Source of the DNA: Rhodobacterales bacterium RIFCSPHIGHO2_02_FULL_62_130
GTDB taxonomy: Bacteria; Pseudomonadota; Alphaproteobacteria; Rhodobacterales; Rhodobacteraceae
DNA length: 64,000 nt
NCBI GenBank assembly: GCA_001828855.1
Contig: MHZT01000038.1
Location: 1-64,000 of the forward strand
Direction: 5' to 3'
Below are positions 1 through 64,000 of the stretch, in pieces; position 1 is the stretch's first letter, and every line of letters begins with the position of its first letter. Below the pieces are notes generated by a model. It was not told the origin of the DNA. It saw only the letters and a list, made by a program, of their open reading frames with translations, and ran no database searches. Made by a program: the position numbers and the translations under genes.

Positions 1-39
1 ACCGTAGTCGCCATCGCGAAACTCCCCGCAAATCTCCAT
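1..39 (-). CDS. Start of an unidentified gene, cut by the window edge
   Basis: An ATG read leftward at 39 shares its A with the TGA of the preceding VirC2-like gene (TGATG), the usual sign of translational coupling. Only 13 codons are visible before the left edge and they contain no stop. The product cannot be identified; position suggests a third gene of the VirC-like operon. Confidence 0.35.
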   Translation of the reverse strand, partial: MEICGEFRDGDYG

Positions 40-509
40 CACAGGCGGAGTCGCAGGTCAGACAAAAACTGGGAAGGTGCCGCCCAGGAAACGCTTACGG
101 TGCAACGCGCAGCCGTGGCCCACTCTTCTGCCAGCCGTGCCTGACGGGTGGTCAGCGACAATGAGACATGGACAACCTGCCCGCGCGCTGCTGACCCCGT
201 AGCAACGCCAGCCGCCTTCGCATCCCAAGCCACTTGGGTGCCGAAGGCCTTCTCCTCTTCCCGGGCTTCTTCTTTGGGCCCAATGGTTCTGCCACCAACT
301 TCGCCAGTGTTATGGCTTGGCGTGGTCGTCGCTGCCAGTGCCGGTGCCGAAGGGTTCGGTGCCGCCAAGGCGTCAACCGAAGTCGGCGGTACCGTGATGG
401 GCCGATCGGCCAATTCACTTTCGCTCACCTTTCCGCCAAACCCCAACTTGGCCGAAAACCCTGCGTCTTGGCGAATGATCCGCATCATGTCCTTACGCTG
501 CGCCATCAT
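39..509 (-). CDS. VirC2-like small relaxosome accessory protein (tentative)
   Basis: 156 aa. The start has two adjacent ATG codons (509 and 506) behind a good GGAGG; the first overlaps the TGA of the upstream ParA-like gene, so the two are coupled. The middle is Ala/Pro-rich and low in complexity. The last 45 residues, beginning near VVHVSLSLTTRQARL, look like a short strand followed by a helix, as in ribbon-helix-helix DNA-binding folds. In Ti plasmids virC1 (ParA-like ATPase) is followed by virC2 (RHH protein), and the pair sits divergent to virD; the same order is seen here. The VirC2 call rests mainly on that synteny and on size, not on convincing residue identity. A plasmid partition accessory protein is the main alternative. 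Confidence 0.45.
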   Translation of the reverse strand: MMAQRKDMMRIIRQDAGFSAKLGFGGKVSESELADRPITVPPTSVDALAAPNPSAPALAATTTPSHNTGEVGGRTIGPKEEAREEEKAFGTQVAWDAKAAGVATGSAARGQVVHVSLSLTTRQARLAEEWATAARCTVSVSWAAPSQFLSDLRLRL

Positions 510-1231
510 GCGACCTCCGCCGGGTTGAGGATCATCTGGTCGATCTCCTCTAGCAGGTCCCCTGCCTCCTTCACGGCACTCTGGACATGGGCCGCAAGCG
601 CACGGTTCGGCGTCTTGTCCGCGATCACGCCTAGAAGCCCTTCTCTGTCCATTCGAACATAAGCGGCGCGGCTACCAAGATAGGTCTCAAGGGCAGGCAA
701 GGACTGGAACAGCTCTTCAGCCACCGCCCGCTCGGTCTCTGACACCCGCACAGGCACCCGGTTGAGCAACACGGAGAATCCCGCAAGCTCATCCGGCTTT
801 TCCACTCGGCCACGAAGCTTCAGGTACCAGTTGGCCGTTTCCAGCGTCTCGCTCAGATCGCCCCGTGACAGCATCATCGGGCAGATGATCCGGTGGGCGG
901 CGACGGCCAGAACATCCTGCGCTTCTGATCCACCGCCGAAGGTGTCGATCAGGATGAGGTGCTCTTGATCGGGCTGCTCATAGATCTGCCCGATTGCTTC
1001 CGCCACCCGGTGGGCGTCGAGCGTGTGGATCACCTCAACCAAGGGGGACCAGTTGCCGGCCTCCTTTCCCGCCTGCATCCACTTGAGGCAAGACTTTGAA
1101 GCATCGGTGTCGAAGATCGTCACCGTCTCGCCCTTTGCAGCCGCAGCAGAAGCCAAGGCGCGACAGAGGGTGCTCTTGCCCGATCCCCCCTTGCGGTTCA
1201 TCACCAGCACAACACGTATCCCGTAACCCAT
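506..1231 (-). CDS. VirC1-like ParA/MinD-family ATPase
   Basis: 241 aa. The ATG at 1231 is preceded by GGAAGGTGGT; an upstream in-frame extension to 1366 runs through the repeat region and is not favoured. A deviant Walker A motif, NRKGGSGKSTLCRAL, lies near residues 11-25; FDTDASKSCLKW follows, and LILIDTFGGGSE is the switch/Walker B region. The spacing, the FDxD...W segment and the roughly 230-aa length resemble Ti-plasmid VirC1, which loads the relaxosome onto the T4SS, as much as partition ParA. It reads away from the virD1/virD2-like genes and no ParB is visible on this side. Best guess: it promotes relaxosome assembly at the adjacent oriT. A plasmid partition ATPase remains possible. 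Confidence 0.7.
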   Translation of the reverse strand: MGYGIRVVLVMNRKGGSGKSTLCRALASAAAAKGETVTIFDTDASKSCLKWMQAGKEAGNWSPLVEVIHTLDAHRVAEAIGQIYEQPDQEHLILIDTFGGGSEAQDVLAVAAHRIICPMMLSRGDLSETLETANWYLKLRGRVEKPDELAGFSVLLNRVPVRVSETERAVAEELFQSLPALETYLGSRAAYVRMDREGLLGVIADKTPNRALAAHVQSAVKEAGDLLEEIDQMILNPAEVA

Positions 1232-1261
1232 ACCACCTTCCTCACTTTGTCGATTGCGTTT

Positions 1262-1439
1262 CGCGCAATGTGGATCGCTTAAATCTTTTATCGTAACTCG
1301 CATCGCTTTAATCTGAACGCCGACTGCGGATATCAGAAACCGGCTCGCGCAAATCTTATTGCGCAAGGCGTATCTCTTTAATCATTTGTCTGATTACTGG
1401 ATGCGTGTATCTTTCTTCTGATCGCGCAATGCGTGTATC
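1262..1439. repeat. Cluster of degenerate direct repeats with GCGCAA half-sites
   Basis: About six imperfect copies of a unit resembling GCGCAATGCGTGTATC followed by CTTTAATC. The ATC of each copy falls near 1274, 1302, 1332, 1372, 1409 and 1437, so spacing is 28-40 bp. GCGCAA occurs four times, and two places form inverted repeats (ATTGCG-N5-CGCAAT near 1254-1270; GCGCAA-N6-TTGCGC near 1347-1364). The block lies directly upstream of the VirC1-like gene and between two divergent operons. It may be a binding site for a relaxosome protein, an operator, or an iteron-like array; the sequence does not decide which. Confidence 0.6.
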
Positions 1440-1768
1440 ACAAGGCGGAACCCCGAACACACATCCCTGATGCCACAAGACGCATCCCACATATCCTTTC
1501 TCCGGACCCTGAACACTGAACGACAGGCTCCGCACGGTAAACAAAACAAGGCTTTAGGCCCATACTCACAAGGAAAATGCGCCTCTGGCCACATGGCTGG
1601 GGGTGCGCGGTCCCTGTCTCACCTTGTGTGTTGCGCGATCAGCGAAACGCATTCGGTGGCGGGGGAGTTACCCAAGGTCAGCACAATCTGCAAGAGCATA
1701 ACTCGCGCTTAGATTGCACTTGAAAGGGAGGTGAAGGAAGGGGTAGGAAGAGTGGCAGGAAATGCGAT
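1440..1768. other. Gene-free stretch, probable oriT region
   Basis: No convincing gene. It lies between the divergent virC1-like and mobC genes, the usual place for oriT in VirD1/VirD2-type systems. It contains GATGC-N8-GCATC (1469-1486) followed by ATATCCT (1491-1497), which matches part of the Ti/RK2 nick consensus (YATCCTG|Y), and CGACAGG-N9-GTAAAC (1521-1542), a loose echo of a T-border. Neither is a full match, so no nick site is assigned. A GGGAGG near 1725 lies too far from the mobC start to be its ribosome binding site. Confidence 0.4.
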
Positions 1769-2326
1769 GTGTCTACAAATAATCGGTGGCAGAAGTTGGC
1801 GGTAAAATCAGAACCTCGCGAAACAAGACTTAAATCGCGGCCCAAGGTTTTGGCGGGTGTTGGCAATGAAGTAGCTGATTCTGCAGTGCAGCAAGGGGCT
1901 GGGCGCGGACGGCCTCGGTCGGAGGACAAGGGTCAGGTCGTCAGCTGCCGATTGCCCGCCGAAGAGCTCCATGCTTTCGATGCGCTTTGCACTCAGCTTG
2001 GAGCGAAATCCCGCTCGGACGGGGTGCGATCGGTGGTGCGGATGGCCTCTGGCTTCCTCGAGTTCAGCCGGGAGGACAGCGTCAAGCTGGAAGAAATCCG
2101 CTATGAGTTGGGTAAGATCGGCACCAACGTGAACCAGATTGCCCTGGCTGCGAACCGGGGCAGGGCACCGATGGTCAAGGCGCAGTGGGCGTCGGTGGAT
2201 GAGTTGCGGCGGTCACTGCCGATGGTGGCGAAGGCGCTGAGCCAGATCATCGCCGAACGCCGGCGGCAGGGCGTGGCACTCTTCCGGAAATTTGTCGAGG
2301 CTCAGGAGGGAGCGCGCCATGGTTAA
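1769..2326 (+). CDS. mobC: VirD1/MobC-family relaxosome accessory protein
   Basis: 185 aa, GTG start with AGGA about 8 nt upstream. The N-terminal 50 residues are basic and unstructured. From about residue 53 the protein follows the MobC/VirD1 pattern: a ribbon-helix-helix-like segment (VVSCRLPAEELHAFDAL), then the hallmark LGKIGTNVNQIALAANRGR near residues 115-135, then a long C-terminal helix. Proteins of this family bind oriT next to the relaxase and help melt the DNA for nicking. It overlaps the relaxase start by 8 bp, so the two are co-translated. Regulation is probably through the shared divergent region at 1232-1768. Confidence 0.85.
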   Translation: MSTNNRWQKLAVKSEPRETRLKSRPKVLAGVGNEVADSAVQQGAGRGRPRSEDKGQVVSCRLPAEELHAFDALCTQLGAKSRSDGVRSVVRMASGFLEFSREDSVKLEEIRYELGKIGTNVNQIALAANRGRAPMVKAQWASVDELRRSLPMVAKALSQIIAERRRQGVALFRKFVEAQEGARHG

Positions 2327-4142
2327 GCTTGGGTCGCGTCCCATCGGGCTTGCTGAGGCCGTTCTCGGCGAGATCAACTTCCTGCGGCCACAGCAGGGTC
2401 GGGTGAAGGCGGGCGGCTCGTCTTCGCCCAAGCGCGGGTTCAGTTTCTCGACCCGGGCCAGCCAGCTGTGGCGGTTTTCGCTGGGGTCGAACGCGGCGGT
2501 GCTGAAGAAGATCGGCAAGGGCGGGACGGCTAACGCCAAGGAGCTGGCCGCCCAGATGGACTACCTGTTCTCAAAATCGGCATCGATCTTCGGCAACGGG
2601 GTCGTGCTGGATGCGGATGCCAAGGGGCTGACGAAGGACGAGCAGAATGACATCGTCGGCGACTGGGTCGAGGATTGGCGGGGATCGCCGAAGAATGGTC
2701 ATACGACCCATCTGCTGATGAGCTTCCCGTCTCATGTCCGTCCGGAGAAGGCAAAGCTGATTGCGGAGGCCTGGGCCTTCGAGATGTTCCAGTCAGGGGA
2801 GCATCAGGATGATGTCTGGTCCTATGTCGCGGCCCTGCACACCGACAAGGCACACCCGCATGTCCACATGGTCGTCAACAATCGCGGGACGGTGAACGAC
2901 AGTTGGTTCTTCATGGCAAAGGAGCATGTTTTCAACCTTGAGGTCATGAAGGAGCGCATGGTGGCGATTGCTGCCGAGGAGGGCGTGTTTCTGGATGCCA
3001 CCTCGCGTGCCGAGCGCGGCTTGCTGAGCTATGGGCCGTCGCGGGCAGAGATCGAGCGGGCGCGTGCCGAGGGCCGAGCACCTGAAGAAAGGCCGCGAGA
3101 GGGTAAGGCGCTGGAGGATGCCTTGGCGACAATGGCGCGCACGGCGGATGCCATGCGCAGTCTGAGCCATGTGGCGGCGCTCACGGGCCTGCCGGAAATT
3201 GGTGAGAAGATCGCCAAGGCGGAACAGGCACTGCGGCGAGGCGGGGTGCTGCAGCCGCTTTCGGGCGATGTCGTGACGGCGGAGCGGGCTGATCTGGATC
3301 GGCATTTCAGCGGCTGGATGGCGTTGGCGGAGGGCAAGATCCGGAAGATGCCTTTCGCGGAGCGCAAAGAAATGCGGGACGAGCTCTACGGCTATGCCGT
3401 CGATATCGCCAAGGGGTTGGGCGACGCCCGTGGCGCGCAGCTTTTGCAGATGCTTCCGCAGACCAAGCTTTACGCGACGGGCCTTGAGGGTGACCGCCTG
3501 ATACAGGGCAGGGAGGCCGTTGATCTGCAGCCAGGTGCCGTCGACCGGCTGAAAACCGATATCGTCAGCAAGGCTGTGGCCTTGGGCCTGAGCGGCGACC
3601 GCATGGTGGAGCGTCTGGAAACGGGGGCCGCCAATGCTTGGGAAGAACGCGATTGGGTGCGCAGTGACTTGCTTACGCTGTCCGGGCGACGACGCGTCGA
3701 TCTTCGCAATCTGGATCAAAGCCGGAAGGTCGTCGTTGATCTGGAAGGTTTCTACGAAGCGGCGGCCAAACTGATTGAGCATGCCCGGGCGCATGCAGTC
3801 GTTCGCGAAAATGACCGGTTGCTGCGCGCCCTCGGGTCGATGGGCCGCATCATGCAGGCAGATGGTAAGGTTGAGTTCCGGGGTGATGCCCATGCTGAGC
3901 GGTTCGCCGACGAGCTGGGTCAGCGCTATGGCAAAGGGGTTGTGGCAGAACTCGCCAGCGGGCGGACGGATAAGCTGGCAGGGGATTTCGAGGATGCAGA
4001 CCAGCGGAAGTGGATCGCGCGGGCGGTTGTTTCGGCGGCAAAGTCGCATGTGGCGTTTGGGCTGACGCTGAAAGAGGCACGGCACGCTGAACGGCTGCTC
4101 GCGTCAACTCCTGCTCGGGGCGAGCATGATTGGGAGCGGTGA
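2319..4142 (+). CDS. virD2: VirD2-type conjugative relaxase
   Basis: 607 aa. The ATG at 2319 has AGGAGGGAG upstream and overlaps the end of mobC; the extra upstream ATG at 2292 lacks this. The relaxase domain occupies about residues 50-230, with HPHVHMVVNNRG near 178-190, the metal-binding His cluster of the relaxase/mobilization nuclease family. The enzyme is expected to cleave one strand at oriT through a Tyr and lead it into the T4SS. The helical C-terminal region (about residues 420-600) is strikingly similar to the end of the large protein at 31563-33731: RLETGAANAWEERDWVRSDL here against RLEAGAANAREEESWVKSDI there. That C-terminal domain is a candidate secretion or partner-recognition signal. 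Confidence 0.9.
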   Translation: MVKLGSRPIGLAEAVLGEINFLRPQQGRVKAGGSSSPKRGFSFSTRASQLWRFSLGSNAAVLKKIGKGGTANAKELAAQMDYLFSKSASIFGNGVVLDADAKGLTKDEQNDIVGDWVEDWRGSPKNGHTTHLLMSFPSHVRPEKAKLIAEAWAFEMFQSGEHQDDVWSYVAALHTDKAHPHVHMVVNNRGTVNDSWFFMAKEHVFNLEVMKERMVAIAAEEGVFLDATSRAERGLLSYGPSRAEIERARAEGRAPEERPREGKALEDALATMARTADAMRSLSHVAALTGLPEIGEKIAKAEQALRRGGVLQPLSGDVVTAERADLDRHFSGWMALAEGKIRKMPFAERKEMRDELYGYAVDIAKGLGDARGAQLLQMLPQTKLYATGLEGDRLIQGREAVDLQPGAVDRLKTDIVSKAVALGLSGDRMVERLETGAANAWEERDWVRSDLLTLSGRRRVDLRNLDQSRKVVVDLEGFYEAAAKLIEHARAHAVVRENDRLLRALGSMGRIMQADGKVEFRGDAHAERFADELGQRYGKGVVAELASGRTDKLAGDFEDADQRKWIARAVVSAAKSHVAFGLTLKEARHAERLLASTPARGEHDWER

Positions 4143-4180
4143 TTGCGCTCAATGCCCCCGTAAGGGTCGCGCTAAGGATT

Positions 4181-4621
4181 TTAACACGTGCCGTAGTAGC
4201 CGCCGGAGTATCGGCAGTATTCTGTGGCAGTGCCGGATCGGATCATCTCTGCAGCAATGTCTCGGCCGTTGGGCAGCAGGCATTGGGTAACGAGGCGTCC
4301 ATATCGATCAACGTCCAGAACAGCGCAACGCAGATGCTTGCCGGATATCAAACTGTGCAAGGTCGAGGTTGCGGTTGAGCCGCCCTGGTGGTTCCATTCC
4401 GGCGCATCGAGGCCCCAGACACGAATTCGACGCGACTCGCCACTCAGCGTGAAGGTGTCTCCGTCTAGAATCTTGCTGACTCGTGCCTCAAGGATGGGTG
4501 CTTCCTCGGCTCGAGCCATCCCGCCCTCAAGGAAAAGTAAACCAATCCCGATTGCCACCAGTAATGGAATGCCAGTGAGCTCGGCGCGACGAAGTCTGAA
4601 ACGGCTCAAGTGTCTGTACAT
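4181..4621 (-). CDS. Secreted thermonuclease (SNase family)
   Basis: 146 aa. A basic N-terminus and a hydrophobic stretch (IPLLVAIGIGLLFL, about residues 18-31) ending in ARA form a signal peptide or anchor. The mature part is a short SNase fold: VSKILDGDTFTL carries the calcium-binding Asp pair, IRVWGLDAPEW carries the catalytic Arg, and DRYGRLVTQC is the second conserved block. It ends in a Cys-containing tail (EYCRYSGGYYGTC) common in plasmid-borne members. It should cleave DNA or RNA in the periplasm or outside the cell. It reads opposite to the relaxase, with 38 bp between their ends, and its upstream region (4622-4886) shows no further gene. The start lacks a strong Shine-Dalgarno sequence. 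Confidence 0.85.
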   Translation of the reverse strand: MYRHLSRFRLRRAELTGIPLLVAIGIGLLFLEGGMARAEEAPILEARVSKILDGDTFTLSGESRRIRVWGLDAPEWNHQGGSTATSTLHSLISGKHLRCAVLDVDRYGRLVTQCLLPNGRDIAAEMIRSGTATEYCRYSGGYYGTC

Positions 4622-4886
4622 GCAACCATTATCGCTCGGCTCGTCATCTCACTGCAAGTTGCTTCCGCGATCAAAACGAGGACGAAACAGGTGTGAGTGC
4701 CGACGTCGGGCCGAGGGCTACATGCAATGCGCACTTTCCAGCAACTCCAAGGGTTGGGCCCGAGGGCATGCCGTTTAGCTGAACTGCTGAAGCTTTTAGG
4801 GCTGCAATCATGCCGTGACTTCCTGACAAGTCAGAACGGCATTGGTAGGCTGGTCTCAGAAATCGCGCAGTCTAGGACGGTGACCA

Positions 4887-6974
4887 ATGGCGAAGAGTAG
4901 GATCGATGAGGCATTGGTTGCTCTGAAAGCCGCAGGCAATGACGGTTTCGGAGCGCGCCGGGAGGTTCTAGAACGTTTGGGCTTAGATCTGCTGCATCGG
5001 CCGGCCCTAGGCGGTCAGATCGTTGCACGAATTTGCGCGATTGCAGAACCAAGCCCGCGCGACGAGGGTTTGCTAGACCTTCTGGGAGCAGGACTTGATA
5101 CTGCCCGCATCGCCCGCGAAAACGGTAAAGCACGTGGTCAGACCCTTATCGGTGCAGTCGAAGCGGCATTAGACCTTGCGCGCGGACAAGGTCGGATGAC
5201 ATCCGCGCACAGTTTGCTCTTTGCGCAGCTTTGGACCCGAAACGGCTTGCCTGCGCCCGCTGCTCTCGCACTGCAAGTCGAAGATGTCGTCCCTGCGACC
5301 AGTCGACGTGCGACCAATTCTTCTGAAGGCGACGCCCTCTTGGAAGGGCTCTTTGCTGAGCTTATCCAGCAGGCTGAGGGCGAACCGCTTGCTCTGCATC
5401 ACGCGCTGACGGAAAGCTTCCCAGCCATGCCGCCTGAGATGCGTGATCATGTCGTGGCGTATTCGGTTGGCCGCAATGATCCCATCCATGCCGAACTGGC
5501 CTGTTACTGGTTGCTTGACCCAGCCCTGCACATTCGCCTCACAGCAGCACAAGGCCTCGCCAATCGCCTTGCAAGTGCTGAACTTCCTGGGCGAATTTTG
5601 GCGTCACTGGTCGTCCTGCGCAGCTGGATGCCCGACGATGTCGCGCGGGCGAAGGTAGACACCATTCTCAAAGAGGCGATGCGCAAGAGCGTCGCAGCTT
5701 CCGCAGATCAGGCGCCTTGGACGATGCACAGCATTCATGCGTCCCTGCCCGATGGTGTAGGGGCTCAGAGCATCGGCATTGCGCTGCAATCCGGTACGCA
5801 GCGCAAAATGGCGATGCTGCTCCTGAAACAGGGGCAAGGCGTGAAGGACGCCTATACCATCACGTGTCGAACAGCGCGGGACCAAAAAGCCATTGTTGAG
5901 CGCATGACCGAAGAGGTCGGCGCTTTGACGGTGACTGCAGACTATGTGCGGCGTGCCCTTTCCATCGCGCTCGCAGATGGTCTGACCCATGGACAGCCGC
6001 CCGTTCCGGGGCTGATCGAGGTTGTCCGTCTATGTGGTTTTGCCGGTTTGCGGCCGGAGGTTCAATCGACACCGGACCTTATCGCTGATCTTGCCTCAAC
6101 GCGAGCTGTGCAAGCGCTTCCGCCGCGACAGCACGGAGATCTGATCACCGCCAGCGAGGAATGGTGGGATCGGCACGAGACAATCGAAAGCTGGTTCGAA
6201 GACAGCGATGCAGCCCATTCCGTTCTCGACAAGGCGCGCAGCGCGAAATCTGCAGAGACGGCGCTTTGGAAATGGCTGGAGACCCGACGCGATTGGTGGG
6301 CACGCATTCTGGCCCGATCCGCCGATGTTCTGGAGACTGCCTTCCACCCGGACGCGACCGGTTTTGCCGCCTGCGCCATGGCTCTGCTGGATGGTCGGGA
6401 TCTGAAAAAGATCCCGGTTATGCTTGATGTACATGAACAGACCATTGAAGCCTGGGTCCGCGATGATCCGGACTTCGACCCGGGCTTGACGTTTGAAGAA
6501 CTGGCACAGGAAGCACCCACCCCCGAAAAGAAGGGTGAAGTCGCGGCCCTGCTGCGCGGCACCGAACTTTCGGTGGACTGGCTTGACGGCTATATGACCG
6601 GCGTTGTGATCGCGCCGCAGATGATCATGCCAAACCAATGGTTGCCTGCAGTTCTGGAGCCGGTCTTGCCACGGATCAACCCGTCGCAATTCCAGCGTTT
6701 CACGGACCTTCTCATGATGCGCGCTCAGACGGTCTCGGATGTTGCCTCTGTCCCTGACCAACTCGTTGCCGCGATATCCGGCCGCTCGAAGAAGGGGCAG
6801 GCGGAATGGTGGAGCGGGTTTTCGGACGCAGTGGGCAAGTTTCGGACGGCTTGGCCCAAGAAAGGCATGATCAAGGAGGATCGGCGCCTTCTGGAGATGG
6901 TGACCGAAGGATTGGCAAGTGCAGAATTGGCTGAGTTGGGGTCGAATGCCGAAGAGTGCAGGATCGTACGTTAA
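4887..6974 (+). CDS. UPF0149-domain protein, 3' end interrupted by a Tn3-family element
   Basis: 695 aa as it now reads; function unknown. Residues 1-530 are helical and repeat-like (HEAT-like in appearance). Around 550-580 the stretch VDWLDGYMTGVVIAPQMI, followed by WLPAVL, matches the YecA/YgfB (UPF0149) signature. The transposon entered the GAGTT at 6933-6937, so the last 12 codons now run into its inverted repeat and stop at 6974. Removing the element and one target copy joins GAG-TT to the T at 10644 and restores 14 native codons ending at TAG 10684-10686, giving 697 aa. The protein therefore lost only its last 14 residues and may still work. Confidence 0.75.
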   Translation: MAKSRIDEALVALKAAGNDGFGARREVLERLGLDLLHRPALGGQIVARICAIAEPSPRDEGLLDLLGAGLDTARIARENGKARGQTLIGAVEAALDLARGQGRMTSAHSLLFAQLWTRNGLPAPAALALQVEDVVPATSRRATNSSEGDALLEGLFAELIQQAEGEPLALHHALTESFPAMPPEMRDHVVAYSVGRNDPIHAELACYWLLDPALHIRLTAAQGLANRLASAELPGRILASLVVLRSWMPDDVARAKVDTILKEAMRKSVAASADQAPWTMHSIHASLPDGVGAQSIGIALQSGTQRKMAMLLLKQGQGVKDAYTITCRTARDQKAIVERMTEEVGALTVTADYVRRALSIALADGLTHGQPPVPGLIEVVRLCGFAGLRPEVQSTPDLIADLASTRAVQALPPRQHGDLITASEEWWDRHETIESWFEDSDAAHSVLDKARSAKSAETALWKWLETRRDWWARILARSADVLETAFHPDATGFAACAMALLDGRDLKKIPVMLDVHEQTIEAWVRDDPDFDPGLTFEELAQEAPTPEKKGEVAALLRGTELSVDWLDGYMTGVVIAPQMIMPNQWLPAVLEPVLPRINPSQFQRFTDLLMMRAQTVSDVASVPDQLVAAISGRSKKGQAEWWSGFSDAVGKFRTAWPKKGMIKEDRRLLEMVTEGLASAELAELGSNAEECRIVR

Positions 6975-6975
6975 G
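6938..6975 (+). repeat. Left terminal inverted repeat of the Tn3-family element
   Basis: 38 bp; 36 of 38 positions match the right repeat in inverted orientation. The stop codon of the resolvase gene (reverse complement of TTA at 6971-6973) lies inside it, and the interrupted UPF0149 gene also terminates in it. Confidence 0.95.
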
Positions 6976-7582
6976 CGCCTAGAACCTGTTTGCCGTAGTC
7001 GCGGAGATTTCCTTTCGGATCGACGTAGCGATAGAGCGTTACGGGCCTGATGCCGAGTTCCTCGCACAACTCGGCGACGCTTGTATCACGGTTGGCCATC
7101 GCGGCTTGCGCCACGCGAACCTGAGCTTTTGTCAGGGCGAACTTTCGGCCACCCTTTCTGCCCCGCGCCCGTGCAGCTTGCAGGCCGGCCATGGTGCGTT
7201 CGCGGATCAGTTCGCTTTCGAATTCAGCCAGTGCCGCGAAGATCCCGAACGACAGCCTTCCCGCTGCGGTGGTTGTGTCGATCTGTGCACCCTGACCTGT
7301 CAGCACTTTCAGGCCGATGCCCCGCTCGGACAGCATGCTCACGGTCCTGACTAGGTGATGCAGGCTGCGCCCGAGCCGGTCGAGTTTCCAGACCACCAGC
7401 ACATCGCCCATCCGCAACGCCTTGAGGCAGGCCTCCAGCCCGGGGCGGTCATCCTTCTTGCCCGAAGCTTGATCGGAATAGATTTGGCCCTCGGGGACGT
7501 CGGCGGCATTCAGGGCATCGTTTTGAAGATCAAGCGACTGGCTGCCATCGGCTTTGGAGACGCGGGCGTAGCCGATCAGCAT
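6971..7582 (-). CDS. tnpR: TnpR serine resolvase
   Basis: 203 aa. The N-terminus MLIGYARVSKADG places the catalytic Ser at position 9. VVWKLDRLGRSLHHLV carries the conserved Arg residues, and ESELIRERTMAGLQAARARG is the long dimerisation helix. A C-terminal helix-turn-helix (VAELCEELGIRPVTLYRYV) binds the res subsites. It resolves the cointegrates formed during replicative transposition. It is transcribed divergently from tnpA, and both promoters must lie in the 120-bp gap. Length and motifs are complete and no defect was seen. Confidence 0.95.
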   Translation of the reverse strand: MLIGYARVSKADGSQSLDLQNDALNAADVPEGQIYSDQASGKKDDRPGLEACLKALRMGDVLVVWKLDRLGRSLHHLVRTVSMLSERGIGLKVLTGQGAQIDTTTAAGRLSFGIFAALAEFESELIRERTMAGLQAARARGRKGGRKFALTKAQVRVAQAAMANRDTSVAELCEELGIRPVTLYRYVDPKGNLRDYGKQVLGA

Positions 7583-7702
7583 GTTTCACAAACGTTCGTT
7601 TGCGAAGCTGGTGCCACATCCGTGCATTCTGCCATTGAAGTTGTTCCTTATCCCATATCACAAACAAATATAGATAATGGCCTCTGTGAAAGCAAAAGAA
7701 AC
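7583..7702. promoter_or_regulatory. Probable res recombination site and divergent tnpR/tnpA promoters
   Basis: This 120-bp gap between tnpR and tnpA carries resolvase-like half-sites. TTTCACAAACG at 7584-7594 is repeated inverted, with two mismatches, at 7597-7607 after TT. TATCACAAAC is at 7656-7665, and TGTGAAAG, inverted, at 7685-7692. An AT-rich stretch near 7651-7680 probably holds promoter elements. The subsites were found by eye and their exact limits are uncertain. Confidence 0.65.
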
Positions 7703-10591
7703 ATGGCGCACCGCACCATTCTGACGGAGCGCCAACGAGCCGCTCTCTTCGATCTGCCGAGCAATGAAGCCGCACTGCTTCGGCATTACACGCTGGCCGA
7801 CGACGACATCGAACACATCCGCGCGCGACGGCGATCACAGAACAGACTTGGGTTTGCTTTGCAGCTTTGCGTTTTTCGCTATCCTGGCCGTCTGCTGACC
7901 GCCGAAGACGTCATCCCGGCGGCGGTGATAAAGTTCATTGCAGCCCAACTTGGCATGCAAGCCGCTGATCTGGAGGGCTACGCCGTCCGGGAAGAGACCC
8001 GTCGCGATCATCTCATCGAACTTCGGGCCATTTATGGTTACAAGATGTTCACCGGACGGGGTGCCCGTGACCTTAAGGGTTGGCTTGAAGCCGAGGCAGA
8101 ATCCGCGCGTTCCAATGAGGATTTGGCACGCCGGTTCGTTGGGGAGTGCCGACGCACCCTGACCATCCTGCCGGGGGTGTCGGTTATTGAACGGCTTTGT
8201 GCTGACGCGCTTGTTGCCGCCGAACGCCAGATCGAGGCCCGCATCGTCGAGCGCCTCGATGCCAGGATGAGGGCTAAACTCGATGCCCTGCTGTCCGAGA
8301 TCATGGATGGCGGCATTAGCCGGTTCATTTGGTTGCGCCACTTTGAGGTGGGCAAGAACTCGGCCGATATGAACCGCGTGCTGGATCGGCTGGAATTTCT
8401 TCAGGGGCTTGGGTTAACAACTGCCGCCCTTGATGGCATCCCACCGCATCGGGTCACCCGCCTTCGTAGGCAGGGGGAGCGCTACTTCACGGACGATCTG
8501 CGCGACATTTCCGATGAGCGGCGGTTGGCTATTCTTGCTGTCTGCGCCCTGGAGTGGCAAGCCGCCATTTCCGACACCGTGGTGGAAACCCATGACCGTA
8601 TTGTGGGCAAGACTTGGCGCGAGGCCAAGACGCTGTGCGATGTTCGCATCGCCGATGCCAAAGGCGCACTGCATGACACATTGCGCGCCTTCTCGGGCTT
8701 GGGTGCCGCTCTTCTTGAAGCGCGCGGCGACGGTGCCCCTCTTGAAGCGGCGATTGCTACGGCGTGCGGATGGAACGATCTCGAAGGCCTTGTCGCTACT
8801 GCCAAGCGGTTGACAGACACAATGGCGGCGGATGCTTTGGCTTATGTCGGCCAAGGCTACCATCGGTTCAGGCGCTACGCCCCGCGCATGTTGCGGGCGC
8901 TCGATATTCAGGCGGCACCCGTGGCCGCGCCGCTGATCGCCGCCGCGCAGCTTGTTGTTGCAGGCGCGCAAGCATTGGATAGGCCGACAATCTTTCTACG
9001 CCGAGGCTCAAAATGGCACCGTCATCTTCAGGCCCAGGCCCCCGGCGATCATCGGCTTTGGGAAGTGGCGGTCCTGTTCCATTTGCGCGAGGCCTTTCGT
9101 TCTGGCGATATTTGGCTGACCCATTCCCGGCGTTATGCTGATCTGAAGAATGCCCTCGTGCCGATTGCTGCTGTTCAAACAACACCTCGACTGGTCGTGC
9201 CTTTCGATCCGGCGGATTGGTTGGCAGACCGCAAGACTCGCATGGCAGAGGCATTGGAACGCTTGGCCGCTGCCGCCAAAGCAGGCGCCATTCCGGGCGG
9301 CAGCATCGAAGACGGTTCCCTGAAGCTCGAACGGCTCAGCGCCGCCGTTCCCGCTGAAGCCGAAGACCTCGTCCTGGACCTGTACAAGCGATTGCCAGAT
9401 GTTCGGATCACGGATCTCTTGCTGGAAGTGGATGACGCGACGGGTTTTACCGAAGCCTTTACCCACATCCGCACCGGGGCACCCTGCACTGACAAGATCG
9501 GCCTGCTGAATGTCCTGTTGGCCGAAGGGCTAAATCTTGGTCTGAGTAAAATGGCCGAAGCCACGGATACACATGACTATTTCCAGCTATCGCGCCTGTC
9601 CCGCTGGCATGTCGAAAGCGATGCGCTCAACCGCGCACTGGCCATGGTGATCGAGGCGCAATCTGTGTTGCCTATGGCCCGGTTCTGGGGTGCGGGCATC
9701 ACCGCTTCCAGCGACGGGCAGTTTTTTCCGACCACCCGCCAAGGTGAGGCGATGAATCTGATCAATGCCAAATATGGCAATGAGCCGGGGCTCAAAGCCT
9801 ATACCCACGTCTCTGATCAGTTCGGACCCTTCGCCACCCAGACCATTCCAGCGACGGTCAGCGAAGCCCCTTACATCCTTGATGGCCTGCTGATGAACGA
9901 CACCGGTCGCAATATCAAAGAGCAATATGCTGACACCGGCGGCTTTACCGACCACGTCTTTGCAGTCACCGCTCTCTTGGGCTTCCAGTTCATTCCCCGC
10001 ATCCGCGATCTGCCCTCCAAGCGGCTTTATGTCTTCGACCCGGCCAGCATCCCAAAGGAATTGAAGGGCCTGATCGGCGGCAAAATCCGCGAGGGCATCA
10101 TCACCGCCAACTGGCCGGACATCTTGCGCAGCGCCGCCACCATGGTCGCGGGCGTCATGCCGCCCAGCCAACTGCTGCGCAAATTCGCGGCCTACCCCCG
10201 CCAGCATGCGCTGGCCGAAGCTCTCAAAGAAATCGGACGGGTAGAACGGACACTCTTCATTATCGACTGGGTGCTCGATGCCGATATGCAGCGCCGTGCC
10301 CAGATAGGCCTGAACAAGGGTGAGGCCCATCATGCCTTAAAAAACGCCCTGCGCATCGGCCGCCAAGGTGAAATCCGCGACCGCACCACAGAAGGCCAGC
10401 ACTTCCGCATGGCCGGCCTCAATCTGCTCGCCGCCATCATCATCTACTGGAACACCAAACACCTCGGCCAAGCCGTCCACCACCGAAAAAGTGAGGGATT
10501 GGATTGCCCAACCAATCTTCTGGCGCACACTTCGCCCCTCGGATGGGCGCATATTCTCCTCACCGGCGAATACAGGTGGCCAAAATCATGA
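7703..10591 (+). CDS. tnpA: TnpA transposase, Tn3 family (DDE)
   Basis: 962 aa, about the usual length for this family. The start chosen is the ATG at 7703 (MAHRTILTERQRAALF); the longer open frame back to 7355 overlaps tnpR and the res region and is not credible. ITASSDGQFFPTT carries the first catalytic Asp. DTGGFTDHVFAV and FQFIPRIRDL are the conserved block around the second, and the C-terminal EGQHFRMAGLNLLAAIIIYW region lies just after the expected Glu. It binds the 38-bp inverted repeats and carries out replicative transposition, leaving the 5-bp duplication seen here. The stop is 9 bp inside the right repeat. No frameshift was seen. Confidence 0.95.
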   Translation: MAHRTILTERQRAALFDLPSNEAALLRHYTLADDDIEHIRARRRSQNRLGFALQLCVFRYPGRLLTAEDVIPAAVIKFIAAQLGMQAADLEGYAVREETRRDHLIELRAIYGYKMFTGRGARDLKGWLEAEAESARSNEDLARRFVGECRRTLTILPGVSVIERLCADALVAAERQIEARIVERLDARMRAKLDALLSEIMDGGISRFIWLRHFEVGKNSADMNRVLDRLEFLQGLGLTTAALDGIPPHRVTRLRRQGERYFTDDLRDISDERRLAILAVCALEWQAAISDTVVETHDRIVGKTWREAKTLCDVRIADAKGALHDTLRAFSGLGAALLEARGDGAPLEAAIATACGWNDLEGLVATAKRLTDTMAADALAYVGQGYHRFRRYAPRMLRALDIQAAPVAAPLIAAAQLVVAGAQALDRPTIFLRRGSKWHRHLQAQAPGDHRLWEVAVLFHLREAFRSGDIWLTHSRRYADLKNALVPIAAVQTTPRLVVPFDPADWLADRKTRMAEALERLAAAAKAGAIPGGSIEDGSLKLERLSAAVPAEAEDLVLDLYKRLPDVRITDLLLEVDDATGFTEAFTHIRTGAPCTDKIGLLNVLLAEGLNLGLSKMAEATDTHDYFQLSRLSRWHVESDALNRALAMVIEAQSVLPMARFWGAGITASSDGQFFPTTRQGEAMNLINAKYGNEPGLKAYTHVSDQFGPFATQTIPATVSEAPYILDGLLMNDTGRNIKEQYADTGGFTDHVFAVTALLGFQFIPRIRDLPSKRLYVFDPASIPKELKGLIGGKIREGIITANWPDILRSAATMVAGVMPPSQLLRKFAAYPRQHALAEALKEIGRVERTLFIIDWVLDADMQRRAQIGLNKGEAHHALKNALRIGRQGEIRDRTTEGQHFRMAGLNLLAAIIIYWNTKHLGQAVHHRKSEGLDCPTNLLAHTSPLGWAHILLTGEYRWPKS

Positions 10592-10600
10592 CCAAATCGC

Positions 10601-10638
10601 CTTAACGTACGATCCTGCACTCCCCGGCATTCGACCCC
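10601..10638 (-). repeat. Right terminal inverted repeat of the Tn3-family element
   Basis: 38 bp starting CTTAACGTACGATCC and ending CGACCCC; it mirrors 6938-6975 with two mismatches. The target duplicate GAGTT follows directly at 10639-10643. Confidence 0.95.
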
Positions 10639-10686
10639 GAGTTTGCGGCGCTGGTCGCAATCCGACAGGAGCGCAATATAGGCTAG
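10639..10686 (+). pseudogene. Detached 3' end of the UPF0149-type gene
   Basis: The second GAGTT copy plus T at 10644 opens the frame E-F-A-A-L-V-A-I-R-Q-E-R-N-I-G and ends in TAG at 10684-10686. This is the natural C-terminus of the gene at 4887, separated from it by the transposon. It has no start of its own and is not expected to be translated. Confidence 0.85.
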
Positions 10687-11227
10687 TGGGAAGAGTTCGA
10701 GCGTCGAAAAGGGCGGGGAGGGGACCTTGGCCATTGTGGTTGCCGCCGCAGCAGTTGTGGCAAAGCGGTCGTTCGCTTTGCGATTCAGCCTTCCGAATTC
10801 GCAAGGCACTCCTGCCTTATCTAGTCCCAGAGCACTTTCACTAGCGGCCTGTCGATCTTTCGCGACCTTTCCGAGGCGCATAGGATTGACGCGCGTCCGA
10901 GCTGAATTCTGACGGGCTTAACTAGCCTTCCCTCGGGCAAATGTCGATGCGCGACGCGCTCTGAGGCTAGGCTAACCATAAGGCCCAGAATGGCCGCCTG
11001 CATCATCTGCCCGTTGTCCGAAATGTTGCCGCTTCGGGTAAATTCAGACCGCTTGGAGTCTGCTTTGGCGAACCACGACCGCCAGTCATTCAACATCTCT
11101 TCAAATAGAAGCTGGGCGTTGTCGAGGCGCGCCGAGTTGGGCAAATTGCGACAATCGATCCAAGATATTCGAAGGAAAGAGTCTGAATAAGCGCGACTCT
11201 GATGCTTTCCTTCTCTTCGGGACCGAG
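10687..11227. other. 541 bp without a convincing gene
   Basis: Lies between the severed UPF0149 tail and the flavin hydroxylase. A leftward open frame (10821-11297) exists but starts inside the hydroxylase gene, has no recognisable domain and no ribosome binding site, so it is not called. No terminator, repeat or insertion-sequence end was recognised. It probably holds the junction between plasmid backbone and catabolic island. Confidence 0.4.
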
Positions 11228-12358
11228 TTAGCCGATGGCCGTCGACCAAGCCTGATAGCCGTAGACCCAGTCGGCATTGCCCTTGCCCTTCAGCCATTCA
11301 TTGGCGAGCGAGGCGCGCTGGATCTCGGCGGTGCGCGGAATGCGCGCGCGCTCATAGGCTTGCAGCGCTGCGGGCAGCTCGGCACGGGTCTTGCCCTCGA
11401 CGGCGCGGGCCAGCACCACGGCATCCTCGATCGCCATGCATGCGCCCTGCGCCATGAAGGGCACCATCGGATGGGCCGCATCGCCCAGAAGGGTGATATT
11501 GCTCTGCGACCAGTTTTCCATCGGTTCACGTACATGCAGGGCCGAGCGGGTGACGCTGTCGCAGGCATCCAGAAGGGCGCGGGCATCTGGATGGAAATCG
11601 GAATAGGCGTCGCGCAGTTCGGCGATGTCGCCGGGCAGCGTCCAGCCTTCCTCGGTCCAACCTTCCTTGGGGGTGGTGGCGAAGACAAAGATCTCGGTGC
11701 CATGGGTCAGCGGGAAGGTGACGATCTGGCGGTCCGAGGTCGGCCCCCACCATTTGGTGAAGGCGTCAAGGTCTGGCAGGCCCGGTGCCCGGTCGCGCGG
11801 GAAGACCGCCCTCCACGAGACAAGGCCGGTGAAGCGCGGCGCATCCGGGCCAAAGATCGACCGGCGCACCGGCGAATGGATGCCATCGGCACCGATCACC
11901 AGGTCGAACTCCTGCCGGGAGCCGTCGGCGAAAAGCACCGCCGCACCTGTGGCCGTCAGCTCGGCCTCAGTCACCTTGGCATCCAGATGCAGGCTGCCGG
12001 AGGCGAGTTTCGCCTCCAGCGCGTCCAGGATATCGGCGCGGTGAATGGTCAGTTGCGGCGCGCCATAGCGTTCTTCGGCGGCGGCACTCATCGGCAGGCG
12101 AGAGGTTTCCTCGGCGGTGTCCCACATCCGGCTGATGCGGTGGGTCGGGCGGGCGGCATTGGCGCGCAGCGCCTCGCCCAGGCCCAGACGGTCCAGCGCG
12201 TGAACGGCATTCGGAGTCAGGTTCACATCGGCCCCGACCCGGCCATAGGCGCGCGACTGCTCGAACACCGCAACGTCATGCCCCTGCGCCTGAAGCGCGA
12301 TCGCCACCGCCATACCCCCCACGCCGCCGCCACATACCGCGATTTTCAGTCTTTCCAT
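11228..12358 (-). CDS. FAD-dependent aromatic hydroxylase (salicylate / 6-hydroxynicotinate monooxygenase type)
   Basis: 376 aa; GAGGAGG precedes the ATG. Class A flavoprotein monooxygenase motifs are complete: CGGGVGGMAVAIALQ near residues 9-23 for the FAD ADP moiety, VIGADGIHSPVRR near 155-167 (DG motif), and LLGDAAHPMVPFMAQG near 290-305 (GD motif). Such enzymes use NAD(P)H and O2 to hydroxylate a ring, sometimes with loss of a carboxyl group (NahG, NicC). Here it ends the leftward operon, 169 bp after the aldehyde dehydrogenase. It probably makes the dihydroxylated ring that the extradiol dioxygenase (17321-18241) opens. The substrate cannot be deduced; an N-heterocyclic acid is suggested by the nearby molybdenum hydroxylase. 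Confidence 0.85.
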   Translation of the reverse strand: MERLKIAVCGGGVGGMAVAIALQAQGHDVAVFEQSRAYGRVGADVNLTPNAVHALDRLGLGEALRANAARPTHRISRMWDTAEETSRLPMSAAAEERYGAPQLTIHRADILDALEAKLASGSLHLDAKVTEAELTATGAAVLFADGSRQEFDLVIGADGIHSPVRRSIFGPDAPRFTGLVSWRAVFPRDRAPGLPDLDAFTKWWGPTSDRQIVTFPLTHGTEIFVFATTPKEGWTEEGWTLPGDIAELRDAYSDFHPDARALLDACDSVTRSALHVREPMENWSQSNITLLGDAAHPMVPFMAQGACMAIEDAVVLARAVEGKTRAELPAALQAYERARIPRTAEIQRASLANEWLKGKGNADWVYGYQAWSTAIG

Positions 12359-12527
12359 GGTTTTCGCCTCCTCGAGTTACGTTCTGCCTGCGGGCAGGGT
12401 GGTTCAGTCATGAGTGGATCCGAAGGGCGGCCCGAAGCGGCTATTGGCCAGGGTGGCCCCGCCGTCGCGCGCCGGGCGGCGCTAGCTCTTCGCTTGGAAT
12501 GCCCGGACGGCGGTCGCCCGATAGCCA

Positions 12528-14021
12528 TCACGCGCCTCCTTGTGGCCAGCGCGCCCAGGGGTGGGGCTTTCCGGTCAGGTCAACGTAGAGCGACTTCTGC
12601 GCCATATAGGCCCGGATGCCCTCGCGCCCCTTCTCGCGGCCCAGGCCCGCGTCCTTCTCCCCGCCAAAGGGGGTTGATGCCGAGAATTGCTTGTAGGTGT
12701 TGATCCAGACTGTCCCTGTCTGCAACGCCCGCGCCACGCGCCAGGCCTTGGGAAAGTTGCGTGTCCAGATGCCGGCGGCCAGGCCATAGGCATTGTCGTT
12801 GCCCTGGGCGATCACGTCGGCCTCGTCCCTGAAGGGCAGTACGGCAAGCACCGGGCCGAAGACCTCGTCACGGCAGATGCTGGCCGCGTTGGTGACGCCC
12901 GCGAGGATCGTCGGAAGGTAATAGGCCCCCTTGTCGAAGAGGCCGCCCGTCGGCGCCGCGCCGCCGCACAGCACCCGGGCGCCTTCGGCAACGGCGCGAT
13001 CGACCATGGCGGCCACGCTGGCGCGGTGGTCGGGGTGGACCATCGGGGCGACCTGGGTTTCGGGGTCGAAAGGGTCGCCCAGACGCAAGGCACGGGTGGC
13101 GGTGACCAGGCGCGCCACGAAGCTGTCATAGATCGACTGCTGCACGAACAACCGCGCCCCGGCGATGCAGCTTTGTCCGGTCGAGGAAAAAACCCCGTAA
13201 AGGATGCCTGCGATGGCCAGGTCGGTGTCGGCATCCTCAAAGACGATGGTGGGCGACTTGCCCCCCAGTTCCAGTGAGACCGGCATCAGCTTTTCCGCCG
13301 CCTGCCGCGCCAGCATGCGACCGGTCTCAGTGCCGCCGGTGAAGCTGACCTTGCCGATGGCGGGGTGCTCGACCAGCAGGTTGCCGATCTCGCGCCCGGC
13401 GCCGGGCAGCACGCTGAACAGCCCCTTCGGAAGGCCCGCTTCCTCGATGATCCGCGCCAGTTCCAGCGCGACCAGCGGTGACCAGCTTGCGGGTTTCAGC
13501 AGCACCGCATTGCCCGCCGCCAGCGCCGGGGCCACCTTCTGCGCATCCGAGGCGATGGGCGAATTCCACGGCGTGATCGCGGCGACCAGGCCTATGGGGT
13601 CATGCACTGACATCGTCAGATAGTCGCCGCGCTGGGAGGTCAGGGCGTCATCCAAGGTTTCCAGCGCCGCCGCGACATAGCGGAAGGTCCCGGCGGCCGA
13701 GGCGGCCAGCGCCCCGGTTTCGCGCAGGGTCTTGCCGGTGTCGCGGGTCTGGATATGGGCGATGCGGGCGGCATTGGCCTCGATTCCGCCTGCGATGCGG
13801 TGCAATATGCGGGCGCGCTCATGCGACTTCAGCCCGCGCCAGGCGGGATCGGCTTGGGCCGTGATTGCGCTCGCAATGGCCCTTTCGCCATCGGCGCGGC
13901 TGGCGCCTTTCAGGACAAGGTTGACCGATCCGTCGGCGGGGTAGATCGAGGTAATCTCGGCCCCGCTGCCCCATTCCCACTCGCCGCCGATGAACAGGCG
14001 ACCGTCCGGCATTTCCGTCAT
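12528..14021 (-). CDS. NAD(P)-dependent aldehyde dehydrogenase
   Basis: 497 aa, full length for the ALDH superfamily. ITPWNSPIASDAQKVAPALA near residues 138-157 and FTGGTETGRMLA form the NAD site. LELGGKSPTIVF carries the general-base Glu, and FSSTGQSCIAGARLF carries the catalytic Cys, about 300 residues in. EVFGPVLAVLPF is the conserved C-terminal block. It should oxidise an aldehyde to an acid. It overlaps the upstream aspartate-dehydrogenase-like gene by 4 bp (ATGA), so they are coupled. By operon logic the substrate is a (semi)aldehyde released after ring fission. The annotation is safe; specificity is unknown. Betaine-aldehyde or 2-hydroxymuconic-semialdehyde dehydrogenases are the nearest named groups by general features. 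Confidence 0.9.
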   Translation of the reverse strand: MTEMPDGRLFIGGEWEWGSGAEITSIYPADGSVNLVLKGASRADGERAIASAITAQADPAWRGLKSHERARILHRIAGGIEANAARIAHIQTRDTGKTLRETGALAASAAGTFRYVAAALETLDDALTSQRGDYLTMSVHDPIGLVAAITPWNSPIASDAQKVAPALAAGNAVLLKPASWSPLVALELARIIEEAGLPKGLFSVLPGAGREIGNLLVEHPAIGKVSFTGGTETGRMLARQAAEKLMPVSLELGGKSPTIVFEDADTDLAIAGILYGVFSSTGQSCIAGARLFVQQSIYDSFVARLVTATRALRLGDPFDPETQVAPMVHPDHRASVAAMVDRAVAEGARVLCGGAAPTGGLFDKGAYYLPTILAGVTNAASICRDEVFGPVLAVLPFRDEADVIAQGNDNAYGLAAGIWTRNFPKAWRVARALQTGTVWINTYKQFSASTPFGGEKDAGLGREKGREGIRAYMAQKSLYVDLTGKPHPWARWPQGGA

Positions 14022-14830
14022 ATCGCCACCTCGCGCAGCCGGTTCAGCACCTCGCGCGCCACGGAATAGACTGTGGTGACCGAAGTCTTGGGGTTGTCGA
14101 CCGAAGGCTTGCCCTCGATGCGGATCGTGTAATCGGCGACCTCGGAGGTGACGCTGTACTCATGGATGTTGCGGCCGACCGCAGGGTCGGCGATCAGCCG
14201 GACGCGTGTCTCATCCCAGCCGATCCCGGCCAGGGCGAGGGTCGCGGCCACATTGGCATTCTTGGGATAAAGCGTGGCGGCGTCGCGGGCGGTACCTTCG
14301 AAGAACACCGCTTCCTCGGTCAGCCCCGCAAGATCGACCAGCGCCTCGGCTGGGGTGCCGGTCCAGGCCATGGGCGGCTTGCGCCCGGTATAGGTGACCG
14401 CGCTGATTCCGGCGGGGCGCAGCGCCGACAGGATGTCGACCCCGCCGATGGCCCCTGCGGGCAGGAGGAACCGGCTGCCGCCTTCGTGCGCGGCCCGGGT
14501 CAACTGGGCGTAAAGGCCCGCATCGGCCAGTGCGCCGATCGAGACGATCAGCGTCTCGATCCCGGCGCGCAGGACGGCGGTGGCATGCTGGGCCACGGCC
14601 TGATGCCCGGCGCATTCGACAACCAGATCCGGCCCCGCGGCTATCAGCTCCTCCGCCCTGGTCACCACACGCGCCGATGCGGGGAAGGTTGTGGCCAGTT
14701 CGCCTTCGACCCCTTCGGCGAATTCCGGCAGGCTGAGAACCGTCAGCGCCGATATCGCGGCCTGTTCCTGTGCCAGAACCTTCAGGAGCGTGCGGGCGAT
14801 GTTGCCGTAACCGATCAATCCTAGATGCAT
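14018..14830 (-). CDS. Aspartate-dehydrogenase-like (NadX-type) oxidoreductase
   Basis: 270 aa. The N-terminal Rossmann motif LGLIGYGNIARTLLKVL is near residues 3-19. VVECAGHQAVAQHA and LLPAGAIGGVDILSAL are typical of L-aspartate dehydrogenase, as is DPAVGRNIHEYSV, which holds the catalytic His. Known members oxidise L-aspartate to iminosuccinate with NAD(P). In this operon an amino-acid role is odd, so it may act on an amine or imine intermediate of a nitrogen-containing ring, or convert a product into the C4 pool. It is coupled to the aldehyde dehydrogenase downstream and begins 4 bp after the ThDP enzyme ends. Confidence 0.8.
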   Translation of the reverse strand: MHLGLIGYGNIARTLLKVLAQEQAAISALTVLSLPEFAEGVEGELATTFPASARVVTRAEELIAAGPDLVVECAGHQAVAQHATAVLRAGIETLIVSIGALADAGLYAQLTRAAHEGGSRFLLPAGAIGGVDILSALRPAGISAVTYTGRKPPMAWTGTPAEALVDLAGLTEEAVFFEGTARDAATLYPKNANVAATLALAGIGWDETRVRLIADPAVGRNIHEYSVTSEVADYTIRIEGKPSVDNPKTSVTTVYSVAREVLNRLREVAI

Positions 14831-14834
14831 GGCG

Positions 14835-16520
14835 TCAGACCTTGTTTCCAGCCGCTCCTGCGGGCGGACCCGAGAAGCTTTCGGCGAAGGGGCCGATGGC
14901 GACCATGTCGACCTCGATCATCTGCGGTCCGGCTGCGGCCAGCGCGGCATCCAGCGCCGCGCCGAAGTCCTCCACCGCGCGCACCACCCGGTGCGGCAGC
15001 CCGATCGAGGCGCAATGGGCGGCGAAATCAGGGGTGTGCAGCGCGGAATAGTGGTGTCGACCGTCGTATTGCGCGTCCTGGATGTTGCGGATCACGCCAT
15101 AGGCGCGGTCGTTCATCAGCACGTAGACCAGCGGAGCCTGTTCCTCGACGGCCGTAATCAGTTCGGCAATGCCCAGTTGCAGCCCGCCGTCCCCCAGAAG
15201 CGTCACCGCCTTGGGTCCGGTGCTGGCCAGCGCCGCCCCCACCCCCATCGCGGCACCCTGGCCGATGCCGCCGCCCAGGGCATGAACGCCAAGCCGGGCC
15301 TCGGCCAGACGGACATAGCGGTTGCCAAAGGTCGAGTTCGAGATCGTCACGTCGCGCACCCAGGCATGCCCCCCGGCGGCGATGCGGGCGGTCAGGGCCT
15401 CTGCCACCGCTTGATAGGGGCCAAGGCGGCTGCGGAGTGCGCCTTCGCTCTTGGCCCGGGCGGTGGCGATGTCAAAGCCGAGCTGTGGGTCGACCTGCAG
15501 TTTCTCGGGCAGCGCTACCAGCACGCGCGCCAGCGTATCGCGAGCGGAACCATGGACGAAGAGATCGACTGGATAGTTCCGCCCACCCTGCGCGGCATCA
15601 GCGTCGATCTGGATCAGCGGGCGTGGCAGGCGCATCTTGTTGTTCAGCGTTTCGTTGCCGCGCAGGCGCGAGCCGACGACGATCATCAGATCGCAAGAGG
15701 CATAGATCGCTTGCGCCTCGGGCGTCATGTTGAAGGCACCGAGGCTGGCAGGATGGTCCTCGGCCACCACGGCCCGGCCCTGGGTCGACGTAACGGCACC
15801 GAAGCCGCGTGCCACCAACGCCCGCGCCTCGGCCTCGGCCCCGCGTGCGCCACCGCCCAGCCATAGCATGGGGCGCCGAGCGGCAAGGATGCGCTCCACG
15901 ATGGCTGCGATGGCGTCGTCGCCGGCGCAGGGCGCTTGCGGGCGGGGCACCAGTATCTGCGGCGCGACGGACATGACAGTGCGCTGCACATCGACCGGAA
16001 TCTCCAGAGCCACCGGCCCGGTCGGGGCGGCCAGCGCCTGGGAAACGGCGGCGGTCAGCGCTCCGATGGCGCTGCCCGCGTCCCACATGCGGACATAGGC
16101 CTTGGACACGGCGCGCAGCATGTCGGGCTGGCGCGGCACGTCATGAATGGGTGCGCGGTCGCGGTCCATGAATTCGGTGTCGACGGTCGAGGTGATATGC
16201 AAAAGCGGTGTCCCCGCCGTCAGCGCCTCAACCTGGGCACCCGCCGCATTGCCGGCAGCCGTGCCGGTCGAGGTGAACACCACCCCCAGCCGCCCGGACA
16301 CCCGTGCCCAAGCATCGGCCATGTTCATCGCCCCCGCCTCGCCCCGTGTCGGTACAAAGCGGATGCGGCCCTGCCGCGCGATGGCATCGAGGATGGGCAT
16401 GTTGTGGATCGAGATCACACCGAAGACGGTGGTCACGCCAATCTCGGCCAGCCAGCGGGCGACGAATTCACCGACGGTTTCAGAGTTCGCTGCGGTCTGC
16501 GCAATCGTGTCGATTTTCAT
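14835..16520 (-). CDS. Thiamine-diphosphate-dependent enzyme (acetolactate synthase / benzoylformate decarboxylase superfamily)
   Basis: 561 aa with the full three-domain order. The N-terminal PYR domain (about 10-175) carries the activating Glu in TRGEAGAMNMADAWAR. The central domain spans about 190-330. The C-terminal domain carries the ThDP/Mg signature GDGGLQLGIAELITAV followed by LMNDRAYGVIRNIQD, near 430-465. No FAD-site feature or regulatory subunit is seen nearby, so biosynthetic acetohydroxyacid synthase is unlikely. The neighbours suggest decarboxylation or carboligation of a 2-oxo acid formed after ring cleavage, with the aldehyde product passed to the aldehyde dehydrogenase. The gene is tightly packed in the leftward operon, 15 bp after the SDR. 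Exact reaction unknown. Confidence 0.85.
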   Translation of the reverse strand: MKIDTIAQTAANSETVGEFVARWLAEIGVTTVFGVISIHNMPILDAIARQGRIRFVPTRGEAGAMNMADAWARVSGRLGVVFTSTGTAAGNAAGAQVEALTAGTPLLHITSTVDTEFMDRDRAPIHDVPRQPDMLRAVSKAYVRMWDAGSAIGALTAAVSQALAAPTGPVALEIPVDVQRTVMSVAPQILVPRPQAPCAGDDAIAAIVERILAARRPMLWLGGGARGAEAEARALVARGFGAVTSTQGRAVVAEDHPASLGAFNMTPEAQAIYASCDLMIVVGSRLRGNETLNNKMRLPRPLIQIDADAAQGGRNYPVDLFVHGSARDTLARVLVALPEKLQVDPQLGFDIATARAKSEGALRSRLGPYQAVAEALTARIAAGGHAWVRDVTISNSTFGNRYVRLAEARLGVHALGGGIGQGAAMGVGAALASTGPKAVTLLGDGGLQLGIAELITAVEEQAPLVYVLMNDRAYGVIRNIQDAQYDGRHHYSALHTPDFAAHCASIGLPHRVVRAVEDFGAALDAALAAAGPQMIEVDMVAIGPFAESFSGPPAGAAGNKV

Positions 16521-16535
16521 CAGTCTTGTCGTCCT

Positions 16536-17324
16536 TTACATGAACCGAGCCAGGCCGCCTGACACGTCAAGCTGGGCCCCGGTGATGTAGCTGGCAGCCC
16601 GGCTGCCGAGGAATGCGATGGCGGCGGCGGCCTCGGCCGGATCGCCCAGGCGGCCGAGCGGGATGCCCTTGCGGCGCGCAAGATCGGCATACCAATCCTC
16701 GCGACTGACCGACTTGTCCTCGCGCTCGGCAAATCGGCGGGTCCATTGGCCCGATCCGATCAGCCCCATCAGCACCGCGTTCACCCGAACCTTGGGCGCA
16801 AGTTCCACGCTCAGCGACTTGACGAGGCTCTGAACCGCCGCTCGCGCCGAAGAGGTGCAGACCATATGCGGCTCGGGCTGGTAGGCCAGAAGCGAGTTGA
16901 CCACCACGATGGCGCCCGATGCCTCGGTCAAAAGCGGCAGGAAGGCGCGGATCGGGTGGATCTGGCTGAATAGCTTCAGGTCCAGTTCGGCCCGCCAATC
17001 TTCGTCCGTCGTGTCGGCGAAGGTGCTGATCCGGCCCTGACCAGCGTTGTTCACCAGAAGATCGCATTTGCCGAGACTTTGCTCCACGGCTGAGGCAAAA
17101 GCCTGATTGGCGGCAGGCTCTAGCACCGAAAACGCCTGCGCGAGCACCCGGTCTGCGCCGAAATCGCGCTTCAGCACGGCGGCTACATCCATCAGCCGTC
17201 CTTCGCCGCGTGCACAGATTGCGACCCGCGCGCCCTGCTCCAGCAAGAGCCGCGCCGTGGCGAGGCCGATGCCGGACGACCCACCGGTGACAACCGCCAC
17301 CTGACCTTCATATGGGGGGGTCAT
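16536..17324 (-). CDS. SDR-family protein lacking the canonical Tyr-Lys pair
   Basis: 262 aa. The ATG at 17324 overlaps the stop of the dioxygenase gene (ATGA); the much longer upstream frame is a shadow. The cofactor motif GGSSGIGLATARLLLEQGAR and NNAGQG are intact, and the end ITGAQLDVSGGLARFM is typical of the family. Where YxxxK is expected the protein reads TSSAR within PHMVCTSSARAAVQSLVKSL, so Tyr is Thr and Lys is Arg. The fold should be kept, but classical ketone/alcohol chemistry is doubtful. It may be a divergent SDR subgroup with another mechanism or a structural role. Its position between dioxygenase and ThDP enzyme ties it to the pathway. Confidence 0.8.
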   Translation of the reverse strand: MTPPYEGQVAVVTGGSSGIGLATARLLLEQGARVAICARGEGRLMDVAAVLKRDFGADRVLAQAFSVLEPAANQAFASAVEQSLGKCDLLVNNAGQGRISTFADTTDEDWRAELDLKLFSQIHPIRAFLPLLTEASGAIVVVNSLLAYQPEPHMVCTSSARAAVQSLVKSLSVELAPKVRVNAVLMGLIGSGQWTRRFAEREDKSVSREDWYADLARRKGIPLGRLGDPAEAAAAIAFLGSRAASYITGAQLDVSGGLARFM

Positions 17325-18241
17325 GGTTTGATCTTTCGCAATTCGGGAAATCCTGGGTCGGGGCGTCCCTGCATCACCGCGCGTTGCGCGGCGGTGGGGG
17401 GCCCTGCGGTCATCCATTGGTCCATCTTTTCGGGCACATCGCGCGGCCAGACCTGGGCCTCGTGCGTGGCCTCGTTGATCTGCTGCAATTCCGAGGTGAA
17501 CTCGATCACGAAGCCCGACGGAGAGACGAAATAGGCAAAGGGGTTGTCGCCCGGCCCATGCCGCCCCGGCCCCCATGTCGGCAGGATGCCCTTTTCCTTC
17601 ATCCGCCCGATGGAGCGCATGAATTCGTTGATCGAGGGCAGCTCGAAGGCCACATGGTTGATCGACGGATAATGCCCGCGCACCAGCGCGATCGAATGGT
17701 GGTCGGTAGCGCAGCGCAGAAAGACCATCTGATCGGCGCTGTAATCCGAGACCCGGAAGCCCAGAACCCGGCAGTACCAGGCCTCCACTCCCTCCATGTC
17801 GGGAGTGTTCAATACCACATGGCTGATCTTTCGCGGTCGCGCCCACTGGTCCAGCGGCTCAAGCCGGCGTTCCTCGCAGCGAAACCGCAGGCGGCGGTTG
17901 TCGGGGTCCAGCACCTCGAAGCCCCAGCCGCCCGCGAAGTCGGTGAAGGCGGCGGGAGGGCCCAGAACCTCGGCGCCCTCGGCCAGGGCCTGGGCGTGCA
18001 GGGCAGCCATGGCAGCGCGGTCGGGCATGGCGAAATGGACATACTCGATGCCATAGGTCGGCCCGTCCATCAGGCCATAGACAAAGGGCTCGGACCCGGT
18101 GCCACGCAGATAGACGATGCCGTCCTGATCCGCAGCGAAGGTCAGGCCCCAGTTGCCTTCGTAAAAGCCGCGCGTGTCGCGAATGCCGGGTGCGCGCATG
18201 ACAATGCCACGCAGGGAATGTACGCCTATCTTGTCGCTCAT
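17321..18241 (-). CDS. Type I extradiol ring-cleavage dioxygenase (two-domain VOC protein)
   Basis: 306 aa, two VOC modules as in BphC-type enzymes. In the second module the metal ligands are visible: His in KISHVVLNTPDM, His in SINHVAFELPS and Glu in GFVIEFTSEL. The catalytic His is in the CATDHHSIALVRG segment. The set is complete, so an active Fe(II) or Mn(II) dioxygenase is expected, opening a catechol-like or dihydroxylated heterocyclic ring next to its two hydroxyls. The gene starts 6 bp after the hydrolase gene ends and overlaps the SDR by 4 bp. Hydroxylase, dioxygenase and hydrolase together form a meta-cleavage core. Confidence 0.85.
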   Translation of the reverse strand: MSDKIGVHSLRGIVMRAPGIRDTRGFYEGNWGLTFAADQDGIVYLRGTGSEPFVYGLMDGPTYGIEYVHFAMPDRAAMAALHAQALAEGAEVLGPPAAFTDFAGGWGFEVLDPDNRRLRFRCEERRLEPLDQWARPRKISHVVLNTPDMEGVEAWYCRVLGFRVSDYSADQMVFLRCATDHHSIALVRGHYPSINHVAFELPSINEFMRSIGRMKEKGILPTWGPGRHGPGDNPFAYFVSPSGFVIEFTSELQQINEATHEAQVWPRDVPEKMDQWMTAGPPTAAQRAVMQGRPDPGFPELRKIKP

Positions 18242-18246
18242 GTCCG

Positions 18247-19074
18247 CTACTTCTGTTGCAGGGGGGAGGAAGTGCTTTGGTCTTGCGCCAGCAGCATCGC
18301 GGCCAGCGCCTGCGGTGCTTGCAGGTGGATGGCATGGCCTGCGCCCTGAACCTGGGTGAAGCCCCGTCGCATCGTCGCGGGAATGGCGGCATGGGCGCGG
18401 GCGGATTGGTCAGGCGGAGTGACGATATCGCCTTCGCCCACAATGACGGCGGTCAGCACGGTCAGGCGGGCGCAGTCGGCGGCCAGATCGCCAGAGGCCA
18501 GCATTCGCACGGCCTGGCCATAGCCCGGCAGGCGGACCTTGGCCATGCTGGCGGCCACGGCGTCGACCAGCGCGGGATTGGCTTCGGGCTCATGGATCAG
18601 GCGGGGCGCGCGGGCGGCGGCAAAGGCGGCGGCGCCATCGCGCTGCAACTCGGTCAGGCGGGCAGCCTGGGCGGGGGGCAGGTCGCCCTCAGGCGCCGCG
18701 CCGCCACCCTGCGCGCAAGCCGCCAAAGTCAGGCTCAGGACATGCCCGGGACGGAAAACGGCATAAGAGGCGGCGATCAGCGTGCCCAGCGAATGGCCCA
18801 ACAAGTGGAAATGGTCCAGCCCAAGGCGCTCGACCAGACCGGCCAGTGCGGCGGCGTAATCTTCCGCCAGCGGCCAATGCGCCCTCAGTGGGGTCGACCA
18901 GGCATAGCCGGGCGCATTCCAGGCGATCATGCGCCACCGGGGCAAATGCCCAGCCAGAGCGTCAAAAGACGAAGCCTCGGACCCGATTCCGTGCAGGGCC
19001 ACAAGCACCGGACCTGCGCCCGGACGTTCGCGCCAGCTTATCTCGCCGCCTGTGTGATCGACAAAGCCCGTCAT
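18247..19074 (-). CDS. Alpha/beta hydrolase, possible ring-fission product hydrolase
   Basis: 275 aa from the ATG at 19074; the longer frame to 19215 runs through a decayed SDR remnant and is rejected. VALHGIGSEASSF is the oxyanion region, HLLGHSLGTLIAASYA holds the nucleophile Ser, VIVGEGDIVTPPDQS holds the Asp, and VQGAGHAIHLQAP holds the His, so the triad is complete. Size and order resemble MhpC/BphD/PcaD-type hydrolases. Next to an extradiol dioxygenase, C-C bond hydrolysis of the meta-cleavage product, or amide/lactone hydrolysis, is the likely role. The start overlaps the TGA of the remnant upstream (ATGA). Confidence 0.85.
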   Translation of the reverse strand: MTGFVDHTGGEISWRERPGAGPVLVALHGIGSEASSFDALAGHLPRWRMIAWNAPGYAWSTPLRAHWPLAEDYAAALAGLVERLGLDHFHLLGHSLGTLIAASYAVFRPGHVLSLTLAACAQGGGAAPEGDLPPAQAARLTELQRDGAAAFAAARAPRLIHEPEANPALVDAVAASMAKVRLPGYGQAVRMLASGDLAADCARLTVLTAVIVGEGDIVTPPDQSARAHAAIPATMRRGFTQVQGAGHAIHLQAPQALAAMLLAQDQSTSSPLQQK

Positions 19075-19252
19075 GAGAAGACAAACCCGTTGTTCACCGG
19101 CAGGACCTGTCCAGTCAGGGGCAGCGCAGGTTGCGGCATCAGGTAGGCCACAGTCCCGGTGATCTCTTCGACGGCCTGCAGTCCGCGAACGGCGCGGTCT
19201 TCGCCAAAGTGACACGGGCTTCGATCAGGGGCTTCTTGTCGGCGATGCTCAT
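19071..19252 (-). pseudogene. Remnant of an SDR gene, internally deleted and frameshifted
   Basis: An ATG at 19252 with GGAAGG upstream opens MSIADKKPLIEARV. The continuation makes sense only after a shift of frame near 19205-19215, giving HFGEDRAVRGLQ and then EEITGTVAYLMPQP, ending PLTGQVLPVNNGFVFS. That ending is the C-terminal signature of an SDR (final Thr-Gly region and loop). About 200 residues, including the cofactor and catalytic motifs, are missing. Its TGA still overlaps the hydrolase ATG, so the operon once carried another SDR here. Confidence 0.7.
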
Positions 19253-19324
19253 TGGGCCTTCCTGTCGGGATCAGGGGGTGAGGATGGGGGCCGCACTGCG
19301 GGGGGTGCAGCCCGAAGTGAAAGG

Positions 19325-19894
19325 TCAGCCGGCGGCCTTGCTTCCGGCCGGACGCGGGATCTTCGAGACCGGGTGATCCGGCGGATAGGTCGGGGTGACG
19401 GGCTTGGGGTTACCGATCATCACGCACATCAGGGCCTCTTCGATGCCCTCGTTGCGTACGCCTCGGTAAAGGCCAGGTGGAACCGAGATCAGGTCGCGCT
19501 CGGTCAGCAGCACGTCCAACTCTTCACCCTTGTGCTCGATGAAGAAGCGCACCTTGTGGCCCTTCAGCACGAAGAAGATCTCTTCCGCATCGCGGTGGAT
19601 GTGCAAGGGGCCCTCGGCCCCGGCGGGCAGGACCATTGTCGAGAAGGTGAAGTGACCAGCCGGAACCACGTTCTCATCACTGTCGATACCGGTCGCGCCA
19701 GTTCCGACATAGCGCATCTGCGCCCGGCGATACTTGGGGTCATGGTCAGCCTGAAACTTCAGCGCGTCCCAGTCCAGCGTGCGCGTGCCATAGGTGGCAA
19801 TGCGGCTTTTCATCCAATTCGCCAGGGTCTTGCCCTCGGGGATCTGCACGTCCTCGGGTTCGATCGAGGGAAACTTCATCGGTGCGGCAGTCAT
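19325..19894 (-). CDS. Cupin-domain protein, first intact gene of the leftward catabolic operon
   Basis: 189 aa from the ATG at 19894, with CAGGAG upstream. A single cupin barrel spans about residues 75-165. GPLHIHRDAEEIFFVLKG supplies the HxH and Glu metal ligands. DLISVPPGLYRGVRNEGIEE is the second cupin motif, where a further His would be expected but Tyr-Arg is seen. It could be a small dioxygenase or isomerase acting on a pathway intermediate, or a metal-binding accessory. The second-motif change makes catalysis uncertain. The gene lies just downstream of the palindrome at 20197-20213. Confidence 0.75.
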   Translation of the reverse strand: MTAAPMKFPSIEPEDVQIPEGKTLANWMKSRIATYGTRTLDWDALKFQADHDPKYRRAQMRYVGTGATGIDSDENVVPAGHFTFSTMVLPAGAEGPLHIHRDAEEIFFVLKGHKVRFFIEHKGEELDVLLTERDLISVPPGLYRGVRNEGIEEALMCVMIGNPKPVTPTYPPDHPVSKIPRPAGSKAAG

Positions 19895-19931
19895 GTGATG
19901 CTCCTGGCTGCGGGTGAGTTCAGGCGCGTGA

Positions 19932-20045
19932 TCAGGAATGCGCCTTTGGAATGTGGTGAAGGAGGCGTTCCCCGGCCCGGACGACGGCCGAGTGAAGCGC
20001 GGTGCCAATCAGGGTCAGCAGGATGATGCTCGTCAGCGCTGAGCG
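19932..20045 (-). pseudogene. Possible remnant of an ABC-transporter permease C-terminus
   Basis: The leftward frame ending at 19932 reads SIILLTLIGTALHSAVVRAG and then ERLLHHIPKAHS before its stop. A hydrophobic helix followed by a basic ERxLxxxP tail is the usual end of NitT/TauT-type ABC permeases. The rest of the permease is absent; sequence upstream of about 20045 shows no domain. If correct, a transporter gene was deleted between the operator and the cupin gene. Confidence 0.4.
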
Positions 20046-20196
20046 CGCAGGCCCGGCCTTGATGAGCCAATGCGGGACGTGAGCTGTCCGGCTCCCGCTG
20101 CGACAGGCGACCGGTGAACGCACTCTTCGGGCATTCATGGAAACTGCTGGTCTCGACCATCGGTACCCTCGTGCTGCCTCGGCAAATTGTTCAATT

Positions 20197-20213
20197 ATGA
20201 ACGTTATGTTCAT
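20197..20213. promoter_or_regulatory. Palindrome in the cupin/IclR divergent region, candidate IclR operator
   Basis: ATGAAC-GTTAT-GTTCAT is a perfect 6-bp inverted repeat around a 5-bp centre. It lies between the leftward catabolic operon and the rightward iclR gene, in the most AT-rich part of the gap. IclR proteins commonly bind such palindromes between their own gene and the target operon. Binding is inferred. Confidence 0.6.
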
Positions 20214-20332
20214 CTTTGATCTTTACTTTGCCCGAGTCAATCCTTTTCTTGCTGGGGGGCCATGCTTCCGACAGGATCGGATGGCCGGGAAAGGGCGCCA
20301 ACCAGGCGCGGAAAGAAGCGGGGCAGGAAGAA

Positions 20333-21145
20333 TTGACGTCCAGCGAAGCGATCAAGACGGGGGATGAAGGCACCGAGTACACCGTGCCGCCGGTTCAGCG
20401 CGCCTTCCGCCTCTTGCGCCACATTGCCAGCGGTCAGCGCTGCCGCAACCTCAGCGCCACCGCGCGCGAGCTTGGCATCAACCGCACAACGCTAATGCGG
20501 CTTTTGCACACGCTGGCCGCCGAAGGCATGATTGAAACGCTTGACGGAGGCGAAAGCTGGCAGCTTGGGCCGGGAATGATCGCCCTCGCGGCCGAAGCGC
20601 TGCGTTCGCGCGATGTCCTTCGGGTGGCACAGCCGGTGTTGGAGCGGCTGTCGGCCTTGCTTTCGCTATCCTCACACCTGGGCGTGATCGACGGGCGTGA
20701 GATCATCTATCTCCTGCGCGAGGCGCCGGATGCGCCTTTGGTAAGCAACGTCCGCGCCGGATCACGCCTGCCTGCTCATGCCACGACAATCGGCCGCATC
20801 CTTCTGGCCCATAAAGGCGAGGCCGCACTGGTCGCGCTTTATGCGGGCCAGCCGCTTGCAGCCTTCACCTCCAAGACCGCTACTTCGCTGGCAGATCTTA
20901 TGGCCCAAATTGACCGCGACCGCGCCCAGGGCTTTGCCTGGAGCCATGGCGACTACGAACCCGGCATCGGCTCTTGTGCCATGGCGATCCTCGACCATCG
21001 CGGCACGGCAGTAGCGGCGATCAATGTGACCGGACCAGAAGCCAGCTTTGCCCCCGATCAGCCCCGCGCCCTGGCGATCCGCGAGGCCGTGGCCGCCGCC
21101 GCCGCCGAAATCTCGCGCGGGCTGGGATATTTACCGCGGAAATAG
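20333..21145 (+). CDS. IclR-family transcriptional regulator
   Basis: 270 aa from a TTG at 20333 with GCAGGAAGAA just upstream; the open frame extends to 20216 but without a ribosome binding site. The N-terminal winged helix (about 18-85) includes LSATARELGINRTTLMRLLH as the recognition helix-turn-helix. The effector domain follows, with GSRLPAHATTIGRILLA, a signature of the family, and a C-terminal GxGSCAMAILD block. Such regulators sense small aromatic or aliphatic acids and activate or repress catabolic operons. The divergent position makes the cupin-to-hydroxylase operon the likely target. The next gene, marR, converges on it with an 11-bp gap. Confidence 0.9.
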   Translation: MTSSEAIKTGDEGTEYTVPPVQRAFRLLRHIASGQRCRNLSATARELGINRTTLMRLLHTLAAEGMIETLDGGESWQLGPGMIALAAEALRSRDVLRVAQPVLERLSALLSLSSHLGVIDGREIIYLLREAPDAPLVSNVRAGSRLPAHATTIGRILLAHKGEAALVALYAGQPLAAFTSKTATSLADLMAQIDRDRAQGFAWSHGDYEPGIGSCAMAILDHRGTAVAAINVTGPEASFAPDQPRALAIREAVAAAAAEISRGLGYLPRK

Positions 21146-21155
21146 GGCCCGCCCG

Positions 21156-21641
21156 TCAGTCACCCAAAGCCGACTGAAGCTTTTCAAGCGCCCGGAACAG
21201 GGTTTCCCGCTCGTCGCGTGACAAGATCAGCAGGGTTTGCGCCTGCGCCCTGCGGGCATTTCTGATGATCTCGTCATAAACGCGCATTCCGGCCTCGGTC
21301 ACGACGCAGACCAGTTTCTTGCGCGAGGCCTCGGTTTCGGGCCGCAGTTCCACGAGGCCGCGCTGTTCCAGAAGGCGCGCCGTGCGGCTGACCTGGGCCT
21401 TGTCAGAGGTCGATTGCGTGACAAGCTCACCGAAGGGCAACGAACCGGAGTGCGCGGCCAATGACAAAAGCCGCCACTCGGCGATCGAAAGATCAGCGGA
21501 TCGGGCATAGGGCAGCGTGACCTCACGGCGCAACGTGCTCATCAGCGTACTAAGCCGCTTGGTGAGAAAGTCATGGACGACAAGCGATGAACCGTCTGCG
21601 TCCAGCTCCGACCAGGGGCAAGTCTCGGTGTCTTCTGCCAT
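21156..21641 (-). CDS. MarR-family transcriptional regulator
   Basis: 161 aa from the ATG at 21641; a TTG at 21653 is an alternative start. The winged helix-turn-helix core includes IAEWRLLSLAAHSGSLPFGE, then DKAQVSRTARLLEQRGLVEL as the recognition helix, and the wing (ETEASRKKLVCVVTEAG). It is divergent from the molybdenum hydroxylase operon, and two matching TTTGTTGA/TCAACAAA palindromes lie in the shared region. The simplest model is a repressor released by a pathway substrate, controlling the hydroxylase and ABC importer genes and perhaps itself. Confidence 0.9.
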   Translation of the reverse strand: MAEDTETCPWSELDADGSSLVVHDFLTKRLSTLMSTLRREVTLPYARSADLSIAEWRLLSLAAHSGSLPFGELVTQSTSDKAQVSRTARLLEQRGLVELRPETEASRKKLVCVVTEAGMRVYDEIIRNARRAQAQTLLILSRDERETLFRALEKLQSALGD

Positions 21642-21736
21642 GGCGCTGTCCAATCGCTTTCATTCTCGACACGTCACCCGATTCCCTGGCTAGGGCCAAG
21701 ATCTTGGGCAAATAACTGATCTAACAAGTAAAAAAA

Positions 21737-21758
21737 TTTTGTTGATCCGTCAACAAAA
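21737..21758. promoter_or_regulatory. Palindromic operator 1, probably for MarR
   Basis: TTTTGTTGA-TCCG-TCAACAAAA, perfect 9-bp arms around 4 bp. It shares its half-site with the second palindrome, whose centre lies 36 bp downstream. A palindrome of this size beside a divergent marR gene is a typical MarR site. Confidence 0.75.
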
Positions 21759-21772
21759 ATCATCCACTCTGA

Positions 21773-21794
21773 TTTTGTTGCATCGTCAACAAAG
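21773..21794. promoter_or_regulatory. Palindromic operator 2, probably for MarR
   Basis: TTTTGTTG-CATCG-TCAACAAAG repeats the half-site of operator 1, with inverted 7-bp arms TTTGTTG/CAACAAA. It lies 23-44 bp before the two possible starts of the large hydroxylase subunit, so binding here would block transcription or early elongation. Confidence 0.7.
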
Positions 21795-21816
21795 TGAGGC
21801 CGGATGGCGCCGGTCG

Positions 21817-24120
21817 ATGCACAGGGAGGACTTCGGTTTGGCGGGCGAGGGTGAAGGAATTCCGCAGGTCAATGCTCGCGAGAAGGTGCTGGGATGCGCC
21901 GTCTACGCCGGCGACATGCGCCTGCCACGCATGCTGCATGCCCGGATCCTGCGCAGCCCCCATGCACACGCCCGTATCACTGGGGTGGACTTGACCGCCG
22001 CCCTGGCCCTGCCGGGGGTCCGGGTCGCCGTCTCGGGCCGGGACGTTCCGGCGCGGGCCTGGGGTCTCAGCCACAAGCAGCAGCACGTGCTGGCCCGCGA
22101 CACCGTGCGTTTTGTCGGCGAAGAGGTCGCCGCCTTAGCAGCCGACACGCCCGAAATCGCCGATGCGGCATTGGATCTGATCCAGATCAGCTATGAACCT
22201 TTGCCTGCCCTTCTGGACCCTGCCGATGCTTTGACCACGGGCGCGCCGCTGGTCCATGCCGGCAGCAACCTCGCCGACGAAATCAACATCCAGCGCGGTG
22301 ACATCGACGCGGGCTTCGCCCAGGCCGACCTAATCCACGAAGAAACCTACCGCACCCATTCGCAATATCCGGGCTACATGGAACCGATGGCGACGGTTGC
22401 CGCCACAGATGCCAACGGGCGGTTGACGGTCTGGACCTCGACCCAGTCGGTCTTCCTGGCCCGGCAGCGGCTGGCCGAGGCGCTGGATCGTCCGGTCTCG
22501 TCGATCCGGGTGATCCAGGCGACGGTGGGTGGCGGCTTCGGCGGCAAGATCGTGGAAGAACGCAGCAGCGTGATCGCCGCCTTCCTCGCCACCCGCACCG
22601 ACCGCCCGGTACGCCTGGGCCTGACCCGGATCGAGGACATGCTGTCGGGTTGCCTCAGCGTGCCGGAAACCATCCGCCTCCGTCTGGGGATGCGGCGCGA
22701 CGGCACGATCACTGCGAAAGAGGTCGAAATTCTGGCCGACTGCGGCGCCTTTGCCGGGCTCGCGCCGGATATTCTGATCGTCTCGGCGATGCGCAGCGAC
22801 AACATGCAGCGTATCGCCAACATCCGCACCCGCGCCCGACTGGTCTACACCAACACCCTGCCGCGCGGGGCCTTCCGAGGCTTTGGTGGCACGCAAATGC
22901 TGTTCGCGCTGAACAGCCACCTGGCGACGATGGCCGAGAAGCTGGATCTTGACGTCTTCGACGTACACCGCCGCAACGCCATCGGTCCGGGCGATACCAC
23001 CGTCCATGGCTGGAAGATCGGCAGTTGCGCGCTGGAAGCCTGCCTGACGCATGTCCGCAAGGCCATCGACTGGGACGCGAAGCGCGCACGCCCCAAGGGT
23101 ACGGGTGTGCTGCGGCGCGGCCTTGGCGTGGCGGCGGCAATGCATGTCAGCGGCAACCGTACCATCGGCAACTGGGACGGGGCCACCATCCTTCTGAAAG
23201 TCAACGAGGATGGCCGCGCCGTGATCCTGACCGGCGAATCCGACATGGGGCAAGGTGCCTTCACCATGCTGACCCAAATCTGCGCAAAGGAACTGGGCAT
23301 CCCGCCAGCGCATGTCACCGTCCAGGCTCCGGATACCGACATCTCGCCCTTCAGCATCGGAACCCTTGCCTCGCGCGTTACGATCAACGCCGGGGCCGCC
23401 ATGGTCAAGGCGGCTCGGCAGGCGCGGAGCCAGATCCTTGCCGCAGCCGCCGAGAAATACAGCCACCCCGAGGACGACCTTGAGATCGCCGACGGAATGG
23501 TCCGCGCCCGGGGCACCGGCAATCTGACCGTGCCCTTGCCCGAGATCTGTCGCTATCACATCTTCCGCCATGGCGGCGAGGGCATCATCGTCTCCGCCAG
23601 CCATGACCCCGAGACCGTGCGCATGGATGCCGAGCATCGCGGCAACATCGCGCCGGGCTATTCCTTTGCCGCTCAGGCGGTCGAGGTCGAGGTCGATACC
23701 GAAACCGGGCAGGTCCGGCTGATCGAATCATGGCTGGCCGATGATTGCGGCGTGGCGATCAACCCGCTGGCCGTTCACGGACAGTCGAACGGCGCTGCGG
23801 TGCAATCGCTGGGCTGGGCGCTGTACGAGGAACCAAGGTTCGAGGGCGGGCAGCTTTCCAACGGCAACCTCGCCGACTACACGATGGCCACCGCCGATGC
23901 CGTGCCCCGGCTTCACAGCGCCATCGTTGACTCGTTCGAGCCGAATGGCCCTCTGGGGGCCAAGGGGGCCAGCGAAACCGCGATCCTACCTGGCGCACCC
24001 GCCATCGCCAATGCCGTCTATGAAGCGATCGGCCTGCGCATCACCGACCTGCCGATCACACCGGAAAAGATCCTGGCCGGCCTGGCCCGCGCAAAGGGAG
24101 CCCGCGATGCTGCCCTTTGA
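21817..24120 (+). CDS. Molybdenum hydroxylase large subunit (xanthine dehydrogenase / CoxL type)
   Basis: 767 aa from the ATG at 21817. A TTG at 21838 has a far better ribosome binding site (GGGAGG, 8 nt) and may be the true start, giving 760 aa. Motifs of the molybdopterin-cytosine-dinucleotide subunit are present: VGGGFGGKIVEE near 237, PRGAFRGFGGTQ near 350, and GPLGAKGASET near 712, whose Glu is the catalytic base. The carbon-monoxide-dehydrogenase Cys loop is not seen, so a true CO dehydrogenase is unlikely. The enzyme should hydroxylate a carbon next to a ring nitrogen, or an aldehyde, using water. It heads the MarR-linked operon and overlaps the FAD subunit gene by 14 bp. Confidence 0.9.
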   Translation: MHREDFGLAGEGEGIPQVNAREKVLGCAVYAGDMRLPRMLHARILRSPHAHARITGVDLTAALALPGVRVAVSGRDVPARAWGLSHKQQHVLARDTVRFVGEEVAALAADTPEIADAALDLIQISYEPLPALLDPADALTTGAPLVHAGSNLADEINIQRGDIDAGFAQADLIHEETYRTHSQYPGYMEPMATVAATDANGRLTVWTSTQSVFLARQRLAEALDRPVSSIRVIQATVGGGFGGKIVEERSSVIAAFLATRTDRPVRLGLTRIEDMLSGCLSVPETIRLRLGMRRDGTITAKEVEILADCGAFAGLAPDILIVSAMRSDNMQRIANIRTRARLVYTNTLPRGAFRGFGGTQMLFALNSHLATMAEKLDLDVFDVHRRNAIGPGDTTVHGWKIGSCALEACLTHVRKAIDWDAKRARPKGTGVLRRGLGVAAAMHVSGNRTIGNWDGATILLKVNEDGRAVILTGESDMGQGAFTMLTQICAKELGIPPAHVTVQAPDTDISPFSIGTLASRVTINAGAAMVKAARQARSQILAAAAEKYSHPEDDLEIADGMVRARGTGNLTVPLPEICRYHIFRHGGEGIIVSASHDPETVRMDAEHRGNIAPGYSFAAQAVEVEVDTETGQVRLIESWLADDCGVAINPLAVHGQSNGAAVQSLGWALYEEPRFEGGQLSNGNLADYTMATADAVPRLHSAIVDSFEPNGPLGAKGASETAILPGAPAIANAVYEAIGLRITDLPITPEKILAGLARAKGARDAAL

Positions 24121-24988
24121 CATCGCCACCCCTGGAACCCTGGCCGAAGCGCTGGCGCTTTTGGACCAGTACGACGAAGAAGCCTGCGTCTTTGCCGGCG
24201 GCACCGCGCTGGTCATCGCCTTGCGCCAGCGCATGATCGCGCCGCGTGTCGTCGTCTCGATCGGGCAACTGCCGGGCCTGTCTGAGATCACCTATTCCGA
24301 AGCCGAGGGCCTGCGTATCGGCGCGCTGGCACGCCATGCCCAAATCGCCGCGTCGGATCCGGTGCGCCGCCATTACCCGGTGCTGGCCCAGCTTTTCGGC
24401 GGTCTGGCCAATCCGCAGGTCCGCAACCAGGGCACGGTCGGAGGCAACCTCTGCTATGCCGATCCGGCCACCGACCCGCCCTCCTGCCTCCTGGCTCTGG
24501 GGGCCGAGGTGATCATCGCCGGGCGGATGGGCCAGCGCCGTTTGCCGATGCGCGCATTTCTGGTCGACTTCTTCACCACGGCGCTGGAGCCGGGCGAGAT
24601 TCTGGCCGGCATTCATATCCCTCCCCCTCAGCCGGGTGAGCATGCCCTCTACCGCCGCCACCTGCGCACGCCCGCCGAACATCGCCCGCTTGCCAATGTG
24701 GCGCTACGGTTTGTCGCGGGGCCTGATGGGCACAGCTGGAAGGACGTGCGGCTGGCCATTGGCGCCGCCGTGCCGGTGGCTCTGCCGATGGACGAGGCAG
24801 GCCGCGCACTGACCGGACGACCCATCACGCTTGCCGTTGCCGGCGAGGCCGCCGCTCTCGTGGCCGAACGACTGGAGCCGATCTCGGACAGCCGTGGCGA
24901 CGCGGCCTTCCGCACCGCCGTCGTGCGCGCCGCGGTCCGCCGGATCGTAGCCGAAGCCGCAGGCCTTGACTGGACGGAGACCACATGA
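24107..24988 (+). CDS. Molybdenum hydroxylase FAD-binding medium subunit (CoxM type)
   Basis: 293 aa from the ATG at 24107. FAGGTALVIALRQRM near residues 25-39 and RNQGTVGGNLCYADPATDPP near 108-127 are the two FAD-binding loops of this family. A CO-dehydrogenase flavoprotein C-terminal domain follows (about 175-285). It passes electrons from the iron-sulphur subunit to NAD or quinone. It overlaps both neighbours (14 bp and 4 bp), so the three subunits are coupled in the L-M-S order. Confidence 0.92.
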   Translation: MLPFDIATPGTLAEALALLDQYDEEACVFAGGTALVIALRQRMIAPRVVVSIGQLPGLSEITYSEAEGLRIGALARHAQIAASDPVRRHYPVLAQLFGGLANPQVRNQGTVGGNLCYADPATDPPSCLLALGAEVIIAGRMGQRRLPMRAFLVDFFTTALEPGEILAGIHIPPPQPGEHALYRRHLRTPAEHRPLANVALRFVAGPDGHSWKDVRLAIGAAVPVALPMDEAGRALTGRPITLAVAGEAAALVAERLEPISDSRGDAAFRTAVVRAAVRRIVAEAAGLDWTETT

Positions 24989-25461
24989 GCACCCATCGTA
25001 TCCACCTGACCCTGAACGGCGAGGCCATCGAGGCCGAAGTGCCGGGCAACCGCCTCCTGGCAGATTTCCTGCGCGATGACCTGGGCCTGACCGGCACCAA
25101 GCGCGGCTGCGAGACAGGGGTCTGCGGCGCTTGCTCGATCCACCTTGACGACACCGTCACCAAATCCTGCCTGTGTCTGGCCTTTCAGGCGGACGGCCGC
25201 CAGATCACCACGGTCGAGGGGCTTGCCGATGGCGCAACCCTGCATGTGCTGCAAGAGGCGTTCATGACCCATGGCGGCCTGCAATGCGGTTATTGCACAC
25301 CCGGATTCCTGATGGCCTCGGCAGAGCTTCTGGCCAGAAATCCGATGCCTTCCGGAGACGAGATCCGCAAGGCGCTTTCGGGCAATCTTTGCCGCTGCAC
25401 CGGCTATCAGGGCATCGTGGACGCAGTCGGCGCAGCAGCGAGGACCTTGCATGGAATTTGA
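24985..25461 (+). CDS. Molybdenum hydroxylase [2Fe-2S] small subunit (CoxS type)
   Basis: 158 aa. The N-terminal plant-type ferredoxin domain has CETGVCGAC near residues 43-51 and a further Cys in SCLCLAFQ. The C-terminal helical domain has QCGYCTPGFLMA and NLCRCTGYQGIV. All eight cluster ligands appear present. It carries electrons between the molybdenum centre and FAD. It starts with ATGA overlap on the medium subunit and overlaps the CoxG-like gene by 11 bp. Confidence 0.95.
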   Translation: MSTHRIHLTLNGEAIEAEVPGNRLLADFLRDDLGLTGTKRGCETGVCGACSIHLDDTVTKSCLCLAFQADGRQITTVEGLADGATLHVLQEAFMTHGGLQCGYCTPGFLMASAELLARNPMPSGDEIRKALSGNLCRCTGYQGIVDAVGAAARTLHGI

Positions 25462-26140
25462 GTTCCGCCACCACTTTGATGCCACGCCCGAGGCACTTTG
25501 GCAGGCTCTTCTGGACCCGGAGCGCGTTGGCGCCTGCGTGCCGGGCATGCAATCGGTCACTGTGATCAGCGATACCGAGTACCGCGCCCGCATCCGGGTG
25601 AAGATCGCCTTCATCAGCGCGCATTTCGACATCGGCACCGTGATCACCGAGACCGATCCGCCCCACCTTCTCCGCGCCGAAGCCAGCGGCGAGGACGGCA
25701 AGATCGGCAGTTCCGTCTCGGCCAAGGTCGAGATGCGGTTGACGCCCACAGGCGACGGGCAGACCGAGCTTTGCGTGAAGGCCAGGGCCGATGTGCTGGG
25801 GCGGCTGGGAACGCTGGGGTTAAATCCGATGCGTACCAAGGCCGAAGGCATGTGGGGCCAGTTCTGTGAGGCGCTGGCGGTGCAGCTATCCGGCGGTTCC
25901 CCCCCAGCCGCCTCTTCTTCGTCGCCGGCACCTGCCACGCGCACTGCTGCAAAGGCACCAGTTCCGCAGACCGCTCAGCCAGGCCGGTCAGGATGGCTGT
26001 CCTGGTTTGCGCCTCGATCCGAGGTCTTTCGGGTCGAAGTCGAAAGGAATGGCAATCGCGTTGTCCTGAGCTGCCCGCCCGATCAGGCCGAGCTTTGCCT
26101 GGGCTGGCTTGATCGGCACCTGCAAGGAGGAAGGTCATGA
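25451..26140 (+). CDS. CoxG-like SRPBCC protein, accessory to the molybdenum hydroxylase
   Basis: 229 aa. Residues 1-145 form a START/SRPBCC fold: MEFEFRHHFDATPEALWQAL, then LDPERVGACVPGMQSV, both characteristic of CO-dehydrogenase subunit G. An Ala/Pro/Ser-rich linker (about 150-180) leads to a C-terminal segment containing GWLSWFAP, which may touch the membrane. CoxG proteins anchor the hydroxylase to the membrane or deliver it to quinones. Its place directly behind L-M-S supports that role. The C-terminal 50 residues are not recognised. Confidence 0.85.
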   Translation: MEFEFRHHFDATPEALWQALLDPERVGACVPGMQSVTVISDTEYRARIRVKIAFISAHFDIGTVITETDPPHLLRAEASGEDGKIGSSVSAKVEMRLTPTGDGQTELCVKARADVLGRLGTLGLNPMRTKAEGMWGQFCEALAVQLSGGSPPAASSSSPAPATRTAAKAPVPQTAQPGRSGWLSWFAPRSEVFRVEVERNGNRVVLSCPPDQAELCLGWLDRHLQGGRS

Positions 26141-26319
26141 CGCGCTAAGGCCACGCCCGCCTGAAGCCTGCTTGACACCCCCGGCGGCCCCGTTCCGGTG
26201 GGAACGCACGAAGGGGAAATGGAAACCGATCCAGCCACGGCGATCTGGTGCCGGGAGGGATCAAGACAAAGTAGCATCGTCTGCCAAAGGGCAGCGATCC
26301 AGCAACGGGAGAAGAAAGA
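26141..26319. other. 179-bp gap before the ABC importer genes
   Basis: No gene or clear hairpin. It separates the CoxG-like gene from the substrate-binding protein. A GGAGAAGAAAGA ribosome binding site precedes the next start. An internal promoter is possible but no strong -35/-10 pair was seen. Confidence 0.35.
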
Positions 26320-27318
26320 ATGCGCAAGAGTTCAGTACTGGCTGTCAGCTTGGTCACCACAGCACTTCTCGGCTTTGGCGGAGCAGTAGTGGCGCAAGAC
26401 AAGACAGAACTCACGGTGGCCCTGCCGGTCAACCTCTGCCTCGCCAACTGGCCCTTCTATGTGGCCGCCGGCGAAGGCCTGTTTGCCGCTGAAGGTCTTG
26501 AAGTAACGATGCAGGGTCTGGACGGCTCGTCCGCCGCGATCCAGGCGATGCTGGCGGGTCAGGCCCAAATCGCAGTTTCCGCCCCGGCCGACATTCTGGC
26601 CGCTACCGGTGCGGGTGCTGATCTGACCGGCTTTTACAGTTTCTACCAGTATCTGCCGTTCCGCGTCGTGACGGCTGGGGATTCGCCGGTTGCATCGCTG
26701 GCCGACCTCAAGGGCGCGACCATCGGCATCACCAGCGTCTCGGGCGGCGAGGCGACCTATCTGCGCTCGGTCATGGCCTTCTCCGGAATGGCGGAAGGCG
26801 ACTATGAGGCGTTGGCTGTGGGAGAGGGCGGCATGGCGGCCTCGGCAATGACCGACGGCACGATTAAGGCCTTTTCGGCCTCGTTCGTGGACGAGATCAT
26901 CTTCGGCGGCATGGGCTTTGCCTACAAACCCCTTGTAGCCGAAGGCTATCCGGGCACCGCAGGCCTGCTTCTGGCCGCCGACTCGGGCTTTGTGGCCGAC
27001 AATGCTTCAGTGATCGAAGGGCTGGGCCGCGCCCTGGTGAAGGCAACTGCGGCAGGTCTGGCCAACCGCGACCTGGTCGTTGCCACCTGTGGTGCCGCCG
27101 CCCCGCACGAAACCGAAGATCCCGGTTTCGCGGGGGCTGTGCTGGATGGCGTCGATCCCTTGTTCACCCTGACTGACGCCGCCGCCGGGCCGATGGGCCA
27201 CGTCGACGAGGCGACTTGGGCCAGCTACCGTGACCTGATCATCTCGATCGGCGCAGCAGGCCCGGATGCCGCCAAGACTGAAGTATCCAACGCCTTTGTC
27301 GAAAGCTGGAACAAATGA
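26320..27318 (+). CDS. ABC importer periplasmic binding protein (NMT1/TauA type)
   Basis: 332 aa with a signal peptide (basic MRKSS, hydrophobic core, cleavage near AVVAQ). The mature protein has the NMT1/THI5-like fold. LANWPFYVAAGEGLFAAEGL near residues 45-64 and LAGQAQIAVSAPADIL are its usual signatures. Relatives bind nitrate, sulphonates, pyrimidine precursors or aromatic acids. Here it presumably captures the substrate of the neighbouring hydroxylase. It overlaps the ATPase gene by 4 bp. Confidence 0.9.
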   Translation: MRKSSVLAVSLVTTALLGFGGAVVAQDKTELTVALPVNLCLANWPFYVAAGEGLFAAEGLEVTMQGLDGSSAAIQAMLAGQAQIAVSAPADILAATGAGADLTGFYSFYQYLPFRVVTAGDSPVASLADLKGATIGITSVSGGEATYLRSVMAFSGMAEGDYEALAVGEGGMAASAMTDGTIKAFSASFVDEIIFGGMGFAYKPLVAEGYPGTAGLLLAADSGFVADNASVIEGLGRALVKATAAGLANRDLVVATCGAAAPHETEDPGFAGAVLDGVDPLFTLTDAAAGPMGHVDEATWASYRDLIISIGAAGPDAAKTEVSNAFVESWNK

Positions 27319-28178
27319 CTGAAGCACTCGGCCGCAATCCGGGTTCGGCCGAGGCTGAAGGTGGGGCGGCACGCCGCCCCACCGACAGTGATGGTCAGCC
27401 CTCTGTCCGCATCCGCGACCTGTCGCGCACCTTCAGCAGCGATGGCAAGACGATCCACGCCCTGACAGACATCTCGCTCGATGTGGCGCCGGGGGAATTT
27501 GTTGTGCTTCTTGGCCCCTCGGGCTGTGGAAAGTCGACGCTTCTGAACATCATCGCGGGCCTTCTGCCTGCAACCACCGGAACTGCCGAGGTTGGCGGCC
27601 AGTCTGTAACAGGAGTGCCGCAGGGCATCGGCATGATGTTCCAGAAGGCGGTTCTGCTGCCCTGGCGCACCGTGCGAGAGAACATCCTTCTGCCGATCGA
27701 GATCGCCGAGGGCCGCCGCGCCGCCGCCGCCGCAACCCAGCGGGCGGACGAGCTGCTGGACCTGGTCGGGCTGACGGGCTTTGCCGAGCGTATGCCGAAC
27801 GAGTTGTCGGGCGGCATGCAGCAGCGCGCCGCCATCTGCCGGATGCTGATCACCGAACCCGAGATCCTTCTTCTGGATGAACCTTTCGGCGCGCTGGACG
27901 AATTCACCCGCGAACACATGAACATGCAGATGTTGGACCTGCAAAACCGCCTGGGACGCACCGCGATTCTTGTCACGCACAGCATCTCGGAAGCGGTGTT
28001 CCTGGCCAACCGGGTCATTGTGATGAGCGCGCGCCCCGGCCGCATCGCGGGCGTGGTCGAGGTCGACCTGCCGCGCGACCGCACCCCCGATATCGTTACC
28101 ACGCAGGCCTTCCAGCATTTCGTCGAGGAAGCCCGGCAGATGCTTCACATCGGCTATTCGATGGAGAAATCCGCATGA
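27315..28178 (+). CDS. ABC importer ATPase (SsuB/TauB type)
   Basis: 287 aa. Walker A is LGPSGCGKSTLLNIIAGLL near residues 70-88, the Q-loop is IGMMFQKAVLLPW, the signature LSGGMQQRAAI, Walker B LLLDEPFGALDEFTR and the switch His in ILVTHSISEAVF. The first 30 residues are an unstructured extension. It powers uptake by the permease encoded directly downstream (4-bp overlap). Confidence 0.93.
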   Translation: MTEALGRNPGSAEAEGGAARRPTDSDGQPSVRIRDLSRTFSSDGKTIHALTDISLDVAPGEFVVLLGPSGCGKSTLLNIIAGLLPATTGTAEVGGQSVTGVPQGIGMMFQKAVLLPWRTVRENILLPIEIAEGRRAAAAATQRADELLDLVGLTGFAERMPNELSGGMQQRAAICRMLITEPEILLLDEPFGALDEFTREHMNMQMLDLQNRLGRTAILVTHSISEAVFLANRVIVMSARPGRIAGVVEVDLPRDRTPDIVTTQAFQHFVEEARQMLHIGYSMEKSA

Positions 28179-29035
28179 GCAATGCATCCAGCAAATCTTC
28201 CGCCCAGCCCAAGGGGCCCTATGCCGGATCCGGGCAGGACTCATGGCTTGAACGCCTGCCCTCATCGGTTCTTGTCGGTGGCTCCTTCTTGATCCTGCTT
28301 GCAACCTGGGAAGCCGTTGTCGTTCTGGGCTGGGTCCCGGAACTGGTGTTGCCGCGTGCCAGTTCGACCGCTGTCGCCCTCTATAATCTGCTCGTCGATT
28401 TCGCGACGGGCGGCACGGTCTGGGTCAACTACCGGGTCACACTGATCCAGGCAGCCTTGGGGCTTTTCTTTGCCGGCATCATTGGCTTTGTCATCGGTGC
28501 CCTGATCGCGGAAACCACTTTTGGCCGCCGAGTGATCCAGCCCTATATGGTGGCCCTTTACGCCGCGCCGAAAGTGGCGCTGGCCCCGATCTTCGTGGCC
28601 TGGTTCGGCTTTGGCATGACACCAAAGGTCGTGATGGCCGTAACCATCGCCTTTTTCCCGGTCATGGTCGACACCGCCGCAGGCTTGGCAGGGGTGGACG
28701 AGGACAGCGACAAGCTGTTCGCTACCATGCGCTCCAACCGCTGGCAGCGGTTCTTCAAGTTGAAGCTTCCTAATGCCCTGCCATTCATCTTCGCCGGGCT
28801 GAAGAGCGCGGGCGTGCTGGCTCTGATCGGCACTCTTGTGGGCGAGTTCTCGGGCGGTGGGCGCGGTGTTGGCGTGCTGATCGAGACCGCAAGCATGCGC
28901 TTCAACCTGGACGTGGTTTTCGCCCATGTGATCCTGCTCTCGACTATCGCCTTCGCACTTTACTGGGCGATCGACCGGATCGAGGCCCGCGTGGTGTTCT
29001 GGCGCAAGTCGGGGTTCATCCCGGCAGAGTCCTAA
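28175..29035 (+). CDS. ABC importer permease (SsuC/TauC type)
   Basis: 286 aa with about six membrane segments. The coupling-helix EAA-like loop is in the segment around TMRSNRWQRFFKLKLPNALP, near residues 190-210. It completes a binding protein-ATPase-permease set in the MarR-linked operon, so uptake and first hydroxylation are probably co-expressed. The last gene of the operon, followed by a strong hairpin. Confidence 0.92.
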   Translation: MSNASSKSSAQPKGPYAGSGQDSWLERLPSSVLVGGSFLILLATWEAVVVLGWVPELVLPRASSTAVALYNLLVDFATGGTVWVNYRVTLIQAALGLFFAGIIGFVIGALIAETTFGRRVIQPYMVALYAAPKVALAPIFVAWFGFGMTPKVVMAVTIAFFPVMVDTAAGLAGVDEDSDKLFATMRSNRWQRFFKLKLPNALPFIFAGLKSAGVLALIGTLVGEFSGGGRGVGVLIETASMRFNLDVVFAHVILLSTIAFALYWAIDRIEARVVFWRKSGFIPAES

Positions 29036-29038
29036 GTG

Positions 29039-29072
29039 TTTGCTCTCCGCAACTCGTAGTTCGGAGAGCAAA
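29039..29072. terminator. Strong hairpin after the importer operon
   Basis: TTTGCTCTCCG (29039-29049) pairs perfectly with CGGAGAGCAAA (29062-29072). A single C bulges, and the inner AACT/AGTT pair closes a 3-nt loop. It begins 4 bp after the permease stop. No U-run follows, so it may stabilise the 3' end or terminate weakly rather than act as a classic intrinsic terminator. Confidence 0.6.
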
Positions 29073-29568
29073 CTGATCGACAATACCCCATTTAGAAACC
29101 CGGCGCGCTCAAGTCCGACGACGATCGGCTGCGCTAGGCATCAGCAGCCTGTGGATGTGCCCCAGTGATGCCGTTGCGGTTGCTCGCTGTGATGTCGGCT
29201 AACCCGATTGCCGTGCCCAGCGACCCGCAATCCATTGCAGCACTTTGCTGCCGAAACAGTTTGCTGCACGTCGTGAGCCTCTAATTGCCAGACAGCCATC
29301 ACATCCCCTTGTTATCCGCTAGAGGATGGACGCTGCCACATGCAGAGTATGCCGGACGATGGTGCAGGATTTGTGCAGAACGCATGACCGCGGCACGATA
29401 GGCCTGACTGGTTCGGCCGCGGTTGGAGGGCCGCTCTCCCTGCGCCCACCTAGACTAGGAAACAACAATTGCTCCGAGCTCTGTCAATGTCCGGTTTACG
29501 GAACGTCGCGACGCTGCATCTTTGCGTCTTGACGGTCCGCTTTGGGCCGTTACCGCCTCCGAATGGCT
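29073..29568. other. Nearly 500 bp without a gene, island/backbone boundary
   Basis: Lies between the catabolic island and the tail of virD4. No open frame with a ribosome binding site or known domain was found, and no insertion-sequence ends. It probably holds the right junction of the catabolic cargo inserted between relaxosome and transfer genes. Confidence 0.35.
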
Positions 29569-31566
29569 TTAAAGCTCCAAACCTGTAAGCTTCTGGGAAA
29601 ACTTGCTTATCTTAGAGACCGCGATTGTGATGGGTGGTCTCAAGGCTGCGAGATCAACTTCGGGCTCTGCGATGGCTTCGGCCTGTTCTACCGTGACGAG
29701 GACCTCAGCATCGACTGCAGCCAGCTCGGCCTCTGGCGCGATCTCTTCCCGGGCCACAATGTCGGCCGCCAGTTTCGGCTCAGGTTCAACCGGGGCTTCA
29801 GCCTTTGCCTTCTCCGGCCTCACAAAATCCACCACCATCCGTTCGGCCAGCTTCCGCTCTAGCGCCTCCATCCGTTGGGTCAGGAACTGCACGTCCGCAG
29901 CTTCCTTGGGCGGATAGGGCAGGGCACCCTTTTGGGCGTCGAACAGCTTCTTGAAGGTCGGGTCCTGGAAATAAACAATCCGATGGACCAGTAGCGGGTT
30001 TTGCCGTTCCGGGATGAGGATGGCTTGATCCGGGTTCAACCGCCGCACTTCATCGGGGGTGAGAAGCGGCCGCTCCTCCATCCGCCGACTGACCGACCGT
30101 CGTTGCATGAAATCCCTGTCCCGCGAAACACTATCCGAGACCGAAAGCTTGGTCGTCTTGCCCAAGGCGTCGGAGATTTCCCCCGCCGTTTTCTTGTCGT
30201 TGGCCGCGAGGTAAAGCTTCATCCCGGCCGCAGACTCGAGCGACAGGCGGACGTTTTCGCCATAGATGTTGTCAAGGCCGGGGATCGACTGGGTGATGAT
30301 CGACACCCGCGCTCCGTGACCTGCCAACTGTTTCAGAGCCTGCTCGACGATGGGCATGGGTCCGAGTTGGTCGAACTCGTCCAGCATGACCATCACCGGC
30401 CAGGGCTCGGATTTCGGGTCGGGGAGGGTGGAGCGCATGGTGGCGATCAACTCGCCGAAGAAGAGCCGCACCAAGGGCGACAGGGTGCGAATGTCATCAG
30501 CGTTGACCACGACATAGATCGACATCGGGCGCTTACGCAGATCGGCAAAGGAAAAGTCATTGCCAGATGTCGCGCGATCTACAGCCGGGTTGTTCCAAAG
30601 CGTCATGCCCGCGCCGCCAAGAACCGAGGCATGCGAAGACAGGGTCCGGTCAGAATAGCCCGCGAACTTGCGAAAGGTTTGCGCGGCATTGGGGTGTTTC
30701 ACCTCCTCGGCATGCTCGCCGTAAACCTCTTGCGTGGCGCCCCGTCCAAAGAGGATGCGGCTGATCTCGCCGATGGTCGGCTTGCCGCGCTCAATGGCCA
30801 GAAGGCCAGCGGCCACAAAGAGTTCACGTCCCTCGGTCAGAAAGTCCCCTGCCGTCCCTTTGTCGGAAACCGTCAAGAAGTAGTCCGAGATCTTGGCCAG
30901 TTCGGTGTAGCGCTGCTCATAGTTTTCAATGCGGGCGACGCGCTCAAGCGGGTTGTAGCGATGGGTCGGATGTTCAAAATCGAAGGGCGAAAAGCGATAG
31001 ACTGCGTCGCCTTCGGCCTGCCGGTGCCGCGAAGTGGCCTCGAATATCTCGCCCTTCACATCGAGGACGACGATGCTGCCGTTGAACAGAAGCGTGTTCG
31101 GGATAACATAGCCCACGCCTTTACCGGCCCGGGTGGGTGCCACAACGAGGCAATGCGGGAATTTCTGGAAGGTGGCGCTGACATAAGGCGCGGTCTTTGA
31201 AGGGGCGCCCAGCTTGCCGAAGACCATCCCCGCGCCCAAGGGCTGCAGGAGGCCATTCGTCTTCATCTCCGCGCGCGCCTGGAACTTGGCCTGACCGTAT
31301 TCTGTGAGCTGTTGGCGGAAGGTCAGGGCGACAGCGGCAATCGTGAAGAGCACAGTTGATGCGCCGACAATTTGCCAAGGCAGGACCCAGGGCACGGAGG
31401 TCAACCGGGCAAAACCGGGAAACTCTGCGATCAGGACAAAGATGCCGGTCGCATTCGGATCGCGGCCAAGGATCAGGTTGAGGACAAGACCCCCGGCGAT
31501 GAGGCCGACAAGCAGGCCGGAGGTGAGACCAAGGGGAAGCAGCAAAGCAATGCGTTGCAAGATCAA
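29569..31566 (-). CDS. virD4: VirD4/TraG-type coupling protein
   Basis: 665 aa, TTG start overlapping the previous stop (TTGA), with GGGAG just upstream. Two N-terminal membrane helices (about 5-32 and 60-82) anchor it. Walker A is APTRAGKGVGYVIP near residues 143-156, and Walker B is VMVMLDEFDQLG near 395. A Glu/Ala-rich C-terminal tail of about 90 residues follows the ATPase core. VirD4 receives the relaxosome and feeds it to the VirB channel. It is the last gene of the leftward transfer operon. Confidence 0.95.
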   Translation of the reverse strand: MILQRIALLLPLGLTSGLLVGLIAGGLVLNLILGRDPNATGIFVLIAEFPGFARLTSVPWVLPWQIVGASTVLFTIAAVALTFRQQLTEYGQAKFQARAEMKTNGLLQPLGAGMVFGKLGAPSKTAPYVSATFQKFPHCLVVAPTRAGKGVGYVIPNTLLFNGSIVVLDVKGEIFEATSRHRQAEGDAVYRFSPFDFEHPTHRYNPLERVARIENYEQRYTELAKISDYFLTVSDKGTAGDFLTEGRELFVAAGLLAIERGKPTIGEISRILFGRGATQEVYGEHAEEVKHPNAAQTFRKFAGYSDRTLSSHASVLGGAGMTLWNNPAVDRATSGNDFSFADLRKRPMSIYVVVNADDIRTLSPLVRLFFGELIATMRSTLPDPKSEPWPVMVMLDEFDQLGPMPIVEQALKQLAGHGARVSIITQSIPGLDNIYGENVRLSLESAAGMKLYLAANDKKTAGEISDALGKTTKLSVSDSVSRDRDFMQRRSVSRRMEERPLLTPDEVRRLNPDQAILIPERQNPLLVHRIVYFQDPTFKKLFDAQKGALPYPPKEAADVQFLTQRMEALERKLAERMVVDFVRPEKAKAEAPVEPEPKLAADIVAREEIAPEAELAAVDAEVLVTVEQAEAIAEPEVDLAALRPPITIAVSKISKFSQKLTGLEL

Positions 31567-33731
31567 AACTCCCGGTCCTGATTGCGATCGTGGGCATGCG
31601 CCCGCGCGTGTTCCGGCGGTCGCGACGCCGCATGCACGACCATTCTGCGTTCTGCCGCCTCCGCTTCATGCGCGCTGAGGCCAAGTGAAGGATGCTCTTT
31701 GGCAGCCGAGACGACGGCAACGGCCATCGCCGCCCGAGCGGCCGGGTCCGGCACATCCTTGGCAAGTGCTTCTGTCCTGCCCGCGGCGATATCCTTGAGA
31801 ACAGACGCCCCGTAGCGCTCCTTCATTTCTTCCGCGAAATCTCGCGCCTGATTTTCGTTGCGGAAGGCGACGGATCCCTGGCTGGCATGGACGCGCGCCA
31901 GTGAACCCAAGGCCTCAACCAGCGGGTCAGGTCCACGGGTCACTTCAATGCTGCGGGCGGACTGGATCAATTCGGCTGCACGCTCGTAGAAACGATCCAC
32001 CCGCTCGGCCGCCGAACTGCGACCTTGGGCGCTGCTGAGATCAAAGCCATGCCGCTTGGCGACATCGGCAATATCGGATTTCACCCACGATTCTTCTTCG
32101 CGGGCGTTGGCAGCCCCCGCTTCAAGTCGCGCCTCAAGCTTCTTGAAATCGATCCCAGCGATGTTCGCATATAAACTCAAAGTAGCGCTCAACATCTTGG
32201 CACTGCTTTCGTCGAGGTCTTTCTCGGCCCCGGCAATCGCCAACGTGTTTGCGCCGATGGTGGTGCTATACAGTGTCGAACGGGGCGGGGCTTCGATTTC
32301 CGACTGCTGTCGATCCAGCCCAAAGGCCGCCGCAGCTTCCTTGGCAATGCCCTGCATTTCCGCGCGGAGGTCGTCTTGTCGGTCCGACGGCAATCTGTCG
32401 ATCTGGGCTGTAGATTGGGCCACCCAAGCCGAGATTGCCCGCGCCGGGTCGGAAGCAAAATCGCTCCGCTGCCGTTCCTCTTCGGCATAGGCCGCCAGAA
32501 CCGGACTTTGGGCCAGATGCTTGGCTAAAGCTTCACTGAGGGGCCCTTCATCAGGAAACTTCGCCAGAACCTCAGCACTACCATCGCGACCATAGGAGGT
32601 GACGGACAGGAGCTCATCGGGCAGAAAGCCGGCGGAGCCTTCGCCGTCGACAAAGCGACCAGTGCCAAGCGCGCCGTCCGCATCAGGGATATGCTCGACC
32701 ACCACCTTCCGAAATTCCGGGTCGGCGACGAGCCGCTCGGCCAGATCGCGGGTGTTTTCATTGTCCCGACCGAGGGTCAGCACAAGTTGCGCATCATCGC
32801 CCGCATAGATCGCGGTCTCAGGGCGGACGAACTCGGGCTGTGGCCGATGCTCAAGGACAAGCCCTTCCGGCCCGCGGTCGGGCTCTTCCCTCAACGCGCG
32901 GTCCATCTCCGCCGCGCGCTTCAAGGCCAGCTCGAGGCCTTCCTCACCACCTTCATAGAAGTCATAGGCATGGCGAAGGGCCTCGCGGGAATTCGGGAAA
33001 GTGCGCTCCGAATAGGTGAGTTCACTCTCCCCTCCCGGCAGATTTGCTTCATAGCCCGTGTGAATCCCTCGGTCGGTTGCCACCGCCACGGGCCGCAACT
33101 CGAAATTTGCATCGGTTGTGACCCAGTCGCCAGTGGCGATGATAGGTGCCTTTTCGGCAAGGGCATCCTGATACGCGGCCACCTCTCGATCCGCCACGTC
33201 CTCCCGGGCTTGCACCGCCGCGCGCAATTTCGGCCCGGGCGGGACCGCGTCACTGTGGTCCGCCCAAAGCACCGCCGCCTTTTCAGGCGCGTGGCGCGCG
33301 AAGGCCTCGAGGTCATCCCTCAGCCCCATATCAAGCCGCTCGGTCACGGCCGGGCCATCTTTGCCCAACCGTTCCGTCAGCGAGGTTTCCATCGCATTCA
33401 AAAACCCGGCGCGAAACTCGGCATCCGGCGCATGAGAGTCCGGCAAGCTTTTGAAATACCGCGTCTCGCCCGTCTCATGGACCCCGTGGATTTCCGTGCG
33501 AGCCATCGTGCGCGCGGTGTTGCCATCGATATGCGCGACCGAGGGCCGCTCGTCCGGGTCGGCGCGGAAGAACGCTTCGCCCGCCTGGCGCGGGTCTTCG
33601 AATTCTTGCGCCGCCCCTGAAAGGGTCAGCCGGACCGAGAAATATTCCTTGGGTCGCTCGGTTGCAGGACGCTCCAAATCACGGCGCTCTGTTTCTGGGC
33701 GGTTCAGCCCTGCATTGCTGTCGTTTTCCAT
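31563..33731 (-). CDS. Large transfer-operon protein sharing a C-terminal domain with the relaxase
   Basis: 722 aa from the ATG at 33731. No signal peptide or membrane helix is visible, so it is probably cytoplasmic. The N-terminal 400 residues are acidic and without a recognised motif. Residues about 545-705 match the relaxase end: RLEAGAANAREEESWVKSDI against RLETGAANAWEERDWVRSDL, and RDFAEEMKERYGASVLKDIA against ERFADELGQRYGKGVVAELA. LPD-type domains of conjugative plasmid proteins are the closest idea. Placed between virB11 and virD4, it may be a translocated effector-like protein, or a chaperone or adaptor that engages VirD4 as the relaxase does. Function unknown. Confidence 0.7.
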   Translation of the reverse strand: MENDSNAGLNRPETERRDLERPATERPKEYFSVRLTLSGAAQEFEDPRQAGEAFFRADPDERPSVAHIDGNTARTMARTEIHGVHETGETRYFKSLPDSHAPDAEFRAGFLNAMETSLTERLGKDGPAVTERLDMGLRDDLEAFARHAPEKAAVLWADHSDAVPPGPKLRAAVQAREDVADREVAAYQDALAEKAPIIATGDWVTTDANFELRPVAVATDRGIHTGYEANLPGGESELTYSERTFPNSREALRHAYDFYEGGEEGLELALKRAAEMDRALREEPDRGPEGLVLEHRPQPEFVRPETAIYAGDDAQLVLTLGRDNENTRDLAERLVADPEFRKVVVEHIPDADGALGTGRFVDGEGSAGFLPDELLSVTSYGRDGSAEVLAKFPDEGPLSEALAKHLAQSPVLAAYAEEERQRSDFASDPARAISAWVAQSTAQIDRLPSDRQDDLRAEMQGIAKEAAAAFGLDRQQSEIEAPPRSTLYSTTIGANTLAIAGAEKDLDESSAKMLSATLSLYANIAGIDFKKLEARLEAGAANAREEESWVKSDIADVAKRHGFDLSSAQGRSSAAERVDRFYERAAELIQSARSIEVTRGPDPLVEALGSLARVHASQGSVAFRNENQARDFAEEMKERYGASVLKDIAAGRTEALAKDVPDPAARAAMAVAVVSAAKEHPSLGLSAHEAEAAERRMVVHAASRPPEHARAHAHDRNQDREF

Positions 33732-33801
33732 GGGGTACCTGCGGGGCAAAGAGCCGGAAAGAGGGAAGAGGAGGGGGGCGCTGTCGGGTTCCGCGCTGGC
33801 G

Positions 33802-34788
33802 TCAGTCGTCGAGGCCGGGGAAATACATCTCCATGATCCCGCGCTGGTCGCCGATGCGGCCCATCTGCAGGATCACGTCGATCGAGGTTTGCAGGTATCG
33901 GATGACCTCGGCGAAACTCAGCTTGGTGCCTTGCGCCATCACCAAAAGTGCCAGCCGGTCCATCGCCTTGCGTGCCGAATGAGCGTGCAGCGTCGTGAAA
34001 GACCCCGAATGCCCCGTGTTGATCGCGTCCAGAAACGTCGCGGCCTCAGCTCCGCGCAATTCTCCGAGGATGATCCGGTCGGGTCGCAAGCGCAGCGTGG
34101 CCTGCAAGAGCTTGTCAGCAGACCGGGGCGAGCCTTCGTCACGCTGCGCGATGAGGCTCACAGTATTGGGCTGGCCCGGAAGAAGCTCGAGGGAATCCTC
34201 GATCGTGACGATCCGCTCATCCGTGGCCACCATTTCCAGAAGCTTGCGGCCGAGCTCGGTCTTGCCGGTCGAGGTGCCGCCCGAGACGATGACGTTCAGC
34301 CGCTCGGAGACCAGCTTGCCCAAGAAAGCCTCGACATCCGCTCCTTCAGACCCGGCGCGGATCTCGGCCACCATCGCGCGGCGCTCCTCTTCGAGGGAGC
34401 TTTCTTGGCCCCGCAGAAAGTTGAAGGATTTGGCGACGCGCCGAACATCCCCCTGCCGGGATCGAAACACCCGGATGCCAATTACCGTGCCGCCCGAGAC
34501 GGCAGGGCTGCCCACCACTTGGCAGCGCAACATCAGATCGCGATAGCGCACCGCAGCCGAGACCAGAGGCGCAGTTTCCGTGAAAGTGTTCGACGTCGAG
34601 TTTGCGATCTGGGAGGCCAAATCGCGCACCGAGCGCGCGGGCAGGGCGGCAAGCCCGCTTGGGGTCATGTGAATCTGCCCCGCACGTTCCAGCCAGATCG
34701 ACCCGTCGGCGTTGATCGCCAGTTCCATGACGGCTGGGTCTGACAGGGCGGCATCCAGCTGCCCGAGATAGGTGTCGAGATAGCTCAT
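33802..34788 (-). CDS. virB11: VirB11-type traffic ATPase
   Basis: 328 aa. The N-terminal domain spans residues 1-130. The P-loop is VSGGTSTGKTELGRKLLE near 165-182. TIEDSLELLPGQ is the Asp box region, LILGELRGAEAATFLDAINT the Walker B region, and GHSGSFTTLHAHSARKAMDR the His box. VirB11 hexamers drive pilus assembly and substrate transfer. It overlaps virB10 by one base (start/stop TCAT) and is followed by a 70-bp gap. Confidence 0.95.
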   Translation of the reverse strand: MSYLDTYLGQLDAALSDPAVMELAINADGSIWLERAGQIHMTPSGLAALPARSVRDLASQIANSTSNTFTETAPLVSAAVRYRDLMLRCQVVGSPAVSGGTVIGIRVFRSRQGDVRRVAKSFNFLRGQESSLEEERRAMVAEIRAGSEGADVEAFLGKLVSERLNVIVSGGTSTGKTELGRKLLEMVATDERIVTIEDSLELLPGQPNTVSLIAQRDEGSPRSADKLLQATLRLRPDRIILGELRGAEAATFLDAINTGHSGSFTTLHAHSARKAMDRLALLVMAQGTKLSFAEVIRYLQTSIDVILQMGRIGDQRGIMEMYFPGLDD

Positions 34789-36107
34789 CAGTAAAACGCC
34801 AGATCCGCATCGACGCGGATCATCACGACCGCGCCCTGATTGACGCTGATCGTCGGCGGGATGCTGAGATAGTCGGCCATCACCGTGTTGACCGCCTCAC
34901 CGAGATCGGTGCCGACGTTTTCGGCGGTGTCCGAGGCCACCTCATTGGCCGCGTATTTGTCGGCTGCCAGTGTTGGCACGGCACCGATCAGGGAAATCAA
35001 AGCGGCCGTCCCGAACCGCTGAAGGAAGTGGTTCCGCACCGTGCCGGGCAGACCCGAGCGCCCGATGCGGTCAGTGCCATAGGCAGCAAGGCTAACGGAC
35101 TGACCATCGGTTGTTACCAGCCGGTCCCAGGCGATCAGAACACGCCGCTGGCCGGCATCAACTTCGGAATCATACCGTCCGAAGAGACGCGAGCCACGCG
35201 GGATCAGCACGCGGGACATATCAAACGACCAGACATCATGACTGACTATAGCTGAGACATTGCCGGCCAGATCGGTGCTGATTGCGGTCTCAAGGGCCGC
35301 TTCGATCAAGGTGCCTTGCATGACAGTATGGGCAGGATCGGCGATGACCTCCGCTTGTCGGACTTCAGCCGCCTTGGCCCCCGCCCTGCGAAACGCATCA
35401 TCGCCGGTGGCGGCCTGTCCCGGCGAGCCGGGAGCAGGGGCAGCTGCGCCAGCCTCACCGCCCATGTCCATGCTGGAGCGCAAGGCAACCATATCGGAAT
35501 GGATCTGCGCCTCGTTCAGCATTTCGGCTTCCTGCCTGCGCCGGGCCAATTCTTCCTCCCGGGCGCGCGCTGCCTCGGCCTCAGAGTCGCCATCGATCAG
35601 CGCCTTGGTCTCAAGCTCGGTCTGCAGCCGGATGTTTTCGCGCTCAAGTTCGGAGAGGGCTGCCGCGCGCGCCTTTGCATCGGCATCAAGGGCTTCGACC
35701 TGTGCTTTCAAGTCTGCCAGTGCCGCCTCGTCGGCGACGGTCACCGGATTGGCTTTCAGATCGGCGATTTGGGCGTTTAAAGCCTCGATTTCGGCCTGCA
35801 ACCGTTCTGCCTCTGAGGTGTCTGGTGCCGCCGGGACGATCTGCGGTTTTGGACGCGAGACGCTGAAGCCGTCGGTTCCGGTACCGTCGCCTTGAAAATC
35901 GCTGACCGAGGCCGTTTCAATAGCGGGTGCCGGGGCGGGGGCGTCAGGTGCGGCAAGGACCAGCCAGGCCCCGACGCCGACACCAGCGACGGCCGTCACG
36001 GCGGAAAGCGCGTAGGGGTTTATGCCCCGGCGGCGCTTGGGGGCCTCGGAAGGTTTCATGCGCTCCATGCGGGCAGTGAGCTTTTCGGCTTGGGTCTCGT
36101 CGCTCAT
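34788..36107 (-). CDS. virB10: VirB10-type channel protein
   Basis: 439 aa from the ATG at 36107, which overlaps the virB9 stop. A cytoplasmic tail (1-30) is followed by a single membrane helix (about 31-55), an Ala/Pro and coiled-coil rich periplasmic stretch (about 110-220, many Ala, Glu and Arg), and the conserved TrbI/VirB10 C-terminal barrel (about 270-435) with VLIPRGSRLFGRYDSEV. It spans both membranes and links the inner and outer parts of the channel. Confidence 0.95.
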   Translation of the reverse strand: MSDETQAEKLTARMERMKPSEAPKRRRGINPYALSAVTAVAGVGVGAWLVLAAPDAPAPAPAIETASVSDFQGDGTGTDGFSVSRPKPQIVPAAPDTSEAERLQAEIEALNAQIADLKANPVTVADEAALADLKAQVEALDADAKARAAALSELERENIRLQTELETKALIDGDSEAEAARAREEELARRRQEAEMLNEAQIHSDMVALRSSMDMGGEAGAAAPAPGSPGQAATGDDAFRRAGAKAAEVRQAEVIADPAHTVMQGTLIEAALETAISTDLAGNVSAIVSHDVWSFDMSRVLIPRGSRLFGRYDSEVDAGQRRVLIAWDRLVTTDGQSVSLAAYGTDRIGRSGLPGTVRNHFLQRFGTAALISLIGAVPTLAADKYAANEVASDTAENVGTDLGEAVNTVMADYLSIPPTISVNQGAVVMIRVDADLAFY

Positions 36108-36820
36108 TGGTTTATCCCCGCCTCGGCCGTGACGCAGACATACTCCTCGCCGTAACGCAGCACCCAACGCTCGGACCGGGTGCTGACGGTGATGGTGGTC
36201 CCGCGGACAGAGGAATTGACCGAGTATTCTTGCCCTTTGGCATCGGCCCGGAAGATCGTCGGCATTGGCGCGCCGGGCGGGATGACAAAGGTGGTCTTTC
36301 GGCCGTCATCCGAGATCGACACCGGCGCGAACGCGGGCAGGACGCGGCCCTTTTTCATGATCTTGTAGGTCATGGGCAGGGAGGGTGGGATGTCAGTGCC
36401 GGTTGCTACCGCACGCGTGCTGCCCGGCACGGTGAACTTCACAGAATAGTTTGGTTCTCCGCGGCCACCTTCCGTGACTTGCAGAAAGTAGATGTTGCGC
36501 TGCGTCTCGACCGTCAGGTTGGTTGTGGCCCCGGCGACCACGGGCTTGATGATGAAGAGATTGGCTCGTTCCAACTTGTCAATCTTGAAGCTTTCGAGAT
36601 CGCCGATGGCAATCGATTGGATTTGCTCACCGATCCCAAGTTCCACGAGGGTCACATTCCTAAGCCGCGTGTTGATCCGGTAGACCTGACCTTCCTGATA
36701 GGTCGCATAGGTCACGCGGGCATCGTGGCTGCCGGGCTTGGGCGCAGTTTCGGCCAAAGCAGGCAGGGCGGTCATTGAGATTAGAAGCCCGAGCGCAGGG
36801 ATGGTCAGGGGATGGGTCAT
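36104..36820 (-). CDS. virB9: VirB9-type outer-membrane core protein
   Basis: 238 aa with a signal peptide ending near LPALAET. The mature N-domain covers about 30-130 and the C-domain 140-235, with TTFVIPPGAPMPTIFRADA typical of VirB9/TrbG. It forms the outer-membrane ring with VirB10 and a VirB7-type lipoprotein. It is coupled to virB10 by ATGA and begins 1 bp after virB8 ends. Confidence 0.95.
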   Translation of the reverse strand: MTHPLTIPALGLLISMTALPALAETAPKPGSHDARVTYATYQEGQVYRINTRLRNVTLVELGIGEQIQSIAIGDLESFKIDKLERANLFIIKPVVAGATTNLTVETQRNIYFLQVTEGGRGEPNYSVKFTVPGSTRAVATGTDIPPSLPMTYKIMKKGRVLPAFAPVSISDDGRKTTFVIPPGAPMPTIFRADAKGQEYSVNSSVRGTTITVSTRSERWVLRYGEEYVCVTAEAGINQ

Positions 36821-36821
36821 A

Positions 36822-37502
36822 TCATTCCTCCGTGGGGGCCAGGGTTTCTGCAGTGATGCGATAATCCGTCACCAAAAACCCGGTGGGGTTCTGCCAGACG
36901 AGATCGAGCGCGGTTTGCTTCGAGGGCTCAAATCGATAGGTGACGGTAGCCGTGAACTTGCCGATCCGGTCGGGCACACCCTCGCCATCGGAAACCCAGG
37001 TCTTGGTGAAGCGCACCTGGGCGGTGGTGTCGGTCACCGGGGTGATCGACAGAACGTCGATGACCACCTTGGAATTCTGGCCATAGAGCTTTGGCGGATA
37101 GTTGGCGTTGCCTTCTGTCCAGAGGCTCACGAGGCCTTGGCGGGCATTGCCTTCGGACCAGGTGTAGGCGCGCAGAATGCGGGATTCATTGTCGTGCTGG
37201 TCATAGGTTTCTCGGTCAGTGACATAGGCAAAGAGCAGGCTTTGCCGGATGGCCTCGGCCTGTTCGATCCCTGCCTTTTCCACCGCGACCACGCGTTCGG
37301 CCACGCCGGTGTCTTTGTCGACGATGGCCAGGAAGGCTTCGGTCTGCTTCAGGGGGAGCATTGTGACGACCGCGATCATGCCCATGAGACCGATGGCCAG
37401 CCCGCCGCCCGCCACCAGATAGGCGATGCGCTCGCGCTTTTTGACGCCGTAGAACATCTCGGCTTCGAGAAAACTTCTCAATTCAGGGTTTGAGCCTGTC
37501 AT
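36822..37502 (-). CDS. virB8: VirB8-type inner-membrane protein
   Basis: 226 aa. A short cytoplasmic N-terminus is followed by one membrane helix (about 26-48) and a periplasmic NTF2-like domain containing NYPPKLYGQNSKVVIDVLSI and VRFTKTWVSDGEG. It nucleates assembly of the T4SS. A 48-bp gap, the only sizeable one in this part of the operon, separates it from virB6; no virB7 is found there. Confidence 0.93.
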   Translation of the reverse strand: MTGSNPELRSFLEAEMFYGVKKRERIAYLVAGGGLAIGLMGMIAVVTMLPLKQTEAFLAIVDKDTGVAERVVAVEKAGIEQAEAIRQSLLFAYVTDRETYDQHDNESRILRAYTWSEGNARQGLVSLWTEGNANYPPKLYGQNSKVVIDVLSITPVTDTTAQVRFTKTWVSDGEGVPDRIGKFTATVTYRFEPSKQTALDLVWQNPTGFLVTDYRITAETLAPTEE

Positions 37503-37550
37503 TGTCTTGCTCCGAAAATGGGGATTTGCGCGAGGTGCTGGTGGTAGGTG

Positions 37551-38549
37551 TCAGCTGTCGCGGATGAACTGGCCAAGCCGCGCCCTTGCGGCCTGGCCGC
37601 GCTCGGCATCCGACCGTGCCTGATCGCGCAAATGGTGGTGTTCGGTCTTGCCGTGCATGAAGCCCGAGCGGACGTCGTTCATGCGCCTTGCCGAATAGTC
37701 GGAAGCCTTTTCGAGAGGTTTACCCGCAACCCGCAGCGCTTGCGGTGCGATGCTCGCGAGGCTGATTTGGCCGGTGATGTGCGTCACGGCATTCGGGATC
37801 GCCATCAAGGCAAAGATCCCGACGAAGACGATGACGAAGAAGCCAAGGATCGAGCCGAGGTCGGTCACATCCTTTGTCTCGCGGAAAACGTCGTGGGCAA
37901 CGGTGACAACAGCGACGATGACCCCGGCGGAGGCGACCGGATACATCAGATAACCGATCATTGCCGAGAGCCAGGCCTCGAACATTCCCTTGGTCTTCTC
38001 AAAGATCGTGGCGCCGATGGTGATCGGAGCGACCCCGAGAAGGAATGCGATCATCAGCTTCGAGAAGCCGACGATGAACACGTAAACTGCCATCAACACG
38101 CCGAGGACGACGTAAAGGACGGCGGCCACAAAGCCGCGCATGATCGATGACATGGCCGAAGACACGGAATCCACGTTTCCGGCCATCATATTGGCCATAT
38201 CGTCCATCGCTGCAGTGGCGGATGCACCGACACCGCCACCCCCGAGCCGAAAGTACTCCAGCGCAAGAGCGCTGAGCCCGTTGCTGGCGGCATCGTAAAT
38301 CTGGGTGAAGTTCGACCAGGTCAGGCCAAACATCAGAACCATGACGATCCGGAACGACAGCTGAACTGCGTCGCGCATGGAAATCCGATAGACATTCAAG
38401 GCCGCATTGATCCCGACCATGACGAGCAGAAGGGCAAGCAGGGTCGTGTAGATCGGACCGACCGCACCCGCCGTTGCCTCGAAATACTGTCGCCCGGCTG
38501 AGGTGATTGCCGCATCCAGCGTTGTCAGGATGGCCGAGACGCTATCCAT
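37551..38549 (-). CDS. virB6: VirB6/TrbL-type inner-membrane channel protein
   Basis: 332 aa with about six or seven membrane segments between residues 25 and 265. A Gly/Ala-rich loop near 100-125 precedes the conserved central region. A hydrophilic, His- and Arg-rich tail (about 280-332) follows. VirB6 forms part of the inner-membrane passage for DNA. The start codon overlaps the stop of the preceding unknown gene. Confidence 0.92.
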   Translation of the reverse strand: MDSVSAILTTLDAAITSAGRQYFEATAGAVGPIYTTLLALLLVMVGINAALNVYRISMRDAVQLSFRIVMVLMFGLTWSNFTQIYDAASNGLSALALEYFRLGGGGVGASATAAMDDMANMMAGNVDSVSSAMSSIMRGFVAAVLYVVLGVLMAVYVFIVGFSKLMIAFLLGVAPITIGATIFEKTKGMFEAWLSAMIGYLMYPVASAGVIVAVVTVAHDVFRETKDVTDLGSILGFFVIVFVGIFALMAIPNAVTHITGQISLASIAPQALRVAGKPLEKASDYSARRMNDVRSGFMHGKTEHHHLRDQARSDAERGQAARARLGQFIRDS

Positions 38550-39037
38550 CAGAAGTTACCGCCACACATGGTTTCTGCGACAGCCGTCAGGGTTGCGGCC
38601 TCCTCCGCGATCGCCTTCGTCTGTTGCCAGCTGAGGCGCTGGACGTCGTGATGATCGCGCAATGCAGCCGCGACGGCTTCGACCTCTTCCCAGTTCGCCA
38701 CTTTGCCTGTGCAGCCGCAATCCTGCGTTTCAATCACATTCTGCACGCGGACCAGGCCGTAGATGTCGCGCAGAGCCCGCGCTTCTGGACCAGACCGCGC
38801 CAACGCGTAGCCTGCGGGCCAGGCGGCCTCACAGTTACGGAATTCTTCGTTCACGGCTCCCGGGATCGGCCCCACATTTTCGGGGATCTCGACCTTCGGC
38901 AAAACGTCGAGATAAGCTCCCTCTTGGGCAAGGTCTGCCGGGGCAGGGGTTTCGGCCCATGCTGCGACCGAGAGAACCGCGATTAACCCAAGGGCACCGC
39001 CCATCATTCGCGCTTTGAAAGCGTTGGCCATGCTCAT
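38549..39037 (-). CDS. Periplasmic protein of unknown function in the transfer operon
   Basis: 162 aa. The signal peptide ends near AAWAET. Five Cys occur in the mature part (NCEAAW, DCGCTG, MCGGNF), enough for disulphide bonds. No family was recognised. It is co-translated with virB5 (ATGA) and virB6, so a structural or assembly role in the T4SS is likely. It may be specific to this plasmid group. Confidence 0.75.
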   Translation of the reverse strand: MSMANAFKARMMGGALGLIAVLSVAAWAETPAPADLAQEGAYLDVLPKVEIPENVGPIPGAVNEEFRNCEAAWPAGYALARSGPEARALRDIYGLVRVQNVIETQDCGCTGKVANWEEVEAVAAALRDHHDVQRLSWQQTKAIAEEAATLTAVAETMCGGNF

Positions 39038-39825
39038 TCTCCCCCTAGGACTTTGATGAACTTCTGCTCTTCGGCTGCGGTGGCGGCATCCATGACGCCG
39101 GCTTCGCCCATGCCCATCAACTGGGCGGATTCCATGTTCCAGATATTGGCAAGCGCGATCGACAGTTCCGCCGTCACGCGGGTGTTGAGGTCGATGGCTT
39201 CTTTCAGCCCTTCGGTGTCCGGGATTTCCTGAACAAGTTCGTGGACCCGCTCGAGGCTTTCTGAGGCCTTGACCGAGGAGGTTTCTGCTGCGGCTGACAG
39301 GAAGGCGGCAGTATTGGCTTGCGTGCCAATCCGGGCGGCCCCCTCGTCTTCACTGTTCGCAAGGGTGTCGACAGTGGCGACATCAAGCCCGGCCGAGGCG
39401 AAGAACTCCGAGACATATTGTGCGGCGGGCTTGTCACCCACTTTGCCCGAGGTCGTCATCAGAGAATAATTGCCATCCTTCGCCGAGATCAGCCCGCCGG
39501 TCAGATCTGCAACGTCGGGCAAGATGTCGTCAAAGAAGGTGTCCGGGTCTGGAATGCCCAAGGCTTCCAGGGTCAACCCGTTGCGCAAGGCGTCCAGCTG
39601 CGCCTTCAGGGTGGCGATCTGTTCGATCTGCTTCAGGATCTGCTCATCGAGCTTCAGGTTGGAGGCAATCATCTCCTTCACCTGCAGCTTGGCCTCGGTC
39701 AGCACCTCGCCGATCTTGGCGATACTGGTCAGATCAACTGTCGGTACGCCCTGCGCGAGGGCAGGGGAGAGCATAGCGGCAGAAATCAGAAGAGGGCCGA
39801 GACCCCGGACAAAATTGCGGATCAT
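39034..39825 (-). CDS. virB5: VirB5-type minor pilin
   Basis: 263 aa. The signal peptide ends at ALAQ, and the mature start GVPTVDLTSIAKIGE is typical of VirB5/TrbJ. Long helices with LKLDEQILKQIEQIATLKAQ follow. Its last 75 residues are similar to the end of the next gene upstream (SLERVHELVQEIPDTEGLKE here, SLKRLRSIIERIPTTKSTKE there). VirB5 is thought to sit at the pilus tip and contact recipients. Confidence 0.88.
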   Translation of the reverse strand: MIRNFVRGLGPLLISAAMLSPALAQGVPTVDLTSIAKIGEVLTEAKLQVKEMIASNLKLDEQILKQIEQIATLKAQLDALRNGLTLEALGIPDPDTFFDDILPDVADLTGGLISAKDGNYSLMTTSGKVGDKPAAQYVSEFFASAGLDVATVDTLANSEDEGAARIGTQANTAAFLSAAAETSSVKASESLERVHELVQEIPDTEGLKEAIDLNTRVTAELSIALANIWNMESAQLMGMGEAGVMDAATAAEEQKFIKVLGGE

Positions 39826-40964
39826 TCGGAACCACCCTTCACTTTGATGAACGTTGCGTCGATGGCATAGGCCTGTAGCCAGAGAGCGTAGCGGGCCTGA
39901 TCGACCTTTACGCGGGCTGCCTTGACCCGCTCGACCATCAGCCCGATCCGGACGGCTTCCGCCCGGGCATAGCTGTTGAGGTCCAGCGCCTCTTTGGTCG
40001 ATTTGGTCGTAGGGATGCGCTCGATGATGGAACGCAGCCGCTTCAGCGATGCCTCAATCTCGAGCGACGCGGCCATGCCGTAGTGCAGTCCCGCGTCCGA
40101 AGTGTTGCTGGCCTCGGCGATCGCCGTGTCGCGTGGATCGAAAGTGCCGACCTGATCCACGCCAGTGATCTTGCCGGCATAAGAATTGAAGAACCCGGTA
40201 ATGCGGACGACGTAATTCTGCGTCTCCTCAAAGGGCGGGATGCCACCGTATTTGGTGACATTGCCGGGGCCGGCGTTGTAGGCCGCCAAGGCCAGCGGCA
40301 CCGAGCCAAACTTGTTGAGCTGGGTCAGGAAGTAGCGCGCCCCCCCATCAAGCTGCAGCATCGGATCATCATAATAGGCGGGATAAATGCCGAGGTCTTT
40401 TGCCGTGTCCGGCATCACCTGCGTCAGACCAAAGGCCCCAACTGGGCTGCGTGCCCCGATGGAAAACCCGGATTCCTGTTTCACAAGGCTCTGGAACCAG
40501 ATGCGGAACTCAACGGGGTTCAGACCGGCGCGAGCAAGGCCCGGGTGCCTTGCATATTTCTGCGCCGTGGCGACGATCATTTCTTCTATGCGGGTCTTGG
40601 CATCGCCAAACAGCCGATCGGCATAGGGGTTGTTGTCCTCCACGGCATAGAGGACTTCGGCTTCAGCGCCCGGGATCACCTCCAGGTCGCTGATCCAAGG
40701 CGTCTGGCCCGTCATCATCGCCAGCGTGGCATCCAGCGCGTCGAGCTGATCCTGGTGCAATTCGTCGATGCGTCGCTTCTTGTCGGCCTCAAGCTCACGC
40801 CCGCCGGTCAGATAGGACATCTGCGCGATTTCCAGTCCATGCTGGATAATCGACTTAGGGTCGACAATCGGTACGCCCTGCGCCGCCGCCATGAAAGGCA
40901 GTACCGCAGTTGCCAAAGCGATCACCCTGGCAGACCGATAGAATCTAGCGGCAGGGAATGACAT
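39822..40964 (-). CDS. VirB5-like protein with an inserted lytic transglycosylase (SLT) domain
   Basis: 380 aa from the ATG at 40964; an upstream ATG at 41003 is possible. The signal peptide ends near MAAAQ. The mature start GVPIVDPKSIIQHG and the C-terminal 80 residues resemble the neighbouring VirB5. Between them, about residues 145-265, lies an SLT domain: FQSLVKQESGFSIGARSPVG carries the catalytic Glu, then GAFGLTQVMPDTA, LQLDGGARYFLTQL and [19 protein letters not shown] separate virB1-type enzyme is present in the same operon, so this is a second transglycosylase tied to the pilus-tip protein. It overlaps virB5 by 4 bp. Confidence 0.85.
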   Translation of the reverse strand: MSFPAARFYRSARVIALATAVLPFMAAAQGVPIVDPKSIIQHGLEIAQMSYLTGGRELEADKKRRIDELHQDQLDALDATLAMMTGQTPWISDLEVIPGAEAEVLYAVEDNNPYADRLFGDAKTRIEEMIVATAQKYARHPGLARAGLNPVEFRIWFQSLVKQESGFSIGARSPVGAFGLTQVMPDTAKDLGIYPAYYDDPMLQLDGGARYFLTQLNKFGSVPLALAAYNAGPGNVTKYGGIPPFEETQNYVVRITGFFNSYAGKITGVDQVGTFDPRDTAIAEASNTSDAGLHYGMAASLEIEASLKRLRSIIERIPTTKSTKEALDLNSYARAEAVRIGLMVERVKAARVKVDQARYALWLQAYAIDATFIKVKGGSE

Positions 40965-41172
40965 CAAGGCTCGACGGGTTGCTGCGAGAGACAAGCCCCG
41001 CATCCGGGCTTGCGCCTTTGGTGGAAGTCGTCACAGTGGATCCTGCGGTGGCCCAGCAATTGGTCTTGGCAATCGGCACGCCAGTGCAAGCGGCGAGCCC
41101 GAGGGATACACCCATCATGACAGCCCAAAACCGGACTCGCATAATCAAGGTTATGTAATGTATTGATTTCAT
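40945..41172 (-). CDS. Small lipoprotein, VirB7-like candidate
   Basis: 75 aa. The start ATG at 41172 follows GGAAGGA; another ATG at 41142 is possible. The lipobox is SLGLAAC, and the short mature part TGVPIAKTNCWATAG includes a second Cys and Thr/Ser-rich sequence. VirB7 proteins are small lipoproteins that bind VirB9, but they usually lie just before virB8; here the gene lies after virB4. It overlaps the start of the VirB5/SLT gene by 20 bp. The VirB7 role is inferred from size, lipobox and the absence of another candidate. Confidence 0.6.
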   Translation of the reverse strand: MKSIHYITLIMRVRFWAVMMGVSLGLAACTGVPIAKTNCWATAGSTVTTSTKGASPDAGLVSRSNPSSLDVIPCR

Positions 41173-41179
41173 TGGACAA

Positions 41180-43522
41180 TCATTCCTTCCAGAATTTCGA
41201 GCGTTGGGCATAGTCGGCACCAAAGGCATTCAGCCCGGCCTGACCGCCGCCAAGCGCCGTCAGAAGCGGCCCCAGGGTTTTGAGATCGACATTCAGCACA
41301 GTCGAGCTGCGCGGCGTGCGCGACAGCACCATCCGCTGGCCCGGGATCGGGCTCAGGACAAAGTCCAACTCACCGTCGGTCAGCCGGAACCCATCATAGT
41401 CGGCACTTGCCGCTTCGCCGTTTGGGAACAGAAGTTGGTTCGGCAGCGCCTCGAGGATCGAGCGGGCTTTCGATCCGCGGATCTGGCTTGGAAACTGGGT
41501 CATCATCACCACGACGACGTTCTTCTTGCGCGCGGTCACCAGCCATTCGGCAAGCTTCTTGGCGAAATACTCGTCGTCGAGCACCTTCCAGGCCTCGTCG
41601 ATCAGGATCAGCGTCGACCGCTTTTCTTCGATCTGCATCTCGATGCAGCGGAAGAGATAGCCGAGGATCGCAGTGCGTTCGGTGCCGAGGTCGAGGATTT
41701 CTGTCAGATCGACGGCCGTCACATCATGGCTGGTGAAATCCACTACTGGCTCATAAGCCTCCCCAAAGACCCAGCCATAGCGGCCTTCCGGCCCCCATTC
41801 GCTGATCCTCTGCGCGAGATCGAGGCCGTCGCCGACATCCCCGAACAGTTCCTGAAACGCGCGGAAGTTGCGCAATCCTTCGCGGGCTTTGCCGTTCTGG
41901 GAAATGGCTGACTTGAGGGCCTCGGATTGCAGTGGGGTCATTGGTCCGCTGCGGGACTCGAGCAGTGCCACCAGCCAGTCTAGAAACCATGCCTCACCAC
42001 GCTCACCGGATTCCGTGGCGAGTGGGTTCAACCCGGTTGGACGCCCAGCTCGTATTTCGGCATAGCGACCGCCAAGGGCGCGGACCGCCATTTTGAGGCC
42101 GGCTTCCTTGTCGAAGATGATCGTGCGGCCCCCTGCCCTTTGGGCTTGGGCTGCGAGGAAGGCGACAGTGGTGGTTTTGCCACCACCGGATTTGCCCAAA
42201 ACGAGGGTGTGACCGTTGGTCGGTTCCGCCTTTGGGTCGCCGGGTTCATGGAAGCTGAACCGATGCAGCGAGCCTTGCAGCGTCTGAAACAGCGTGAGCG
42301 GCGTTTGCCATGGAAGCCGCGCAGCTTCCGTCCCGGTGTCGGCCGCATGCAGAGCTGCCATATCGGCGAAGTTCAGGGACGAGACCGTCATGTCGCGTGC
42401 CCGGTAATCCATATTGCCGGGGTGCATGGCGAAGAAGGCGGCCTCGAGCGCTGTGACTTCGCGAACCAACCGCATGCCGTTTTGATGTGCAATACCGCGA
42501 ATGCGTGCGACTTCGGTGTCGAGAGCTGCCTGATCGCCTGCAAAGACCGTGATGGTCATCTGGTGGATGCCAAACCCGAGCTCGCCGCTTTCCGACTTAT
42601 CGGCGGCCTCGAAGAGCTGCGCTTCGATCGTGGCTGCGATGTCCTCAGATGCCCGCATTTGGGCGACCCGGCGTTTCACGCGCTCGGTGATGCTGCCGCG
42701 CTCAATGGGCGTGTAGCTGTGGGTGATGATGGTGTCGCGGGACGCGCCCAATGCATCCAGCATGCCGGGCCAGGTCGAAGTGGCATAGGATTTGACATAA
42801 AGGACAGCGCCGACGCGAGGCGCGTCTGCGCCCTCTTCTACCGCAAACTGGCCTTTGCCAAACTGGATGGCGGCATCGCTGGCATCCTCAGCAATGATGC
42901 CGAAAGCGCTGCGGGGTTTGTTGCGGAGTTCGCCCGTCAAAAGCGAGGCATAGAACCCAATCAGACTGCCGTCACCGATCTTGAGGCGATGGGATTTCAC
43001 GCCAAGCCCGGTCTCAAGGATCGAGACCACCTCGCGCAATTCTTCCAATCGCCGGCCTGTATCCTCACCCCAGACCTTGGCCGCCGCCTTGCCAAAGAGT
43101 GGCACCGCCAGCGGGGCAACCTGCCGCCGAACGACCGTCAGGATCAGCACGGATTCCTGCAGATTGCGGCGCTGCAGCTCGGAACTCCAAGCCCGGTCGA
43201 TATCGGCGGCAAAGCTTTGGCCGAGGATGGGTGTCAGCGCCGCTTGGGCTGGGCGCATCATCCGGTGCAGATAGAAGCTGAAACGTTCATCCAGAGTGTC
43301 GAGGAGATGAGCGAAGCCGGCCCTCAGGGCGGTGATTGCGGATGACCCGGATGTAATCCCGTCGATGCCCGTCACCTCGAGCGAGATCATCAAGCCATTG
43401 TCGCGGGTGCGCACCACCTCGTCATCAAGCTCGATGACATAAGGCAGATGCGCATAGATCTTTGGGTCAGCAGGGAGCAACGCCCGCGCCCTGCCCTTCA
43501 ACCCTTCCCGTTCAAGAAACAT
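41180..43522 (-). CDS. virB4: VirB4-type conjugation ATPase
   Basis: 780 aa. The N-terminal domain (about 1-400) has the usual CagE/VirB4 pattern. Walker A is VLGKSGGGKTTTVAFLAA near residues 437-454, Walker B TLILIDEAWKVLDD near 630-643, and VVVMMTQFPSQIRGS is the RecA-like C-terminal motif. VirB4 energises pilus biogenesis and substrate transfer. Its start overlaps virB3 by 11 bp. Confidence 0.95.
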   Translation of the reverse strand: MFLEREGLKGRARALLPADPKIYAHLPYVIELDDEVVRTRDNGLMISLEVTGIDGITSGSSAITALRAGFAHLLDTLDERFSFYLHRMMRPAQAALTPILGQSFAADIDRAWSSELQRRNLQESVLILTVVRRQVAPLAVPLFGKAAAKVWGEDTGRRLEELREVVSILETGLGVKSHRLKIGDGSLIGFYASLLTGELRNKPRSAFGIIAEDASDAAIQFGKGQFAVEEGADAPRVGAVLYVKSYATSTWPGMLDALGASRDTIITHSYTPIERGSITERVKRRVAQMRASEDIAATIEAQLFEAADKSESGELGFGIHQMTITVFAGDQAALDTEVARIRGIAHQNGMRLVREVTALEAAFFAMHPGNMDYRARDMTVSSLNFADMAALHAADTGTEAARLPWQTPLTLFQTLQGSLHRFSFHEPGDPKAEPTNGHTLVLGKSGGGKTTTVAFLAAQAQRAGGRTIIFDKEAGLKMAVRALGGRYAEIRAGRPTGLNPLATESGERGEAWFLDWLVALLESRSGPMTPLQSEALKSAISQNGKAREGLRNFRAFQELFGDVGDGLDLAQRISEWGPEGRYGWVFGEAYEPVVDFTSHDVTAVDLTEILDLGTERTAILGYLFRCIEMQIEEKRSTLILIDEAWKVLDDEYFAKKLAEWLVTARKKNVVVVMMTQFPSQIRGSKARSILEALPNQLLFPNGEAASADYDGFRLTDGELDFVLSPIPGQRMVLSRTPRSSTVLNVDLKTLGPLLTALGGGQAGLNAFGADYAQRSKFWKE

Positions 43523-43778
43523 GACGCCGCCCTTTCCGCAGGATTGCCATCGGCGTGACCTGCATCATGACGGCAAAGACGTGGTGTCCGTTTGGGTTCA
43601 CCTTGGTGGCCACGCGGGCAAGCCCGTACCAGATCGGGGCCGTCAGAAACCACCAGACTGGTTTGAAGAGAATGAAGGGCAGCACGGTCGCAGCCCCGAC
43701 TGCCATGGCATAGGGCATCGGCAGGCCAAGGAACTTGGCTTGCCGCGAGAGCCCGAGGATGACCGCGCTTTTCTCCAT
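43512..43778 (-). CDS. virB3: VirB3-type membrane protein
   Basis: 88 aa with two membrane helices (about 20-35 and 38-55; PYAMAVGAATVLPFILF). Size and place between virB2 and virB4 fit VirB3, which assists VirB4 and pilus assembly. It overlaps virB4. Confidence 0.88.
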   Translation of the reverse strand: MEKSAVILGLSRQAKFLGLPMPYAMAVGAATVLPFILFKPVWWFLTAPIWYGLARVATKVNPNGHHVFAVMMQVTPMAILRKGRRHVS

Positions 43779-43793
43779 TGGTCTGGTCTCGCC

Positions 43794-44093
43794 TCAGCTG
43801 AAGGACGAGCGCAGGTTGGCGACGATGGCGGGGCCGGCGAAGACGAGGAAGGCGCCAACCACGACGAGCGCCACCCAAGCCCATGAGATGCGGTTGAAGG
43901 CCGCAAGGAACCCGGTCACCACGAAGGCGATGCCGAAGAAGGCCGTCGCAAGCGTGCCCCGGAACGATGCCAGCACACCGGTTGCAACCGTCTCGGCTTT
44001 GGTGAAGACCACCTGCGCCAGAGCAGGCTCAGACTGCGACAGAAAAAGGGTGCAAAGGGTCAGGCCCAGAAGAGCCACGTGTTGGTTACGCAT
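43794..44093 (-). CDS. virB2: VirB2-type major pilin
   Basis: 99 aa. The signal peptide ends near PALAQ. The mature pilin has two hydrophobic helices (FFGIAFVVTGFLAAF and WAWVALVVVGAFLVFAGPAI) joined by a short loop. It forms the T-pilus. It lies 21 bp downstream of virB1 and 15 bp before virB3. Confidence 0.9.
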   Translation of the reverse strand: MRNQHVALLGLTLCTLFLSQSEPALAQVVFTKAETVATGVLASFRGTLATAFFGIAFVVTGFLAAFNRISWAWVALVVVGAFLVFAGPAIVANLRSSFS

Positions 44094-44114
44094 GAGGGGT
44101 TTGTCCTTCTAGGT

Positions 44115-44834
44115 TCAGAGCTCGGTGAGGATGCGGTCATAGACCGCCATCACCTTGACGATGTGGGATTGGGTCTCGGCGTAGGGTGGCACGCCGTCGT
44201 ATTTGCGCACGGCCTCGGGGCCGGCGTTGTAAGCGGCAAGAGCAAGCTCCAGGCTGCCAAAGGCGGCCATTTGTTCGAGAAGATAACGCGCGCCGCCGTC
44301 AAGGTTTTCGATGGGGTCGGCAGGATCGACGTTGAGGTAATCAGCCGTGCCAGGCATCAGTTGTGCGAGGCCAAGGGCACCTGCATTGCTGACAGCCCCT
44401 TGCGTGTAATTGCTCTCGACCTTGATCATCGCTTGGAAGAAGGCGGACCATTCGGCAGGCGAAAGCTCGAGCCGCGCCAAGGCCGGATGATCCTGATAGC
44501 GGGTGGCAATCAGCCGGACCTGTGGCAGGACATCCCTTGGGGCAGCAACGTCCTTGGTGCTGTAGGTCACATCAGCGGCGGCCTCAGCCCCCCCCACTTC
44601 CCGGGTCCCTTCTTCAACTCGTTCAGGGCGGAGCGGTACAATCAGCTGCCCCTGCGCATCATAGCGCAGGACGGGTGAATCAAGTGCTGCAAGGTGGACT
44701 TCACCGCCCTGCCCTTCCGGATCATTCCAGCGGATCACTTCCGCCCGGGCGGCTCCGCATGCCAGTGCAGACAGTGCCAGCGACAGCAGGTACGTCGAGA
44801 TGGTCGAGGTTGAGCTTGCCGAAGGCGAGGCCAA
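44115..44834 (-). CDS. virB1: VirB1-type lytic transglycosylase
   Basis: About 239 aa from a TTG at 44834; no ATG gives a plausible start, so this is provisional. A hydrophobic segment ([18 protein letters not shown]) acts as signal peptide. The SLT domain is C-terminal: [20 protein letters not shown] carries the Glu, then [28 protein letters not shown] and [18 protein letters not shown]. It opens peptidoglycan for the transfer channel. The N-terminal part overlaps the preceding small gene by about 110 bp in another frame. Confidence 0.85.
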
Positions 44835-45060
44835 ACATGCCGATTGGCGAGTTGACGATACGTTCCCGCGCAAGGGCCGTGACCAGCAGGAAACGCTCGC
44901 CCGTGGAGCTGACAACGTAAAACAGCCATTCCCCCGAGAACCGCTCGTCGGGGTTGGGCGCACTGACACACTCGATCTCAACAGTCGCTCCTTCGGATGC
45001 GGCCAGCTTGCGGAAGTCACGCTCCAGCAAGACAGGCAATGCGCGCCGTTTGGTATTCAT
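44722..45060 (-). CDS. Small protein of unknown function, first gene of the transfer operon
   Basis: 112 aa. The ATG at 45060 has GAGGGGA upstream. No signal peptide. The protein is a mixed alpha/beta sequence ([20 protein letters not shown]) with no recognised motif. It precedes virB1 and overlaps it strongly, so it may control virB1 translation or be a small regulatory or structural protein. A real gene is supported by the ribosome binding site and by the promoter-like gap upstream. Confidence 0.6.
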
Positions 45061-45351
45061 GGGGTCCCCTCGGATCATCTGTTGGGAACGTTGTATCGCA
45101 GATTTCTTTGTGAAGCGATGCCTAACAGAAAGTATGGCGTATTCAATATAAAAATGACAAACACGATAAAAGAAGGGTGCATGATCTATCCGGAGCTTGC
45201 TCCGGCGGGCGTGCCGTGCGGGCAGCTGCACCGGTCGGCCCTCGAGAAAATGGAGCCAAGTTGTGAGACGCAGACTTTGAGAAAAGCCCAAGAAATATTG
45301 GCATATTTGCGGATTCCCGCAGCGAATTCATCGGCAAGATTAGCACTTCCG
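45061..45351. promoter_or_regulatory. Divergent control region of the transfer operon and the secreted-protein genes
   Basis: About 290 bp with no convincing gene. An AT-rich stretch (about 45130-45175) is the most promoter-like sequence of the transfer region. CCGGAGC-TT-GCTCCGG (about 45189-45204) is a perfect hairpin/palindrome that could be an operator or terminator. The frame continuing rightward from here has an ATG near 45151, but the signal peptide starts only at 45352. Confidence 0.5.
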
Positions 45352-45660
45352 ATGCGCAGACGAGAGGTGCATCTGGCCTCGATCATTGTGGTCATGTTTG
45401 TGAACTCCGCAGCTTTCGCACAACCAAAGGTGATTCGCTGCCTGCCGCCCGAAGTGCCGGTCACCGACCTTCCAGAGGCGGTTCTCGCCGAGTACCGATC
45501 TGAAATCTCGGCCGAGTTCGAGGCCTACTTTGCGGCCGTCAGCACCCACATCACCTGTCTCGACACAGAGCGCAGTCGCGCTTTGTCGGAAGCCCGCGTG
45601 GCCACCGAGGCCTATTCCGCCTTCCTCAACATCCCCCCAGCCCAGAAGGACCTCCCGTGA
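45352..45660 (+). CDS. Small secreted protein of unknown function
   Basis: 102 aa from the ATG at 45352, chosen because it opens a clean signal peptide (MRRREVHLASIIVVMFVNSA, cleaved near AFAQ). The mature part is helical with two Cys (IRCLPPE and ITCLDTE) that could pair. No family recognised. It overlaps the next gene by GTGA, so the two are co-translated. Position beside the T4SS operon suggests a transfer-linked role such as surface or entry exclusion, but nothing proves it. Confidence 0.6.
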   Translation: MRRREVHLASIIVVMFVNSAAFAQPKVIRCLPPEVPVTDLPEAVLAEYRSEISAEFEAYFAAVSTHITCLDTERSRALSEARVATEAYSAFLNIPPAQKDLP

Positions 45661-46298
45661 AACCTCTCCTCCCTGCCCTGCTCCTTGGTCTTGGCCTCTC
45701 TAGCGCGACCATCACACCGGCAGCCGCCTACCCGGTCGACTGTGCGATCCTCTTGTGTCTTGCGGGGGGCTGGCCCGCGTCAGCCGAATGCGCTCATGCC
45801 CGCGCAATTTTCATCCGCCGTATAACGCCTTGGCCGATTGAACCGCCGCTGCAGATCTGGAACTGCCCAATGCGGGCGAGTTTCCGGGGCGAGCGGCGGC
45901 CTATTGAGCGCCTCTACGATATCGCATTCAGAACCGATCTACCTCCGGCAGCTTCGTCGCTCCCAGAAGTCTCAGCCGCGCCGATCCTTGTCGATGCTCA
46001 GGCCGATGTCGACATTTCTGATCCGGCTTTCGACTTCGTCCGCTCGATCCGGGTGTTCGAGATTACCTATCGCCAGAACCGTAGCTCCGACGGCGACTGC
46101 AATAGTTGGGGGACGGTTTACCTGGGCAGTTACGGCGAACAGGGTGACTATATCCGCAGGCGCAGCAGCATTTCCGCCGTACCGGAAGCCTCAGATTTTG
46201 GCATTCCGACCAGCTGCGGCAGTTACTGGCACCGGTCGGTCTTCGTCGAATGGCGGGACTATGAGGGCACCTACGGCCACGAAGAGGTGCACTACTAG
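45657..46298 (+). CDS. Secreted Cys-containing protein of unknown function
   Basis: 213 aa, GTG start coupled to the previous gene. The signal peptide ends near PAAAY. Several Cys follow (VDCAILLCLAGGW, AECAHAR, IWNCPM, DGDCNSWG, TSCGSY). The YPVDCAILLCLAGGWPAS start, with its CAILLCLAGG motif, is often seen in plasmid-borne proteins of Rhodobacterales and Rhizobiales, but no function is known. A role linked to transfer is possible from context. Confidence 0.65.
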   Translation: MKPLLPALLLGLGLSSATITPAAAYPVDCAILLCLAGGWPASAECAHARAIFIRRITPWPIEPPLQIWNCPMRASFRGERRPIERLYDIAFRTDLPPAASSLPEVSAAPILVDAQADVDISDPAFDFVRSIRVFEITYRQNRSSDGDCNSWGTVYLGSYGEQGDYIRRRSSISAVPEASDFGIPTSCGSYWHRSVFVEWRDYEGTYGHEEVHY

Positions 46299-46494
46299 CC
46301 GCACCACTCAGAGAGTTTGAACCCGCCCCAGAAACAGAAACGACGCCAGACCATAGGCCCGACGCCGCACTGATTTCCTCGTGGTAGTGGGAACTTAGCG
46401 CGAGCTTTTGGTCCGTCCAACCGGCTAATGATTTTGCCGGAACGAAATTCTATACGCTGCGGTCTGGTGTTGTCCCAAGACGGAACGACACATC

Positions 46495-47340
46495 ATGCAA
46501 CTCACGACCGGTGCCATCCTGCGCCGCATCACCGAAACCCCGCTCTCCACGGCGGCACACAAGCTCGCGACGATCATCCTCGATGGGATCGCCTGGAAGG
46601 ACGGCTACAATGGGCTCGAACGCGGGACAGCTGCCTTCACGTTGGCGCATCTCGCCGACAAGATGGGGGTTTCGAGACAGCATCTGACGGCGCTCCTGGT
46701 CGAACTTGCGGCGTCCGGTTTGGCACTTGAGCGGTGGAAGCCGAATGGAAAGTTTGCGCCTTGGCTGTTCCGTTTCGGGGATGAAAGTAACACCGCGACC
46801 CTGCCAGATGTCGTGTCAGCCACAAGCGACACATCACTATCTAGAGATTCTAAAAACAAAACTATATTCTCAGGGCATATCAACATCGATGAAGCGCGCA
46901 ATGTGTTCGGAACATGCTGGGCAGAACTGATCAAGGCGACGAAAGCGATGTTGCCCTGCTGGAACGTTGACACACAGGCAATCTGGGAGAGGTTCCTTGC
47001 CTTCAACCGGGCACGTGGAAATGCCTGCGTTCCGGCTGGATACTTGCTCGGCTTCATGCGCCGTTGGCGGACCAGTTCGTCACGTCCGGTTCCAGCGCCA
47101 CCACTTGGGCCTGTGTCGCAGCAAAGTGCTGACCCGAAACAGAAGGAGCTTCACGAGCAGATACAGGCCGCACCAAGCGCCAACCGGCAGTTTCATGCGT
47201 CGGATCTGTGTAGGCTAATCGGTCAGGCTGCCTACGAAGCCCGTGTCCGCGCTATCGTCCATCAGTTCGGATGTCCTAAGTTCGCTGCAATCCTCGCGGT
47301 GCATGGAAGGGCGGTACTGGCAGGCGAAATTCTCCGGTAA
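46495..47340 (+). CDS. Helix-turn-helix protein, possible plasmid replication or regulatory protein
   Basis: 281 aa. Residues about 45-85 form a winged-helix-like unit (FTLAHLADKMGVSRQHLTAL). The C-terminal half has a second helical domain (RQFHASDLCRLIGQAAYEAR). No Walker or endonuclease motif is seen. It stands alone between the transfer genes and the metal island. No RepA, RepB or RepC was recognised in this window, so a replication initiator is one possibility; a transcription factor for plasmid genes is the other. The start lacks a clear Shine-Dalgarno sequence. Confidence 0.6.
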   Translation: MQLTTGAILRRITETPLSTAAHKLATIILDGIAWKDGYNGLERGTAAFTLAHLADKMGVSRQHLTALLVELAASGLALERWKPNGKFAPWLFRFGDESNTATLPDVVSATSDTSLSRDSKNKTIFSGHINIDEARNVFGTCWAELIKATKAMLPCWNVDTQAIWERFLAFNRARGNACVPAGYLLGFMRRWRTSSSRPVPAPPLGPVSQQSADPKQKELHEQIQAAPSANRQFHASDLCRLIGQAAYEARVRAIVHQFGCPKFAAILAVHGRAVLAGEILR

Positions 47341-47469
47341 TGGGATTGATGGTTGCACTAGCTTCGTCAGATCGGGCGACGATTCGCTCAACCCATCGGT
47401 ATCAACCTGATCGCGACATCAGACATCGGTTTGTGCTGTTTGACCGATCGCTTATTCTGAGTACGACGA

Positions 47470-47796
47470 TCACGCACCTCTGGGCGCAAACAAGATGAGC
47501 GCTGCACCGAGAAGACAGAGCACAGCCCCGCTCAAGTCCCAAGTATCCGGGCGTTGTTTCTCCACTGCCCAGAGCCAGACGAGCGACGCAGCAATATAGA
47601 CGCCACCGTAGGCGGCAAAAGCGCGCCCTGCGAAATCCGACGGCGCGAGAGTCAGGAGCCAGGCGAACACGGCAAGGCTGACCAAACCAGGGGCCAGCCA
47701 TAGCGCGCTCGCTCCCTGTCGCATCCAGGCCCAGACCGCAAAGCAGCCCATGATTTCGGCCATGGCCGCCCCTGCGTAGATCAGGATGGTCGTCAT
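47470..47796 (-). CDS. YnfA-family (UPF0060) small membrane protein
   Basis: 108 aa, four membrane helices. [18 protein letters not shown] and [20 protein letters not shown] are characteristic of the YnfA family, which is related to small multidrug transporters. It is coupled to the MerR regulator upstream (ATGA) and is probably controlled by it. Substrate unknown; cationic compounds or metals are plausible from context. Confidence 0.88.
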
Positions 47797-48224
47797 GTTG
47801 AAGCAGCTCCCGGCAGATGGAAATCATCGAAAATGGCGCAAACTCCCGGGCTTCCGCTCCTGCAGCCTTCGTCGCAACGGACAAGGATCGCGGCAAGCGC
47901 GGACTCCAGCGCCTTCAATTCCGAGCGCTTCGCCCGCAGCGCCCGAATGTGTTCCTCGACGACCGGGCGCGCCGTGACGCAGGCGGTTGCAGGAGCTTCG
48001 GCTGCGGCCAGCAGATCCCGGACCTGCGGAATGCCCAAGCCGAAATCGCGTGCGCGCCGGATGAAGGCAAGCCGCGCCACGTCATTTGGCCCGTAGGTCC
48101 TGCGCCCTGCGTCGCTGCGTGGGGGCGGCGGCAAGAGGCCGATGCTTTCGTAGTAGCGAATGGTGGGCGGTGTGCAGCCGGACCTGTCCGCCGCCTGACC
48201 GATCGAGAGAGACATCACAGCCAC
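47793..48224 (-). CDS. MerR-family metal-responsive regulator
   Basis: 143 aa. The N-terminal helix-turn-helix reads [20 protein letters not shown], followed by [10 protein letters not shown] dimerisation helix ([19 protein letters not shown]) follows, and the C-terminus has Cys residues ([14 protein letters not shown]) that should bind a soft metal. It is divergent from the Cys-rich membrane gene at 48298, with a 7-1-7 dyad between them. It probably controls both itself with the YnfA-like gene and that transporter. Starts at 48224 and 48215 are both possible. Confidence 0.88.
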
Positions 48225-48244
48225 CTTGTAGATTCATCTTGCTA

Positions 48245-48259
48245 TTAAAGTAACTTTAA
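48245..48259. promoter_or_regulatory. Dyad in the first MerR promoter
   Basis: TTAAAGT-A-ACTTTAA, a perfect 7-bp inverted repeat around one base. A TTGCTA -35-like box begins at 48239 and overlaps it, and a weak -10 follows at a long spacing, as in MerR-type promoters where the regulator binds between -35 and -10. Confidence 0.65.
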
Positions 48260-48297
48260 GTGCTACGCGGAAGCAAGCCATCAAACTGGAGGATTCC

Positions 48298-48621
48298 ATG
48301 GTCTCGCGAAAACTTGCCATCACCGGAACGGTTGCCGCCTGCGCCGCCTGTTGTGCGCCACTTATCGTACCCCTTTTCTGGCCAATCCTGGCCGCTGCCG
48401 GTCTGGTGGGTGCCGGAGGGATTGGCGGCGGCTGGCTGGCCGGACTCAGCCTCGATGTCATCTTGTGTGGAGGCATTGCCTTGGCCGCGCTGGCCGGGGT
48501 TGCCGTCTGGCTAAGGCAACGACGCAAACGCACGCAGGTGCGGGCTTCGGACTTTGCCGAAGGCGCGCAATGCGATCTTAATGCCTGCGGACCGGCAAGT
48601 CGCGGGACGCTGGCCGACTGA
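48298..48621 (+). CDS. Cys-rich two-helix membrane protein, MerT/MerF-like
   Basis: 107 aa. The ATG at 48298 has GGAGG upstream. Helix 1 carries AACAACCAPLIVPLFWPILA (paired Cys at its start); helix 2 is VILCGGIALAALAGVAVWL. A basic loop and a tail with CDLNAC follow. Vicinal Cys in the first helix and a Cys pair in the tail are features of mercury-type importers, but identity is too low to name it. A metal uptake or binding role under the adjacent MerR protein is likely. Confidence 0.6.
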   Translation: MVSRKLAITGTVAACAACCAPLIVPLFWPILAAAGLVGAGGIGGGWLAGLSLDVILCGGIALAALAGVAVWLRQRRKRTQVRASDFAEGAQCDLNACGPASRGTLAD

Positions 48622-48642
48622 GCCGCGCGGTGTCCAGCTTGA

Positions 48643-49083
48643 TTACTGCGCCAACTCGGTCTCCGGATGGCGGTGATCGGTCGCGCAGAGGGAATGGTCT
48701 CCCAGCACTTCGATCACCCGGCAGTCGGCTATCTTCCCGCCTGCGCATTGCACGACCATGCGTTCGAGTTCGGCTTTCAGCGCGGTCAGGCGGGCAAGGC
48801 GGCTTTCAACTTCGGCCAGTTGCGCTCTTGCGATGGCATCGGCGGCGGCACACGACTGGTCGGGTCTGTCCGAGAGGCTGAGAAGGTCGCGGATCGCTTC
48901 CAGCGTGAAGCCCAGATCGCGCGCATGCCGGATGAAGGCGAGCCGTTCCATCGCCTTGCGGCCATAGAGCCGCTGATTGCCCGCGCTGCGTTCAGCTTCG
49001 GGAAGGAGGCCGATCTGCTCGTAATAGCGGATCGTCGGAACCTTCACCCCGGCGGCCTCGCCCAGTTTTCCGATGGTCAGCAT
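48643..49083 (-). CDS. MerR-family regulator of the P-type ATPase (ZntR/CadR/PbrR type)
   Basis: 146 aa from the ATG at 49083. IGKLGEAAGVKVPTIRYYEQ and IGLLPEAER form the DNA-binding head. The metal-binding Cys are in DQSCAAADAIARAQ and VVQCAGGKIADCRVIEVLG, the pattern of Zn/Cd/Pb sensors. It is divergent from the ATPase gene. Upon metal binding it should twist the long-spacer promoter at 49094-49124 and switch the efflux pump on. A His-containing tail (DHSLCATDHRHP) may add metal contacts. Confidence 0.92.
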   Translation of the reverse strand: MLTIGKLGEAAGVKVPTIRYYEQIGLLPEAERSAGNQRLYGRKAMERLAFIRHARDLGFTLEAIRDLLSLSDRPDQSCAAADAIARAQLAEVESRLARLTALKAELERMVVQCAGGKIADCRVIEVLGDHSLCATDHRHPETELAQ

Positions 49084-49093
49084 CAGATTTCCC

Positions 49094-49124
49094 TTGAAGC
49101 TATAGTTGCTAGAGACATTAAGTC
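49094..49124 (+). promoter_or_regulatory. Long-spacer MerR-type promoter of the P-type ATPase operon
   Basis: TTGAAG (49094-49099) is a -35 box. TATAGTTGCTAGAG lies in the spacer as the regulator's imperfect dyad, and a -10-like TAAGTC follows at 19 bp. The arrangement is that of zntA/cadA promoters. The -10 hexamer is poor, as is common in MerR-activated promoters. Confidence 0.65.
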
Positions 49125-49171
49125 TACGAATCAATAATGGCAACTGCCCCAGCTCGGGCGGGGGAGCGATC

Positions 49172-51529
49172 ATGGCTGACAAGAATTCCGATACGACCAA
49201 CACGACAGCAACTGTCGAATGGACCGTGACAGGCATGGATTGCGCCGCGTGCGCGACCAAGATCAAGAATGCGGTCGGGCGTCTGCCGGGTGTCAGCGAT
49301 GTGAATGTGGCAATCATGTCCGAACGGTTGAAGCTGACGCTGGCCGATGGCACCACACCGAGCGAAAAGATCGAAGGGGCCGTGCGGTCGCTTGGCTATC
49401 AGATCGAGCCGCGCAAGGCGGGGGCGAAGAAAGACTTCGTGCTTCCGGGTGCGGTGCCCGAGGATGACCACGACGAAGCCGAGGGCCACAGCCACGACGA
49501 TGGCCATGATCACGACCATGATGATGCCGGGCAAGATCGCGCTAAGCAGGATCATGCAGGCAGTGACGCTGTCCCAAAGGCCACAAAGGCATCTGCGCGC
49601 GACGACAGCGGTCACGGCAGCCCCGGCCATGTGCATGACGACCCAGCTGACCGGGGCAAGCGCTGGTATCAGACAGGCAAGGGCAAGCTCGTCATCTTCA
49701 CCGCCCTCTTGTTGGGTGCGGCCTGGATCATCGAGTATCTGGCGCCCGACATTGGGAAGTGGGCCTTCGTTGCCGCCTGTCTGATTGGGGTTGCCCCGGT
49801 GGCGCAGCGCGCCTTTGCCGCGCTGCGGATGGGCCAGCCTTTCACCATCGAAAGCCTGATGACCATCGCCGCCATCGGTGCGTTGTTCATCAATGCGGCT
49901 GAGGAGGCCGCGCTGGTTGTCTTCCTTTTCGCTGTGGGAGAGGTGCTGGAGGGCGTGGCCGCAGGCAAGGCACGGGACGGCATCCGGGCGCTGGCAAATC
50001 TGGTGCCGAAGACGGCGCAACTGATCACAGGTGACACCACGCGCGAGGTGCCAGCAGCGAGCCTGTCCGTGGGCCAGACTGTGCTGGTGCGTCCCGGCGA
50101 CCGCATTCCGGCCGATGGCGAGATCACCGATGGCACCTCGGGCGTTGATGAGAGCCCGGTCACCGGCGAAAGCGTGCCCAAGACGCGCGGGCCGGGGGAA
50201 TCCGTGTTTGCAGGCTCGATCAACACCGAGGCCGCCTTGCGGGTCAAGGTTACCAAAGGTCCCGAAGACAACACCATCGCCCGCATCATCCGCCTTGTCG
50301 AAGAGGCCGAAGAGGCGCGCGCGCCAACCGAACGCTTCATCGACCGCTTCAGCCGCTGGTATATGCCCGCCATCGTTGCCGTGGCGGCGCTGGTGGTGCT
50401 GGTGCCGCCGCTGGCCTTTGGTCAGCCCTGGGACACCTGGGTTTACCGCGGCCTTGCCTTGCTCCTGATCGGCTGCCCTTGTGCGCTGGTCATCTCGGTC
50501 CCCGCCTCCATCGCTTCGGCCATGTCCACCGGGGCGCGGCGCGGGCTCTTGATGAAGGGTGGTGCCGTGATCGAGGCTGCGGCGAAGGTCGATGTCGTGA
50601 CCTTCGACAAGACTGGGACGCTGACGCATGGCCGCCCGCAAGTGACAGATCTGGTGCTGTTCGGGGCCACCACAGAAGCTGAACTTCTGGCCGTTGCGGC
50701 AGGGGTCGAAATGGGGTCGAGCCACCCGCTCGCCATCGCCATCCTGAACAAGGCCAAGGAGGCCGGCGTGACCGCGCTGCCGTCGCAAGATGCCAAGGCG
50801 CTGATGGGCAAAGGGGTTGTCGCAACCGTGGGCGGCGCGCCCGCATGGGTCGCCTCTCCACGATACGCGATGGAAAATGGCGGACTCGATGGCCTTGGTC
50901 TGCGGCAGACCACGATTTTCGAAGAGGATGGTAAGACCGCGGTCGCCGTGTTCCGCGCGAAGACACCGCTTGGCCTGATCGCCATGCGGGACGAGCCGCG
51001 GGCGGATGCGAAGGACGCAGTGCGCCAGTTGACGGCCATGGGGGTGACCTCGGTCATCTTGACCGGCGACAACCCGCGCACGGCCGCTGCGATTGCCGGA
51101 AGCCTCGGGCTTAGGTTCGAGGCTGATATGATGCCCGAGGACAAGCTCGCCTACATCCGCGAGATCGGCACCAAAGGCGGCGTGATGATGATCGGCGACG
51201 GCATCAACGACGCACCGGCGCTGAAGCAGGCGAGTGTGGGCGTGGCGATGGGATCGGGCACCGATGTGGCGCTGGAAACCGCCGATGCGGCGATTCTGCG
51301 CGACCGGGTGACCGACATTCCGGCCACGATCCGCCTTTCGCGCGCGGCAATGGCCAATATCCGCCAGAACGTGACCATCGCGCTTGGACTGAAGGCAGTG
51401 TTCCTTGTGACCTCGGTATTCGGACTGACCGGCCTCTGGATCGCAATTCTCGCCGACACTGGTGCAACCGTGCTTGTGACGCTGAACGCCCTGCGTCTGC
51501 TGCGATTCAACCCGGAACGCGAGGGCTGA
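49172..51529 (+). CDS. zntA: Zn/Cd/Pb-translocating P1B-type ATPase
   Basis: 785 aa from the ATG at 49172 with GGGGGAG upstream. The N-terminal HMA domain has GMDCAACATKIKNAVG, Cys near 24 and 27. A His/Asp-rich stretch (about 95-145) follows and may buffer metal. The core shows the intramembrane GCPCALVIS near 434, the phosphorylation site DKTGTLTHG near 479, the conserved HP in SSHPLAIA, and GDGINDAPALKQA. The CPC motif with HP fits Zn2+, Cd2+ and Pb2+ export rather than Cu+. It heads the rightward operon and is regulated by the divergent MerR protein. Confidence 0.95.
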   Translation: MADKNSDTTNTTATVEWTVTGMDCAACATKIKNAVGRLPGVSDVNVAIMSERLKLTLADGTTPSEKIEGAVRSLGYQIEPRKAGAKKDFVLPGAVPEDDHDEAEGHSHDDGHDHDHDDAGQDRAKQDHAGSDAVPKATKASARDDSGHGSPGHVHDDPADRGKRWYQTGKGKLVIFTALLLGAAWIIEYLAPDIGKWAFVAACLIGVAPVAQRAFAALRMGQPFTIESLMTIAAIGALFINAAEEAALVVFLFAVGEVLEGVAAGKARDGIRALANLVPKTAQLITGDTTREVPAASLSVGQTVLVRPGDRIPADGEITDGTSGVDESPVTGESVPKTRGPGESVFAGSINTEAALRVKVTKGPEDNTIARIIRLVEEAEEARAPTERFIDRFSRWYMPAIVAVAALVVLVPPLAFGQPWDTWVYRGLALLLIGCPCALVISVPASIASAMSTGARRGLLMKGGAVIEAAAKVDVVTFDKTGTLTHGRPQVTDLVLFGATTEAELLAVAAGVEMGSSHPLAIAILNKAKEAGVTALPSQDAKALMGKGVVATVGGAPAWVASPRYAMENGGLDGLGLRQTTIFEEDGKTAVAVFRAKTPLGLIAMRDEPRADAKDAVRQLTAMGVTSVILTGDNPRTAAAIAGSLGLRFEADMMPEDKLAYIREIGTKGGVMMIGDGINDAPALKQASVGVAMGSGTDVALETADAAILRDRVTDIPATIRLSRAAMANIRQNVTIALGLKAVFLVTSVFGLTGLWIAILADTGATVLVTLNALRLLRFNPEREG

Positions 51530-51533
51530 GCAG

Positions 51534-52157
51534 ATGATCTCCGGTTTTGGCTGGGCCGCGCTGGCCCTTCTTTTCGGCTATCTGGCACTGTTCTTCTGGG
51601 GCAGCGCCTTGGCCGCACAAGCGGCGGGGCGCCCGGTCTGGCTGTTCGCGCGCGCCACAGGGAGGGACCGCTTGGCAGCGATGGGGTTCCGTATGGCCTT
51701 TGCGCTGGCGTTTTTCGGGCCGCTCCTCTGGCTCGCCGTGCCCGGGTTCCACAAGGTCGACTTGCTCTGGACCGAGGGTCGCGCTGTGCTTCTTGGCTTG
51801 GTCGGGGTCTTTGTCGCAGGGCTTGGCGCGATGGTGGCTTTTGCCGCGCAGATGTCGATGGGATCATCCTGGCGCGTCGGCGTGGTCGGCGGCGAAACCG
51901 GCGATCTGGTCTGCGGCGGGCTCTACCGGTTCAGCCGCAACCCGACGTTTGTGGGGCAAGCGGCACTGCTGGCAGGTGTTGCGATGTCGGTTCCCTCTCT
52001 CCCTACCGTCCTCGCCCCAGTCATGTTTCTCTGGTCGGCCAGCACGCAAGTGCGGTCCGAAGAGGCCGCCCTGCGCATGGCAATCGGGCCGGACTATGAT
52101 CGTTACGCCGCGTCGGTCCCACGCTGGATCGGCATCAAGAGCAAGGCCGTAGAATGA
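51534..52157 (+). CDS. Isoprenylcysteine-carboxyl-methyltransferase-like membrane protein
   Basis: 207 aa with about five membrane helices. GGLYRFSRNPTFVGQAALLA near residues 125-144 and the end PDYDRYAASVPRWIG are the signature of the ICMT/PEMT membrane methyltransferase group. Relatives occur beside metal-efflux pumps. Substrate unknown; modification of a lipid, thiol or lipoprotein is possible. Overlaps lspA by 4 bp. Confidence 0.82.
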   Translation: MISGFGWAALALLFGYLALFFWGSALAAQAAGRPVWLFARATGRDRLAAMGFRMAFALAFFGPLLWLAVPGFHKVDLLWTEGRAVLLGLVGVFVAGLGAMVAFAAQMSMGSSWRVGVVGGETGDLVCGGLYRFSRNPTFVGQAALLAGVAMSVPSLPTVLAPVMFLWSASTQVRSEEAALRMAIGPDYDRYAASVPRWIGIKSKAVE

Positions 52158-52639
52158 CCAGGGTGATGCTGATTTCGCTGATTGCTGCCGCAGTGGTGGC
52201 AGACCAGTTGACCAAGACCGCAGCGCTGTCGCTGCTGTCGCAGGGGACTGCGGTCCCGGTCCTGCCGGGCTTCAACCTTTCCCTCGGGTTCAATACCGGC
52301 GCGAGCTTTGGCATGATGGGCGGGTTCATGGCGGGTAAGCCCCTTCTGATGGCGGCGCTGACGGGCGCACTGACCATCGCCTTCGCCGTCATGGCATTCC
52401 GGGCGCAACACGCTTTGGAGCGGGCAGGCTTTGCATTGGTGGTGGGCGGGGCGCTTGGCAACATCATCGACCGGCTGCGGCAGGGTGCCGTAACTGATTT
52501 TCTCGATTTCTATTGGCGTGACTGGCACTGGCCCACGTTCAACGTTGCGGATATCTGCATCACCTTAGGCGCGGTCCTGATCTTTGCCGCCTCGCTTCCC
52601 CTTCGCCGCCGCAAGGAGCCGGTTCTTGACCAAAGCTGA
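52154..52639 (+). CDS. lspA: Lipoprotein signal peptidase (signal peptidase II)
   Basis: 161 aa, four membrane helices. VADQLTKTAALSLL is box A, FNTGASFGMM box B, GGALGNIIDRLRQGAVTDFL carries the first catalytic Asp and FNVADICITLG the second. All active-site residues are present. It cuts prolipoproteins below the lipid-modified Cys. An accessory copy beside a Zn/Cd/Pb pump recalls lead-resistance operons, where an LspA-like enzyme works with a pump. Overlaps the dsbB-like gene by 14 bp. Confidence 0.93.
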   Translation: MTRVMLISLIAAAVVADQLTKTAALSLLSQGTAVPVLPGFNLSLGFNTGASFGMMGGFMAGKPLLMAALTGALTIAFAVMAFRAQHALERAGFALVVGGALGNIIDRLRQGAVTDFLDFYWRDWHWPTFNVADICITLGAVLIFAASLPLRRRKEPVLDQS

Positions 52640-53063
52640 TCCGCAATCCATGTCGCGCGACGACCTTACCTTGACTGCGGCCTTCCTGATCGCTCTGGCG
52701 GCCACGCTTGGTGCGCTCTTCATCGGAGAGGTGCTGGGTCAGATGCCCTGCACGCTCTGCTGGTATCAGCGCATCGCCATGTTCCCCTTGGTGCCGATCC
52801 TTGGCCTGTCGCTCTGGCGGGGCGATGGGATGGCGCGCGCCTATAGCTTGCCGTTGGCAATCGCCGGGCTGGCGCTGGCGGCCTGGCATTCAGGCCTTTA
52901 CGTAGGGATCCTGCCCGCGCCGATCGTGCCCTGCACGGAAAATGGCCCCTCCTGCACTGGCGAGGCGCAGATGATCCTTGGCCTGCCGATCCCCTATCTC
53001 TCAGCGGTCGCCTTTGCAGCGATCCTTGCCTGTCTCCTCTTCCCGAAAGGACACCGCCCATGA
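52626..53063 (+). CDS. dsbB: DsbB-family disulphide-bond protein
   Basis: 145 aa from a TTG at 52626 with AAGGAG upstream; the ATG at 52650 is an alternative. Four membrane helices. MPCTLCWYQRIAMFP holds the first Cys pair, and VPCTENGPSCTGEAQ the second in the periplasmic loop. It reoxidises a DsbA partner and passes electrons to quinone. The next gene encodes a DsbA-like protein and overlaps it by 4 bp, so they form a matched pair. Confidence 0.92.
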   Translation: MTKADPQSMSRDDLTLTAAFLIALAATLGALFIGEVLGQMPCTLCWYQRIAMFPLVPILGLSLWRGDGMARAYSLPLAIAGLALAAWHSGLYVGILPAPIVPCTENGPSCTGEAQMILGLPIPYLSAVAFAAILACLLFPKGHRP

Positions 53064-53725
53064 ACCGCCGCACCCTTCTCCTCGGGGCCTCCACGCTTGG
53101 CCTTGCTGCCTTCGCAGGTGGCGCCTACGTGCTGACTCAGCGCCGCGCCGCCGAGGCAGAGGCAGAGGCGGCCGCCGCGGCAACACCAACCGAGGATCAG
53201 GCGCTTCTGGTCCGTGACTATTCCCCCAGCTTTGGCCCCGCCGATGCGCCGGTCACACTGGTTGAATTCTTTGACCCCTCCTGCGAAGCCTGTCGCGCTT
53301 ACCACCCTGTGGTGCAAGAAATCCGCCGACAGTTTCCGACCCAGGTCCGCGTCGTGCTCCGCTACACCGTCTTCCACGAAGGCTCGGACGAGGCTGTGCG
53401 CATCCTTGAAGCTGCGCGGATGCAGGACAAGTTCGAGCCGGTGCTGGACGCGCTTCTGGAGCAGCAGCCTGGCTGGGCCGTTCATGGCTCGCCCGAGATG
53501 GATGTTGCCTGGGAGATTGCCGGGGCTGCGGGCCTCGATCTTAAAAAGGCCGAGACGGACCAGTTCTTCCCGGGGATCACGGGCATTCTGAATCAGGATG
53601 CGGCCGACGTGGAAGCCTTGGCTATCCGCCAGACGCCAACCTTCTTCCTCAATGGCAAGCGGCTGGAGAATTTCAACGCCGACAGCCTGATCGCCGATGT
53701 GCGGTTCGCAGTCGAGAATAGCTGA
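53060..53725 (+). CDS. DsbA-like thiol:disulphide oxidoreductase with Tat-like signal
   Basis: 221 aa. The signal NRRTLLLGASTLGLAAFAGG carries a twin-Arg. An Ala/Glu-rich linker (about 30-42) leads to a thioredoxin fold with EFFDPSCEACRAYHP, active site CEAC, near residues 70-84, and the cis-Pro loop RQTPTFFLNGKRL. Acidic residues in CEAC resemble metal-resistance-linked DsbA/ScsC forms. With DsbB it could oxidise envelope thiols that soft metals attack. Confidence 0.9.
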   Translation: MNRRTLLLGASTLGLAAFAGGAYVLTQRRAAEAEAEAAAAATPTEDQALLVRDYSPSFGPADAPVTLVEFFDPSCEACRAYHPVVQEIRRQFPTQVRVVLRYTVFHEGSDEAVRILEAARMQDKFEPVLDALLEQQPGWAVHGSPEMDVAWEIAGAAGLDLKKAETDQFFPGITGILNQDAADVEALAIRQTPTFFLNGKRLENFNADSLIADVRFAVENS

Positions 53726-53731
53726 CGGCCT

Positions 53732-54184
53732 TCAGGACCGGTTAGCAAAAGCCGAAAACAGGGCCAACGTCCGTTCGCTGACATGGTGCTCGATGCCCTC
53801 GGCGTCGCGTTCCGCTGTCTCCGGATCAAGGCCGAGGCTGATGAGAAAGCGCAAGACGATCTCGTGCCGCCGCCGACATTCCTTCGCCAGCGCACGGCCC
53901 GTGTCCGTCAGAAACACTGAGCGATACTTCGCGCGGGTGATCAGCCCCTCGCGCGCGAGACGGTCGAGGGTCTTGCTCACGGTCGGCACCTTCACGCCAA
54001 GCCGGGCGGCGATGTCCACCGGGCGCGCCTCGCCCTGATCGTGGATCAATTCGGCGATCAGTTCGACATAGTCCTCGGCCAGTTCATTGCGCCGGGCTTC
54101 GCGCACACCCTGAAACGCCCCGGCGCGCAGGTCCGCGGGCCGGTCATCCGACGTGGCATGGGTTTCAGGATCAAACTCTGTCAT
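53732..54184 (-). CDS. mntR: MntR-type DtxR-family regulator
   Basis: 150 aa. The winged helix-turn-helix contains ARPVDIAARLGVKVPTVSKT. The metal-binding helices carry RRHEIVLRFLISLGLDPETA and EGIEHHVSERTL, matching MntR ligands (Glu and His pairs). No SH3-like domain, as in MntR. It is divergent from mntH and presumably represses it when Mn2+ is plentiful. Confidence 0.93.
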   Translation of the reverse strand: MTEFDPETHATSDDRPADLRAGAFQGVREARRNELAEDYVELIAELIHDQGEARPVDIAARLGVKVPTVSKTLDRLAREGLITRAKYRSVFLTDTGRALAKECRRRHEIVLRFLISLGLDPETAERDAEGIEHHVSERTLALFSAFANRS

Positions 54185-54235
54185 CCGTTCAGTGTCGCAC
54201 GGGATGGATTGACAAGTAAAGGAGCGGCGCAGATT

Positions 54236-54251
54236 GTTAGCCTTGTCTAAC
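54236..54251. promoter_or_regulatory. Inverted repeat before mntH, candidate MntR site
   Basis: GTTAG-CCTTGT-CTAAC is a 5-bp inverted repeat around 6 bp in the divergent region between mntR and mntH. MntR operators in proteobacteria are short imperfect palindromes at this position. Assignment by position. Confidence 0.55.
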
Positions 54252-54304
54252 TTTATGTGCCGCGTCTTGTCGGGATCGTGGTCAAACTGGGAGTGCGAAG
54301 AGCC

Positions 54305-55630
54305 ATGACGACCAATGCCTGGCGGCAGGAGAGCGAGACGCCCTCCCTTTCCGAAGTGTTCCGCACCATCGCGGTCGGCAATGGCGGCACCAGCCGGTTC
54401 CGCCGGTTCCTCGCCTTCATAGGCCCCGGCTACCTGGTGGCGGTGGGCTATATGGACCCCGGCAACTGGGCGACCTCGCTCGCGGGTGGTGCGGCTTTTG
54501 GCTACACGTTGCTGTTCGTCGCACTGCTATCGAACATCATGGCGATCCTGCTGCAATCGCTGTGTGCCAGGCTTGCGGTCGCCTCGGGCCGCGATCTGGC
54601 ACAGGCCTGCCGCGATGCCTTCCCGAAATGGATGTCAGTCCCGCTCTGGATCTTCGCAGAGCTCGCCATCATCGCCACGGACCTGGCCGAGGTGATCGGC
54701 ACCGCGATCGGCCTGAACCTCTTGTTCGGCATTCCGCTGGAGATTGGCATCTTCATCACCGCCGCCGACGTGTTCCTGATATTGTGGCTGCAGAACAAGG
54801 GGTTCCGCTGGATCGAGGCGTTGATCATCTCGCTCACGGCGCTGATCGCCGCCTGCTTTGTCGTGCTGATCGCGCAGGCCGACCCAGTCTGGGGCGAGGT
54901 CATCGCAGGCTTTGCCCCCAGCCGCGAGATCTTCAACAACCCGACGATGCTCTACCTCGCACTTGGCATCATCGGGGCGACGGTCATGCCGCACAATCTG
55001 TATCTGCATTCCGGCATCGTGCAGACCCGCGCCTTTGGCCTTGACCTGCCCTCGAAGCGCGAGGCGCTGCGGCTGGCGACATGGGACAGCACCATCGCCC
55101 TGATGTTCGCGCTGACGATCAATGCCTCGATCCTGATTCTCGCCGCCGCAGCCTTCTACACCGTGGGGCAAAACGATGTGGCCGAGATCGATAAGGCGCA
55201 TCTGTTGCTTGAGCCTTTGCTCGGCTCGTCGCTCGCGCCGGTCCTGTTCGGCGTGGCGCTTTTGTGCGCGGGGCTGAACTCCACTGTAACCGCCACCATG
55301 GCCGGGCAGATCGTGATGGAAGGTTTCATCAACCTGCGCATCGCGCCTTGGGCGCGGCGCCTGATCACACGGGGCCTTGCCATCATCCCGGCGATCTTCG
55401 TGATCCTGCTCTACGGCAGCGGTGGTGTGGGGGAGCTTTTGATCCTGAGCCAGGTGGTGCTGTCGTTCCAGCTTCCCTTCGCCATCGTGCCTTTGGTGAT
55501 GTTCACCGCCAGCCGCGCCAAGATGGGCGAACTGGTCGCCCCCCGCTGGCTGACCGGCCTTTGCTGGTTGATCGCCGCCCTGATCATTGTGCTGAACGTG
55601 AACCTGCTGTCGACAGTACTCTTGGGCTGA
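54305..55630 (+). CDS. mntH: Nramp-family Mn2+ transporter
   Basis: 441 aa from the ATG at 54305, about 11 membrane helices. The metal site is complete: [16 protein letters not shown] (DPGN, helix 1) and [15 protein letters not shown] (MPH, helix 6). It imports Mn2+ and possibly other divalent metals with protons. The gene reads away from mntR; the ccdA-like gene converges on it with a 3-bp gap. Confidence 0.95.
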
Positions 55631-55633
55631 CAC

Positions 55634-56368
55634 TCAGCCGATCGTTCCCAAAACAGGAAAGGTCTCCAGCAGCCAGAAGGCAATACCCGTAATTTGCCCG
55701 GTCATTACGGCGAAGCCCATGGCGATCATGACAACGCCCGCTACCCGATGAAGCCAGAGACTTGCACGACCAAGACGCCTTATTCGTTCAGTCAGTTCAT
55801 TCGTGAAAGCTGCGAGCAATAGGAACGGAACGCCGAGACCAGCAGAATACACAGTCAAAAGAGTTATTCCATCTGCGCCCGAGGCAGCACTCACCGTCAA
55901 GATCGACCCCAGAACCGGCCCAATGCAAGGCGTCCAGCCGAAAGCAAAAGCCAGTCCAAGCAAATAGGCCCCGAGAGGATTTCCACCTTTTGCATCAAAT
56001 GTGAATCGCGTGTCACGGAGCAGGATGCCCGGCCGTATGAGCCCGGTCATGACCAATCCAAACACTATGATAAGCGCACCGCCGACAATACCGAGCTCGT
56101 ACTTCCATTGCAAAAGCAAGCCACCGAGAAGGCTGGCACCTGCACCCAATGAGATAAATACGGTCGAAAAACCCATGACGAAGTACAGGCTCAAGAGCAG
56201 GCTATTCAGGCGAGTTCTCATCTGTGCTTTTTCGCGCGAACTTGGCGCTGGTTGCCCTGCTATGTAGGACACATAGCCAGGAGCGAGCGGCAGTACGCAC
56301 GGGGACAGGAATGACAGAGCCCCTCCCAAGAAGGCCGCGAGGACCCCGACGCCAGAAATTTCGAACAT
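55634..56368 (-). CDS. ccdA: CcdA/DsbD-type membrane electron carrier
   Basis: 244 aa from the ATG at 56368, six membrane helices. The redox Cys pair is in GALSFLSPCVLPLAPGYV near residue 24 and FAFGWTPCIGPVLGSIL near 150. It carries electrons from thioredoxin to periplasmic thiol proteins. Beside a DsbA/DsbB pair and copper SCO proteins it may keep periplasmic Cys pairs reduced for cytochrome or copper-site assembly. Confidence 0.92.
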   Translation of the reverse strand: MFEISGVGVLAAFLGGALSFLSPCVLPLAPGYVSYIAGQPAPSSREKAQMRTRLNSLLLSLYFVMGFSTVFISLGAGASLLGGLLLQWKYELGIVGGALIIVFGLVMTGLIRPGILLRDTRFTFDAKGGNPLGAYLLGLAFAFGWTPCIGPVLGSILTVSAASGADGITLLTVYSAGLGVPFLLLAAFTNELTERIRRLGRASLWLHRVAGVVMIAMGFAVMTGQITGIAFWLLETFPVLGTIG

Positions 56369-56763
56369 GGGCCCTGCTCTCGTTCGCCAGATTGAATTAT
56401 GCGCCAACGCCCGCCAGTCGACGCGATCAGCTTGAAAGTTCGCTAACACCTCAAGCAACTTGAGCTGCAAGCGGGTTTTCTTCTTGGTGGCTTGCGAGCA
56501 CTCGTCACGAAATAGTCCGCGCCAACTTGGTTCGACGATCAACACCTGAAAGAAGGGAAAATTCTGCTCTTACTGCTCCGTCAGCCCACCGCTTGAATGC
56601 GAAAGGGATTTTCGCAACGACAGAACGTCTCGCTGCATTTGCAGCTACAAGTCGCGCAAATATTAGCCTTCGATCGAAACGAACGTCGAACCTGCACAAA
56701 CCGCAGTTTGCTGGTTGCCACACCGTCCCTCGTTATAAAGCACGACAGCTTTCCTCTTGATCG
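56369..56763. other. 395 bp without a convincing gene
   Basis: Between ccdA and an L,D-transpeptidase gene, both leftward. Open frames of 70-80 codons occur on each strand (56505-56723 and 56527-56760) but lack recognisable motifs and ribosome binding sites. Some sequence here resembles decayed mobile DNA in character (mixed composition), but no end or transposase block was identified. Confidence 0.35.
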
Positions 56764-57357
56764 TCAGATCAGCAGCACCTGAGTGCCAACCTGCGCCAAC
56801 TCATAAAGTTCAATGACATGCTCGTTGTAGAGGCCGATGCACCCGTTCGATGATCTGCGACCGATCTTCCGGGTATCATGGGTGCCGTGGATCAAATAAG
56901 CAGGCCAGGACAGATACATTCCGCGGACACCAAGTGGGTTGTCCTTGGATCCGCCTTCGACCATCTTCGGCCAGTCCGGGTTGCGCTCGAGCATGGATGC
57001 CGTCGGACGCCACGGTGGGTTCACGGCTTTGCGGACAATTTCGGTCCGCCCGAGCCGCGTCAGTTCCTCGGACAGAGGGACGGACGAGGGATAGAGCCGG
57101 TAGATCGACTGATCCTCTGACCAATAATGCAGTGCGCGTGACTTGGTGTCCGCCAGAATCGCACCACCCTTAGTATTCTCAAAATAGTCCCGCCACTGAG
57201 GCATCCGGAAGCTGGACACGTTGTTCCGCACGCTGCCGGATACAGGAGCCTGAAACTCAGTCGTGCCGTCCTGGGCCAAGGCTGGTAGGGCCGCAAGAGA
57301 TGCCATCCCGACTGCTCCGCCCATCAAAGCCCGTCGCCCGATCCGATCATCGGCCAT
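56764..57357 (-). CDS. L,D-transpeptidase (YkuD family) with Tat-like signal
   Basis: 197 aa. The signal GRRALMGGAVGMASLAALPA has a twin-Arg, cleaved near ALAQ. The catalytic YkuD block is LIHGTHDTRKIGRRSSNGCI near residues 160-179, with the His and Cys of the family. It cross-links peptidoglycan or attaches proteins to it. A second such enzyme lies at 63229-63792. The island also carries an M23 peptidase, so the cell wall is a target. Confidence 0.93.
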   Translation of the reverse strand: MADDRIGRRALMGGAVGMASLAALPALAQDGTTEFQAPVSGSVRNNVSSFRMPQWRDYFENTKGGAILADTKSRALHYWSEDQSIYRLYPSSVPLSEELTRLGRTEIVRKAVNPPWRPTASMLERNPDWPKMVEGGSKDNPLGVRGMYLSWPAYLIHGTHDTRKIGRRSSNGCIGLYNEHVIELYELAQVGTQVLLI

Positions 57358-57624
57358 GGATCACTCCTTCATCTAGGTTCCGGAATGTTGAGTAACGATC
57401 TCTTGCTAGCGGGACAAATCAAAGAGCCGTTAGCGGCGCATGGTTTGAGCCGGAAGCGCGACAAGCACGGCGCCGTTCATCTTGCGTGGCTTCAGATCGC
57501 CCCATGGAAGTCGCCCAACATTTCTCGACACTCTGACAATGCCGTGATCTGTCAACCAAAGCGTTGCACCTCTAGTAGCTAGAGCAATTAGCCCTCGTCC
57601 CTCAAGACGGGGGCTTTCGCAGGA
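57358..57624. other. Divergent gap before lnt
   Basis: About 270 bp between the leftward transpeptidase and the rightward lnt. It probably holds both promoters. CCCTCGTCCCTCAAGACGGG (57592-57611) could form a weak hairpin just before lnt. No gene supported. Confidence 0.35.
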
Positions 57625-59187
57625 TTGATTACTTCAGACGCTCATCCCTTTTCCGGTGGTAAGCCGCTTCAAGGTCTGCCCGGTTTGGGCATGGCCTTGG
57701 CCGTCGGCACCATACTTGTCCTCGCCTTGCCGCCATATTCGATCCTGCCCTTTGCGCTGATCGCCTTCGCAGTGCTGGCAATTATGTTGCGTGGCGCGTC
57801 GTGGCCTATCGCGTTTCGACTGGGATATCTGTTTGGCTTGGGCCAATTCGTGCCCGGGCTTTTCTGGATCACCGAAAGTTTTCAGGTCGAGGCGGATCGG
57901 TTTGGATGGTTGGCTTTGCCAGCCGTGTTCGGCCTTGCAGCTCTGCTGGCAGTGTTTCCGGCTCTTGCCTGTGCCCTTGCCGCCCGCATGGCGCGCGCCG
58001 GATTGCCGCTCTCGCTTTCGCTTGCGACAGGCTGGACCGGTCTTGAATGGCTGCGGGGGCATGTTCTGACGGGGTTTCCTTGGAACCTTGCTGCCTACAC
58101 GCTGGCCGACTGGTTGCCTTTCGCGCAAGTGGCCTCATTGATCGGCAGCTATGGGCTGGGGTTCCTCTTGGTGCTTTGTTCAGCACTGGCAGGGCTGGCC
58201 TTCCGTACGCCCGACCGCAGATTGCAGGTCGTCCGTTTCGCCAGCGCCGCTGCGATTGCGGTCACCGTCGCTGGTTTCGGTTTTGCGCGCCTGACCTTGT
58301 CAGATCCCCCATCGGAGCGCGGCGCTCAAATCCGCGTCGTGCAACCGAACATCGCGCAAAACGCCAAGTGGGATGAAGGATCCCGGAAAGCCAACATCCT
58401 GCAGCTTCTGGCTCTTTCTGCGCGCGCGGGCGACTACGATATCCTGCTTTGGCCCGAAACAGCTTGGCCGGGGTTTCTTGCAGAAGACACAGGGGCCCGC
58501 GTCATGCTTGGCTGGCTTTTGCAGGATACCACGGTCTTGCTGGCGGGCAGTCCCGAGCGGGAAGTTACAGCCACCGGAACGGTGTACCGAAACTCTGTGC
58601 TCGCCGTCGCGCCTGACGGCTCTATCCTGACGCGCTACGCCAAGTATCATCTTGTTCCCTTCGGTGAATACGTTCCATGGCGGAGTGTTTTGCCATTCCA
58701 GCGTCTCGTCGAATCTCTCGGGGATTTTTCGCCCGGTCCGGGACCCCGCACCATCGCATTCGGCCCTCATCCTTACGCTGGCATCGCGATCTGCTACGAG
58801 ATCATCTTTCCCGGGCATGTTGTTGATGATGCCATCCGACCAGACTGGATATTCAATGCAACCAACGACGCTTGGTTCGGTGCTTCCATTGGTCCGAAGC
58901 AACATCTGGCATCAGCCCGGATGCGGGCCATCGAAGAGGGGCTACCTCTCGTGCGGGCCGCCAATACGGGAATCTCGGCGGTGGTCGATGCCTACGGAAA
59001 GACACTGGCGATGCTGGACATCGAGACTTCTGGCGTAATCGACATGCGCTTGCCGAGGCCCCTACCACCGACCCCCTACGCCCGTCTTGGCGACTGGTCC
59101 GTGCTTCTTCTTATACTTGTCTCTTGGGGGGGGTTCGCCTTCTGGGGTTGGCGGAAAAAGACTATCCTGAAAGGACAACGTACATGA
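57625..59187 (+). CDS. lnt: Apolipoprotein N-acyltransferase
   Basis: 520 aa, TTG start with AGGA close upstream. Residues 1-215 form about six membrane helices; the nitrilase domain covers about 230-490. The triad is visible: Glu in ILLWPETAWPGF, Lys in TRYAKYHLVPFGEYVP and Cys in AGIAICYEIIFPG. It adds the third acyl chain to lipoproteins. With lspA on the same island, two of the three lipoprotein-maturation steps are encoded here as extra copies; no lgt was seen. Confidence 0.93.
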   Translation: MITSDAHPFSGGKPLQGLPGLGMALAVGTILVLALPPYSILPFALIAFAVLAIMLRGASWPIAFRLGYLFGLGQFVPGLFWITESFQVEADRFGWLALPAVFGLAALLAVFPALACALAARMARAGLPLSLSLATGWTGLEWLRGHVLTGFPWNLAAYTLADWLPFAQVASLIGSYGLGFLLVLCSALAGLAFRTPDRRLQVVRFASAAAIAVTVAGFGFARLTLSDPPSERGAQIRVVQPNIAQNAKWDEGSRKANILQLLALSARAGDYDILLWPETAWPGFLAEDTGARVMLGWLLQDTTVLLAGSPEREVTATGTVYRNSVLAVAPDGSILTRYAKYHLVPFGEYVPWRSVLPFQRLVESLGDFSPGPGPRTIAFGPHPYAGIAICYEIIFPGHVVDDAIRPDWIFNATNDAWFGASIGPKQHLASARMRAIEEGLPLVRAANTGISAVVDAYGKTLAMLDIETSGVIDMRLPRPLPPTPYARLGDWSVLLLILVSWGGFAFWGWRKKTILKGQRT

Positions 59188-59357
59188 TCGGACCAATTTT
59201 TGGGATCGTCGGATTCCTGTGTGGCTACTATGTCGCCCGACAGCGCGGCGGCAAGCTGCTTGACCGCTTGCAGTATGGCGCAGGCTTCGCCATCGCTTTC
59301 GGGCTGTTCGGCACCTTCCTTGGCATCGCCCTCGCAAGGTTTCTTAGGGCGGGCTGA
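59184..59357 (+). CDS. Small membrane protein after lnt
   Basis: 57 aa, ATG overlapping the lnt stop (ATGA), with AAGGA upstream. Two hydrophobic segments: IGPIFGIVGFLCGYYVA, and AGFAIAFGLFGTFLGIALA near the end. No family recognised. The tight coupling to lnt suggests it assists or accompanies that enzyme. Confidence 0.65.
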   Translation: MIGPIFGIVGFLCGYYVARQRGGKLLDRLQYGAGFAIAFGLFGTFLGIALARFLRAG

Positions 59358-59464
59358 TCGGCGAAACCTTGCCGGTCGTCAAAAAACTCACACCAATGTC
59401 GCTTGAACCTCTAGCTGCTCAAGGTTCTAGACCTCTCAAATGAATCTCTTGGTCGGATATTTCA

Positions 59465-60058
59465 ATGCGCCTTAGACGCCTTCAACTTGGGTTATGGGTC
59501 GCCGCCATCGCGGCGATGATCATTTTTGCCGGAACAAAGTGGGCCACCCAAGGTGAGGGTGTTGCCGAAACCAGTCCGGCTTTCACGCCAGTCTTTACAC
59601 TTGCGGATGAGGAAGGCCGAATCAGGACGAGTGCAGAGTTTCGCGGGAAATTCCTTCTCGTCTTTTTCGGCTTCACAAACTGCCCCGATGTCTGCCCTAC
59701 GACGCTTTCAGACGTAGCCCAAGTTATGGACGATCTCGGGGCGGATGCCGAGAAAGTTCAACCGCTTTTCGTCTCGATTGACCCCGAACGTGATCGGCGG
59801 CTCGGCCTTGCGGCCTACACTGCGGCCTTTCATCCGGCGATCCTGGGTCTGGCAGGAACCGAAGCAGAGACGCAGGCTGCGGCCAACAGCTTCAAGATTT
59901 TCTACGGACGCGAGAACGATGCCGCGGCGCCCGACGGCTATTCCATGGCGCATAGTCCGGGCCTTTTCCTGATTGGTCCGGATGGTGAATGGCTTCGCCA
60001 ATTCACCTACGGCACACCTGCGGCCGACATCCTTTCCGACCTTCAATCGAGATTCTGA
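59465..60058 (+). CDS. SCO1/SenC copper protein
   Basis: 197 aa. One N-terminal membrane anchor (LGLWVAAIAAMIIFAGTKW). The thioredoxin-like domain has FFGFTNCPDVCPTTLSDVAQ (CxxxC) near residues 67-86 and the copper-binding His in YSMAHSPGLFLI. SCO proteins insert copper into cytochrome oxidase or act as copper-thiol proteins. It begins a short operon with pcuAC and a second SCO. Confidence 0.93.
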   Translation: MRLRRLQLGLWVAAIAAMIIFAGTKWATQGEGVAETSPAFTPVFTLADEEGRIRTSAEFRGKFLLVFFGFTNCPDVCPTTLSDVAQVMDDLGADAEKVQPLFVSIDPERDRRLGLAAYTAAFHPAILGLAGTEAETQAAANSFKIFYGRENDAAAPDGYSMAHSPGLFLIGPDGEWLRQFTYGTPAADILSDLQSRF

Positions 60059-60061
60059 CCC

Positions 60062-60535
60062 ATGAAACACTTCCTTCTTGCCGCAGCTCTGATCCTGTCC
60101 GCGCCTGCCGTCATGGCATGCGAGACCGTGACCATCGGTGATCTGACCATTGAACACGCATGGTCGAAGGCAACGATCGGCGCAGGGCGTCCCGGCGTTT
60201 TCTATGTGGAGATCACTAACGCTGGATCTGTGGACGATGCGCTGATCGGCATCGCGACTCCCGCAGCCGGTATGCCGATGTTGCACGAGACCGTCGTCCA
60301 GGATGGGATCGCATCAATGCCGCATGCGATGTCGATCCCGGTACCGGCCGGACAGAACGTGCAGCTTTCGCCTGGTGGATACCATGGCATGCTGATGGGA
60401 CTGACCACCGCCCTCAAGGAGGGCGACAGCTTCCCGGTTACCCTGTCCTTCGAAAAGGCCGGTGAGGTTACCGTGAACGTCGACGTCCTGTCCTTGCGTG
60501 CGGAGGGTCCGGATTGCGCCGACGCAGGGCAATAA
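60062..60535 (+). CDS. PCuAC-family periplasmic copper chaperone
   Basis: 157 aa with a signal peptide (MKHFLLAAALILSAPAVMA). The copper-binding Met/His set is spread over MPMLHETVVQDGIASMPHAM and GGYHGMLMGL near residues 70-110, the H(M)x10Mx21HxM type. It delivers Cu+ to oxidase assembly factors. It is flanked by two SCO genes; the downstream one overlaps it by 22 bp. Confidence 0.93.
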   Translation: MKHFLLAAALILSAPAVMACETVTIGDLTIEHAWSKATIGAGRPGVFYVEITNAGSVDDALIGIATPAAGMPMLHETVVQDGIASMPHAMSIPVPAGQNVQLSPGGYHGMLMGLTTALKEGDSFPVTLSFEKAGEVTVNVDVLSLRAEGPDCADAGQ

Positions 60536-61116
60536 TCCTCGGTGCTGGAGGGGCAGTCGGAGCCGTCGCCTTCATGCTGGGCGTCGGGGCCTATCGCACG
60601 CGCAATCTGCCAACCCGCAGCGAGCTGCTGCCCTTGCCAATCGGCGAGATGACCTGGACATTGACCGATCACCGTGGCCGATCCGTCCGACCCGCAGACT
60701 GGGCCGGTCGCCCGGTCATGGTGTTCTTTGGCTTCACGTGGTGCCCGGATGTCTGTCCAACCACACTCAGCGACATATCTCTCTGGCTCGAAGAACTAGG
60801 TGCTGACGCCGATCGCATGATTGTCGCGTTGATTTCGGTCGATCCAGAGCGCGACACGCCCGACGTCCTTGCCAACTATGTCAGCAACTTTGATCAACGT
60901 ATCCTGGGGCTGACGGGATCTGCTGATGAGGTCGCGCAGGCCGCCGCAGATTTTCGCGCAACCTATCGCCGCGTCGCCAAGGACGCCGGTGACTACACGA
61001 TGGACCATACCGCCGGTGTGTTTCTGTTCCACCCCGATGGGCGCTTCGTCAGCATCATCGACTTTCACGAGGACCGGCGCTTCGCCGTTCCCAAAATCCG
61101 CCGAACCCTCAGTTGA
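60514..61116 (+). CDS. Second SCO1/SenC copper protein
   Basis: 200 aa, TTG start behind GGAGGGTCCGGA, overlapping the pcuAC end. Anchor with four Arg (RRRRAIILGAGGAVGAVAF). FFGFTWCPDVCPTTLSDISL holds CxxxC, and YTMDHTAGVFLFHP the His. It is clearly paralogous to the protein at 59465 but not near-identical, so the two may serve different steps or metals. Confidence 0.92.
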   Translation: MRRRRAIILGAGGAVGAVAFMLGVGAYRTRNLPTRSELLPLPIGEMTWTLTDHRGRSVRPADWAGRPVMVFFGFTWCPDVCPTTLSDISLWLEELGADADRMIVALISVDPERDTPDVLANYVSNFDQRILGLTGSADEVAQAAADFRATYRRVAKDAGDYTMDHTAGVFLFHPDGRFVSIIDFHEDRRFAVPKIRRTLS

Positions 61117-61132
61117 AAGGTCATTCTGCCAG

Positions 61133-62296
61133 ATGATCCGCTCCGCATTTTTGATCCTTGCTCTCGCGTCATTCGCCCCGCTCCAGGCAGTGGCGGATCC
61201 TCCGACGGCGCATTTGCCAGCGGCATTCGAAGCCACGATCGCCCCCGGTGACACTTTGGACAGCGTCCTTGGTCACGCAGGAATCCCCGCGACGATCCGG
61301 GCAGAAGCCGCACTGGCACTTTCGGGAGTCTATGACCTGACCGACCTGCGACCTGGTCACCGGATCGAATGGACTGCGGCGTCCGGGGATCCAGGATCGC
61401 TGACACGCCTCTCGCTCTTCGTGGAAGATGGTGTGGAGATCGCTCTCACCTTCGACGGGCCGATCGCGGCCCGACGGCTTGACCCACCGATTCGTGAGAC
61501 GGACCGGCGGGAGACCTTGACCCTCGATGGAACCCTTTACGACGCCTTGATGGCGCGAAATGCACCGGAACGCTTTGCGGTTGACCTCACGGCACTTCTT
61601 GCAGGCCAGGTCGATTTCAGGCGCGACCTCAAAGGTGGAGAGACCTTCGCGCTGGTCTGGCAAGAAGATCAGCTTCCAGATGGCAGCATCGCGGGAGAGC
61701 CGCGCCTGAGTTACGCTCGGCTGGAACTTCGCGATCGCGTCCTCGAACTCGTTGCGACCGAAGCCGCCGGCCCGGTCATCGTCTTTGAAGATGGCGAAGC
61801 CGTGCAGCGTTCAGCGGCACCCATCCTTGGTGCACGTCTGTCGTCCGTCTTTGGGCGCCGGAACCATCCCGTGTTGGGTGGGGTTCGCATGCATACCGGC
61901 ATCGATTACGCGGCACCCGTGGGGACCGAAGTCTCGGCGACCGGTGCCGGGCGGGTGATCTTTGCGGGCACGATCCGTGGCTATGGCACCACGATCGACA
62001 TCGATCACGGCGGTGGGGTCGTCACGCGCTATGCACATCTTTCCGAAATTGCCGAAGGCGTTCGCGAGGGGACGCGTGTCAAGGCTGGAGACGAGATTGG
62101 CGCGGTCGGGGCGACAGGTCTCGTGAGCGGCCCCAACCTTCACTACGAAGTCCGTGTCGACGGCAGACCGGTCGACCCTAAGGACCAGGACGCCTTGCCG
62201 GAACAGGAGATCGCTTCGTCAGATGATCTCAATGCGCTCGCCACTTGGCGCAGCGAAACTGGCTTCATCCCATTGACAGACGGAGAACGTGGATGA
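61133..62296 (+). CDS. M23-family (LytM) metallopeptidase
   Basis: 387 aa from the ATG at 61133. The signal peptide ends near AVADP. Residues about 30-230 form LysM/OapA-like and linker domains (FEATIAPGDTLDSVLGHAGI). The M23 domain (about 235-345) shows HPVLGGVRMHTGIDYAAPVG with zinc ligands and RYAHLSEIAEGV. Where HxH is usual (GPHLHYE) it reads SGPNLHYEVRV, so one catalytic His is Asn. It probably still binds zinc but may have altered activity. Its stop overlaps the next start (ATGA). Confidence 0.88.
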   Translation: MIRSAFLILALASFAPLQAVADPPTAHLPAAFEATIAPGDTLDSVLGHAGIPATIRAEAALALSGVYDLTDLRPGHRIEWTAASGDPGSLTRLSLFVEDGVEIALTFDGPIAARRLDPPIRETDRRETLTLDGTLYDALMARNAPERFAVDLTALLAGQVDFRRDLKGGETFALVWQEDQLPDGSIAGEPRLSYARLELRDRVLELVATEAAGPVIVFEDGEAVQRSAAPILGARLSSVFGRRNHPVLGGVRMHTGIDYAAPVGTEVSATGAGRVIFAGTIRGYGTTIDIDHGGGVVTRYAHLSEIAEGVREGTRVKAGDEIGAVGATGLVSGPNLHYEVRVDGRPVDPKDQDALPEQEIASSDDLNALATWRSETGFIPLTDGERG

Positions 62297-62769
62297 CGGA
62301 ATTTCGTATCGGCCGCCGCGAGGTCATCCTTGCAGCAACAGCCTTTGCCGTAACCCCTGCCGCCAAAGCTCAGGCAGAGGAAGAACCGCCAATCCATGTC
62401 GTCAAGGGGCGTGGCTGCGAGTGCTGTGAAGCATGGGTCGACTATCTGCGGGAGCAAGGCTTCACGGTTACGGATGAGGTGTCGATGGGAACGTTGCTGA
62501 TCCGCTTCAAGATGGACCAGGGCATTCCAGCAAAGGCATTTTCCTGCCACACGGGGACCGTTGACGGCTATGCTCTCGAAGGCCATGTGCCGGCTGCGGA
62601 CATCCGAAGGCTGCTCGACGAGCGTCCTGATGCAGTTGGTCTTGCCGTGCCCGGCATGCCTTACGGCTCCCCCGGCATGGGATCAGAAGACAGTCGGGAC
62701 GCCTATGACGTCCTGCTGGTTGGCCGGGATGGCAGCCTGGAAGTTTTTACAAGCTATCCAGCAGCGTGA
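62293..62769 (+). CDS. DUF411 metal-binding periplasmic protein
   Basis: 158 aa, coupled to the M23 gene. The Tat-like signal GRREVILAATAFAVTPAAKA is followed by the DUF411 core: KGRGCECCEAWVDYLREQG near residues 38-56 (CxCC) and SCHTGTVDGYALEGHVPA near 90-107. Family members lie in copper or silver resistance clusters and are thought to bind the metal. It follows the SCO/PCuAC genes here, which supports a copper role. Confidence 0.88.
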   Translation: MTEFRIGRREVILAATAFAVTPAAKAQAEEEPPIHVVKGRGCECCEAWVDYLREQGFTVTDEVSMGTLLIRFKMDQGIPAKAFSCHTGTVDGYALEGHVPAADIRRLLDERPDAVGLAVPGMPYGSPGMGSEDSRDAYDVLLVGRDGSLEVFTSYPAA

Positions 62770-62889
62770 CATGAACGATGACCGGATCGGCGCAGCCTGT
62801 GTGCCTTTTGTTGTCTATAAAGCAAATGGCTTGCATTCACGTTCTTTTGACTAACCGGAGTTTTGGCATAGGGGGCATATGATCGTCGC

Positions 62890-63189
62890 ATGCGAATGAT
62901 GTTGCTCCTCTTTTGGCTGTTCACGGTTAGCGTTAGTTTTCCTAGCGCTGCATTCGAATACAAGCCGGGAGATGAAGCCTGGAGCAATGGTTACTTGGAG
63001 CTTGGCTGCATTAGTGCTGGGTGCGCAGAGACAAGCAGTCATGGTGCTTGCCACTGGATCACCGAACCATCTGCGGTGGTGTGCTATCATATTCCCAAAA
63101 GTAATGGGTCAACCTTTGTGCTGGTGCCGGAACGAAGGCCAAGCCTAACCTACTCGCCAAGCTTACCTCCGCCGCGAAGCTGGTCCTGA
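62890..63189 (+). CDS. Small secreted protein of unknown function
   Basis: 99 aa. The signal peptide (MRMMLLLFWLFTVSVSF) is followed by a mature part with four Cys (GCISAGCAETS, GACHWI, VVCYHI) and a Pro/Ser-rich end. Ribosome binding site weak (GGGGGCATATGATCGTCGC). No family recognised. Real coding is supported by the signal peptide and Cys pattern only. Confidence 0.5.
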   Translation: MRMMLLLFWLFTVSVSFPSAAFEYKPGDEAWSNGYLELGCISAGCAETSSHGACHWITEPSAVVCYHIPKSNGSTFVLVPERRPSLTYSPSLPPPRSWS

Positions 63190-63228
63190 CGGATACAGCA
63201 CCTTTCCCAGTCGGTTCCCGGAGGCCAT

Positions 63229-63792
63229 ATGTTCACCAGACGATCTGCCATAGGCTGCACCGCAGCAGCTTTTTTGACGACACCAAGCATCTTGCGCGCG
63301 CACACTGAAGACCCGTTCGTTCTGCCTGAGCAGTTCCAGCCGAAGGAAGTCCGAGTGCGCGAACAGTATGCGGCGGGAATGATCCTTGTCATACCTCATC
63401 AGTTCTACCTCTACCACATTTTCGAGACCGAAAGAGCGATCCGCTATGGTGTCGGAGTCGGCCGGGCAGGTCTGGAATTCAAGGGAACCGCAATCATCGA
63501 GCGCAAAGCGAAGTGGCCGTCATGGCGTCCGACGAATGACATGATACGTCGAGACCCGGACCGCTACGCGAAGTTTGCGGATGGCGTTCCCGGTGGACCG
63601 ACCAATCCCCTCGGCGCGAGAGCACTGTATCTGTATCAAAATGGGGTGGACACCTATTATCGGATCCACGGCACCACCGAGCCATCTTCAATCGGAAAAT
63701 CAGTGTCAAACGGCTGTATCAGAATGCTGAACGATCACGTTATTCAACTTTACGAGCAGGTCCCGAAGGGAACTCCGGTTCTTGTTCTGTGA
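63229..63792 (+). CDS. L,D-transpeptidase (YkuD family), second copy, Tat-like signal
   Basis: 187 aa with GGAGG upstream. The signal TRRSAIGCTAAAFLTTPSIL has a twin-Arg. The catalytic block is YRIHGTTEPSSIGKSVSNGC near residues 145-164, followed by IRMLNDHVI. Compared with the copy at 56764 the core is shared (HGT...IG...SNGCI) but the rest differs, so these are paralogues rather than a recent duplication. Followed by hairpins. Confidence 0.93.
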   Translation: MFTRRSAIGCTAAAFLTTPSILRAHTEDPFVLPEQFQPKEVRVREQYAAGMILVIPHQFYLYHIFETERAIRYGVGVGRAGLEFKGTAIIERKAKWPSWRPTNDMIRRDPDRYAKFADGVPGGPTNPLGARALYLYQNGVDTYYRIHGTTEPSSIGKSVSNGCIRMLNDHVIQLYEQVPKGTPVLVL

Positions 63793-63802
63793 TTTTGTAT
63801 GC

Positions 63803-63828
63803 GCCGGGCATCTGTAGGAGTGCCCGGC
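63803..63828. terminator. Hairpin after the second L,D-transpeptidase
   Basis: GCCGGGCA-N10-TGCCCGGC, perfect 8-bp stem, starting 10 bp after the stop. No U-run follows, so termination strength is uncertain. Confidence 0.55.
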
Positions 63829-63868
63829 ACTTCTGGTCTGCTGCTTGTCAGGTTGCTAGAACTAAGGG

Positions 63869-63893
63869 GGGCGGCCTCACTTTACCGCCGCCC
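63869..63893. terminator. Hairpin between converging genes
   Basis: GGGCGGC-N11-GCCGCCC, 7-bp GC stem, placed just past the end of the leftward gene at 63896. It may serve that gene as a terminator; no clear U-run was seen. Confidence 0.5.
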
Positions 63894-63895
63894 GT

Positions 63896-64000
63896 TCACT
63901 CCCTAGACCGCGCAGCCGCGACGGCTTCAGTCAATTGATCTCGCTCAACGAAACCGGGAATGAGCTGATCGCCAATTACAAAAGCCGGTGTTCCGTTGAA
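63896..64000 (-). CDS. C-terminal end of a DsbA-like thioredoxin-fold protein, cut by the window edge
   Basis: 34 codons ending in TGA at 63896-63898. FNGTPAFVIGDQLIPGFVER contains the cis-Pro loop (GTPAFVIG) and final helix of DsbA/Com1-type oxidoreductases. The active-site Cys pair would lie beyond the right edge. It converges on the transpeptidase gene. Confidence 0.75.
   Translation of the reverse strand, partial: FNGTPAFVIGDQLIPGFVERDQLTEAVAAARSRE

Follow-up and report, generated by a model that had tools for sequence, protein, structure and literature searches.

Kynurenic and xanthurenic acids are bioactive tryptophan metabolites of animals, and the classical kynurenate pathway was described in Pseudomonas by Hayaishi and co-workers (EC 1.14.99.2, 1.3.1.18 and 1.13.11.10). 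To our knowledge, the enzymes of this route are known solely as activities. A literature search covering few of the subscription journals returned no paper tying the gene set described below, or any genes, to the kynurenate route. PMC5770815 reports oxidation of both acids by bacteria in 1961–1963, and the formation of quinaldic and 8-hydroxyquinaldic acids in rabbits given oral kynurenic acid.

We analyzed a 64,000-nucleotide stretch of Rhodobacterales contig MHZT01000038.1 (hereafter, the window), which carries a catabolic island at positions 11,228–29,035. Its core offers candidate genes for each of the following steps of the classical pathway: ring opening by extradiol cleavage, reduction, decarboxylation, oxidation of the aldehyde, and release of C5 and C4-N fragments; the window differs in having FAD and molybdenum hydroxylases instead of a Rieske 7,8-hydroxylase and a diol dehydrogenase. 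The known quinaldate 4-oxidoreductase and quinoline-type molybdenum hydroxylases likewise are three-subunit enzymes of the xanthine oxidase family, here found beside apparent quinoline-acid catabolism, but the window CoxL is nearer to 4-hydroxybenzoyl-CoA reductase. The same core, with a Rieske entry, occurs in Klebsiella (L120/L144), Acinetobacter (L145) and Caballeronia SBC1 (L121) clusters whose annotation goes no further than SDR, AspDH, ALDH, ThDP, cupin, VOC/glyoxalase and Rieske genes. These have an MFS transporter where the window has an ABC importer, and neither an FAD entry nor a related molybdenum hydroxylase was found in L120 or L121 or is annotated in L145; among other Caballeronia strains, M1242 has the FAD enzyme and NK8 the molybdenum enzyme. 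Three Acinetobacter genes of the set (A1S_0956–0958) were up 2.2- to 2.4-fold on mucin in a paper whose passages on them name no substrate (PMC5757984).

All named genes of the island are open reading frames without internal stops and belong to the families assigned to them in the original prediction, the inventory of which was correct. The minus strand carries, in order, genes for the cupin, alpha/beta hydrolase, VOC extradiol dioxygenase, SDR, ThDP enzyme, aspartate dehydrogenase, aldehyde dehydrogenase (ALDH) and FAD hydroxylase, and the run from ALDH to hydrolase has intergenic spacings of −4 to +15 bases. On the plus strand are the IclR regulator, CoxL, CoxM, CoxS, CoxG and the ABC importer, with the MarR gene on the minus strand, divergent from CoxL (Table 1). 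The island is carried on a plasmid, as had been proposed, and this plasmid is conjugative: type IV secretion domains occur in 7 of 10 open reading frames tested at 29,569–45,020, and the backbone on both flanks is an 87–90% match to a Gemmobacter aquarius plasmid.

Table 1 Features of the island, with window positions, assignment basis and proposed roles
Feature	Position	Strand	Basis and proposed role
FAD-dependent aromatic monooxygenase	11228..12358	-	Family and solved relatives; proposed xanthurenate 7-hydroxylase
Aldehyde dehydrogenase	12528..14021	-	PF00171, 535 bits; proposed oxidation of 2-formylethyl side chain
L-aspartate dehydrogenase family (NadX-like)	14018..14830	-	NF009827; proposed iminosuccinate reductase
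ThDP-dependent enzyme (PRK07064)	14835..16520	-	NF005470, 766 bits (cut-off 495); proposed 2-oxo acid decarboxylase
SDR (PRK07062)	16536..17324	-	NF005468, 385 bits (cut-off 266); proposed reductase of ring-fission product
Type I (VOC) extradiol dioxygenase	17321..18241	-	Family matches; proposed 7,8-dihydroxykynurenate 8,8a-dioxygenase
Alpha/beta hydrolase	18247..19074	-	Family matches; nearest solved structures are of meta-cleavage product hydrolases
Small cupin	19325..19894	-	PF07883, weak similarity to quercetinase QueD; proposed pyridine-ring dioxygenase
Predicted IclR operator ATGAACGTTATGTTCAT	20197..20213		Between cupin and iclR
IclR-family regulator	20216..21145	+	PF01614, PF09339; start codon uncertain
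MarR-family regulator	21156..21653	-	PF01047; conserved beside molybdenum hydroxylase
Two MarR-type palindromes TTGTTG-N6-CAACAA, predicted operators	21737..21793		Upstream of coxL
CoxL, molybdenum hydroxylase large subunit	21817..24120	+	Family match, solved relatives
CoxM, molybdenum hydroxylase FAD subunit	24119..24988	+	Family match
CoxS, molybdenum hydroxylase 2Fe-2S subunit	24985..25461	+	Family match
CoxG/SRPBCC protein	25451..26140	+	34–50% relatives after CoxS in L079, L149, G681, G556
ABC importer substrate-binding protein (SsuA/ThiY-like)	26320..27318	+	Family match, relatives
ABC importer ATPase	27315..28178	+	Family match
ABC importer permease	28175..29035	+	Family match

We put at roughly 55% the probability that the island allows a hydroxylated quinoline-2-carboxylate to be imported and fully degraded via the lower part of the classical kynurenate route. 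In the proposed route, whose steps are all assigned from protein family and gene context, the ABC importer would take up the quinoline acid, CoxLMS(G) would add the 4-hydroxyl that turns 8-hydroxyquinaldate into xanthurenate, and the FAD monooxygenase would add a 7-hydroxyl to give 7,8-dihydroxykynurenate, the compound at which the kynurenate (Rieske) and xanthurenate (FAD) entries would meet. The VOC extradiol dioxygenase would break the C8–C8a bond and so open the benzene ring. Reduction of the double bond in the side chain by the SDR would be followed by decarboxylation of the 2-oxo acid to an aldehyde by the ThDP enzyme, and ALDH would yield 5-(2-carboxyethyl)-4,6-dihydroxypicolinate. The cupin would cleave the pyridine ring, the hydrolase would convert the fragment to 2-oxoglutarate and aminofumarate/iminosuccinate, and aspartate dehydrogenase would turn the latter into aspartate. 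We regard this lower pathway as rather likely to be right as proposed.

Several active sites bear on these assignments. The metal ligands of the dioxygenase (H141, H196 and E247) are intact and conserved at 97% or more in 59 aligned sequences, the catalytic S95, D216 and H247 of the hydrolase are invariant in 27 sequences (the window plus 26 of 69 hydrolase matches), and C285 and E251 of ALDH are conserved. The aspartate dehydrogenase scores 268 bits against NF009827 (cut-off 226), contains both Pfam domains (PF01958, 112 bits; PF03447, 70 bits), conserves H223 and has TM1643 as a solved relative. The candidate reductase (SDR), decarboxylase (ThDP) and ALDH genes share one gene run, and the SDR is without the classical catalytic YxxxK, having T157 and R161 instead (at least 97% across 82 sequences). 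At its metal site the cupin keeps H98, H100 and E104/E105, and Arg144 replaces the usual third His; its 24-row alignment set the window beside 23 of the 33 matches to the cupin, omitting L065, L092, L093, L094, L104, L108, L112 and three plasmid loci. The ThDP-locus set of 11 rows comprised the window and 10 of 30 ThDP loci.

We infer that the combination of extradiol dioxygenase, SDR, ThDP enzyme, ALDH and aspartate dehydrogenase favors kynurenate or xanthurenate over pyridine, simple quinoline or indole acids. Degradation of a monocyclic pyridine or indole acid would fit the closeness of the FAD enzyme to 6-hydroxynicotinate 3-monooxygenase and of the hydrolase to meta-cleavage product hydrolases, but the identified genes of the island include none for a maleamate or hydratase-aldolase step and we know of no role for a reductase-decarboxylase-dehydrogenase trio in the known routes for such acids, which makes this substrate class very improbable. 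The beta-hydroxyaspartate and ectoine pathways were rejected, as their gene sets, as we know them, do not match.

To place the quinoline-acid reading in a wider context, we profiled 86 loci, 57 of which had at least 7.5 kb on both sides (full-flank loci). The seven-gene core, i.e., cupin, alpha/beta hydrolase, extradiol dioxygenase, SDR, ThDP enzyme, aspartate dehydrogenase and ALDH, recurs in Rhodobacteraceae, Nitratireductor, SUP05, Vibrio, Caballeronia, Cupriavidus and Klebsiella, although all six other core genes occurred together in just 34 of the 57 full-flank loci at the cut-offs of the present analysis. This gene-neighborhood search, suggested along with the original prediction, thus showed that the gene set is not unique; the implication that the set is plasmid-specific found no support, since the core is widespread and the variable part is the entry module. 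What stood of that interpretation is the import and degradation of an N-heteroaromatic compound with molybdenum and FAD hydroxylases feeding meta-cleavage.

Aspartate dehydrogenase was missing from 7 of the 57 full-flank loci, which, like the incomplete cores, counts against the proposed pathway. RidA belongs to an imine/enamine deaminase family and was detected in 7 of the 86 loci, alongside aspartate dehydrogenase in five, again a point against, and without it in two Roseomonas-type loci (L075 and L083), the latter as expected if an imine is released. In favor of the pathway, two SUP05-type loci have a kynureninase gene beyond ALDH, at distances of 5.7 and 6.4 kb; its presence near the cluster in just 2 of 86 loci, and that of tryptophan dioxygenase in none of the 86, count against the kynurenate reading. 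At the genome level, tryptophan dioxygenase was found in 11 of 32 genomes with the ThDP gene versus 59 of 353 others (p = 0.017), and in 8 of the 12 best versus 62 of 373 (p = 0.0002, with the top-12 cut chosen post hoc), both comparisons being uncorrected for kinship and genome size. In the SUP05 loci a sulfatase accompanies the Rieske module and a close FAD enzyme is lacking, a combination for which simple use of xanthurenate-8-sulfate does not account. Pseudomonas aeruginosa presumably carries related genes. Its kynU deletion mutant accumulates kynurenic acid to 100 uM according to PMC4938989, which is unlike an active kynurenate degrader under those conditions and counts against the route.

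The entry modules of the 57 full-flank loci were Rieske only in 24, both in 20, FAD only in 12 and neither in one (L120, where a Rieske gene sits just beyond the locus edge), so that the FAD enzyme was linked to the core in 32. Nitratireductor sp. OM-1 has both modules, whereas the stretch examined of the soil isolate Paracoccus sp. MA shows the Rieske module only, which predicts growth of the latter on kynurenate but not xanthurenate. Six plasmid records match the FAD enzyme at E 1e-80 or better, and in every one the ThDP gene is present as well, 4–13 kb away. A second SDR tracked the Rieske gene (both in 43 loci, Rieske only in one, SDR only in two, neither in 11) and was absent from 11 of the 12 FAD-only loci, the behavior expected of a diol dehydrogenase. 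This pattern and the Rieske/FAD swap are what convergence of the two entries predicts, since kynurenate needs dihydroxylation and xanthurenate one hydroxyl. Judged by gene content, the Rieske module (with the second SDR) and the FAD monooxygenase are two interchangeable entries onto one core. Neither a Rieske kynurenate 7,8-hydroxylase nor a dihydrodiol dehydrogenase is in the island, and a search of the window's genome for a Rieske enzyme gave a best relative of 31% over half its length; the island was therefore not filed as a full kynurenate pathway, and its entry substrate is probably xanthurenate. The nearest solved relatives of the FAD enzyme are tropone 2-monooxygenase (8rqh, 268 bits) and the 6-hydroxynicotinate 3-monooxygenase NicC (258 bits), a likeness of sequence only, and it differs from both in accompanying a meta-cleavage core; its role as the xanthurenate hydroxylase is an even call.

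The large molybdenum, FAD and 2Fe-2S subunits form a xanthine-oxidase-family trio in one operon, and no subunit reaches an NCBIfam equivalog cut-off. The closest solved relative of CoxL is 4-hydroxybenzoyl-CoA reductase (430 bits versus 220 for quinoline 2-oxidoreductase) rather than a quinoline hydroxylase, which counts against a role as quinoline-acid hydroxylase, and its assignment as the 4-hydroxylase of 8-hydroxyquinaldate, giving xanthurenate, is a tentative one that we consider possible rather than probable. The CoxG relative in L149 is annotated as SRPBCC, and the window CoxG has no NCBIfam match.

Another bicyclic N-heteroaromatic compound, e.g., another hydroxyquinoline carboxylate, might instead enter an unchanged lower pathway after hydroxylation by the molybdenum and FAD enzymes. 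Gene-context tests leave the ring substituents unspecified, and other molybdenum hydroxylases (CoxS 42–48%, CoxL 23–30%) adjoin the cluster in Cupriavidus EM10 and L058/L059, making several entry substrates plausible. However, the presence of aspartate dehydrogenase or RidA together with a ThDP-ALDH pair would specifically fit a 2-carboxy-4-hydroxy pyridine half, and we consider a different bicyclic substrate rather unlikely.

By sequence comparison, the MarR-CoxLMSG block falls in a subfamily of molybdenum hydroxylases that is rare. The CoxL searches gave three relatives, and the genome of each also carries pathway genes, at a distance of under 20 kb in two of the three, so the pairing of molybdenum hydroxylase and meta-cleavage set seems to be more than coincidence. 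L079, L149 and G681 each have a subfamily member (56–63%) no more than 20 kb from pathway genes, G556 has one in a genome that also contains such genes, and MarR relatives (53%) adjoin CoxLMSG in G681 and G556. If the two blocks were unrelated, the molybdenum hydroxylase and importer would serve another compound and adjoin the core by chance, in keeping with their separate regulators and predicted operators and with an importer ATPase and permease just 40–43% like the core-associated ones in relatives. On plasmid pNK84 of Caballeronia NK8, however, Rieske, ThDP and VOC genes precede CoxLMSG of this subfamily, all on one strand, and in G681 MarR-CoxLMSG is flanked by core genes and the FAD gene. 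These gene orders rule out chance adjacency as the leading reading and leave it improbable. Against the proposed pathway, the molybdenum enzyme of relatives is partnered by Rieske modules (L079 and L149) or both modules (G681), not by the FAD enzyme alone.

IclR would govern the lower operon and MarR the molybdenum hydroxylase, each with its own predicted operator, so that the sequence lends no support to co-regulation of the two blocks. A common operator for both blocks was rejected, a 16-mer comparison of six gaps giving at best 14 of 16 matches, none judged above chance (no shuffle control). In favor of the proposed pathway, the 300 bases preceding the FAD gene contain a predicted IclR site in 17 of 41 loci, and those preceding the cupin gene in 7 of 34; against it, the window FAD gene, 169 bases beyond ALDH, has no recognizable IclR site. 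Neither L149 and L079 nor the stretches examined of G681 and G556 showed the MarR palindromes of the window. A general IclR site before TRAP genes was discarded, as it holds in just 3 of 16 loci.

A broader reading is that the core is the missing gene set of the 1960s kynurenate route across Alpha-, Beta- and Gammaproteobacteria, including SUP05. Rieske enzymes would admit kynurenate, FAD enzymes xanthurenate, and molybdenum enzymes gut-dehydroxylated quinaldate or 8-hydroxyquinaldate; the Arg-substituted cupin would open the pyridine ring, and nitrogen would leave as iminosuccinate, caught by aspartate dehydrogenase or RidA. Taken jointly, these claims fall just short of an even chance. If true, they would provide sequences for kynurenate-route enzymes described by biochemists in the 1960s and would show by what means bacteria get rid of kynurenic acid, xanthurenic acid and their gut-dehydroxylated forms. 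They would also explain in physiological terms why these operons contain a catabolic aspartate dehydrogenase, which is otherwise puzzling, and the modular entry would allow substrates to be predicted from gene content in many genomes.

The contig spans 70,133 bases, and its backbone features are collected in the table below. Two backbone stretches resemble a Gemmobacter aquarius plasmid with 87–90% identity, the right-hand match being split into three and covering 91% of its query; for the island stretch (10900–29100) the best plasmid match covers 26% at 77%. The left backbone match ends at the left end of a complete-looking Tn3 element that directly adjoins the island. An ORF between the two, with an NCBIfam match only to the C-terminal part of a LysR/GcvA-type regulator and no match in a Pfam search at E 1e-5, may be a gene remnant.

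Coordinates of plasmid, insertion and island features in the window
Feature	Position	Strand	Remark
Backbone match, left	97-6937		Gemmobacter aquarius plasmid
ParA/VirC1-like ATPase and relaxase	506-4142		
Tn3 element	6938-10638		transposase, resolvase; 38-base inverted ends, 36/38 identical
ORF with partial regulator match	10821-11297	-	
FAD monooxygenase gene	11228-12358	-	
TGAAC-N5-GTTCA	20198		single copy in window
Type IV secretion region	29569-45020		domains in 7 of 10 ORFs tested
Backbone match, right	29744-54000		Gemmobacter aquarius plasmid
Heavy-metal P-type ATPase and Nramp transporter genes	49106-55630		

The original prediction described a plasmid island with two divergent blocks for the degradation of an N-containing aromatic. 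Its named genes were confirmed as open reading frames without internal stops and the gene families were upheld by NCBIfam and Pfam; the observation is sound. The minus strand encodes a cupin, an alpha/beta hydrolase, a VOC extradiol dioxygenase, an SDR, a ThDP enzyme, an aspartate dehydrogenase and an ALDH (hereafter, the core), together with an FAD monooxygenase; the plus strand encodes IclR, CoxL, CoxM, CoxS and an SsuA-like ABC importer. CoxG was named from its position and relatives, and a MarR gene reads divergently from coxL. Between ALDH and hydrolase the intergenic distances are -4 to +15 bases; the cupin gene lies 250 bases upstream of the hydrolase gene, and 169 bases separate the ALDH gene from the FAD gene downstream of it.

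The core gene set is widespread. An 11-row alignment of the ThDP enzyme was scanned against genome contigs, and the best 80 of 560 confirmed places plus six plasmid loci gave 86 loci, 57 of which extend at least 7.5 kb to either side of the ThDP gene. Using cut-offs of our own, we found SDR in 55 of these, hydrolase in 54, ALDH in 51, aspartate dehydrogenase in 50 (absent from seven), the extradiol enzyme in 49 and cupin in 43, and all six together in 34, counts that are not independent because the loci were picked via the ThDP enzyme and many are closely related.

In the classical route, kynurenate undergoes dihydroxylation at C7-C8 and dehydrogenation before the ring opens at the C8-C8a bond; reduction of the side chain and decarboxylation then yield an aldehyde, whose oxidation gives 5-(2-carboxyethyl)-4,6-dihydroxypicolinate. 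Meta-cleavage of other fused rings usually employs a hydratase-aldolase, whose place in the core is occupied by the SDR, ThDP enzyme and ALDH. Pseudomonas extracts formed glutamate from kynurenate, as judged from titles in two reference lists (PMC11354673, PMC5770815). Hayaishi 1961 and Dagley and Johnson 1963, reportedly on kynurenic, xanthurenic and picolinic acids, are cited in the second of these lists. One review describes partial kynurenic acid degradation by Pseudomonas and Aerococcus extracts, and the conversion of oral kynurenic acid in rabbits mostly to quinaldic or 8-hydroxyquinaldic acid (PMC5770815).

We infer that the lower half of the island resembles the lower half of this route, and a fate for the pyridine half can be proposed. 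Its carboxyl, C2, C3, C4 and nitrogen would make up the iminosuccinate skeleton, which aspartate dehydrogenase would interconvert with aspartate; the remaining five carbons would end up as 2-oxoglutarate, provided that the cupin acts as an oxygenase on the C4-C5 bond and the hydrolase splits the amide. The roles of the core SDR and cupin are guesses, since the former lacks the usual catalytic pair (YxxxK) and the latter one metal ligand. RidA was found in 7 of the 86 loci, two of them (L075, L083) missing aspartate dehydrogenase, in agreement with an imine product, though the other five have both. A RidA-family gene lies in or beside the cluster in L110, L075, L059, L068, L058, L083, L060 and L159, of which L075 and L083 are Roseomonas-type.

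Genes for entry into the core chemistry vary: among the 57 loci, 24 have a Rieske gene only, 20 Rieske and FAD enzyme, 12 FAD enzyme only and one neither. The last, Klebsiella L120, ends early in the fetched stretch, and the full record has a Rieske gene beside a second SDR. This second SDR, which keeps the usual YxxxK, unlike the core SDR, occurs with the Rieske gene in 43 loci; Rieske alone occurs in one, the SDR alone in two (L120, and L095, where the fetched stretch ends within the Rieske gene) and neither in 11. Because the second SDR tracks the Rieske gene, one core appears to be fed either by the two together or by the FAD enzyme alone. Dioxygenation plus diol dehydrogenation and a single hydroxylation would give the same catechol if the second substrate already has one hydroxyl. 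All six plasmid records matching the FAD enzyme at E 1e-80 or better are among the 29 carrying the ThDP enzyme, with the two genes 4–13 kb apart. On Vibrio nigripulchritudo pVNTG1 (L118, about 19,280-20,350) the FAD monooxygenase may be broken, as the match is split in two with no annotated gene.

The window has the FAD enzyme without a Rieske gene or second SDR, and no Rieske relative above 31% was found in its genome, which suggests xanthurenate or another 8-hydroxy compound. Close relatives of its CoxL are few: one plasmid record reached 56.7%, the next 14 listed were below 40% and 63 further records ranked lower; 385 genomes of the class (E 1e-150 or better) yielded only the window's own above 41%, and 398 genomes of the phylum (E 1e-230 or better) two others, 63% each. 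Of these relatives' genomes, G681 combines core genes, MarR-CoxLMSG and the FAD gene in a span of 24 kb, with no hydrolase match in the fetched stretch, and in G556 MarR-CoxLMSG is on a separate contig from the core and its Rieske module. Locus L079 has a CoxL 56% identical to the window's, a biased case reached via the ThDP gene. In Caballeronia NK8, like G681 and G556 reached via CoxL itself, CoxL follows Rieske, ThDP and VOC genes on pNK84, with a full core on pNK83. The molybdenum enzyme is partnered by Rieske modules in relatives (in G681 also by the FAD enzyme), but by the FAD enzyme alone in the window. These partnerships fit a predicted action before ring hydroxylation, namely 4-hydroxylation of quinaldate or 8-hydroxyquinaldate. 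A different molybdenum hydroxylase (CoxS 42–48%, CoxL 23–30% to the window) adjoins the cluster in L058, L059 and L158.

The pattern TGAAC-N5-GTTCA has 47 exact copies in the 58 loci whose IclR gene reaches at least 44%. Seventeen copies (17 loci) fall within 500 bases upstream of iclR, 2.4% of the area (binomial p 5e-16, kinship ignored, the exact pattern having been picked after a looser scan). Counted over all 86 loci, the pattern occurs no more than 300 bases ahead of the FAD gene in 17 of the 41 loci that possess this gene; as the FAD gene and iclR often diverge from each other, many of these sites count for iclR too. Within the same distance, the pattern precedes the leading small gene of the Rieske operon in 10 of 34 loci, the cupin gene in 7 of 34 and a TRAP gene in 3 of 16. 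Two palindromes, TTGTTG-N6-CAACAA, precede coxL, and no operator common to both window blocks was found among predicted sites.

Tryptophan dioxygenase was found near none of the 86 loci and kynureninase near two. Sulfatase-like genes occur in 11 of the 86 (L069, L073, L074, L077, L078, L081, L093, L094, L095, L103, L105) of FAD/TRAP and SUP05 types; they may free a sulfate ester, the suggested natural source, though in the SUP05 loci they accompany the Rieske module. Pseudomonas aeruginosa presumably carries genes related to the core. Its kynU mutant accumulates kynurenic acid, according to one paper (PMC4938989), which counts against a kynurenate-degrading role. The literature searched, with partial coverage, yielded no gene assignment to the kynurenate route. 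As the defining first step of that pathway is absent from the island, we do not file the whole island under it; we regard it as a new variant whose proposed substrate is plausible and testable.
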